This document shows, piece after piece, positions 1 to 32,567 of a stretch of 32,567 bases of DNA. The number at the start of each line of letters is the position of its first letter. Positions within the stretch are counted from its first letter, which is position 1. Both the position numbers and the translations under genes were made by a program. This DNA is from Boseongicola sp. (GTDB taxonomy: Bacteria; Pseudomonadota; Alphaproteobacteria; Rhodobacterales; Rhodobacteraceae), in the NCBI GenBank assembly GCA_028824715.1, contig JAPPCV010000098.1, forward strand, positions 1-32,567, written 5' to 3'. The notes beneath the pieces were generated by a model that searched no databases, was not told where the DNA came from, and saw only the letters and a program-made list of their open reading frames with translations.

Positions 1-71
1 GGCGCCGCCGCGCCGGGAACCAGGACGCCGCCGATCACCAGGTCCGCCGCGATGCCCATGCCGATCTCAAC
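1..71 (-). pseudogene. Possible alanine dehydrogenase fragment at window edge
   Basis: On the minus strand the first 71 bases read through a stretch ending ADLVIGGVLVPGAAAP, which resembles the conserved segment of alanine dehydrogenase (family form ADLVIGAVLVPGAxAPKLV). The match runs off the window, so the C-terminal half is unseen. Upstream in the same frame (about 72-180) the translation becomes arginine-rich and bears no resemblance to the N-terminal half of the family. Either the gene is truncated or frameshifted at its 5' side, or the match is a short chance similarity. I cannot decide from 24 codons. Confidence 0.3.
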
Positions 72-299
72 GCGGCGAGGAACAGTCGGGACATGGCCCT
101 CCGGCGCATTGCTCCAACGAACGGTGCGTCCGGGACCGGCGCGCGTGCACGGCGAGCGGCGTCTGCGCTGGCAACCTCGGCTGACCCGTGAAATCAATGC
201 TTGCGACGGCCTGATGGTCCGTCAAGTTGGGCACATGAGTGCCATGACCAAGGGGTGGGGTGATCCTCGACGGGCGAGCGACCTCCATGTGTCTCGCAA

Positions 300-340
300 G
301 ACATCCCGTTGATCAGGGATGTCGCCGAGCCCATTGGGCT
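300..340 (-). terminator. Two hairpins downstream of ilvH
   Basis: Downstream of ilvH on the minus strand lie two stem-loops. One has perfect 8-bp arms (300-307 with 316-323, loop 8). The other has 5-bp arms (328-332 with 336-340, loop 3). Neither is followed by a clear U-run in the ilvH direction, so termination is plausible but not shown. Apart from these, 72-409 holds no gene I can support. Confidence 0.3.
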
Positions 341-409
341 GGGTTTTGGAAGCGAGAATGACGGTTCAGTAGCGGAATTGCCGCGTGCCGAAACTCGTTG
401 CCGGCGCGG

Positions 410-994
410 TCAGTTCGGCCCGCTTTCCGCGTCAATTTCGCCTCTCGCCAGGGCCACCACGCCGGTGCGTGCCAGTTCCTCGAGGCCCAAAGGCCGCATG
501 AGGTCCGCGAATGCATCTATCTTTTGGGACGTGCCTGTCACTTCGAACACGAAGCTGTCGAGCGTGGAATCCACGACCTGTGCGCGGAAGATGTCCGCGA
601 GTCGCAGGGCCTCGACCCGGACATCGCCTTTCCCGACAACGCGGAAGAGCGCGAGTTCCCGCTCGACCGCCACACCCTCGGTCGTCAGGTCATGCACGTC
701 GTGAACCGGCACTACCCTGCCGAGTTGCGCCTTGATCTGTTCAATGACCGATGGCGTGCCGGTGGTGACGACCGTGATCCGGCTGCGATGGCCGGTGTGA
801 TCGATCTCCGCTACCGTCAGGCTTTCGATGTTGTAGCCACGCCCCGAAAAAAGCCCGATGACGCGCGCAAGGACGCCCGCTTCGTTGTCAACGATCAGCG
901 CAAGAGTGTGCCGTTCCGTTCCCTCCTCGTGGTAGTCACGGAGATCGTAGGCCGAATGGCTCGACGAGCCTTTCTTGATGTTCAGTGGTGACAT
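410..994 (-). CDS. ilvH: Acetolactate synthase small (regulatory) subunit
   Basis: This is the 194-aa regulatory subunit of acetohydroxyacid synthase, the first common enzyme of valine, leucine and isoleucine synthesis. In the family it activates the catalytic subunit and confers valine feedback inhibition. The N-terminal ACT domain is clear: ERHTLALIVDNEAGVLARV followed by GLFSGRGYNIESLTV, then a C-terminal ALS-type domain. The length fits the family. I chose the ATG at 994 because it follows AGAAGAAG and gives the usual alphaproteobacterial N-terminus; the frame stays open farther upstream without a better start. It follows ilvI by 81 bases on the same strand, so the two are probably co-transcribed and share the attenuator at 2867-2968. 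Confidence 0.95.
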   Translation of the reverse strand: MSPLNIKKGSSSHSAYDLRDYHEEGTERHTLALIVDNEAGVLARVIGLFSGRGYNIESLTVAEIDHTGHRSRITVVTTGTPSVIEQIKAQLGRVVPVHDVHDLTTEGVAVERELALFRVVGKGDVRVEALRLADIFRAQVVDSTLDSFVFEVTGTSQKIDAFADLMRPLGLEELARTGVVALARGEIDAESGPN

Positions 995-1075
995 GTCGCT
1001 TCTTCTGTCCTGATAGAGTGCCGGTGTCTTTTGGCGCATGGGATGCCGCTCGTGCGGCGGCCGCTCTTGCATGCC

Positions 1076-2839
1076 CTAAACCAGCACGGCGCCGCCTTCC
1101 TTGATCGCGTTGTCCGTGTCCGCCTTCTCGCCGAGCAGCATCTTGTTGTGTGGCTCGCCGGAGGGGATCATCGGAAAGCAGTTTTCGTGTTTCTCGACGA
1201 CGCAGTCGACGACGACCGGTCCGTCATGGGCCAGCATTTCCTTGATTCCATCGTCCAGGTCCGCCGCGTTGTCGATCAATATGCCTTTCGCTCCGAAGGC
1301 ATCAGCGAGCTTGACGAAATCCGGCAGAGCCTCCGACCAGGAGTGCGAATAGCGCTCGCCGTGCAGCAATTCCTGCCACTGGCGAACCATTCCCAGGCGC
1401 TCGTTGTTCAGGATGAACTGCTTCACGGGAAGACGGTACTGCACCGCCGTGCCCATTTCCTGCATGTTCATGAGCCAGGACGCCTCTCCGGCAACGTTTA
1501 TGACCAAGGCGTCGGGATGTGCCATCTGCACGCCGATGGAGGAGGGAAAGCCGTAGCCCATTGTTCCGAGCCCGCCGCTGGTCATCCATCGCTTGGGGTC
1601 GTTCATGCCCATGTATTGGGCGGCCCACATCTGGTGCTGGCCAACCTCCGTGCAGATGTAGCGATCTGGATGGTCCTTGGTCAGGGCCTCCAGGCGCTGA
1701 ATTGCGTGCTGCGGCCGGATGGTGCTGCCCTTCTGCTCGAACTTGAGGCAATCGATCTTGCGCCACTCGTTGATCTGGTCCCACCACTCCTTCACCGCCG
1801 AGGCATCCGTTTTCGCGCCTCGCGAGTTCCAGGCCTTCAGCAGGTCCTCAAGCACATGCGCGACATCGCCAATGATCGGCAATTCGACATGGATGACCTT
1901 GTTGATCGAGGAAGGGTCGATGTCGATATGGGCCTTCACGGAGTCCGGACTGAAGTCCTGCACCCTGCCAGTGATCCGGTCGTCGAAACGCGCGCCGACG
2001 TTTATCATGAGGTCGCAGTCGTGCATGGCGAGGTTCGCCTCGTAGAGCCCGTGCATGCCCAGCATTCCAAGCCAGTTCTTGCCGTTGGCCGGATAGGCAC
2101 CCAGCCCCATGAGCGTGGACGTGACCGGAAAGCCCGTCTTGTCCACCAGCCGCCGCAGAAGTTCGCATGCCCGGTCGCCGGAGTTGATGACGCCGCCACC
2201 GGTATAGAAGATCGGGCGCCTTGCGGTCTCGATCGCTTCCGCCAACGAGGTGATGACCTCGACGTCTCCCTTGACCTTGGGCGCATAGTGGCCCGTCTGG
2301 GCTGCGTCCGGTCCGATGTATGTTCCCGAGGCGAACTGGACGTCCTTCGGGATGTCGACGAGCACCGGACCGGGCCTCCCGCTCATGGCGACGTGAAAGG
2401 CCTCGTGAATCGTGCTTGCGAGCCTGTCCGTTTCCTTGACCAGCCAGTTGTGTTTCGTGCAAGGTCGCGTGATGCCCACAGTATCCGCCTCCTGGAAGGC
2501 ATCGTTGCCGATCATGAATGTCGGAACCTGTCCGGAAAGCAGGACGATCGGGACCGAATCCATCAGCGCGTCGGTCAGGCCCGTGACGGCGTTTGTCGCG
2601 CCCGGACCGGACGTGACCAGGACCACGCCGGGACGCCCGGTGGAGCGGGCATATCCCTCGGCCGCGTGGACCGCGCCCTGTTCGTGGCGCACGAGAACGT
2701 GCCGGATCCGGTTTTGCTGAAAGACCTCGTCATAGATTGGGAGCACGGCCCCGCCCGGGTAGCCGAACACGACGTCCACCCCTTGGTCCTGCAACGCTTT
2801 CACGACCATGCTCGCGCCAGTCATCTGCTCTTGTTCCAT
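1076..2839 (-). CDS. ilvI: Acetolactate synthase large (catalytic) subunit
   Basis: A 587-aa thiamine-diphosphate enzyme that condenses two pyruvates to acetolactate, or pyruvate with 2-ketobutyrate, in the cytoplasm. Family marks are VFGYPGGAVLPIYDE, the catalytic-Glu segment RHEQGAVHAAEGYAR, SGPGATN and the FAD-region DRITGR. The ThDP/Mg motif, usually GDGS, reads GEASW here; as far as I recall alphaproteobacterial enzymes carry this GEA variant, so it is not a defect. I chose the ATG at 2839, preceded by GAGGACGGG, over the ATG at 2866, which abuts the terminator U-run. The gene lies directly behind an attenuator with an Ile/Val/Leu leader peptide and is followed by ilvH. Confidence 0.96.
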   Translation of the reverse strand: MEQEQMTGASMVVKALQDQGVDVVFGYPGGAVLPIYDEVFQQNRIRHVLVRHEQGAVHAAEGYARSTGRPGVVLVTSGPGATNAVTGLTDALMDSVPIVLLSGQVPTFMIGNDAFQEADTVGITRPCTKHNWLVKETDRLASTIHEAFHVAMSGRPGPVLVDIPKDVQFASGTYIGPDAAQTGHYAPKVKGDVEVITSLAEAIETARRPIFYTGGGVINSGDRACELLRRLVDKTGFPVTSTLMGLGAYPANGKNWLGMLGMHGLYEANLAMHDCDLMINVGARFDDRITGRVQDFSPDSVKAHIDIDPSSINKVIHVELPIIGDVAHVLEDLLKAWNSRGAKTDASAVKEWWDQINEWRKIDCLKFEQKGSTIRPQHAIQRLEALTKDHPDRYICTEVGQHQMWAAQYMGMNDPKRWMTSGGLGTMGYGFPSSIGVQMAHPDALVINVAGEASWLMNMQEMGTAVQYRLPVKQFILNNERLGMVRQWQELLHGERYSHSWSEALPDFVKLADAFGAKGILIDNAADLDDGIKEMLAHDGPVVVDCVVEKHENCFPMIPSGEPHNKMLLGEKADTDNAIKEGGAVLV

Positions 2840-2866
2840 TGCGCCCGTCCTCTGTGTTCCGCGCAT

Positions 2867-2891
2867 AAAAAAGCCCCCGGGTTTCGGGGGC
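2867..2891 (-). terminator. ilvIH attenuator terminator
   Basis: A perfect 7-bp GC stem (GCCCCCG with CGGGGGC, arms 2885-2891 and 2873-2879, 5-base loop) is followed on the minus strand by six T (2872-2867). It sits between the leader peptide and ilvI, so it would stop transcription before the structural genes. Its 5' arm overlaps the 3' arm of the alternative pairing at 2889-2934. Confidence 0.88.
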
Positions 2892-2934
2892 GCATGGGTG
2901 TCCGTTCAGGGATTCCGTTACCGGTCCATGCGCC
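2889..2934 (-). promoter_or_regulatory. ilvIH antiterminator pairing
   Basis: Nine bases inside the end of the leader ORF (2926-2934) are perfectly complementary to 2889-2897, which overlap the 5' arm of the terminator. The two structures are therefore mutually exclusive. A ribosome stalled at the Ile/Val/Leu codons would leave 2926-2934 free to pair and allow read-through. A ribosome reaching the stop codon at 2918 would mask it and let the terminator form. The mechanism is inferred from the layout; the complementarity is seen directly. Confidence 0.75.
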
Positions 2935-2968
2935 ATGTCCCCACAAGTACTACGGCGATCGTTCCCAT
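2918..2968 (-). CDS. ilv operon leader peptide
   Basis: A 16-aa ORF, MGTIAVVLVGTWRMDR, with a good Shine-Dalgarno (GGAG, 7 bases before the ATG). Codons 4-9 are Ile-Ala-Val-Val-Leu-Val, all three branched-chain amino acids that the ilvIH products feed. It ends 26 bases before the attenuator hairpin and its last codons form one arm of the antiterminator. This is the classic arrangement of an amino-acid attenuator: the peptide itself has no function, its translation speed is the sensor. Confidence 0.85.
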   Translation of the reverse strand: MGTIAVVLVGTWRMDR

Positions 2969-3091
2969 CGTCGGACTCCAATTCAAGGTCAGGACACTAG
3001 CAGCGTCCAATTTGGCGTCAACTGGTAAATTCGCACTTCTTGCGCTTCGGTCGCTGTTTGCGAAACATCCTTCACGATGTGTCGTGCCACC

Positions 3092-4015
3092 TTACCAATT
3101 GCTGGCTTGGCCGCCACGTCCGCTTCGTGGACGCATGGCCTTCCGGCTGCCTGGCTGCTGTGCCGCGGGCTTTGGGCCGCGCGGCGATTCAGGGCGAACC
3201 GGCCGAGTGTCTGGAAGGCTGATGCGCGCCACCTGTTCCGCAACCGGTTCGCAAGCCGTTCGATCAAGGTCCGGCGAATACTGCTTCGGGTCGCCAAGAT
3301 CTTTCCACTCTCCGTCGGAGTATATTTCGACCGCCGCAAAGTTTGCCTTGTATGTCATCTTCGCCGAACCGGGCACCCAGTAGCCGAGATAGACATAGGG
3401 GATTCCGGCGTCCCGAGCGATCCGGATATGGTCCAGGATCACGTAGGTTCCGAGACTGCGGCCTGCCATTTCCGGATCATAGAAGCTGTAGACCATGCTC
3501 AGTCCGTCATCGAGCACGTCGGTAAGGCATACGGCGCGGAGCGTGATGTCGTCCCCCTTTCGGGACGTGTACTCCACCACCCGCGAGCGAACCGGCGTTT
3601 CCTCGATCATTGCAGCGAACTCGAAGATGTCCATGTCGGCCATGCCGCCGTCCGCGTGCCGGCTGTCAAGATAAGCGCGGAACAGGGCGTATTGCTCCTC
3701 TGTCGCCCAAGGCGACATGGCTTCACGGACGAGCGACGAGTTTCTCCGGATCGTCCGGTTCTGGCTTCGAGACGGAGCGAAGTCTCCCACGCGTATGCGG
3801 GCGGAGAAGCATGCCGAGCACTCGGCGCAGGACGGACGGTAGAGCACGTTCTGGGAGCGGCGGAATCCCTGCTTCGAAAGCGAATTGTTCAACTGTTCCG
3901 CATGGTTGCCCTGAAGCGACGTGAACAGCTTTCGCTCCATCCTGCCCTCGAGGTAAGGGCAGGTCTGGGGTGCAGTCACGTAGAACTGCGGCGCAATGGG
4001 AAGAGTATGCCGCAT
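3092..4015 (-). CDS. bpt: Aspartate/glutamate leucyltransferase (Bpt/ATE family)
   Basis: A 307-aa aminoacyl-tRNA-protein transferase. In bacteria this family (Bpt) adds leucine from Leu-tRNA to N-terminal Asp or Glu, marking proteins for the ClpS/ClpAP N-end-rule pathway. The N-terminal domain has the conserved cysteines, CPY near residue 19 and CAECSAC near 63-69. The GNAT-fold C-terminal part carries the typical [17 protein letters not shown] and [18 protein letters not shown]-like segments. The last about 40 residues are a basic, proline-rich tail that makes it somewhat longer than usual. The ATG at 4015 follows GGAAGG and gives the standard [17 protein letters not shown] start. It is probably co-oriented with, but not necessarily co-transcribed with, the RDD gene 67 bases upstream. 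Confidence 0.92.
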
Positions 4016-4082
4016 GGCCTTCCGCTTGTCTTGCTCGTCACGAGACTAGCAAGCGGAAGCGGCGTCGCCAATCCAAAACAGG

Positions 4083-4544
4083 TCAGGCCGGTCCGGGCTT
4101 GCGACGATTGACGGCAACGGTGCGGAGAACCACGTCGGTCAGGCCTTGCCGTCGGGCCGAGAGAAGCATCATCCCGATGGAGATCAACTGCAGCGGAAAG
4201 GTCAGCACCGAGGCGAAGTAACCCGCAGTATGCAGCAGCGCGGTTGTTCCATCGAGCATCGAGCCGTCCAGCCCCCGGATCTCGATTCCCACGAGGATCA
4301 TTCCCGGCGTCGCGGAGGATGACGTGAGAGTCGCCCAGCGGTAGAGAAAGCTGATGCACGCGTAGACGGCCGGCAGGAAAAGTAGCGCTGTCAACAGCGT
4401 GAAAGCCACGATCGCGGCAGTGGCCAGCGAGATCAGGAAGACATCCAGGCACCAGGCGAGAAACCGCTTCAAGGGCACGTTTCGATAGGGGCCGTCTTCA
4501 TGCTCAACGTCTGACTGGTCGATCGGGTGCTCCAGGGATGTCAT
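4083..4544 (-). CDS. RDD family membrane protein
   Basis: A 153-aa inner-membrane protein. After a hydrophilic N-terminus comes the RDD-type start RFLAWCLDVFLISL, then long hydrophobic stretches around residues 30-65 and 105-125, and the motif ATPGMILVGIEI, where RDD proteins usually have TPGK. The function of the family is poorly defined; ion antiport and accessory transport roles have been proposed. The ATG at 4544 has a strong GGAGG Shine-Dalgarno, which rules out the longer upstream frame. It lies between the DUF2852 gene and bpt, an order I associate with Rhodobacterales. Confidence 0.85.
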   Translation of the reverse strand: MTSLEHPIDQSDVEHEDGPYRNVPLKRFLAWCLDVFLISLATAAIVAFTLLTALLFLPAVYACISFLYRWATLTSSSATPGMILVGIEIRGLDGSMLDGTTALLHTAGYFASVLTFPLQLISIGMMLLSARRQGLTDVVLRTVAVNRRKPGPA

Positions 4545-4572
4545 GTCGAAGTTCCTCCGTCCTGGAAACGCT

Positions 4573-4602
4573 GGCGGCCCGTTCTGCACAAGAAGGGCCG
4601 CC
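4573..4602 (-). terminator. Hairpin between DUF2852 and RDD genes
   Basis: Perfect 8-bp arms GGCGGCCC/GGGCCGCC (4573-4580 with 4595-4602), with further pairing of TTCT/AGAA inside the loop, just downstream of the DUF2852 stop. No U-run follows, so it may be a terminator or an mRNA-stabilising intercistronic hairpin. Confidence 0.45.
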
Positions 4603-4626
4603 GCGACTGGAAGTCGGTTTCCGGGC

Positions 4627-5049
4627 TCACGCCCTGACAGCGTCGGGGTCGATGTCGGCTTCGCGAGCCTTTCTGGCGCGTTCGGCCATGAACTGGTCGA
4701 ACTCCGCCTTGTCCTTCGCGTCGCGCAGGCGCTGCAGGAAGGTCTCGAACGAGTCCTGCTCCTCTTCAAGGCGTCGAAGCGTGTCCGTCTTGTATGCGTC
4801 GAAGGCCGCGTTGCCGCTGGACTTCATGGCGGCGCGAATGTTGCCGCATTTCTTGCGCTTTTTGTCAAACATGCCCTTGCTCCAGATCATGTAGGCCAAG
4901 AGTGCCAGGCCGATTGGCCAGAAGAAGATGAAGCCGAGGATCATCGCTGCGATCCAGGCTCCCTTGCCACGCTCGTCCATCCACCGCTCGAAACGGCTGA
5001 ACCAGCTTGCGAAGCCGGAAGTGGTGGCATTGAGTGTCGCGTTTGTCAT
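4627..5049 (-). CDS. DUF2852 family protein
   Basis: A 140-aa protein of the DUF2852 family, common in Alphaproteobacteria and without known function. After a short N-terminus there is one hydrophobic segment, WIAAMILGFIFFWPIGLALL at about residues 32-51, followed by YMIWSKGMF. The rest is charged and probably helical or coiled-coil, rich in E, R, K and D up to the C-terminus. I expect an inner-membrane anchored protein with a cytoplasmic helical tail. The ATG at 5049 is preceded by AAGGAG. A 9-bp perfect inverted repeat lies about 25 bases upstream of the start (5072-5094). Confidence 0.8.
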   Translation of the reverse strand: MTNATLNATTSGFASWFSRFERWMDERGKGAWIAAMILGFIFFWPIGLALLAYMIWSKGMFDKKRKKCGNIRAAMKSSGNAAFDAYKTDTLRRLEEEQDSFETFLQRLRDAKDKAEFDQFMAERARKAREADIDPDAVRA

Positions 5050-5071
5050 CCCTTGTGCTCCTTGGGTTTGC

Positions 5072-5094
5072 AGATGTGAATGTCTTTCACATCT
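5072..5094. promoter_or_regulatory. Perfect inverted repeat upstream of DUF2852 gene
   Basis: Arms AGATGTGAA and TTCACATCT (9 bp, 5-base spacer) lie 23-45 bases upstream of the DUF2852 ATG, in otherwise AT-richer DNA. It looks like an operator for a dimeric regulator. The core TGTGA-N7-TCACA resembles a CRP/FNR-type site but has one base too many in the spacer. It could also form an mRNA hairpin in the 5' leader. The rest of 5095-5242 shows nothing I can name. Confidence 0.4.
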
Positions 5095-5242
5095 TCGATA
5101 TCGTGTGTGTGCCGCGAAGTTCAAGGCAGAATGTGACCTATTTTAACATTATTTGCGTAACCTGCTGAAAAGACGCCAAACAAATTTGTTCAAGGGGCAT
5201 GTCATGGTGCGAATCCCGTGAGCGGCTGCCAGCTGCCTGGAC

Positions 5243-5342
5243 CGTCCGAAATTAAACCGGACTCGCGATTAAGGACTCGTTCAGAAAAATAGGGCGCGTT
5301 TTCAATGGATTGGCCGGATCGAGTCCGGTTTAATTATGTACA
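5243..5342. repeat. 100-bp mini-element with Mu-element-type ends
   Basis: Just outside the large element lies a short segment bounded by inverted copies of its terminal sequence. The left side (5243-5264) matches the element tip with three mismatches in the first 16 bases, starting C instead of T. The right side (reversed, 5321-5342) ends TGTACA and shares AATTAAACCGGACTC. An extra GGACTC box lies at 5273-5278. It encodes nothing. It could be a non-autonomous derivative (MITE) moved by the MuA here or a related transposase, or a set of transposase-binding sites left by an earlier insertion. No matching 5-bp flanks are visible. Confidence 0.55.
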
Positions 5343-5344
5343 CC

Positions 5345-5356
5345 GAGTCCTTAATC
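5345..5356 (+). repeat. Extra copy of inner transposase-site motif
   Basis: GAGTCCTTAATC here is identical to the inner half of the left terminal repeat (5447-5458). It lies between the 100-bp mini-element and the left end of the large element, so the boundary contains three clusters of the same box in 216 bases. Confidence 0.5.
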
Positions 5357-5422
5357 AGGCAAACGGCGAAATGCCTTGTTTTCTTGACTTTCCGCGCTTG
5401 AGCCAAGTCCGGGACTTCGGGG

Positions 5423-5455
5423 GTGTACGGAATTAAACCGGACTCAGAGTCCTTA
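5423..5455 (+). repeat. Left terminal inverted repeat (33 bp)
   Basis: Identical in inverted orientation to 21793-21825. The tip is GTGTACGGAATTAAACC. It is followed by GGACTCAGAGTCC, itself a palindrome around one base, so each end likely binds transposase as an inverted pair of half-sites. Confidence 0.9.
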
Positions 5456-5569
5456 ATCGGCAGCTGGCGGCGGGGCTGGCGGTGGCTTGCTCGCACCCGT
5501 CACGCCGACGGGCTTCCAAAGCTGCCAGACCGTCACCCCAACGCCCACAAATAAGCGACCCTTAAACAC
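5453..5569 (-). CDS. Possible 38-aa small protein ending in the left repeat
   Basis: A GTG-started frame just after the gp27-type gene encodes 38 residues: a short hydrophobic start (GRLFVGVGVTVWQLW) and a proline/alanine-rich tail, with its TAA inside the terminal repeat. The Shine-Dalgarno is weak and no family is recognised. It may be an artefact of the 120 bases between gp27 and the element end. Confidence 0.2.
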   Translation of the reverse strand: MFKGRLFVGVGVTVWQLWKPVGVTGASKPPPAPPPAAD

Positions 5570-5573
5570 CGCT

Positions 5574-6380
5574 TCACGGCCCTTTGGGCGGGTCGCGCTT
5601 GATGCGGCGGCCGTCCGAGGTATACTTAACGCCACTGCCTTGCTCTTCCGCTTCGCAGATTTCGACGGCCGCCGCCGCATCAGATCTTCCGTCTCTTCGA
5701 GCGGCCCGTTTGTCAGCCCACCCATCATAGTCAAAAGGCTCGTGGATGCCGTAAATGTCTTCGCGAACCTGCCTCAGCGTCTCTTTCGCGCGCTCGCGCT
5801 CGGCATTAACCTCGTACTCGGTAACCTTCCCGCTCAGGGCAGCGCGCAACGCGTCGGCCAAGCCGGGTGATATGCCGCGCTTTTCGGCCACCGCCGAAGC
5901 CCGTTTCTTCGCCACCGCCATCACGGCATGCCGATCCGCCTCCCTCTCATGCCGCAGAGAGGCCAACGCGCGCATGTTCTGGTTGACGCTTTGGGCAAGC
6001 GCCTGGAGCGCCTTGACGTCCAGCTCGTCATTGGCAAGCGCTTCCTGCATCCGCATCATCAGCATGTCGACGGTCGCCGTTGGCACGGCCAGCTCGTCGT
6101 CGCCGGCGGCGCGGCGCATCGCCGTCGCCATCTCGGTCGCGGTGCGCGCCCGCGCTATCGCCTTGGCGGTGATTTTCTGGGCTTTCGCGGCGCTCGCCTC
6201 CGAGTCCGCCTTGCGGCGGCGGCCGTAGCGCTTCACGGCCGACATGCTCACCGTGTGGCCTTGCCCGGCCAGCCAGGCGGCATGCCCCTCATAGCCGCCG
6301 AAGGCGCTCTCCATGAGCCTGTGATCCAAATCCTCGCGGACCCCTGCCGGCAACAGGTCGATGGTGCTGCGGGGTGGCAT
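5574..6380 (-). CDS. Mu gp27-like protein (DUF3486), putative small terminase
   Basis: A 268-aa member of DUF3486, the family of Mu gp27, thought to act as small terminase subunit selecting phage DNA for packaging. The family start RSTIDLLP and the helix-turn-helix-like GHTVSMSAVKRYGRR (about residues 42-56) are clear, followed by long helical regions. The C-terminal ~80 residues are charged and end in a Lys/Pro tail, longer than typical members. The ATG at 6380 has GAGGGG upstream. In Mu-like phages this gene is followed by the large terminase and portal genes. Here it is the last substantial gene before the element end. A packaging-recognition protein without its motor suggests use of another phage's motor, or loss of the late region. 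Confidence 0.8.
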   Translation of the reverse strand: MPPRSTIDLLPAGVREDLDHRLMESAFGGYEGHAAWLAGQGHTVSMSAVKRYGRRRKADSEASAAKAQKITAKAIARARTATEMATAMRRAAGDDELAVPTATVDMLMMRMQEALANDELDVKALQALAQSVNQNMRALASLRHEREADRHAVMAVAKKRASAVAEKRGISPGLADALRAALSGKVTEYEVNAERERAKETLRQVREDIYGIHEPFDYDGWADKRAARRDGRSDAAAAVEICEAEEQGSGVKYTSDGRRIKRDPPKGP

Positions 6381-6393
6381 GCCCGGACGCCCC

Positions 6394-6714
6394 TCAGCGG
6401 CCGCCAGAGGCGCGGGGAGGGCGAGCAACGCCCGCCGGGCACTCGGCCACGTAGTCCACCACGTCGCGCCCCTGCGCGGTCAGGGAGACGCGCCAGGGCT
6501 TGATCTCGGAGCGGGCGTTCCCCACGAGGCCGGCGCTCTCAAGATAGGCCAGCTCGCGGCGGATGACATAGGAGTCCACCGAAGGATACGCCGCCCTCGC
6601 AACGTCCAGGCACATGGCGTCGGTCGCCCCGATCTCGCCGCCGGCATGCACCCTCAGAAGAACGACCCACCGCAGGCCGAGCAACGAAAGCGGGTCGTCA
6701 TCTATGTCCTTCAT
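6394..6714 (-). CDS. VpaChn25_0724-like winged-helix phage protein
   Basis: A 106-aa protein resembling the small proteins that sit directly before gp27 in many Mu-like phages (VpaChn25_0724 family). A winged-helix pattern is visible: LLGLRWVVLLRVH, then VDSYVIRRELAYLESAGLVG as recognition and linker, then a wing WRVSLTAQGRDVVD. The end GVARPPR is typical. Its role in phage is unknown; DNA binding near the packaging genes is likely. The ATG at 6714 has a strong AAGGAG. The stop lies 13 bases before the gp27-like start, so they are co-transcribed. Confidence 0.7.
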   Translation of the reverse strand: MKDIDDDPLSLLGLRWVVLLRVHAGGEIGATDAMCLDVARAAYPSVDSYVIRRELAYLESAGLVGNARSEIKPWRVSLTAQGRDVVDYVAECPAGVARPPRASGGR

Positions 6715-6742
6715 TTCCGGCTCCTTGTGTTTCTGCTTGAAG

Positions 6743-7213
6743 CTATTGGTTGGCACACCATATCGCGGTTTCCGCCGCCCGAATATACTCAATCGCCAAG
6801 CTAATCATTTCAATTGCCGTCTCGTGCACGGCAATGTCCACTTCAGCTTCAGCACCCAAGGCCGCCAGCAGGGCGTCTTGACTGTCGTTTATCCGTTCCA
6901 CCTCGCGCTGAAACCATTCTTCGATTTGCGATGTGCTCAGGCCATCCGGAGGCGTTGCGGCTTTCGCCATCGCTTCGGATCGTGCTGCAACGGTGTCTTC
7001 TCTGGAACTCACCACCGCCAACACGGCGCGCAGCAGTCGACCCGCCGCGTGATCGCCCGCCGCCAATTCATCTGTCGGGTGCCACATTCTCTTACCCGCA
7101 TCGATCATTGCGTTGTATTCGTCTTGACACTGAATCGGCACGTGAGCTGCCGCACTGACCGCAAACGCCAGACTTGTAACGGCTGCCACTGCAATTATCC
7201 CGAAGCTTTTCAT
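6743..7213 (-). CDS. Secreted protein of unknown function
   Basis: A 156-aa protein with a clear Sec signal peptide: MKSFGIIAVAAVTSLAFAVSA, cleavage probably after AAA near residue 23. The mature part is helical and acidic, with few cysteines (one near the new N-terminus, one in WCANQ at the end). I recognise no family. Its place before the winged-helix/gp27 pair is where Mu-like phages often keep lysis-related genes, so a periplasmic lysis accessory is possible but unsupported. The start at 7213 follows GGGAGAAG. Confidence 0.65.
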   Translation of the reverse strand: MKSFGIIAVAAVTSLAFAVSAAAHVPIQCQDEYNAMIDAGKRMWHPTDELAAGDHAAGRLLRAVLAVVSSREDTVAARSEAMAKAATPPDGLSTSQIEEWFQREVERINDSQDALLAALGAEAEVDIAVHETAIEMISLAIEYIRAAETAIWCANQ

Positions 7214-7328
7214 CGATCTTCTCCCCTTTCAGACGCCAGAAACCAGCGTGAACTTCGCCTTCAATACGGTCGGCCCGCAGAGGTTCCGGGCTTGCATCTC
7301 CGCGCCAGCGCCAGCCAGATCGGCCGCC

Positions 7329-8831
7329 TCACGCGACCCGAATGCCGCCGTTGGCAGTCACCTCCAAGTCGACCTCGTAGGTCGCCGGACCGCACACGTT
7401 TCGGACCTCAACGGCGATCCTCACCTTGCCGCCGTAGTCATCAGCAAAATCCCAATGCGAAAGCCTGGGGTCGGAGTCCTTCACGGGCAGGCCATCCGAC
7501 GCGGTCACCTTGCCGGTGATGGTCGACCCGTCCGTTGATGCAACGCTGGTCGAAAGCACGGTGACCGGCCCGCGTATGGCCGGGTCCGCCGTCGGGTTGA
7601 CCGCGCGGATCGTCACGCGCCGCCCTGCTATGGCGTGCGTGACTTCCGGGATGTTGACCGGCGACACGGCCTCAACGGCCCTCACGGCGGCGCTGAACTC
7701 GACCTGGGCCGTCGTAGCGTCGGATGCGTTGCCGACGCGCTGCGCGCCCACGGCGCACTCCAGGGCGACCTCTCGAAGCGCCTGGTCGATCTCGACGCAC
7801 GCCGCCCAATTGTCGATAGCCTGCTGCGACAGAGCGCCCTTGATGCGTTTCTGCTGGCCGGTCGCCGCGGCCTCCAGACGTTCCGTCAGCACGGCCTTGA
7901 GCGTGGGCAAGTCGGAGGGAAGCCCGGCGAACTTCGCTCGAGCGGCTTCAAACTCGCGCGTGAGGTTCGGCAGATCGATGAAACTGAGCAACCTTGCGAG
8001 TGCGGCCTCTCTGGCGGCAAACACTTCGTCAGCCGTTGGAGAACCCGCAAGACCGCCCCGCTCGTCCCTGATGGGAGCAAATAGTTGGTCGTACTTTTTA
8101 CGCACTACGTTATATGCGCTTTCTGCCTCGTTTGTTTGCGAGGTAAGTTGGCCCAAAAGCGAGTGCGCCTGGCCCTTCGTCCAAAGCGGCACGTCGTCGC
8201 CTTTGTCGCTGGTTCTCAGGAAAGCCGGTTCATACTCGCCGCCAGCGTTGTCAGACGCGGAAACGGCGTGAATTAGCGCGGGCATGTGCTCTATGCCGTC
8301 GCCCACGTGGACGGCCGGAAGTCCCGGAAGCACTACCCCGGCAAGCGCCACGTCGTCGCGCAGGTTGTGCATGTCGTACTGCAAGCTGAAAATCTGTGAT
8401 GTGTAGCGCTCCAGAATGTAGGGCCGCAGCTTGGCCCAAAGGGCGCTCCAGGAGGGCTTTAGCGGCAATGTCGACACGTCGAAACCAGAAGCCGGACCTA
8501 CGAACTTGAAGTTCCCTTCGAAGATCATCCAACCGCCTATTTTCGCGCCCCACGGCACTGCGTCCCACTCCGATTTGGTGAACCGCCAAGACCCGGCCCA
8601 ATCGTAACCGTGCCAATCTGCAGGATCGCGCGACGACCAATCGACGGAGTACTCAAAGTCCCATAGCAGGTTCGCTTGTTGAGAAATGCCGAAGCCTTCA
8701 AGCAAACACCGATCGATGACTGTCTTGATCGCGACGGCCCGAATGCCCGCGGATTTTGAATACGGCTCCCTCGCAATGTCAGTATAAGTGCGCCCGTCCG
8801 ATGTCCTAATCCTTCGTGGTCCCGTTGTCAT
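7329..8831 (-). CDS. Unknown 500-aa element protein
   Basis: The ATG overlaps the TAA of the preceding gene (TAATG), showing translational coupling. The N-terminal ~180 residues are rich in Trp and Tyr (WDFEYSVDWSSRDPADWHGYDW), the middle is helical and charged (about 230-370), and the last ~110 residues look beta-rich, ending in an immunoglobulin-like pattern (VTVLSTSVASTDGSTITGKV). I recognise no family. By position, in one operon with the tape measure and the 429-aa I-like protein, it could be a tail-tip or adhesin-type protein. The coordinates are secure: the frame is open throughout and only this start fits the coupling. Confidence 0.75.
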   Translation of the reverse strand: MTTGPRRIRTSDGRTYTDIAREPYSKSAGIRAVAIKTVIDRCLLEGFGISQQANLLWDFEYSVDWSSRDPADWHGYDWAGSWRFTKSEWDAVPWGAKIGGWMIFEGNFKFVGPASGFDVSTLPLKPSWSALWAKLRPYILERYTSQIFSLQYDMHNLRDDVALAGVVLPGLPAVHVGDGIEHMPALIHAVSASDNAGGEYEPAFLRTSDKGDDVPLWTKGQAHSLLGQLTSQTNEAESAYNVVRKKYDQLFAPIRDERGGLAGSPTADEVFAAREAALARLLSFIDLPNLTREFEAARAKFAGLPSDLPTLKAVLTERLEAAATGQQKRIKGALSQQAIDNWAACVEIDQALREVALECAVGAQRVGNASDATTAQVEFSAAVRAVEAVSPVNIPEVTHAIAGRRVTIRAVNPTADPAIRGPVTVLSTSVASTDGSTITGKVTASDGLPVKDSDPRLSHWDFADDYGGKVRIAVEVRNVCGPATYEVDLEVTANGGIRVA

Positions 8832-10120
8832 TATGGAAAACTCCCTCGCCTGTACCAAATGTCTGTCCCGCCACCAGACGTTTCGCGCTCCCAAACGTCG
8901 ATATAGGTCCATCGGAGCCAAAGCCGCGTGCCATCCTGCTGCGTCTCCTCGACTCCCTGAATTTCGTGCACTGCCCGCCTGTTGATGTTTGCAGATGCTT
9001 GTGAATGCGGCGAAGACGACCTGTAGCCCGTGACGCGAATTTGGTCGTAGTATTTCGACGTGTCCGCCACGATGGTCTCCGTCCGCGTGATCGTGGTGGT
9101 CACGCCATCCTCGCCGTCCCTGGCCAAACGTGAAATGCTCCTGGGCGACGTGAATGGATGCCGCACCGCCGCGCCCACTTGCGGCGCTCCTTGCACTCTC
9201 CTTTGAGCCATCCACAAGTATTCGTCCAAGCTCAGGACCGGCGCGGCGTCAAACCAGACAGTCGATGCGCTGCCCGTTATCGTCAGACGCTCCGCCGCAC
9301 CCCAATTCGTGCCCGCCAGCGGCTTCCTCTCGGACTTCCACAATGGCCCGGATCCGCCCGGAACGTTTGTGCTCCAGGTGCGGCCGCCGCGCACCCCTCC
9401 GGTGTATGGCTCCCAGGCATTGTCCGGCTCGCTCCCAGCGGCAACGCTGTTGCCGCCGCGCGAGAACAGGGCCTCGTTGCCTTCGGATATGTAGGCCGCA
9501 ATGCCGGGCGCATCGTAACCCCACGTGTTCTGCGGCGAAGGCGGCGGCGAGGCCGAAGATGTTTTCGCGAAAATCGCCTGGAAGCCGGGCGCGCCTGGAT
9601 CGCGCACGTCCTGCGGCCGATGCGAATACACCGTGTTCAGGACGATCAGCTCGGCATGGGCGCGGTGCCTGTCCGCTGCGCTGCAAGCCGCAACGTAACC
9701 GTCCAGGCCATCGAAGGCGGCCGGGTCGATGAAGTGCGTTGGCCACAAGCCAACGGACCCTGGGATGTCGTCCATTCCCGCAAACGCCAGATGCTTGATG
9801 CCGCGCCCTTTCACCAAGGGGCTGCGCCCGAACCAACGCCCGCGCGCGCACTCTCGAACGAACGCCGGATCAAGATTGCCAAGGCGCGCCTGGATTTGGC
9901 AATAGCGGCTTTCGTCCACCCGCAGCGCCACGACCTGCGCCACCGGTTTCCCAGCCTCATGTCCAATGTAAACCGGGATGGGCAGTGCCGTCCCCGCGAC
10001 GCGGGAACGCAAGAAGTCGGCGGTAAGCGCAACCGGGCGTTGGGTGCGCCCGCACATAATGACACCAGGCGCCGCAATGTCGAACCAGTCCCCCAGCATT
10101 GCGGCGGTCTTTTGTGTCAT
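8831..10120 (-). CDS. Second Mu I-type protein with unrelated C-terminal half
   Basis: A 429-aa protein whose first ~140 residues are a diverged relative of the Mu I-type protease/scaffold at 13137-14693. Shared features in the same order are DWFDIAAPG, PVYIGH, ALRVDESRY, the ARGRWFGRS segment, HLAFAG and IPG. The second half has no relation to a scaffold: it is Gly/Ser/Trp-rich (GGVRGGRTWSTNVPGGSG), then beta-rich up to YIDVWERETSGGGTDIWYRRG. The N-terminal domain may have been recruited as a targeting module for a virion component. The ATG at 10120 is preceded by AGGGGAG. The stop overlaps the next start. Confidence 0.7.
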   Translation of the reverse strand: MTQKTAAMLGDWFDIAAPGVIMCGRTQRPVALTADFLRSRVAGTALPIPVYIGHEAGKPVAQVVALRVDESRYCQIQARLGNLDPAFVRECARGRWFGRSPLVKGRGIKHLAFAGMDDIPGSVGLWPTHFIDPAAFDGLDGYVAACSAADRHRAHAELIVLNTVYSHRPQDVRDPGAPGFQAIFAKTSSASPPPSPQNTWGYDAPGIAAYISEGNEALFSRGGNSVAAGSEPDNAWEPYTGGVRGGRTWSTNVPGGSGPLWKSERKPLAGTNWGAAERLTITGSASTVWFDAAPVLSLDEYLWMAQRRVQGAPQVGAAVRHPFTSPRSISRLARDGEDGVTTTITRTETIVADTSKYYDQIRVTGYRSSSPHSQASANINRRAVHEIQGVEETQQDGTRLWLRWTYIDVWERETSGGGTDIWYRRGSFP

Positions 10121-10184
10121 CCGGAACTCCCCTCTGCCCCGTCATTTTTCGCCGCGTGTGCGCCCTGGGCGTTTCTCCGGGCCT

Positions 10185-10406
10185 TCATGCCCGGAAACCC
10201 GACGGCGCTGTGCGGGCCTCTGACGCGCTTCGTTTCAGCCTCCAGTCCCTCTTGCGCCGCCACTGCCGCCACCGGCGCACCGGGCGGGCAACCGCCTGCG
10301 TCACCATGTCGGCCGCAACGGCCATGCAAAGCATCACGACCAGACCGCACAGCGCCGCCAGGAAGATGACGGTCAAAACGGCACACGAAACAGCCAGGCG
10401 CGCCAT
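10185..10406 (-). CDS. Small membrane protein
   Basis: A 73-aa protein with one strong transmembrane segment at about residues 5-31 (AVSCAVLTVIFLAALCGLVV), followed by a very basic tail rich in Arg and Lys. It begins one base after the tape-measure stop (TGACATG), so it is translationally coupled. One membrane span plus a positively charged tail would suit a holin-like or membrane-anchored accessory protein, but no family is recognised and no endolysin is present. Confidence 0.6.
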   Translation of the reverse strand: MARLAVSCAVLTVIFLAALCGLVVMLCMAVAADMVTQAVARPVRRWRQWRRKRDWRLKRSASEARTAPSGFRA

Positions 10407-10407
10407 G

Positions 10408-12891
10408 TCAAATACCTCCGCCCGACACGCTCCGCCTCATCGCGTCGCGGAGCGGGCCGCCGTTGTCAAGGTCATCGAGCACCACGTCGATGATGATGCC
10501 TCGCGGGTCGAGCCGGATCTGCCCTCGCGTCGCCACCTTCCCCGTGCCCTTGTTCTCCAGGATCACGGTCACGGGCCGCTCCGTCGCAACGCCCGCCCCT
10601 CTTGGCAGCACGGTCTCGCCGCGCTGGAGGATCGCGGGCACCTCGTCCGGCCGCAGGCCCGCCACGCCGCCCTCGTGGTAGCGCGGCGCGAACGCGAAGA
10701 CGCGCGGGTCGACGCTCCTGGAGCGCGTCCCGTGCCCGGCGACGCCGCCCTCGTGAAACAGCCCGCCGAAGATGCCGCCGCCGGCCAGGCCGCCCGCGAG
10801 CGGGCCAAGGACTTGCTGGCGGATCACGATGCGCGCGATGTCGGCGATGATCGAGTTGGCAAGGTCGCTGAACGACAGCTTGCCGGTCTGGACGAAGCTG
10901 ACAAGCGCGTCCTCCATGCCGCGCACGGCTCTGTCGAAACTGCTCGAAACCTCGTCGTTGATGTCCGTTGCATCGCGCTCGTACTCCTTGAGCGCCTCGA
11001 TGATGCTGCCGACCGTGGTGCGCGAGGCGTCTTCGGCCTTGCGCATCGCCTCGGCCAGATCGTCGGCCTCCTGCCGGAGATGCGCGAAGCGCGGCCCGGC
11101 CTCGTCGGCCAGGCGGTGGATCTCCGCCCGCCAGCGGTCGATGGCAAGGATCGCGCGCTCGTAGTCCGCTTCCTCTCCCCTCAGGAGGTCGAGCCTCGCG
11201 TCCTGGATTGCCTCGACGGCTGCGAGGCCGGCCCGCTGCTGGCGTTCGCTCAGGCGCTCGGCCGCGCGGGCCTGGCTTTCGGCCTCTCTCTCCTGCCTCT
11301 GCCTGGCGGTTTCGGCGGACCGTGCCGCCTTCGCGTTTTCCTCGTCCTTGATCCTGCGGACCTCAATGGCAACGTCGCGCTCGATCTGCTCGATCGTGGC
11401 GGCGCGCTGCTCCAGGATCCGCTTCTCCTCGGCGGCGTTGCCGTTCGCGGCGGCCAGCAGCTCCTTGGCAATCCGGTTGGCCTCGTTGATGCGATCCACG
11501 CCATCCAGCTTGACGAGGTCCGCCCTGGAAAGCGTGTTGCGCCGGAACCGCGCCAGCGCCTCGTCATCAAGGTCCACGAGTTCTTGCAGGCCCTTCTCGA
11601 TTGCTTCCAGGTCCGGAGGGATCACGTCGATGCGAAGCGGTCCCGCCGCCGCCTCGAACGCTCTCTGCGTCTTGTCGGCCGCTTGCTGCGCGGTCGCGGA
11701 CAGTTCCTCCAGCTTCGCCTGAAGCGGCGCGATCTGGCTGTCAAGCGCGCGAAGCTGCGCGGTCCTGGGATCGACGCGGGCACCGCGCCTTGGGCTGGCC
11801 TCGATGTCGGCCGCAAGTGCAGCCCTGTCCCTCTGGAGCCGGGCGAGCACCTCGCGGATCTGGGCCGCGCTGTCCGCCGTCACGACGGGCCCGGCTGCGT
11901 CTCCGGGCGAGACGGGTGCGCGGCCGCCCTGCGCGCCCTCCGCTCGCAGCCGTGAGCGGACGCCGGCGGCCGCGTCGTTGACGTCCGTGAAGCGGCTCAG
12001 CACGTTCGCCAGCTCGTCCGCAATCGACTTGAGGAAGGGAAGCACGGTCGAGTCGGCAACGGACGCGCTCAGCAGGTCAATCTCGTTTCCAAGGCGGTTG
12101 AAGGACTGTTGCGCCTGCCTTGCGGCGTCCGGCACCTGGTCCGCGAAGGTCCGGCGAAGCTCCGCCGCGAAGCGTGGCAGGAAGTCTTCGCTCAGAAGCT
12201 CCCCCTGCTCAAGCATCTCGTCCAGTTCGGCGGTCGTGACGCCCATCGCGCGGGCCGCGATCTGAAATGCGCCCGGCAAGCGCTCGCCCAGCTGCTGCCT
12301 CAGCTCCTCGGCGCTCACGCGGCCCTTGGATATGATCTGCTCGATGGCAACCAACGCGCCGTTGGTCTGCTCGGCGCTCAGCTGAAGCACGGTCGACGCT
12401 TCGGCAATCGACGTGAATATCTCGCGGGTCGCCTGCCCTTGGAGCGCGGTGCCGCGCGCGGCGGCCGCCAGCGACGTGAAGCCGTCGGACGCCGCCCGGA
12501 AGCCCAGGCCCAGCCTCTCGGCTTCCTCGCGGGCGAACATCATTTCCCGTGCGCCGTCGGCAACCGATCCGGCCGCGAACGTGAAACGCTGCTCAAGCCG
12601 CTCGAAGGCAACGCCCGTCTCGGCCAAACCGCGGATCGCCTGGGTGGCCTCGCGGGCGATCAGCGCGAAGCCGATGCCGGCGACCGCGCCCTGCAGCCGG
12701 GAGAAGCCGCGCGAGGAGCGTTCCGCCGCGCGGCCCGCCCGTTCGATCTGCGCGGCCGCCTGGCGCGTGCCCTGGCCGGCCTGGCGGCCGGCGCGGGCCG
12801 TCTGCCGCAGTTCCTTCTCGAAGGCGTCGACTTGCCGGATGGCGTTCTGGAGGTCCGCGCGGATCCGCAGGGCGACGTTCAGGTCAGGCAT
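10408..12891 (-). CDS. Phage tail tape-measure protein
   Basis: An 827-aa tape-measure protein, which in siphovirus-type tails sets tail length. Order: N-terminal coiled coil (about 5-60); the tape-measure domain (about 60-290) with the signature KGRVSAEELRQQLGERLPG and GELLSEDFLP; a long charged helical middle (about 340-640); and a C-terminal region (about 680-790) with DRAVRGMEDALVSFVQTG, a Gly-rich stretch, HEGGVAG twice, and RGETVLP, typical of lambda-like tape measures. The ATG at 12891 has GGGAG upstream. No tail tube, chaperone or tip genes are nearby. The 245 bases upstream (12892-13136) hold no gene. Confidence 0.88.
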   Translation of the reverse strand: MPDLNVALRIRADLQNAIRQVDAFEKELRQTARAGRQAGQGTRQAAAQIERAGRAAERSSRGFSRLQGAVAGIGFALIAREATQAIRGLAETGVAFERLEQRFTFAAGSVADGAREMMFAREEAERLGLGFRAASDGFTSLAAAARGTALQGQATREIFTSIAEASTVLQLSAEQTNGALVAIEQIISKGRVSAEELRQQLGERLPGAFQIAARAMGVTTAELDEMLEQGELLSEDFLPRFAAELRRTFADQVPDAARQAQQSFNRLGNEIDLLSASVADSTVLPFLKSIADELANVLSRFTDVNDAAAGVRSRLRAEGAQGGRAPVSPGDAAGPVVTADSAAQIREVLARLQRDRAALAADIEASPRRGARVDPRTAQLRALDSQIAPLQAKLEELSATAQQAADKTQRAFEAAAGPLRIDVIPPDLEAIEKGLQELVDLDDEALARFRRNTLSRADLVKLDGVDRINEANRIAKELLAAANGNAAEEKRILEQRAATIEQIERDVAIEVRRIKDEENAKAARSAETARQRQEREAESQARAAERLSERQQRAGLAAVEAIQDARLDLLRGEEADYERAILAIDRWRAEIHRLADEAGPRFAHLRQEADDLAEAMRKAEDASRTTVGSIIEALKEYERDATDINDEVSSSFDRAVRGMEDALVSFVQTGKLSFSDLANSIIADIARIVIRQQVLGPLAGGLAGGGIFGGLFHEGGVAGHGTRSRSVDPRVFAFAPRYHEGGVAGLRPDEVPAILQRGETVLPRGAGVATERPVTVILENKGTGKVATRGQIRLDPRGIIIDVVLDDLDNGGPLRDAMRRSVSGGGI

Positions 12892-13021
12892 TTCCGGTCT
12901 CCCTTCGGATCTCGGCAAAGTGGGGCGCAGGGGCCACTTTCGGGCATGGCCCTGAGAGGCGCTGTACGCGCCGCTGAGAGGCCACTGGAGTCCGGTGCCG
13001 TGTTGCTCGCGGGAAGCCCTG

Positions 13022-13054
13022 ACCCCGTTTAATTTTCGCGCTAACCCCGTTTAA
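13022..13054. repeat. 11-bp direct repeat spaced two helical turns
   Basis: ACCCCGTTTAA occurs at 13022-13032 and 13044-13054, 22 bp apart centre to centre, in the gap between the I-type protease and tape-measure genes. The core CCCGTTTAA differs by one base from CCGGTTTAA of the element ends. A GAGTCCGGT match to the ends lies nearby (12988-12996). It may be a regulator site for the late genes, an internal transposase site, or the scar of a deletion. Confidence 0.4.
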
Positions 13055-13136
13055 CGGCGAAGTTCGGCCCGTCGCGTCCGGCCCGATGGGCGCGGACGGG
13101 CGATTCAGGCCGGATTTGCGCCGGATCCGCACGGTG

Positions 13137-14693
13137 TCAGGCCGGAAGCCCGTGCCGGGCGCGCACCCGGTCGACCGCTGCCGGCGTCGACAGCGCCACG
13201 CCGGCAGCGAAAGCCTCGGCGACAAGCTCGGCAGCCTCGCGGGCGATTGCCTCGCTCGACGGCCCGGCGGCCTCGGCACGGCGCCTTTCCGCCAGCTCGG
13301 CACGGCGCGTTTCCTCATCCGGCGTCGCCGGGCGCGGCGGATCGTCCCGGCCCAGGCCGTGCCTTGCCCGCGCCATGTCCACCGCCACGGGCGTTGCCAG
13401 CGTGCTGCCTTTGCGTTCGGCGAGATGTATCAGTCGCCGCGCCTCGTGGGCGATTGCCTGGTTGGAAGGCCTGCCGTCGCCGGAAGCGTCGCTCGACGCA
13501 AAAACGGCGACCGCTTGGCGGGCGTCGAGGGTCTCGCCTCTTTCGGCCGCATCGGCCTGCGCTTCGCGCGCGGCGAGCATGACGGAGAGGTTGCGCATCT
13601 GGTCCGGCAGCGGCGCAACGCCGAACTCGAAGCGCGCAATGTCGACCGCCTGCGCGGGAGTCAGCTCGACGGAAAGGGGCAAGGCCTTTCTGATCAACCT
13701 GGTCGCGTGATTGGCAATCGCTTGGTCCGAAACGCCCCGGCCGTTGCCGTCCGGCCCGGCCAGGTCGTGGCGGCCCGCACCGCGCCTGTCGCGCCAGACG
13801 ATCTCCGCGAAGGTCGCGCCTGACCCCAGCGCGGCGTCTTTGTATGGGGGAACCCAGTTCTTGCCCTTGTAGGGCGTGTCCATTTCTCCGGTTAGAATGC
13901 TCCAGCCCCACACGTGTCCGTCGAGTTCGTCGACAACCTTCTGGGCCGCCGTCCCGTTTCCCGTGTTGGCCAGCGCGCGGATCGCCTTCATGGCCTTGTC
14001 CGCGTCCGTGAGATACTGGACTGCCATTTTCGAGTTGTTGGCCGCTTCGCGCCCCGACCACTCCGCAAGCCGCCGCGCCCTGTAGGCCAGATCCTCGGCA
14101 AGGGCCGCGTTCATCTTTTCATGAATGCGCTTTACCATCGCGTCGACCGCCTTGAGTTCGCGGCCAATTTCGGTGTCGTCGAACGCCACGCCGTCGGCGA
14201 ATTGCAGGAGCGTCATCGTCGTGAATTTGGACGCGCCATCCGCGACGGCGCGGCTCGCTATCACCTCGCGGTCGAGGGTCGGCGCGCAAAGCATCGTCAC
14301 GCCCGCCTCGGGTGCGGCGAACTGCGCCGGCTGCAGTCCCGGTATGGCTGGCGCGCGGCCGCCCAGGAAGCCCAGGTGCCTCACCTTGTCGCCCAGAATC
14401 GCGAGCGAGCGTCCGGCGTAACGGCCCTCCTCGACCGCCTTGCGGAAGGCAGGCATGAGCCGATGGACCTTTGCCTGGAGTTTGCCGTTGAACATCCGCA
14501 GGCCGGCCACCCATCCGTACGCGGGCGCATCAAGCGCCGGGTGCCCGACCACGACCGGCGCGGGTTGGTCCGGATCGTAGGCGTCGGCGAGCCGCTGCAG
14601 CCGCGCCTCCGTCAACTGGACCTCCCTGCTCCGCGCATCGGTGAACGTGCCCGGCCGGGCCACGTCAAACCAGTCGTCAAGTGCCTTTGCCAT
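13137..14693 (-). CDS. Mu I-type phage protease/scaffold with repeat-expanded tail
   Basis: A 518-aa protein of the Mu gpI family, the head maturation protease and scaffold. N-terminal domain marks: DDWFDVARPG, PVVVGHPALDAPAYGWV (about 46-62), LQAKVHRLMPAF, and RYAGRSLAI near 91-99, where family members carry the conserved Ser. The tail is unusual: four imperfect repeats at about 322-358, 369-398, 410-447 and 480-516, each of the form S-x-x-AIAxxAxxL...L-T-P-x-x-AVDxARxRHGL. Ordinary members are shorter, with, to my knowledge, one such unit near the end. The ATG at 14693 (upstream GAGAGGCGG) is chosen over the longer open frame because the family begins there. No capsid protein substrate is encoded in the element. 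Confidence 0.8.
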   Translation of the reverse strand: MAKALDDWFDVARPGTFTDARSREVQLTEARLQRLADAYDPDQPAPVVVGHPALDAPAYGWVAGLRMFNGKLQAKVHRLMPAFRKAVEEGRYAGRSLAILGDKVRHLGFLGGRAPAIPGLQPAQFAAPEAGVTMLCAPTLDREVIASRAVADGASKFTTMTLLQFADGVAFDDTEIGRELKAVDAMVKRIHEKMNAALAEDLAYRARRLAEWSGREAANNSKMAVQYLTDADKAMKAIRALANTGNGTAAQKVVDELDGHVWGWSILTGEMDTPYKGKNWVPPYKDAALGSGATFAEIVWRDRRGAGRHDLAGPDGNGRGVSDQAIANHATRLIRKALPLSVELTPAQAVDIARFEFGVAPLPDQMRNLSVMLAAREAQADAAERGETLDARQAVAVFASSDASGDGRPSNQAIAHEARRLIHLAERKGSTLATPVAVDMARARHGLGRDDPPRPATPDEETRRAELAERRRAEAAGPSSEAIAREAAELVAEAFAAGVALSTPAAVDRVRARHGLPA

Positions 14694-14712
14694 CGTTTCC
14701 GCCTCTCTCGTT

Positions 14713-15651
14713 TCAGGGTGCCCAGGCCGCCCAGCCGCGCCGCTCGTCCGGCGCGAAAAGCTCCAGGTAAGGGCCGGGTACAAGCCGCTCGATCCGCGCG
14801 TTGCACTCGACCGGCTTGCCGCCGTGCGGCTCGCGCGGTGCAATGATGGCGCTCGGCACGCCCTTGTCCATGCGTCGCGGCCTGCCACGGATGCCGAGCA
14901 AGCAGATTGCCGTCTCCCTGCGGGTCCAGCATGCCGGCTCCGGCTCGCCTTCCTTCCAGTACTCGAAGGCGGTCGTGCGATAGTCGAAGCCCCATGCGTC
15001 GATCAGCGCGAACGCGTCCAGGACCCGCTCGCTTTCCGTCCAGAGGAACAGGGCGCAGTCGCGCGCCGCCATGTCGCCCACGGGCAGGGCCTTCAGCTCG
15101 TCGAGCGTCATGTCCGGCCAGGGCCGCTCGAAGGGCCGGCAATCGCAGGCTCTGCCGCAGCGCTCGAAAAGCCAGGGCGGGTCCGCGAGGATCGCGCCGT
15201 AGGGTCCGGCTCCCGCTATGTCCTCAAGCGTCACCGGGCGCGCGTCCTGCCCGTCCGGCGCGAGCGCGGCCTTGATCTCGCGGGCGGTCGCGTCCGGGCG
15301 CACCACGCCGCCGTCGACCAGCCCGTCGAACGTCTCGCGGTCGTGGCCGCATAACGCAAGCAGCGCCGCCTGCGACGTGGGCAAATCGAACAAGCGTGTC
15401 CGATTTGCCCCTTGCAGCACGCGCCGGATGTTCGGGTCCTTCACGACCTTCATCCGGCGCGAGGCCGCGCGCTCGTTCATGCCTATCCGTTCCAGCCAGG
15501 GAAGCCATCTGCCGTGGCGGAGCTTCCCCTTGGCATCGGCCAGCACCATGGAGCCTTCAAGATAGCTTTGCACCGAAAATCCGGCGTGATGCCGCCACCT
15601 GTCCTGAAGCGTCTTCTCGATGTCGGCCAGTTCGTTTGCGGTTTCCGTCAT
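14713..15651 (-). CDS. DUF3102/MT-A70 adenine methyltransferase
   Basis: A 312-aa two-part protein. Residues 5-75 look like DUF3102 (ELADIEKTL, SMVLADAKGKLRHGRW, AASRRMKV), a module found with DNA-binding phage and plasmid proteins. Residues about 150-305 are an MT-A70-type N6-adenine methyltransferase with the catalytic DPPW at 157-160, ALFLWTESERVLDAF, and EYWKEGEPEPACWTRRETAI. It probably methylates adenine in the element's DNA, an anti-restriction role comparable to Mu Mom modification; this is inference. The ATG overlaps the preceding stop by 4 bases, so it belongs to the early operon. Confidence 0.82.
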   Translation of the reverse strand: MTETANELADIEKTLQDRWRHHAGFSVQSYLEGSMVLADAKGKLRHGRWLPWLERIGMNERAASRRMKVVKDPNIRRVLQGANRTRLFDLPTSQAALLALCGHDRETFDGLVDGGVVRPDATAREIKAALAPDGQDARPVTLEDIAGAGPYGAILADPPWLFERCGRACDCRPFERPWPDMTLDELKALPVGDMAARDCALFLWTESERVLDAFALIDAWGFDYRTTAFEYWKEGEPEPACWTRRETAICLLGIRGRPRRMDKGVPSAIIAPREPHGGKPVECNARIERLVPGPYLELFAPDERRGWAAWAP

Positions 15652-15842
15652 GCCGCCTCTCCCTGAGCGATTGCGTCGTAACATCCCTTGCAGAGGTCCA
15701 CCGGGTAGCCTTCCCCGTCAAAGACCCACCACTTGTGCGGCACGTCAGGCACCCGCCCGTTGGGCTTGCCGCACTCGTAGCAGGCGAAGCCCCGGCGCGG
15801 GCGCTCGACGTTCGGGAAGCGGGCCGTGTCGTGCATCGTCAT
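15648..15842 (-). CDS. Small zinc-ribbon protein
   Basis: A 64-aa protein with two CxxC pairs, CYEC at residues 21-24 and CKGC at 51-54, separated by a Trp-rich segment (HKWWVFDGEG). This predicts one zinc-ribbon. It overlaps both neighbours by 4 bases (ATGA), so it is translated as part of the early operon. No specific function can be assigned. Confidence 0.7.
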   Translation of the reverse strand: MTMHDTARFPNVERPRRGFACYECGKPNGRVPDVPHKWWVFDGEGYPVDLCKGCYDAIAQGEAA

Positions 15843-16573
15843 GCGCCCTTCCTTACGCCGCCCTTGCGGGTGGCGATTGCCACGTCGGCCAGGCAGCTGT
15901 CGGCGACCTCGCGGAATTCGCGCCGCTCCTTTTCGGGCACGCCGTGCTCCTCGGCCCAGAACTCCATGAAGCTGACCATGTCCCGGATTCGCTCGGCGGC
16001 GTGATCGGCCTCGATGCCCTTGACGGCGTCGGGGTCCTGCGTCGCAAGGAAGTCTTCCGCGAAGTAAATCAGGTACCGCCTGAGCGCGGCATATTCCGCC
16101 GGCGTCGGCTCGACCGGCCCGATCTGGCCGGCGGCGGCCATGTGCCGGAGCAAGTCATGGCTGATGCCGCGTCGCGCCGCCCCGATCCATGTGACGAGTT
16201 TCGGGAACAAGGAGTCGGCCACTTCCTTGCACGCGACCACGGGATGAAACATCGGCACGAAAGCCTTGTAGCATCCAATCAGGTCGTGCAGCACGTCCGG
16301 CGTCGGCTTCTCTATGGTGCCATGCGCATCGAGCACGGCTTCCATCGCCAGGAACAGCGCCCGCTTGTCCAGCGTCTCGCCCTTCCGGCGCAGCGTGACG
16401 TCAAGGCCGAACGCGCCTGCGAGGCGCGACGCGTTGTCCAGCTGCGGAACCTTTCCACTGCGCAGGTCCGAAAGCTGCGACCGCCGCACTCCGGCACCAT
16501 CCAGCATCTGCGACGTCTCGCCGGGGACGGCCTCGTGCTCGACTGCCTTCAACAGTGCCTGCGCTGTCAGCAT
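15839..16573 (-). CDS. HTH (Xre-like) regulatory protein
   Basis: A 244-aa protein whose N-terminal ~60 residues form a helix-turn-helix of the Xre/Cro type: MLDGAGVRRSQLSDLRSGKV then NASRLAGAFGLDVTL. The remaining ~180 residues are helical and not recognised. It could be the element's repressor or a regulator of the late genes, as no other classical repressor is present. It lies downstream of GemA, unlike the Mu c repressor, which sits at the left end. I chose the ATG at 16573 (preceded by GGGAGAGG), as the upstream extension overlaps gemA and has shadow composition. Confidence 0.7.
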   Translation of the reverse strand: MLTAQALLKAVEHEAVPGETSQMLDGAGVRRSQLSDLRSGKVPQLDNASRLAGAFGLDVTLRRKGETLDKRALFLAMEAVLDAHGTIEKPTPDVLHDLIGCYKAFVPMFHPVVACKEVADSLFPKLVTWIGAARRGISHDLLRHMAAAGQIGPVEPTPAEYAALRRYLIYFAEDFLATQDPDAVKGIEADHAAERIRDMVSFMEFWAEEHGVPEKERREFREVADSCLADVAIATRKGGVRKGA

Positions 16574-16589
16574 CCTGCCTCTCCCGTCA

Positions 16590-17033
16590 TCATGCGGCCT
16601 GGCCGCCGCCCTTGCGGGCGACCATCGCCTGCAGCGCCGTAATGACCTTCTGGCCCTGACCATACCCGACAAAGGCCACGTCCGAAACTCCGAACGTCCG
16701 TTCAAGCCACTTGCCAAGGCTCCGGTCGTCGCCCTCGCCGTCCGTGAAGGAACTCCAGAGGTCGCGGATGTACGTTATCTGGTCTGGCGACGTCCGGCCC
16801 TCTCGCCATCCGAGTTGCCTGGCGCGCGGACGCTCGCGGCCTTTCGGATCGCGGCGCGTGAAGCCCTTCGTCTCGAACTCGCCCAGCAGCGTCTTGAAGT
16901 CGTCGCGGTGCACGTCCTTCGTCGACCGGACGCCCGCGATCCGCTGGAGCATGGCGCGATAGTCCGCGTCCTCCATCCCGACCTTGCGCTGCGCGGTGCG
17001 CAGCATGGCCACCTGTTTTTTCGTGATATTCAT
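16590..17033 (-). CDS. gemA: GemA-like protein (Mu gp16)
   Basis: A 147-aa member of the Mu gp16/GemA family (DUF1018). The family start ITKKQVAMLRTAQRKVGM, then DADYRAMLQRIAGVRSTKD and the later WLERTFG are clear. In Mu, GemA influences host gene expression and DNA topology during early development. It overlaps the MuB stop by 4 bases, keeping the A-B-gemA order of Mu. Confidence 0.85.
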   Translation of the reverse strand: MNITKKQVAMLRTAQRKVGMEDADYRAMLQRIAGVRSTKDVHRDDFKTLLGEFETKGFTRRDPKGRERPRARQLGWREGRTSPDQITYIRDLWSSFTDGEGDDRSLGKWLERTFGVSDVAFVGYGQGQKVITALQAMVARKGGGQAA

Positions 17034-17857
17034 TCCCAGAACCTCATCACGTCCGACTCGGCGGTGACGTTTTCCAGGGAAAGCCGCTGGCCCCTCATCT
17101 CGATGCGGTCCACAAGCTGCCTCACGAACCGCAGGCCGCCGCGCGACACCGCTTCCTTCGCCAGCAGCTCAATCGCCTCGCTTCCCTGGACGCCGAGAAA
17201 CCCGGCGAACTTCGCCGCGTCGTCATGCATGTCGATTTCGGTGATGCGGACGGGCATTGTCAGGCGGCCGGTGAACTGCCCCACCGTGGGGCGCTTGCGG
17301 AAAGCCTCGTACGTCTCCTCGTTGAAGGCGAACGCCATCGGGACGCCGCTGCGGTCGGCAATTGAGCGCAGGCAGTCCAGAACGTCATCCCTGAGCAGCT
17401 GCGCCTCGTCGACCAGAAGCATGCAGTCCCATCTCTTGAAGAACGCGGCGAGCGCGCGCCCGTTTTCGTGCTCGTTCGGCTCCCTGTTGTCGGGGTGCGC
17501 GGGCGTGGCAGAATAGGTCCAATGGTGGCCTTCGCTCTGTCGCTTGTCCTTGATCGCGTCGCGGATCTTGCCCAGGACCTGCCGGGCGGTGCCCTTGAAC
17601 GCCGTGAAATGAAGCGCGGCCGGATTGCCGGCGGCGTACGAGTTGAGGAACGTGCTCTTGCCGCATCCGGCCGGCCCGAAGATGCCGACGTTAAGCGTTG
17701 CCGTCTTGTGGCCGCCCAAGCCGGCCATGCTCCGCGCCATCCGGATTTCGCCCTTCATGAGCACGACGGAGTCCGTGAGGCACACCTGCCGTCGTTTTTC
17801 CTCCCTCTTGGCCCGTTCGGCCTCAAGGTCCAGCACCTTGTCACTGTCTGTCATCAC
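17030..17857 (-). CDS. MuB-like transposition ATPase
   Basis: A 275-aa AAA+ ATPase. Walker A is GPAGCGKST (61-69) and Walker B MLLVDE (146-151). In Mu, MuB polymerises on target DNA, chooses the insertion site away from the element itself (target immunity) and stimulates MuA. It starts within the MuA stop (4-base overlap) and overlaps gemA by 4 bases, so the three are translationally coupled. It lacks the long N-terminal DNA-binding domain of Mu's own B, as many relatives do. Confidence 0.9.
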   Translation of the reverse strand: MMTDSDKVLDLEAERAKREEKRRQVCLTDSVVLMKGEIRMARSMAGLGGHKTATLNVGIFGPAGCGKSTFLNSYAAGNPAALHFTAFKGTARQVLGKIRDAIKDKRQSEGHHWTYSATPAHPDNREPNEHENGRALAAFFKRWDCMLLVDEAQLLRDDVLDCLRSIADRSGVPMAFAFNEETYEAFRKRPTVGQFTGRLTMPVRITEIDMHDDAAKFAGFLGVQGSEAIELLAKEAVSRGGLRFVRQLVDRIEMRGQRLSLENVTAESDVMRFWE

Positions 17858-19950
17858 TCCCTCCCGGTTGCGGCCCCGTCATCGTCCTGAGCCTTTTGAG
17901 CTTCAACTGCGTTCATGCGACTGGCGCGCAGGTGGCGGGTCCTCTCGGCCTCGTCCCTGCGTCGACGCGCGTTGTCGGCCTTGCGCTGCTTCGGCGTCGT
18001 GAGCATCGCCTTGCCGACGATCTCCGCGCCGTCCTTCAGCCTGACCGGGCCGATGGGCTCCGGCGTCGTGGCGTTGCCTTCCTTCGCGACGAGGCGCTCC
18101 AGCAGATCGAGCATGTCCAGTTCGTCCGCCTCCGCGCGCGCAGTCCGGATGCCTTCGCGGGACTCCTTCGCGCGACGGCCGCTTTCCTCCGCGCCGGCCA
18201 CGTCCAGGACGTCGAACGGCTCGTCGGGGAATGCCACGGCGCACGGCATGCCATCGTCATTCGTGACCGCGATGCCGTCGAACCCCGAAAACAGCGGCTT
18301 CCATATTCCGATCCGGGTGCCGCTTGCGATCCAGCCAAGGCCGGGCGCGCGGTGGAACCTTCCGTCGTGCATGAACCCGCCGTCGCGCCATATGCGCGTG
18401 TCCGGGCGTCCGAACGCGGCGAGGATGTCCGGCTTGACGACCTTGACCGGCTGCCAGCCTTCCGCCACGTGCGCCTCGTAAAGGTCGGCCGGCGAAAGGC
18501 CCTTCATCTCCCCGCTCGTGCGCTTGGCGGTGTTGCGGAAGGCAACGCACGTCTGGATGTGGCTGAGCAGCAGGTCGTTCCTGTACGGATACGGCACGGG
18601 CGCGCGGCTGACGTTCGGGGTCTTCGCGTCCATGCGGTTTCCGCCTATGTGGCCAGGCAGGTTGCTCAGCACGATTTCAAGGCTCTTGAACCCGCCTTCG
18701 ATGGACTTTGCGCGGGCGTTGTAGGGCCGCGCCCGGATGACGGACCTGTCATCCCGCAGCGCCTCGGCAAGGGCCGGCTCCTCGCCGATCTCCCTGACCT
18801 GCCTCACGAGCTTCATCAGCGGCTCGATCATGTCGGCGACGTTGAACTCCCCGCCGTTGTCGATGTAGAGCCGTTCGGGCGCGCCCCAGTGCGGATCGAG
18901 CATCATGGCGACAAGCGCGGCCGCGACGTGCTCCATGCGGACGCTCTGGCCCTTTGGCAGGAGCGCCACGTAGACAAACATCCGGTCGGTGGCCCAATCC
19001 TCGAACGCGATCAGCTTGGGCGTGAAAAGCGAGCCGTCCTGCCTCTCGGCGTAGAGGTCGAGATGGTGAACGTCCGCAAAGACGACTTCCATCGGCTTCC
19101 GCGTGAAGCGCGTTCGCCGGATGCCTCCCTTGTTCCGGTCCTCGTGGCGCTTGCGGTCCTGGTCGTGAAGCGCGACGGCGCGGAACTTCCGCCAGTCCTT
19201 CCTCACGAAGTCGCGCGGCAGATCGCATATGCGTTTCAGCGTCCCGGTGTCAGCCAGGCCGGCGTTGTTGGCAAGGTTCATCGTCTCAAGCGACCCGAGC
19301 CTCTGGATGTGCCTCCAGCCCACGTCCGTTCCGGCGCTGGCCCAGAGGGAGTTGAAGTGGCGGCGCATCACGGCTTCCATCTCGGCCAGCCCCGCATCGC
19401 CGACGAGCGGGCGGAGCGCCTCGTCGAACGCCCGCGAAAGATAGGTCCGCTTCTTGCGCTTGTCGTTGCGTTCCGTTCGCACGTGCGCGGCCAGACCCTC
19501 GGCCTCGTATGCGTTGATCCAGTCATAGACCGTGCCGACTCGAACGCCCGCCGCCCGCGCCGCAGCGTCGACCGCAATGCGGCGCTCCCTCGATCCGGGC
19601 CGGCACTGGAGCGCCGGGCGGATGAGGTCATGGCGGTCCATCGCCATCTCGCCCTTCGTGCGGGCGGCCGCTGCCGGCTTCGCCTTCACGACCGGAAGCC
19701 GGACGATGTCTCCGGGCGGAAGGCTGGACGCCTTGATCTCGTAGTTCTTGGCTGACCGCCCGCGCCCTTTCACGACGCGGACCTCCATGAGAACGCCGCG
19801 CCAGGGCCTGCCTTCCTCGTGGGCGCGGCGAGCTTCGCGGCTCATGTTTCGGACTGTCGTGCCCGTGGCCTCGGCGGCCTCGGCGACGGTGAGCCATCCG
19901 TCATCGGACGGCTCCGGGATGTCTGGCAGCGATTCGGTTCGGTCAATCAC
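17854..19950 (-). CDS. MuA-like DDE transposase
   Basis: A 698-aa Mu-type transposase. Residues about 15-80 form the MuA N-terminal winged-helix domain (GWLTVAEAAEATGTTVRNM), which in Mu binds the internal enhancer. About 105-270 contain the two HTH end-binding regions. The RNaseH-fold core carries the catalytic triad D293 (FADVHHLDL), D364 (YIDNGGEF) and E418 (AKSIEGGF); spacings of 71 and 54 are close to Mu's 67 and 56. The last ~60 residues are basic and charged, in the place of the MuB/ClpX-contact domain. The start is GTG at 19950, since an upstream ATG frame stops at once. All catalytic residues are present, so activity is likely. Confidence 0.93.
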   Translation of the reverse strand: MIDRTESLPDIPEPSDDGWLTVAEAAEATGTTVRNMSREARRAHEEGRPWRGVLMEVRVVKGRGRSAKNYEIKASSLPPGDIVRLPVVKAKPAAAARTKGEMAMDRHDLIRPALQCRPGSRERRIAVDAAARAAGVRVGTVYDWINAYEAEGLAAHVRTERNDKRKKRTYLSRAFDEALRPLVGDAGLAEMEAVMRRHFNSLWASAGTDVGWRHIQRLGSLETMNLANNAGLADTGTLKRICDLPRDFVRKDWRKFRAVALHDQDRKRHEDRNKGGIRRTRFTRKPMEVVFADVHHLDLYAERQDGSLFTPKLIAFEDWATDRMFVYVALLPKGQSVRMEHVAAALVAMMLDPHWGAPERLYIDNGGEFNVADMIEPLMKLVRQVREIGEEPALAEALRDDRSVIRARPYNARAKSIEGGFKSLEIVLSNLPGHIGGNRMDAKTPNVSRAPVPYPYRNDLLLSHIQTCVAFRNTAKRTSGEMKGLSPADLYEAHVAEGWQPVKVVKPDILAAFGRPDTRIWRDGGFMHDGRFHRAPGLGWIASGTRIGIWKPLFSGFDGIAVTNDDGMPCAVAFPDEPFDVLDVAGAEESGRRAKESREGIRTARAEADELDMLDLLERLVAKEGNATTPEPIGPVRLKDGAEIVGKAMLTTPKQRKADNARRRRDEAERTRHLRASRMNAVEAQKAQDDDGAATGRE

Positions 19951-20019
19951 GAAGTCACCGTATCATGGAATGTTCGTTTTGTCGAATTGAAGTTGAGGCG
20001 CGTTCCGCCATGCCGCATT

Positions 20020-20232
20020 TCATTGGTGGAAGGTCCCGTGGCATGACGGGCAGAGAGCTTGAAGATTTTCTGGGTCGCGCGGGTGGCCGCCCTCGCTCAG
20101 CGGGGTCTTGTGATGAACCTGGAGCGGGGGGGGTGCGCCGCACCGCTCGCAGCGGTTTCCGGCCCGGCGGATCGCGCGCCTGCGCGCCCTGCGCCACTTG
20201 CCGCCCTTCGCGCCTTTTCGGTTGGTCGCCAT
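20020..20232 (-). CDS. Small HNH endonuclease-like protein
   Basis: A 70-aa protein that is almost only an HNH domain: a basic N-terminus (RRARRRAIRRAG), CERC, LQVHHKTPLSEGG with the HH, NLQALCPSCH at the end. The four cysteines bind structural zinc and the His residues form the active site. It lies 70 bases before MuA. Small HNH proteins in phages often sit near terminase genes and assist packaging; in this element it lies in the early region, so its role is open. Confidence 0.8.
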   Translation of the reverse strand: MATNRKGAKGGKWRRARRRAIRRAGNRCERCGAPPPLQVHHKTPLSEGGHPRDPENLQALCPSCHGTFHQ

Positions 20233-20240
20233 GACAAGAG

Positions 20241-20266
20241 AGGCCGGGCGTCGCGACGCCCGGCCT
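20241..20266. terminator. Perfect 26-bp palindrome between early genes
   Basis: The 13 bases from 20241 (AGGCCGGGCGTCG) are followed directly by their exact reverse complement, with no spacer. It lies 8 bases before the HNH start and 8 after the preceding stop. It could be a strong stem limiting transcription into HNH-muA or an operator. There is no U-run. Confidence 0.45.
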
Positions 20267-20273
20267 GTTGCGA

Positions 20274-20696
20274 TCAGGACTTCGCCGCGCCCTTGCCGCC
20301 ATTCTTGGCGGCATGGGTCGCGTTGCCGTCCAGCCCTGGTCCGGGCACCGGCGGCTCGTCATCCCTCAGATGGCGCGCCAAGGAGTCGGCAAACTCAGCA
20401 AGGCCGGTCGCGGTCGGGAGCGTCAGCTTGGCAAGCATGGCCACGCCCCAAAGGCAAACGATCTGACGTTGCGCGACCTCGAAATCCATGTCTGACATGA
20501 GCGTGTCCAGCAACGCGGCGATACCACTGACGCACATGTCAAGGTCGTATCCCATGCCCTGGATTTCGGCGGCGGTCAGTTCGCGGTCCTGGACGTTCTC
20601 GATGCCGAGCGCAAACGCCCAGGCATTGTGCGCCCGCCTCGCGGCGTCGCGCACCGGGTCTTGAGAAACGGATTCGTTTGGTGGTAGTGGTCCCAT
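20274..20696 (-). CDS. Unknown 140-aa early protein
   Basis: The first gene of the leftward early operon. The ATG at 20696 follows an excellent AGGAGGT, which fixes the start despite a longer open frame. The N-terminal half is helical (DAARRAHNAWAFALGIENV), the centre has hydrophobic stretches (ISGIAALL-like and QRQIVCLWGVAML), and the C-terminus is a Gly/Lys/Ala tail. No cysteine pairs or HTH are evident and I recognise no family. By position it corresponds to the ner/early regulator slot of Mu, but it does not resemble Ner. Confidence 0.65.
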   Translation of the reverse strand: MGPLPPNESVSQDPVRDAARRAHNAWAFALGIENVQDRELTAAEIQGMGYDLDMCVSGIAALLDTLMSDMDFEVAQRQIVCLWGVAMLAKLTLPTATGLAEFADSLARHLRDDEPPVPGPGLDGNATHAAKNGGKGAAKS

Positions 20697-20944
20697 CGGG
20701 AAACCTCCTAAGCAGATTAGGTTGTTTCCGGGTCGTGCTCGATCTGCGGTCGGGCGCGTCCGGCGCGGGTCGCCTCGCCGCGATCCGCGCCACGACCATC
20801 CGACAGTTGCGGGCAGGGTGCAAGTCGATTCTTGCGGCGTCGCCGGCAGCGTGGCATGGTGCGCCTGCCCGTGCCGCATTGTCCCTGCTTGAGGTTCGGT
20901 TTCACCTTTGCGGTGCGGGCATCATCCGGCGACAAGGGACTTTC
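20697..20944. promoter_or_regulatory. Divergent early control region
   Basis: These 248 bases separate the leftward early operon from two rightward zinc-protein genes and should hold both promoters. A perfect inverted repeat GCAAG-N6-CTTGC lies at 20820-20835, and a further TTGC at 20807-20810 makes a second inverted pair with the first GCAA. These are candidate operator half-sites. I cannot place -10/-35 boxes with confidence in this GC-rich DNA. Confidence 0.4.
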
Positions 20945-21166
20945 ATGGCAGCGGACGGCGACGGGTTTCAGGACAGGCGCGAGTGCGGGCGGTGCGGCCG
21001 CTGGATGCAGCGGGTGGCCGACGGCGGCATTGAGTGCGCGTACTGCCGTTCTGCCGAACGGGACGGCGAGCGTGTTTGCGGCATGTGCGGCGACCGTTTC
21101 AGACGCCAGGGCGGCCTGGACAACTGCGGCCGTTGCCTGGCCGCGCATCCTCAGCTTCGGCACTGA
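20945..21166 (+). CDS. Zinc-ribbon protein, 73 aa
   Basis: A small protein with three or four CxxC pairs: CGRC, CAYC, CGMC and CGRC in order, enough for two zinc-ribbons. It has an AAGGGA Shine-Dalgarno before the ATG at 20945. It is transcribed toward the element's right end, opposite to the transposition genes, in the place and direction of the Mu c repressor, but it has no HTH. It may regulate by protein contact or bind nucleic acid through the ribbons. Confidence 0.65.
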   Translation: MAADGDGFQDRRECGRCGRWMQRVADGGIECAYCRSAERDGERVCGMCGDRFRRQGGLDNCGRCLAAHPQLRH

Positions 21167-21170
21167 CGGC

Positions 21171-21632
21171 ATGGCGGCTCGTGATCTTGTTCCGGTGATG
21201 CAGCGCGTTGCGGCTCTGGCGGATCGCGCGGACGTTTCGGCGCGCGGCTTGCGTCGCGGTCCTTCTTCGCATCATTGCGACTGCCGGGCGATCCTGGAGG
21301 AGCTGACCGGCCAGAAGCCGGACGCCGATTGGCGACCGAGCCGGTCGCCTGACGCGGCGTCGGTTTCGTGCCTTGCGAAGTCGGTTCGGCTTCTGGCGTC
21401 GATGCTGGCGGCGACGCAGGGCGCGGCGATCCCGGTTGCGGGCGTTCTGGCCGGCCTTGGCGAGGATGGCGACGCGTTGCCGGCGACGGCTGTTGCGGCG
21501 CGCTGGCGCGAGTGCCTGACGTGCCGCGCCCCGTTCAAGTCGGAGCATGACGGCCACCGTTTGTGCGACGGCTGCCGCTCGGCCTCGGCGACCGTTTCGG
21601 AGGGCCGCGTTCCGCACAGACGCCGGGCGTGA
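21171..21632 (+). CDS. Zinc-ribbon protein, 153 aa
   Basis: Starts 4 bases after the previous gene's stop, so the two form one small operon. The N-terminal ~110 residues are helical, with an HCDC pair near residue 36 and hydrophobic helices (VRLLASMLAATQGAAIPVAG). The C-terminus has a zinc-ribbon CLTCRAPFKSEHDGHRLCDG followed by a Cys, a pattern shared in spacing with the CGMC...CGRC part of its neighbour. No family name can be given. Its stop lies 160 bases from the right terminal repeat. Confidence 0.65.
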   Translation: MAARDLVPVMQRVAALADRADVSARGLRRGPSSHHCDCRAILEELTGQKPDADWRPSRSPDAASVSCLAKSVRLLASMLAATQGAAIPVAGVLAGLGEDGDALPATAVAARWRECLTCRAPFKSEHDGHRLCDGCRSASATVSEGRVPHRRRA

Positions 21633-21760
21633 CGTTTTTGGGCGGCTTCCACGCTTGATTAGGCGTCGTTGAACGGACTTTCAATCGACATTTGAGCGAA
21701 GCGATCCCGGCACTGTTTGGCTCGGCTCGGGCCATGATCCGGGCCGCCACAGCCCGCAAC

Positions 21761-21773
21761 GGATTGAGGACTC
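21761..21773 (-). repeat. Inner copy of transposase-site motif, right end
   Basis: GGATTGAGGACTC resembles the inner box of the terminal repeats (GATTAAGGACTC) with one or two differences and lies 20 bases inside the right repeat. It gives the right end a second binding site, as Mu-type ends have. The rest of 21633-21792 shows no gene. Confidence 0.5.
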
Positions 21774-21792
21774 AGCCCGGAAAGGGCCGGAA

Positions 21793-21825
21793 TAAGGACT
21801 CTGAGTCCGGTTTAATTCCGTACAC
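21793..21825 (-). repeat. Right terminal inverted repeat (33 bp)
   Basis: Exact reverse complement of 5423-5455. It ends CCGTACA(C), so the outermost bases fit the TG...CA tips of Mu-family elements. It contains the palindromic GGACTCTGAGTCC core. Confidence 0.9.
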
Positions 21826-22124
21826 GGCATGCCATCGGGGGATGGCAATGACAGCTTTCAGTCAACCATTGCGTCCAGTCCTGCGCTCCCGTCCGGACCG
21901 GAGCGCCCTGACGGGTGGGCCGGCCACCTTCAGCACCGCCTCAGCGACTTTCCTTGCTCAGGATTGGCGACCGAAGGCGTGCGCCCTTCGCTCCCGGACA
22001 TGTGAAGAGCGGCATAGGCGGAGTGCTCTTGATCCAAAGAGTGCCAGGCATGTGCGTTCGGACTCGAAAGACACCAGACAAGTCAGAAGACTGCCTTCTC
22101 GCGCCAGAACCATTGCTTGGGAAT
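21826..22124. other. No gene seen between element and next CDS
   Basis: This stretch directly outside the right end holds no ORF with a credible start or composition. A TCGGGGG at 21835-21841 equals the seven bases directly left of the left tip (5417-5423), but it is 10 bases away from the right tip, so it is not a proper target duplication. Confidence 0.5.
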
Positions 22125-22925
22125 TTAGACGTCAGCTATCAGACAGCTTTCTGCCGGGCCAACGCGAAAAAACGGCGGGCGGTCCTCCGCGAATACCTTC
22201 CAGAAGAATGCAAGGCGGTTCGGCATGATCTGCCGCACCCTTTCCTCGACGGAGTCTGGCAGGCGCCCGGGGTGGAACAGGAGAGCCCACGCAAACAACG
22301 CCGACTCTGCCAAGTCTTCCTTGTCGGGCCTTTCCCTTGCATACTCGGTCACGAAACCGCCGTCGGCACGCTGCACCCTCTTCCATTCCGCGCTCGCCGA
22401 CATCGGATGGTCCAGGGTTGCGTGCACGGACTTATGGAACACGGACTCTTCAAGGAATTCATTTCGCAGCAGTGTTGCCATGTTTTCGGAATACAGCACG
22501 AAAAAGCGGCCCTTGTCTTCGGAGAAGCCAGACAGATTTCCCTCGTGTATGACCTCATGATCCAGCTTCGATCTCATGATCGTCGGGAGTTTCCCTACCG
22601 GATCTGCCACCTGCAGGGCAAGATTGTGCGCGGCATTCTGCGAGCCAACGTCGGGATGCACCCAGATCCCGACGGAAGATCCGTCCGTGTACTTTGCGGA
22701 ATACGAATACACGCCATCGGCATGCAACCCTTCACGACGTGGGTCTGGCATCTCGGCGCGAATTCTCCCTTCGTACTCGATGCAGGCAAAGACTCCGGGA
22801 TCGCTGGACACAATGAAGTCCAGGTCATTGGGGACCATTGAGTTCCGGACGATCGGCTCCGAACCAGCATGACTTGGAAGCACCGCAAGCACCATCAGGC
22901 TGGCCGCCGCCGCAGACACGCGCAT
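22125..22925 (-). CDS. Secreted metallopeptidase-like protein lacking catalytic Glu
   Basis: A 266-aa protein with a signal peptide (MRVSAAAASLMVLAVLPSHA). The C-terminal half matches a family I know as secreted proteins with HExxH in the context FHEAxHTSLD...YARDNPxREDxAES...IPNRLAYF. Here the context is complete (SVFHKSVHATLDH at 161-173, EYARERPDKEDLAES, IMPNRLAFF) but the motif reads H164-K-S-V-H168, so the catalytic Glu is Lys. The likely third ligand, E207 in EDLAES, is kept. This predicts a metal-binding but inactive protein, or altered chemistry. The unrelated-looking HEVIH at 123-127 falls where homologues have no active site. The ATG follows AAGGAG. It stands alone next to the element. 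Confidence 0.75.
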   Translation of the reverse strand: MRVSAAAASLMVLAVLPSHAGSEPIVRNSMVPNDLDFIVSSDPGVFACIEYEGRIRAEMPDPRREGLHADGVYSYSAKYTDGSSVGIWVHPDVGSQNAAHNLALQVADPVGKLPTIMRSKLDHEVIHEGNLSGFSEDKGRFFVLYSENMATLLRNEFLEESVFHKSVHATLDHPMSASAEWKRVQRADGGFVTEYARERPDKEDLAESALFAWALLFHPGRLPDSVEERVRQIMPNRLAFFWKVFAEDRPPFFRVGPAESCLIADV

Positions 22926-23139
22926 GGCAAAGCTCCTTCAATGTGGTAGACGTTCTGTAGCATGCGTGGACCTTGGACATCCCAGCGGATGGATGCAAGC
23001 ACTGCACGCCGCTGTTGAAATGGCCTCATGACGGCGACACGGTCCGCACGCATCGGTAACGATGCCGCACCGTCTTCATGCGTCCCTTGATCCAATCGAT
23101 GCGGTCCTCTCGGATTTCGAATCGGCGGCCGGCAAGGGG

Positions 23140-23353
23140 CGACGTCTTCGCCCGTTGAGGTGCATCCGTCGTCATTCGCAGTTTCAATCAGTCCTCGGAT
23201 TGCCGCGTCGTCGTCGCCGACGCTGCCGTCGGTCGCCCTTTGGATCAAGGTGACGGACTCGGTGGCAGATCCTTCCAGGGCCATGAGTTTGCTTGCATCG
23301 GGAACACCGTCCTGATCTCTGTCCTGCCGCATTTTGAACCGCTCCCGGTCCAT
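23140..23353 (-). pseudogene. Possible gene remnant
   Basis: The minus frame starting ATG at 23353 gives MRQDRDQDGVPDASKLMALE and about 40 more residues of plausible protein composition, then turns into Pro/Arg-rich shadow-like sequence. The acidic DxDxDG start recalls phage or calcium-loop sequences, but no family is assigned. It may be a degraded gene. The rest of 22926-23139 shows nothing. Confidence 0.2.
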
Positions 23354-23449
23354 GGCGTTTCGCCATCATTGTGCCTTGCAAGGTCGCCGTAGCCCACTCA
23401 CGCAGTGTCACCCAGTGACGACAACGGCGCCCCGCTCCAGTCCATCGGA

Positions 23450-23620
23450 GTACTTTGGGCACCTCGGTGCCATTCTCGAGCTGCCGGATGCGCTCGGACA
23501 CGGCGGCTTCGATGGCGCGGGCCTGGTGTGCCGCGACCGAGCGGCCCTTGCGTCGCGCGGTGGTCTCCAAACGGCGCAGGGCCGACGTCCGTGCAATTTC
23601 TCGGGACGCCCCGGAGAATT
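23450..23620 (-). pseudogene. Possible remnant of a small helical protein
   Basis: One minus frame reads ASREIARTSALRRLETTARR and continues to IRQLENGTEVPKVL, a convincing helical, antitoxin-like composition. It has no start with a Shine-Dalgarno and continues into shadow-like sequence. It could be the 5' part of the same broken gene as 23140-23353 in another frame. Confidence 0.2.
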
Positions 23621-23622
23621 GC
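23593..23622. promoter_or_regulatory. Inverted repeat upstream of catabolic operon
   Basis: GCAATT at 23593 and AATTGC ending at 23622 form a 6-bp inverted repeat around a GC-rich centre, about 75 bases before the first operon gene. A weak TTGCCT-N17-CATATA promoter-like pair follows (23640-23668). This is a candidate operator/promoter. No regulator gene is encoded in the window. Confidence 0.25.
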
Positions 23623-23696
23623 AAAGGGGGGATGTCTTGTTGCCTTGAGTTCCCGGGCGGGACATATAGTTTGCCGAACGATTTCCAGGGCCGGGA

Positions 23697-24668
23697 ATGG
23701 CAGACATGACCAAGCTGAAAGGCATTTTCGCGGCGATGTGCACGCCAATGGATGACCAGGGCGACACGATAGATCTTGGACGCTACCGGGCGCACATGGA
23801 TGACATGATCGAGGCTGGCCTGCACGGGCTTGTGCTTGGTTCGGGCACGGGCGAATACGCCTATCTGTCGGACGACGAACGCCGCCGCCTGATCAAGGAA
23901 GGTGCCAAGCATGTGAACGGCCGGGTTCCGACGATTGCGCAGACTACGGCGATGAGCACGCGGGACTGCATCGAAAGCGCTCGGTTCGCGCAGGACGCGG
24001 GCGCAGATGCGCTGATGGTCCTGCCACCCTTTCTTGAGCCCCCGAACGAACGCGGCGTCATGTACCATTACACGGCGATCGCCAAGTCGGTGAGCATCCC
24101 TATCGTGATGTACAACGTCCCGGAACAGGCCGCCCCAATGACGGAAGACCTGTACCGCAGGCTGCTGGCGGTCGAGAATCTCGACTACATTAAGGACAGC
24201 TCGGGAGATTTCGTGGCGCTCCAGAAGCTGATCGGCATCGGCGGCCACGTGATGAACGGATCCGATCCCTACGCGGTCCACAGCCTGATGTCAGGATGTG
24301 TCGGCATGATTTGGGGTGCTGCGAACTTCATGCCGCACGAATGTGCGCAGCTCTATGATCTGGTTGTGGCAGGCAAGCATGCCGAAGCTCTCGCGCTATG
24401 GGACAAAATGAAGGCCATCTGTTTCTGGCTTTCCGGCAACGTGCATGACGTGGATTACCTGACGGGCGTCAAGGCGGCCACGCGCCTGACCGGCCGGGAC
24501 ATGGGCGGAGCACGCAAGCCTCTGCCTCCCGTCCCGGGTGCCGCCCGCCACGACATCAAGCTGGCGCTCAGCAAATTGCCCGTGAACCGTACCAAGGTCG
24601 ATCGGCTGGTCTGGCGTGACTGGCAGGAAGAACGTGACTGGCTCGTCCAGTCCTATCGCAACAACTGA
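23697..24668 (+). CDS. DHDPS/NAL-family aldolase or imine hydrolase
   Basis: A 323-aa (beta/alpha)8 enzyme of the dihydrodipicolinate synthase/N-acetylneuraminate lyase family. The Schiff-base lysine is K166 in YIKDSSGD and the proton-relay tyrosine Y139 in YNVPEQ. The substrate-carboxylate loop reads GSGTGEY near 48-54. It is not likely to be DapA, as it heads a catabolic operon and has an extended C-terminus (about 270-323). In hydroxyproline catabolism a member of this fold deaminates a pyrroline carboxylate before an aldehyde dehydrogenase acts, an arrangement like this one. The substrate is unknown. The ATG at 23697 is taken; one at 23706 is possible. Confidence 0.85.
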   Translation: MADMTKLKGIFAAMCTPMDDQGDTIDLGRYRAHMDDMIEAGLHGLVLGSGTGEYAYLSDDERRRLIKEGAKHVNGRVPTIAQTTAMSTRDCIESARFAQDAGADALMVLPPFLEPPNERGVMYHYTAIAKSVSIPIVMYNVPEQAAPMTEDLYRRLLAVENLDYIKDSSGDFVALQKLIGIGGHVMNGSDPYAVHSLMSGCVGMIWGAANFMPHECAQLYDLVVAGKHAEALALWDKMKAICFWLSGNVHDVDYLTGVKAATRLTGRDMGGARKPLPPVPGAARHDIKLALSKLPVNRTKVDRLVWRDWQEERDWLVQSYRNN

Positions 24669-24680
24669 GGCTTGCCCAAA

Positions 24681-26150
24681 ATGGCCGAGAACAAGAAATC
24701 CTATCCCACAAAGGCCGTGATCGGCGGAAGATCCGTCGACGCGACGGGGCGCAAGACGTTCGAAACCGTCAATCCTTCGACCGGCAAGGTCCTGGCGGAG
24801 ATCTCCGAATGCACGGCCGCCGACGTTGACAAGGCGGTGGCCGCGGCGCGCCAGGCCTTCGATGAAGGGCCTTGGCCACGGATGTCGCCAGCCGATCGCA
24901 AGACGACATTGCACCGCTTCGCGACGGTAATCGAGGCGAATGCCGACGAGCTTGCCGAACTGGAAGCCATGGAAGCGGGCAAGCCGATCGCCGATGCGCT
25001 GGGCATCGACCTGCCAGAGACGGTCGCCACGATTCGCTGGCACGCCGAAGCCGTCGACAAGATCTGCGACAAGATCACGCCATCCGGTCCCGGCACTCTT
25101 TCGATGGTGGTACGCGAGCCCATTGGCGTGGTGGCAGCGGTTCTGCCATGGAACTTTCCCGTCATGATGGCGTCCTGGAAACTTGGCCCCGCGCTTGCGG
25201 AAGGCAACACGATGGTGCTGAAGCCGGCAGAGCAGACATCGATGTCCACGATCCGCCTTGCCGAACTCGCGACCGAAGCCGGCATTCCCGACGGCGTGAT
25301 CAACGTCGTGCCCGGGTTCGGCGAAGTCGTGGGCAAGGCACTTGGCGAACACATGCAGGTTGATTGCGTCGGGTTCACGGGCTCAACGGATACCGGGCGG
25401 CTGTTCCTGCACTACGCGGCGGACTCGAACCTGAAGCGGGTCCTGCTTGAATGCGGTGGCAAGAACCCGATGATCGTCATGCCGGACGTCGAGGACCTCG
25501 ACCTTGTCGCGGACCATGCCGTGAACTCCGCTTTCTGGAACATGGGGGAGAACTGCTCGTCGAACAGCCGTCTGCTGGTACATGAGGGCCTGCACGGCGA
25601 ACTGATCGACCTGATCGTCGAGCGTGCACAGGGCTGGGTGGTCGATGATCCGCTGAAAGCAGCGTGCCGCGTTGGGCCCCTTATCGAGAAGGCACATATG
25701 GACAAGGTCCTGGGCCATGTCGAACAGGCCAAGAAGGATGGGGCCAGACTGATTCATGGCGGCAGGCGGGTGCTCGCGGAAACGGGCGGCTACTTTGTCG
25801 AGCCGACCATATTCGACGAAGTCACTCCCGAGATGCCGCTTGCACGCGAAGAGGTGTTTGGCCCGGTGCTTGCCGTCATGACCTTCAGGACGCCGGAGGA
25901 GGCCATCGCGATGGCCAATGACACCGACTACGGACTGGCGGCATCGGTGTTCGCACAGTCGAACAAGACCGCGCACAATGCGGCGCGGCAGTTGCGGGCC
26001 GGAACGGTGTCGGTCAACTGCTATGGCGAGGGCGATCAAGGCACGCCCTTCGGCGGCTACAAGCTGTCCGGATTCGGCGGGCGCGACAAGTCTCTCGCCG
26101 CCCATGACCAGTACTGCGAGTTGAAGACCGTGTGGATGGATCTCGGCTGA
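24681..26150 (+). CDS. NAD(P)-dependent aldehyde dehydrogenase
   Basis: A 489-aa ALDH-superfamily enzyme, similar to gamma-aminobutyraldehyde/PuuC-type members. Marks: PWNFP with N158, the cofactor motif GFTGSTDTG (231-239), general base E257 in ECGGKNP, catalytic C292 in the unusual context NMGENCSSNSR (commonly GQxC), and EEVFGPVL. It oxidises an aldehyde to the acid with NAD(P)+. The ATG at 24681 with GAGG at 24667-24670 is preferred over a TTG at 24672. It starts 12 bases after the aldolase-family gene, so the two are co-transcribed and probably act in sequence. Confidence 0.9.
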   Translation: MAENKKSYPTKAVIGGRSVDATGRKTFETVNPSTGKVLAEISECTAADVDKAVAAARQAFDEGPWPRMSPADRKTTLHRFATVIEANADELAELEAMEAGKPIADALGIDLPETVATIRWHAEAVDKICDKITPSGPGTLSMVVREPIGVVAAVLPWNFPVMMASWKLGPALAEGNTMVLKPAEQTSMSTIRLAELATEAGIPDGVINVVPGFGEVVGKALGEHMQVDCVGFTGSTDTGRLFLHYAADSNLKRVLLECGGKNPMIVMPDVEDLDLVADHAVNSAFWNMGENCSSNSRLLVHEGLHGELIDLIVERAQGWVVDDPLKAACRVGPLIEKAHMDKVLGHVEQAKKDGARLIHGGRRVLAETGGYFVEPTIFDEVTPEMPLAREEVFGPVLAVMTFRTPEEAIAMANDTDYGLAASVFAQSNKTAHNAARQLRAGTVSVNCYGEGDQGTPFGGYKLSGFGGRDKSLAAHDQYCELKTVWMDLG

Positions 26151-26158
26151 GGCCGACG

Positions 26159-27475
26159 ATGAAGATCAATCTGCTTCCAAAGATGGATGACAACAACGGC
26201 TGGCTGAACATCCTGTCGCCATTGCCGCCGCCCGTTTCGGCCATGGGCGAAATACAATCGGATTTCGCCATTGTCGGGGCGGGGTTTGCCGGCCTTGCCG
26301 TGGCACGTCGCCTGGGCGAGCTTCTTCCGGATTGCGGCATCATCCTGCTGGACGCCGGGCGGGTCGGAAACAACGCGGCGGGGCGCAGCTCGGGCTTTGC
26401 GATCGATCAGGCGCACAACATTCGCGCCAAGGACTTTGCCGGCGTCATTGACGCGGAACGGGAGCAGCTTTCTCTCAACCGGGCTGGTCAGCAGTACCTG
26501 CGTGAGGCGGTTCGATCTCATCGGATTCCCTGCGACTGGGACGAGGCCGGGAAGATTCATGCTGCTGCGACGGATCGCGGAGCCTCCAGGCTGAAGGCAT
26601 ATGCCAAGGCGCTGGATCTTCTTGGCGCGGAGCATGACTGGCTTGATGCCGACCGCTTGAAGGAGATCACGGGTTCGGAATTCTACATCTCCGGCCTTTA
26701 CACCCCGGGCACCATCCTGGTGCAGCCGGCCGCCCTGGTCCGCGGTCTTGCAGCGGCCTTGCCAGGCAACGTGACGCTCTTCGAAGACAGCCCGGTAACA
26801 GCGATGGAACTCGGCGACCCGCACCGGCTGACCGTGCCGAAGGCAACCGTCAAGGCGCGCACCCTGATACTGGCCAACAACGGGTTTGCCGGACAGTTCG
26901 GGTACTACCGCAAGGAGCTGCTGCCCGTTGCCACCTGGGGCAGCCTGACCCGTCCGCTGACCGGCGTTGAAGCCAGGCTGCTGGGCGGGAGGAACAGCTG
27001 GGGCGTAGTTCCTGCCGATCCTTTCGGTACCTCGGTGCGGCGAATGATCGATGGCCGGATCCTGATCCGCAACGTCTACAGCTACAACCCTGGCCTGAAT
27101 CCCGTGGAGCGGGACCGGACATGGGCGAGGGCGCGGCACGAGACATCGTTGCGCAACCGCTTCCCCATGCTGCCTGGCCTGCACTTCGACTACACCTGGG
27201 GCGGCCCCTTGTGCCTTTCCCGCAACGGCGAGCCGGTCTTCGGAGAGCTGGAGACCGACGTGTTCGGGGCTTTCTGCCTCAACGGAGTCGGGATCGTGCG
27301 CGGGACAATCTACGGAAAGCTCCTGGCGGAGCTTGTGGCGGGCGTCTCGACTCCCTTGCTTGACATCATGCTGAAAGCAGGGCGGCCATCCCGGACGCCC
27401 CCGCAGCCGTTTCTCGGCTGGGGCGTAAGGCTGAATTTCGCCAAGCGGCGCCATGACGCAGGATTGGAGATGTAG
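26159..27475 (+). CDS. FAD-dependent amine/amino-acid oxidoreductase (DadA-like)
   Basis: A 438-aa member of the glycine/D-amino-acid oxidase superfamily. The FAD-binding Rossmann motif is AIVGAGFAGLAVARRL (37-52), with LDAGRVGNNAAGRSSGF following, as in PuuB/OrdL-type oxidoreductases. The C-terminal part has the expected NGVGIVRGTIYGKLLAEL. Family members oxidise a C-N bond of a secondary or primary amine to an imine that hydrolyses to an aldehyde or keto acid plus amine. It begins 8 bases after the aldehyde-dehydrogenase stop, which fits an amine-to-aldehyde-to-acid sequence. Electron acceptor (oxygen or respiratory chain) is unknown. Confidence 0.85.
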   Translation: MKINLLPKMDDNNGWLNILSPLPPPVSAMGEIQSDFAIVGAGFAGLAVARRLGELLPDCGIILLDAGRVGNNAAGRSSGFAIDQAHNIRAKDFAGVIDAEREQLSLNRAGQQYLREAVRSHRIPCDWDEAGKIHAAATDRGASRLKAYAKALDLLGAEHDWLDADRLKEITGSEFYISGLYTPGTILVQPAALVRGLAAALPGNVTLFEDSPVTAMELGDPHRLTVPKATVKARTLILANNGFAGQFGYYRKELLPVATWGSLTRPLTGVEARLLGGRNSWGVVPADPFGTSVRRMIDGRILIRNVYSYNPGLNPVERDRTWARARHETSLRNRFPMLPGLHFDYTWGGPLCLSRNGEPVFGELETDVFGAFCLNGVGIVRGTIYGKLLAELVAGVSTPLLDIMLKAGRPSRTPPQPFLGWGVRLNFAKRRHDAGLEM

Positions 27476-27478
27476 GCA

Positions 27479-28237
27479 ATGGACCTCCTGGGCAAGACAG
27501 CCTTGGTGACTGGCGGCACCTCGGGAATCGGTGCGGCAACCGCTCGCGTGCTGGCGGAGGCCGGGGCCAAAGTTGTCGTCGCGGGACGCAACGAAAGCGC
27601 TGCCAGAGCGCTTTGCCAAGAGATTTCCAGGGAGGATCGTCAGGCGATTTACGTTCTTGGCGATGTTGTGGACCCTGCCTTCGCCGTCTCCGCAGTCAGC
27701 GAGGCGGAAAGGCGGCTCGGCGGACTGCATGTCCTTGTCAACGCCGCCGGCGTCATTGTCAGGGGCACAGCAGAAAGGACATCCGACGATGATTGGAACA
27801 GGATGCTGTCCGTTAACGTCACTGGCACGTTCTTCATGTCCCGGGCAGCGATTCCCGCGCTGCGCCGGTCCGGTGGCGGCAGCATCGTCAATCTGGGGTC
27901 CACTGCCGGGCTGGTCGGCTGTCCTGGCCTTGCAGCCTATTGCGCAAGCAAGGGTGCCATCGTCAACCTGACGCGCGCCATGGCGCTTGACCATGCCCTC
28001 GAGAGCATTCGCGTGAACGCTGTCTGTCCTGGCGCAGTTGACACGCCGATGCTGGTCTCTGGTCGCGGCGACTTGTCACCGGATCGCGTGCGCGAGGCGA
28101 ATCGTGCTTCGATTCCGCAAGGTTGGCTGCCGGGGCCGATCGAGATCGCCAATGCCATCGCGTTCCTGGCTTCAGATCTCAGCAGGCACGTCACGGGCAC
28201 GGCGTTGCCGGTCGACGGCGGGTTTGCCGCGAAATGA
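27479..28237 (+). CDS. Short-chain dehydrogenase/reductase 1
   Basis: A 252-aa classical SDR. Cofactor motif TGGTSGIG (11-18), NAAG (88-91), catalytic N113, S141, Y154 and K158 (YCASK). The C-terminus DLSRHVTGTALPVDGGF is typical. GRN at 36-38 after the second beta strand suggests NADP preference, though this is weak evidence. It probably interconverts an alcohol and a ketone in the same pathway. It starts 3 bases after the FAD gene and overlaps the next SDR by 4 bases. Confidence 0.88.
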   Translation: MDLLGKTALVTGGTSGIGAATARVLAEAGAKVVVAGRNESAARALCQEISREDRQAIYVLGDVVDPAFAVSAVSEAERRLGGLHVLVNAAGVIVRGTAERTSDDDWNRMLSVNVTGTFFMSRAAIPALRRSGGGSIVNLGSTAGLVGCPGLAAYCASKGAIVNLTRAMALDHALESIRVNAVCPGAVDTPMLVSGRGDLSPDRVREANRASIPQGWLPGPIEIANAIAFLASDLSRHVTGTALPVDGGFAAK

Positions 28238-28995
28238 GCGCCAACCTGAAAGGCAGGGTCGCCATCGTGACTGGCGGTGCGCAGGGGATCGGCCTTGCCA
28301 TTGCGCGGTCGCTGGACGAAGCGGGAACGCATGTCGTGATCGGGGACATTCAACCCTTGGATGACGACGCCCTGCATTGCCATGAACTCGACGCGACTGA
28401 CGAGGCATCCGTTGCCGCCTTCTTTGCCCACGTTCGCCAGAACCACGGCAGGCCCTCGGTGTTGGTCAACAACGCGGGCATTCTGTCCTGTGCGCCGCTT
28501 GATCGGCTGACCGTTTCGGAGTGGGACAATGTCATGGCCGTCAATTTGCGCGGGCCGTTCCTCATGGCCAGGCAATTCGCTTCCTGCTGTGCGTCGCAGG
28601 ACAACCTGGCCATAATCAACATCAGTTCGATCGAGGCATTCAGCGGCAACCCGGATCATGCCGCCTACATGACGTCCAAGGCGGGCATCAACGGCTTGAC
28701 GACTTCTCTGGCGATCGACCTCGGGCCCAGGGGCGTGCGCGTCAACGCCATCGCGCCAGGCTGGATCAAGACCGAGATGAACGAAGGGTACATGGCGCAA
28801 GTTCCTGATCGTGCTGCGGCTGAGAGGCAGCTGACCGACCTGCATCCGCTGGGACGGATTGGATCTCCTTCCGACATCGGTGATGTCGCGGTCTGGCTGG
28901 CCAGCGACCAGTCGCGATTCGTGACGGGGCAAGTCATTCGGGTCGAAGGAGGACGCATGGCGAAGCTGTCTCTCCCCGCCGCATTCAATGTCTAG
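28234..28995 (+). CDS. Short-chain dehydrogenase/reductase 2
   Basis: A 253-aa classical SDR with TGGAQGIG (13-20), D38 at the end of beta-2 (IGDIQ; an acidic residue here favours NAD), NNAG (79-82), a Ser at 131-132, Y145 and K149 (YMTSK). Its ATGA overlaps the stop of SDR 1, so the two are translationally coupled. Having one NADP-like and one NAD-like SDR side by side suggests either two different hydroxyl groups or an epimerisation by oxidation and re-reduction; this is inference. Confidence 0.88.
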   Translation: MSANLKGRVAIVTGGAQGIGLAIARSLDEAGTHVVIGDIQPLDDDALHCHELDATDEASVAAFFAHVRQNHGRPSVLVNNAGILSCAPLDRLTVSEWDNVMAVNLRGPFLMARQFASCCASQDNLAIINISSIEAFSGNPDHAAYMTSKAGINGLTTSLAIDLGPRGVRVNAIAPGWIKTEMNEGYMAQVPDRAAAERQLTDLHPLGRIGSPSDIGDVAVWLASDQSRFVTGQVIRVEGGRMAKLSLPAAFNV

Positions 28996-29004
28996 ATTCG
29001 GCGC

Positions 29005-30540
29005 ATGAGCGGCGTTCGTTCTCGGACGAAGCGGCGCGGCCGCGACGCAAGACGTGACGCCCGCATTTCAAGAGAGCCGCGGTTCATGCCGGAGACGGAC
29101 CGAGGCATCCCTTATGTGGACTTGTTGACGCCAGAGCAGGTTGACCGAATTCACCGCGAAACCATGACCCTGCTATGGGCCAAGGGCGTGGAGTTCCGAG
29201 ACGACGAAGCGGTCCGAGCGTGGCGGGACGCGGGCGCAGAGGTGCAGGGCCATCGCGTCCGGATTGATGAACCGCTGCTGATGAATCTGCTTGCGACAGC
29301 GCCCGAGAGCTACACGATGCACGCGCGCAATCCCGAAAGGTCGGTCACGCTTGGCGGGCGCAAGCAGATATTGACGCCGGCCTATGGCGCGCCGAACGTG
29401 CTCGACCTCGACGGGGTTCGCCGCGCACCCACCATTGCGGACTTCAACGACTTCGCAAAGCTGTCCCATATGTCGCCGGGCATGCAGATGTCGGGCGGCG
29501 TGCTGTGCGAGCCGTTGGACGTGCCTGTGCCCAAGCGGCACTTGCACATGGTCTACGGCCTGATCCGGCATTCCGACAAGCCCTTCATGGGCATGGTCAC
29601 CGCTCGCGAACGGGCCGAGGACAGCGTCGGCATGGCCGAAATCGTGTTTGGCAAGGACTTCGTTCACGACAACGCTGTGATGACGTCAATTGCCAACTGC
29701 AACTCGCCTCTGGTGTGGGACCAGACCATGCTGGACGCGATCAAGGTCTACGCGGCGGCAAACCAGGCGGTGCTGTTCACGCCTTTCGTTCTCAGCGGAG
29801 CCAGCACGCCGGCCAGCACGATCGGATCGCTTGTGCAGATCAGCGCCGAGGCCCTTGCCGGAATTGCGTTCTCGCAGATCATCCGTCCCGGGGCGCCAGG
29901 CGTCTTCGGGCAGTGGATCGGGGCGGTGTCGATGAAGTCGGGCGCGCCGATGGCAGGCACGCCGGAGATCGACCACATCAATCTGCTGGTTGGCCAGATG
30001 GCACGTCACTACAAGCTGCCATGGCGTTGCAGCGGTGCGTGCTCGAGTTCAAAGATCCTGGACGCCCAGGCCGGGTACGAGTCGGCGCGGAATCTCTTTG
30101 GCGCCGCGCTGGCCGGCGCCAACTTCATTCTTTCGACCGCGGGATATCTGGAAGGCGCCCTTTGCCAGAGCTTCGCGAAATTCGCGGTTGACGCCGAGCA
30201 AGCCGAAATGACGCACAGATTCTTGAAGGGAATAGATTTTTCGGAGCTTGACGACGCGTTGGCGACGATTCGCGAAGTCGAGCCCGGCGCGCACTTTCTC
30301 GGCACGAAGCACACGCTGGAACACTTCGAAGCGGCATTCATCATTCCCGAACTCATGCATCACGACAGTTACGAGCAGTGGGAGGCGGAAGGTCGGCTGG
30401 ATGCAAACGACCGCGCCGTTCGGAAGGCAAGGTCCATGCTGGCGGAATACGAGCTGCCTGACCTTGATCCGGCAATTGACGAGGAACTGCGCGACTTCAT
30501 TGCCCGGCGTGAACTCGAGATCGGCGACGCCATCATGTGA
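29005..30540 (+). CDS. Trimethylamine methyltransferase (MttB) family protein, non-pyrrolysine
   Basis: A 511-aa member of the MttB superfamily (COG5598). The basic leader RRGRDARRDARI is typical of the alphaproteobacterial members; then YVDLLTPEQVDRIHRETM, the TIM-barrel body, and LKGIDFSELDDALA. No in-frame TAG occurs, so this is a pyrrolysine-free member, the class whose characterised examples demethylate quaternary amines such as glycine betaine or proline betaine and pass the methyl to a corrinoid protein. No corrinoid protein or reactivase lies in the window. The ATG at 29005 is kept because of the typical leader, although its Shine-Dalgarno is poor; an ATG at 29089 is the alternative. 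Last gene of the operon. Confidence 0.85.
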   Translation: MSGVRSRTKRRGRDARRDARISREPRFMPETDRGIPYVDLLTPEQVDRIHRETMTLLWAKGVEFRDDEAVRAWRDAGAEVQGHRVRIDEPLLMNLLATAPESYTMHARNPERSVTLGGRKQILTPAYGAPNVLDLDGVRRAPTIADFNDFAKLSHMSPGMQMSGGVLCEPLDVPVPKRHLHMVYGLIRHSDKPFMGMVTARERAEDSVGMAEIVFGKDFVHDNAVMTSIANCNSPLVWDQTMLDAIKVYAAANQAVLFTPFVLSGASTPASTIGSLVQISAEALAGIAFSQIIRPGAPGVFGQWIGAVSMKSGAPMAGTPEIDHINLLVGQMARHYKLPWRCSGACSSSKILDAQAGYESARNLFGAALAGANFILSTAGYLEGALCQSFAKFAVDAEQAEMTHRFLKGIDFSELDDALATIREVEPGAHFLGTKHTLEHFEAAFIIPELMHHDSYEQWEAEGRLDANDRAVRKARSMLAEYELPDLDPAIDEELRDFIARRELEIGDAIM

Positions 30541-30552
30541 TCCAGACCAGCC

Positions 30553-30602
30553 GGCGCGCGGGGGCATCATTCGGCGACTGGAGCCAACCGACCCCGCGCG
30601 CC
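30553..30602 (+). terminator. Inverted repeat after the catabolic operon
   Basis: Perfect 11-bp GC arms (GGCGCGCGGGG and its complement at 30592-30602) around a 28-base loop, 13 bases after the MttB-like stop. There is no U-run; it may protect the mRNA 3' end or aid termination. The remainder to 30954 (about 350 bases) has no ORF I can support. Confidence 0.4.
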
Positions 30603-30954
30603 AAAGGTTGATCCGCAAACGGCCAGGCTTGATCGGGGCCAGGAGAACGAATCGAGACGACACAAGATTGCTGAGGGGAATGGTCGCCTTTGTGGCGTGT
30701 GCAGCCGAAAAAGTCTCGCATGGCGCCTGTCCGCGCTAGAGACCAGGCGATCCGTGTCGGCGCTTCAAGTCGCGCATGCCGCAACTCGGCACTCGGGATC
30801 TTGGCCAGATGCTCTTGCGCAATTCAAGTATGTGCGTCGGGGCGGCGGCAGCGACGTAGCCGTTGGAGCATTCGGGTCGCTACAGGGCGAGGGACACGTG
30901 CGATTGCGTCAGGTATCCGTCCTGACTCAATGTCGACGCCCCGCTGTTCCTGCC

Positions 30955-31389
30955 CTACCTGACCCGCGTCCAGGTCTGCGCCTTGCAGAAAACCAGTACG
31001 CAGCCTGAGACATTCAGTGTGTTGTCGTCCTTCACTTCCAGTTTCGAACGGTAGATCTGGCCGTCCTCGGGATTGTAGATTCGGCCCCTTGTCCACTTGC
31101 CTTCGCCGGTCTTGGTGAATCCCGACATCATTACAAGCCCGAGAAGCGGTCGGTTCCGCAACGCCTCGTTCTTGTTCTTTTCGTCGAGCTTCAGTGTGCC
31201 ATCCGCATTGTGTGGCTCGGTGAACCAGGCGATCTTGCCGCACAGCTTCTCGCCACAATGCCAAATCTCTATATGCGAATTGCCGGCTGGGGTCAGCCAT
31301 ACGCCGGCAGGGTCAGCCCTCCCGGCACCGGCAAGAAGAATCGTCGCCACAAGTCCGGCGAGAACTGTCTTCAATGGTCTCTTGATCAT
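30955..31389 (-). CDS. DUF2147 family secreted protein
   Basis: A 144-aa protein with a signal peptide (MIKRPLKTVLAGLVATILLA, cleavage near GRA-DP). The mature domain matches DUF2147: GVWLTPAGNSHIEIWHCGEKLCGKIAWF near the start, LLGLVMMSGF in the middle, W-x-x-G-x-IYNPEDG and YRSKLEV, and the end GCVLVFCKAQTWTRV with conserved Cys. The family is periplasmic and small-barrel-like, with no defined function. The ATG at 31389 has AAGGTGGA upstream and is preferred over a GTG three codons earlier. Confidence 0.85.
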   Translation of the reverse strand: MIKRPLKTVLAGLVATILLAGAGRADPAGVWLTPAGNSHIEIWHCGEKLCGKIAWFTEPHNADGTLKLDEKNKNEALRNRPLLGLVMMSGFTKTGEGKWTRGRIYNPEDGQIYRSKLEVKDDNTLNVSGCVLVFCKAQTWTRVR

Positions 31390-31781
31390 GACTTCCACCT
31401 TCGGAACCTTCCACGGAGTCTCGCCGCTGCGGCCACATTTTCTGGAACCGACGCTTGGATTCTGTCTCCGTAGTCGATGCAGGATGGCCAGCCTATGGCC
31501 AGCGCCTTGCGAGCGTAGGCGAGCCTCGCCCGGACTTCAACATGTTGCCGAACGTGGCTGCTGACCCCTGCGAGGCGCCGTCGCCCGTTTGGAGAGTCAG
31601 GATTGCGCTTTCGGCCCGATGACATTCTCTTTGGGCTTCGCTGCCATCCGACGATGAACGGCAGTGACTCGGTGAATCGGGTTCATTTGCCCGATCGAAC
31701 GTGGCGGGCCTCGTGCGGAGCGGCCAGCTTGGCCCGCTTGCTGCCAGATGCACAGGAGATCGACAAGTTCGGTGTCAGAAT
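31390..31781. other. Intergenic region, no gene seen
   Basis: About 390 bases between the DUF2147 start and the YbaK-type stop, both on the minus strand. Open frames here have shadow-like composition and no Shine-Dalgarno. The promoter of the DUF2147 gene should lie near 31390-31480. Confidence 0.5.
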
Positions 31782-32252
31782 TCAGCTCGTGAATTCCGCT
31801 ACCTTGGCACCGGAGATCTCGGTCAGCTGCTCGGGCGTGACTGCAAAAATGTGCCTCGGTGTTCCGGCGGCGGCATAGACGACGGCATATCCCAGGAGCT
31901 TCGGGTCGAGGAACACGTGCGAAGGCGTCAGGTGGCCGACCGGAGCGACCCCGCCGATCGCGAATCCGGTCTTGTCGCGAACGAAGCCGGCGTCGGCGCG
32001 GCCAAGCGTTTCTCCAGCGGCCTCCGAAGCCTTCTCGCCATCGACGCGGTTCCCGCCAGCGGTGATGAAGAGGACGACCGAATTGCTTTCTTCGCCGCGA
32101 AAGACGATCGACTTTGCGATCTGGTTGATTTCGCAACCTGCCTCTCGGGCAGCGTCGCCCGCGGTTCGGGTCTCGCCTGGCATCTCGAGTATCTTGCAGG
32201 CGAGACCTGCGGATTCGAGCGCTGCGGTGACGCGTGCAAGACTCTTGCTCAT
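31782..32252 (-). CDS. YbaK/ProX-type aminoacyl-tRNA deacylase
   Basis: A 156-aa protein of the YbaK/EbsC family, which hydrolyses mischarged tRNAs such as Cys-tRNA(Pro) or Ala-tRNA(Pro) in trans. Marks: IAKSIVFRG with the conserved Lys (K47), VLFITAGGNRVD, ADAGFVRDKTGFAIGGVAPVGH, and VYAAAGTPRHIFAVTP near the end. The length matches the single-domain family. The ATG at 32252 is chosen for family length; the frame remains open 26 codons upstream and no strong Shine-Dalgarno settles it. Confidence 0.85.
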   Translation of the reverse strand: MSKSLARVTAALESAGLACKILEMPGETRTAGDAAREAGCEINQIAKSIVFRGEESNSVVLFITAGGNRVDGEKASEAAGETLGRADAGFVRDKTGFAIGGVAPVGHLTPSHVFLDPKLLGYAVVYAAAGTPRHIFAVTPEQLTEISGAKVAEFTS

Positions 32253-32376
32253 GCGCTTGTGCTGCAGTCTTTGCCGAATCGTTGCAAGGGAAATTGCGAA
32301 GGGCCGTGGCTGGTCAGGTGCGAACAGCAATTCGAGAAAAGCGAGCTTGCATGGCCTGTTGGCAGGATCGCGGCGA

Positions 32377-32497
32377 TTGGGTAGCGTTGCCCAAGGTGCG
32401 GGAACGGATCACGGGAACGTCAGCGACCCCTCCCTGAAGCGAGGGGCTTGAGGAACGAAGGTTCCGAGAGCCCGTGCTGACCAGCACAAGAAAGGAG
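32377..32497 (+). ncRNA. Candidate structured RNA leader of a mobile element
   Basis: Four consecutive stem-loops on the plus strand: TTGGG/CCCAA (32377-32394), CCCCTC/GAGGGG (32427-32446), GGAAC-GAAG-GTTCC (32452-32465) and GTGCT-GACC-AGCAC (32474-32487), all perfect in the stem. They are followed by AAAGGAG (32491-32497). A possible coding frame after it reads QSTLNHALKTNPGMLPQSRA up to the window end, but has no normal start codon nearby. Chained hairpins ending in a Shine-Dalgarno recall HEARO/omega RNAs of IscB-type elements. GTGCG at 32396-32400 would also fit a group II intron 5' end. The identity is unresolved. Confidence 0.4.
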
Positions 32498-32567
32498 ACT
32501 GTCATCCAATCTACCCTGAACCATGCGTTGAAGACCAACCCCGGGATGCTTCCTCAGTCCCGGGCTC

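What the first reader, a model, noticed from the sequence alone, without database searches (positions are those of the whole stretch)
5423..21825. A capsid-less Mu-type element that may be a phage satellite
Seen: complete MuA/MuB with all catalytic residues, perfect ends, intact tightly packed genes, a gp27-type small terminase, two I-type protease/scaffold proteins and a tape measure, but no large terminase, portal, capsid, tail tube or lysis enzyme. Known: satellites such as P4 and PICIs carry scaffold-like and small-terminase-like proteins to redirect a helper's capsids. Inference: this could be a transposing satellite of a Mu-like phage. A large internal deletion of a normal prophage is the main alternative.
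Basis: partly seen in the sequence, partly recalled or inferred. Interest (0 to 1): 0.78.

Follow-up and report, generated by a model that had tools for sequence, protein, structure and literature searches.

The report
Jumping satellites of Mu-like phages
The element is probably not a broken virus but one of an old, widespread family of small jumping genetic parasites of Mu-like bacterial viruses, which carry only a few virion-assembly genes and seem to depend on a complete virus for the rest of the particle.

Summary
It encodes MuA, MuB, GemA, a Mu-I-type protease/scaffold, a tape measure, a second I-like protein, gp26 and gp27; no large terminase, portal, coat or tail tube was found.

A second copy (16,918 bp) lies at the same locus in a sister species, inverted, with the same gene set, a near-identical transposase (dS 0.002), and gp27 and I genes with dN/dS about 0.4.

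Many MuA relatives are compact elements with only coat, I and/or tape-measure genes (35 of 131 loci). On the MuA tree, compact and full-phage loci need two label changes, undetermined loci left out; the window's clade of 57 rows holds no full phage. In Rhodopseudomonas palustris the compact element's I, coat, tape measure and Mor are 57-65% identical to those of a co-resident Mu-like prophage; MuA/MuB do not match.

Deletion of a normal prophage does not explain the family. A transposing satellite that modifies helper virions is best supported. No helper was found in this genome; particle transfer is untested.

The parts
5234..5237 (.). left copy of 4-bp direct repeat TGCC (target duplication)
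   Evidence: unoccupied sites in same-genus genomes
5238..5265 (-). outer right end of the element, TGGACCGTCCGA-AATTAAACCGGACTC
   Evidence: same outer end in copy 2
5321..5344 (+). inverted subterminal copy of the end motif
5574..6380 (-). gp27-type small terminase subunit; dS 0.33, dN/dS 0.40 against copy 2 (228 of 268 residues aligned)
   Evidence: PF11985, phrog_426
6394..6714 (-). gp26-like protein; dN/dS 0.08 against copy 2
   Evidence: phrog_436; 37% to B3 gp26
6743..7213 (-). small protein with signal-like N-terminus, no clear family
7329..8831 (-). tail-associated protein (tailX): 40-42% to a gene downstream of a tail J-type gene in G587; variable between copies; probable adhesin (inferred)
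8831..10120 (-). second I-like protein (prot2): I-type N-terminus fused to an unknown C-terminus; variable module
   Evidence: no family match
10408..12891 (-). tape measure protein, 827 aa
   Evidence: PF20155, PF09718, phrog_2335
13137..14693 (-). I-type protease/scaffold protein (prot1): protease domain, replaced middle, three copies of the C-terminal hairpin
   Evidence: phrog_976
14713..15651 (-). MT-A70 DNA methyltransferase
   Evidence: PF05063, phrog_359
15839..16573 (-). HTH protein, probable regulator; dS 0.34, dN/dS 0.37
   Evidence: PF01381 below cut-off
16590..17033 (-). GemA (Mu gp16)
   Evidence: PF06252, phrog_286
17030..17854 (-). MuB target-DNA activator ATPase
   Evidence: phrog_296; PF13401
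17854..19950 (-). MuA transposase
   Evidence: phrog_310
20274..20696 (-). small ORF, unknown
20945..21166 (+). zinc-ribbon protein 1, divergent from MuA
   Evidence: PF12773 below cut-off
21171..21632 (+). zinc-ribbon protein 2; homologues beside MuA in relatives
   Evidence: phrog_13335
21790..21829 (+). left (MuA-side) end, TGCCGTGTACGG-AATTAAACCGGACTC read inwards
21830..21833 (.). right copy of 4-bp direct repeat TGCC

Best explanation
A transposing phage satellite. Shown from sequence: a complete Mu-type transposition module with transposon ends; and a family of elements of the same MuA lineage (8-17 kb where both ends could be placed) that carry few virion genes (coat, I protease/scaffold, tape measure; in the window also gp26/gp27 and an adhesin-like pair) with no large terminase, portal or tail-tube gene found. 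Inferred: the element lies repressed in the chromosome (HTH protein). When a Mu-like helper grows, it is activated and replicates by transposition with its own MuA/MuB. Its altered I protein joins the helper's coat and redirects head assembly; gp27 with the helper's large terminase directs packaging to the element; its tape measure and adhesin-like proteins enter the helper's tail. Sister elements bring their own coat as well. The helper supplies large terminase, portal, tail tube, baseplate and lysis.
For: (1) A second copy with the same gene set in another species; flanking chromosomal genes dS 0.19-0.63 (0.03 in the cut DUF2852 fragment) but MuA/MuB dS 0.002-0.005, so recent horizontal movement of at least this part; the more diverged genes stay open, with dN/dS 0.08-0.57 for gp26, gp27, prot1, TMP and tailX (no significance test). 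(2) Insertion site unoccupied in four same-genus genomes; TGCC on both sides. (3) 35 of 131 MuA loci are compact: 27 with coat, 26 with I, 10 with TMP; by the label's definition they have no TerL, portal, MuF, lysin, TerS, sheath, tube, hub or J in the stretch held; 16 of the 35 have over 9 kb held on both sides of MuA. (4) Compact and full loci on the MuA tree differ by 2 label changes when the 41 undetermined rows are left out; the window's clade of 57 holds 0 full. (5) Bounded elements: TG..CA ends with 4-bp repeats in L121, L123, L027, L049, 0.05-0.12 expected by chance in each; chromosomal genes after the last phage gene in L060, L083, L027. (6) gp27/TerS without TerL: 0 of 6 loci of the compact clades with over 2.5 kb of sequence after it have TerL; 15 of 15 full loci with over 1.6 kb do. 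(7) A Mu portal in 5 of 16 compact-element genomes against 31 of 385 in the class, Fisher p 0.009; in R. palustris I 65%, coat 57%, TMP 65% and 58% over two pieces, Mor 59% over 82 aa, MuA/MuB without hit. (8) That I is 202 aa against a 356-aa frame in the prophage: protease domain joined to a similar C-terminal motif with the middle missing; the window's I has a replaced middle and three C-terminal hairpins.
Against: No helper in the window's genome: no Mu portal, Mu F or Terminase_6N match, though it is a 181-contig bin. 11 of 16 compact-element genomes lack a Mu portal. No evidence of packaging, induction or transfer. Copy 2 has no direct repeat at its ends and lies at the same locus, so it could be an inversion and not a second insertion. 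With undetermined rows counted as a state, the compact label alone needs 22 changes on the tree (shuffled mean 31.7) and all three states 31 (shuffled mean 59.5); the tree is a quick one with single support values and a long window branch. TMP, GemA, Zn1 and orfS have dN/dS 0.57-0.67, Zn2 1.72, and the methyltransferase differs by 6 amino-acid-changing and no silent changes. Satellite and prophage TMPs in R. palustris are about equal in length (688 and 707 aa), so tail shortening is not supported. 42 of 131 loci are undetermined, three compact loci (L103, L178, L179) also have a Mu G-like gene, and the label rule sees about 10 kb or less each side.
Confidence: 0.77

Rival explanations
1. A defective Mu-like prophage that lost most virion genes by internal deletion.
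For: Genes are phage-derived, and no helper is in this genome.
Against: Same gene set in a second, partly diverged copy with open frames; compact elements form deep clades without full phages; gene order differs from Mu-like phages, with I and TMP before gp25-27; sister elements of the same design are bounded units of 8-10 kb.
Confidence: 0.08
2. A transposon whose phage-derived structural proteins act as a decoy or defence against phages (dominant-negative I, TMP, coat) without being packaged.
For: Satellites often interfere with helpers (recalled); a sister element, L200, carries an MmeI-type restriction gene.
Against: Of 10 element proteins scanned, PADLOC matched only the methyltransferase and, weakly, MuB (E 0.006); gp27 and adhesin-like genes are not expected in a decoy; most of the element is far closer between the two species than their chromosomes are.
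Confidence: 0.1
3. An autonomous small phage whose remaining virion genes are too diverged to recognise.
For: tailX, prot2 and several small ORFs have no family match.
Against: Sister elements of 8-10 kb leave little room for terminase, portal and a tail; a tailX homologue lies downstream of a tail J-type gene, not at a terminase or portal position.
Confidence: 0.05

Closest known systems
Mu-like transposable phages (Mu, B3, KS10, RcapMu, RR1-B)
   Same: MuA, MuB, GemA, gp26/gp27, I, TMP gene types; TG..CA ends
   Different: 16.6 kb instead of about 37-39 kb (records); no TerL, portal, Mu F, coat, tube, baseplate or lysis gene found; gene order differs; 4-bp direct repeat (Mu's 5 bp is recalled); separate MuA clade
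Capsid-forming PICIs (cfPICI)
   Same: Sister compact elements carry their own coat and protease genes and lack a tail module
   Different: Transposase, not integrase; no portal or terminase found; the window element has no coat gene; carries a tape measure, which a cfPICI would take with the helper's tail (cfPICI features from a passage of PMC10945586 and recall)
PLE of Vibrio cholerae (TcaP), P4 (Sid), SaPIs (alternative scaffold)
   Same: A satellite scaffold protein that re-specifies assembly of helper coat proteins is the proposed role of prot1 (PMC10945586, passages)
   Different: prot1 is an I-type protease/scaffold homologue, not an external scaffold; integration by Mu-type transposition
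PICIs with small-terminase redirection (recalled)
   Same: gp27 without a large terminase
   Different: gp27 is of the Mu family; no integrase family in the scans

Membership tests
Mu-like transposable phage | MuA and MuB transposition module with catalytic residues | tested here: met
Mu-like transposable phage | complete virion set (TerL, portal, coat, tail tube, baseplate) | tested here: not met
Mu-like transposable phage | 5-bp target duplication (recalled for Mu) | tested here: not met
   4 bp in window, L121, L123, L027, L049; none in copy 2 and L070; an asymmetric 4-bp match in L200
phage satellite (general) | lacks genes for a complete particle but carries assembly- or packaging-specifying genes | tested here: met
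   by sequence similarity:
phage satellite (general) | lineage of its own, not a single deletion of a prophage | tested here: met
   tree, second copy
phage satellite (general) | a compatible helper phage exists | tested here: inconclusive
   5 of 16 compact-element genomes hold a Mu-like prophage with portal and large terminase; none seen in the window's genome
phage satellite (general) | packaged and transferred in helper particles | not testable with these tools
   needs induction and virion DNA sequencing
cfPICI | own capsid genes (portal and terminase too, recalled), helper tails only | tested here: not met
   no coat, portal or TerL in window; compact relatives have coat but no portal or TerL found
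PICI / P4-like | integrase-based integration and their replication genes (recalled) | tested here: not met
   no integrase or primase family in scans of 15 element proteins; transposase and transposon ends instead

The most novel reading that the evidence does not exclude
An old, widespread lineage of Mu-type transposing satellites in Alpha- and Betaproteobacteria that carry only the genes which specify a virion (scaffold/protease, coat, tape measure, small terminase, adhesin) and borrow its bulk parts from Mu-like helpers. In several of them the I protein keeps the protease and a C-terminal motif but loses, replaces or multiplies what lies between, which would be a new way to re-specify capsid assembly; some also override the tail through their own tape measure and adhesins.
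Probability: 0.55. Interest if true: 0.92.

Novelty: new variant of a known kind. Interest (0 to 1): 0.84.

Why it matters
The known satellite families integrate by site-specific recombinases as far as I recall. A satellite lineage that moves by Mu transposition and carries tape-measure and coat genes without portal or terminase would be a new family of phage parasites, could explain small 'defective Mu prophages', and points to a ready two-element system (Rhodopseudomonas palustris JSC-3b, with both a compact element and a Mu-like prophage) in which helper dependence, capsid size control and tail takeover can be tested directly.

Tried and rejected
Single-deletion prophage: rejected by copy 2, the tree and gene order. 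Tail-length change as the use of TMP: not supported (688 and 707 aa in R. palustris). A whole-family end finder with 24-nt repeats and 5-bp duplications gave only noise; a narrower test near real repeats found 4-bp repeats. In the window that test gave three 4-bp matches among 36 TG/CA pairs (0.14 expected); I took the one with symmetric ends that also fits copy 2 and the unoccupied sites. It gave none in copy 2 and L070 and only an asymmetric one in L200. Structure of tailX: useless (mean pLDDT 34.6). Structure of prot1: mean pLDDT 56.5; herpesvirus proteases rank first in the PDB, but the best E is 1.8e-3, rmsd about 15, and none passes 0.001, so a hint only. I-length comparison (29 satellite rows, median 297 aa, against 12 phage rows, median 366; p 0.0016) is confounded: several reference phages are counted from residue 1, a few satellite rows are partial, and both copies of the window's element are in it. 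Viral-contig scans with single proteins found nothing; phage records held no match to MuA, prot2 or tailX. Mu F was found in 8 of the 16 compact-element genomes and 0 of 3 of the window's genus; no background was measured for it, so I do not count it. Literature: seven searches listed no paper on Mu-type satellites in the held library; I saw listings, plus passages of PMC10945586 and PMC11389934; preprints and most subscription journals are not held.
Full report
What is there. The window is one 32,567-base contig of an unnamed 5.24-Mb genome in 181 contigs, in which the element is single-copy. Family scans of 15 element proteins identify, on the minus strand from the MuA side: MuA, MuB, GemA, an HTH protein, an MT-A70 methyltransferase, an I-type protease/scaffold (prot1), a tape measure, a second I-like protein (prot2), tailX, a small protein, a gp26-like protein and gp27. 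Two zinc-ribbon ORFs lie divergent at the MuA end. Flanking genes are chromosomal (acetolactate synthase small subunit, arginyl-tRNA-protein transferase, DUF2852). No large terminase, portal, coat, tail tube or lysis gene was found by family scans or with the proteins of Mu-like phages.

Ends. A second copy (contig named as MAG Boseongicola sp. SB0662_bin_57; G587, which I take to be the same assembly as same-genus G594, since contig numbers and coordinates agree) lies at the same chromosomal locus in the opposite orientation. The sites differ by small gaps, and the G592 genome (L231) carries another element about 120 bp away. Copy 2 spans 445-17362 of its contig, has no direct repeat and lies within about 20 bp; whether it is an independent insertion or an inversion is open. 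Of 8 genomes of the genus, the two with these copies hold the element; three others have only short or weak matches.

Selection and movement. Between the copies MuA and MuB have dS 0.002-0.005, while chromosomal flanking genes have 0.19-0.63 (0.03 in the cut DUF2852 fragment). Within the element, gp27 (dS 0.33, 228 of 268 residues), the HTH protein (0.34), tailX (0.59, 334 of 500 residues) and the one alignable piece of prot2 (0.97, 52 of 429 residues) are far more diverged than TMP (0.024). dN/dS is 0.08 for gp26, 0.40 for gp27, 0.39 for prot1, 0.57 for TMP, 0.42 for tailX; Zn2 is 1.72, and the methyltransferase has 6 amino-acid-changing and no silent changes (no significance test). So the element is a mosaic that exchanges modules while its frames stay open, and much of it moved between species recently.

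Family. The MuA alignment scan of genome contigs kept the best 80 of 104 confirmed loci; the viral scan gave 51. With a category scan, 131 loci were labelled: 54 full, 35 compact, 42 undetermined; a few are near-copies of each other. Compact means coat, I or TMP within 9.5 kb downstream of MuA and none of TerL, portal, MuF, lysin, TerS, sheath, tube, hub or J in the stretch held. Sets are I+MCP 16, MCP 5, I+TMP 4, MCP+TMP 4, I 4, I+MCP+TMP 2; copy 2 itself is one of the 35, and L103, L178 and L179 also have a Mu G-like gene. Coat, protease or tape-measure calls were checked with Pfam/PHROGs in L060, L073, L083, L089 and L027. Chromosomal genes lie after the last phage gene in L060 (moeA), L083 (Ku and LigD, about 1.2 kb on) and L027 (decarboxylase, FtsW). 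Ends with 4-bp repeats bound L121 (9,585 bp), L123 (9,046), L027 (8,078) and L049 (8,865). In 40 kb held for L027/L028 and for L049/L050 no other Mu-type virion gene was found. L121 and L123 share the window's AATTAAACCGG-like end motif. For several other compact loci the stretch held ends soon after the last gene, so they are less certain.

Tree. Of 128 MuA rows (51 full, 36 compact with window and L200 set compact by hand, 41 undetermined) the compact/full label needs 2 changes with undetermined rows left out; counted against all other rows, compact needs 22 changes (shuffled mean 31.7) and full 10 (shuffled mean 40.2). The window is in a clade of 57 rows, 32 compact and 25 undetermined, SH-aLRT 98; a second compact clade of 10 rows (4 compact, 6 undetermined) holds 7 betaproteobacterial and 3 viral-contig rows. 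The tree is a quick one, and the window row is long, so its exact place inside the clade is unsure. L200, its nearest row, belongs to an element of about 14 kb (ends less firm) with gp26, gp27 and an MmeI-type gene and no head gene in the ORFs scanned.

gp27 without large terminase. In full loci with at least 1.6 kb of sequence after TerS, TerL follows in 15 of 15; seven more full loci have under 1 kb. In six loci that fall in the compact clades and have at least 2.5 kb, it follows in none. The six are related to each other, and in four of them (L064, L114, L135, L141) the tblastn match to gp27 covers only 52-58 residues.

Helper. In 16 genomes with well-covered compact elements, 5 hold a Mu portal, against 31 of 385 in the class (Fisher p 0.009, or 0.005 for the 14 alphaproteobacterial genomes; taxa are not matched). 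All five portals lie in a Mu-like map with MuA, TerS, TerL, portal, Mu F, I and coat; four also show tail genes, while in G618 no tail gene was seen in the 30.7 kb held. In R. palustris JSC-3b (G612) the compact element's I (65%), coat (57%), TMP (65% and 58% in two pieces) and Mor (59% over 82 aa) match the resident prophage; MuA and MuB gave no hit. In three of the other four (G620, G624, G618) the coat matches at 43-48%; in G613 it does not. The window's genome has no Mu portal, Mu F or Terminase_6N match. G587 has a contig with a tail J-type gene followed by a tailX homologue.

Mechanism hint. The R. palustris element's I is 202 aa, the prophage's open frame 356 aa: the protease domain is joined to a C-terminal motif like the prophage's with the middle missing. 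I frames of about 180-210 aa from the start of the domain are also seen in L078, L089, L099, L114 and L137, though not each ends in the same motif. The window's prot1 keeps the conserved protease positions, has an unrelated middle, and repeats the C-terminal hairpin three times, seen in sequence and as three predicted hairpins (323-356, 411-444, 480-513). That these bind the coat is inferred, by analogy with satellite scaffolds such as TcaP and Sid (PMC10945586, passages).

Verdict. Satellite reading favoured at 0.77; decoy or defence 0.10; deletion prophage 0.08; hidden autonomous phage 0.05. The decisive experiment, virion DNA of an induced strain that holds both elements, could not be run.

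Noticed in passing
L250 127-9934 (G592:C167): A third, different element sits about 120 bp from the window's insertion point in a same-genus genome: own rve/Mu-transpos_C transposase (610 aa), HNH, I (50% to prot1 over 124 aa), B3-type coat, a 737-aa prot2-like and a 445-aa tailX-like protein.
   Followed up: partly
L198 14120-20000 with L199, and L202 818-5099: In two Rhodospirillales bins an I-coat-G cluster (with gp36-, terminator-, tube- and 240-aa tape-measure-like genes in L198/L199) sits beside the same histidinol dehydrogenase and fabG-like chromosomal genes; looks like a vertically inherited, possibly gene-transfer-agent-like module built from Mu-type genes.
   Followed up: partly
L200 about 3650-18060: Mu-type element with gp26/gp27, a DnaA C-terminal-like ORF, an MmeI-type restriction-methylation gene and a DUF3037 gene.
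   Followed up: partly
window 5249-5344: A short pair of inverted end motifs next to the right end, like a miniature element or extra transposase sites; a palindromic arrangement also lies at the left end of L200.
   Followed up: no
L194 about 12160-13950: In copy 2 the prot2 region reads as two overlapping ORFs, an I-like domain and a separate downstream protein, where the window has one gene.
   Followed up: no
L196 (G587:C429): Small contig with a phage tail J-type gene, fibre-like frames and a tailX homologue, followed by a frame that looks like release factor 2 (my reading of the translation): possible tail end of a prophage.
   Followed up: partly
L027, L121, L123 element ends: These three compact elements share outer ends TGACGCGCGAC and TGTTGTGTAAC.
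   Followed up: no
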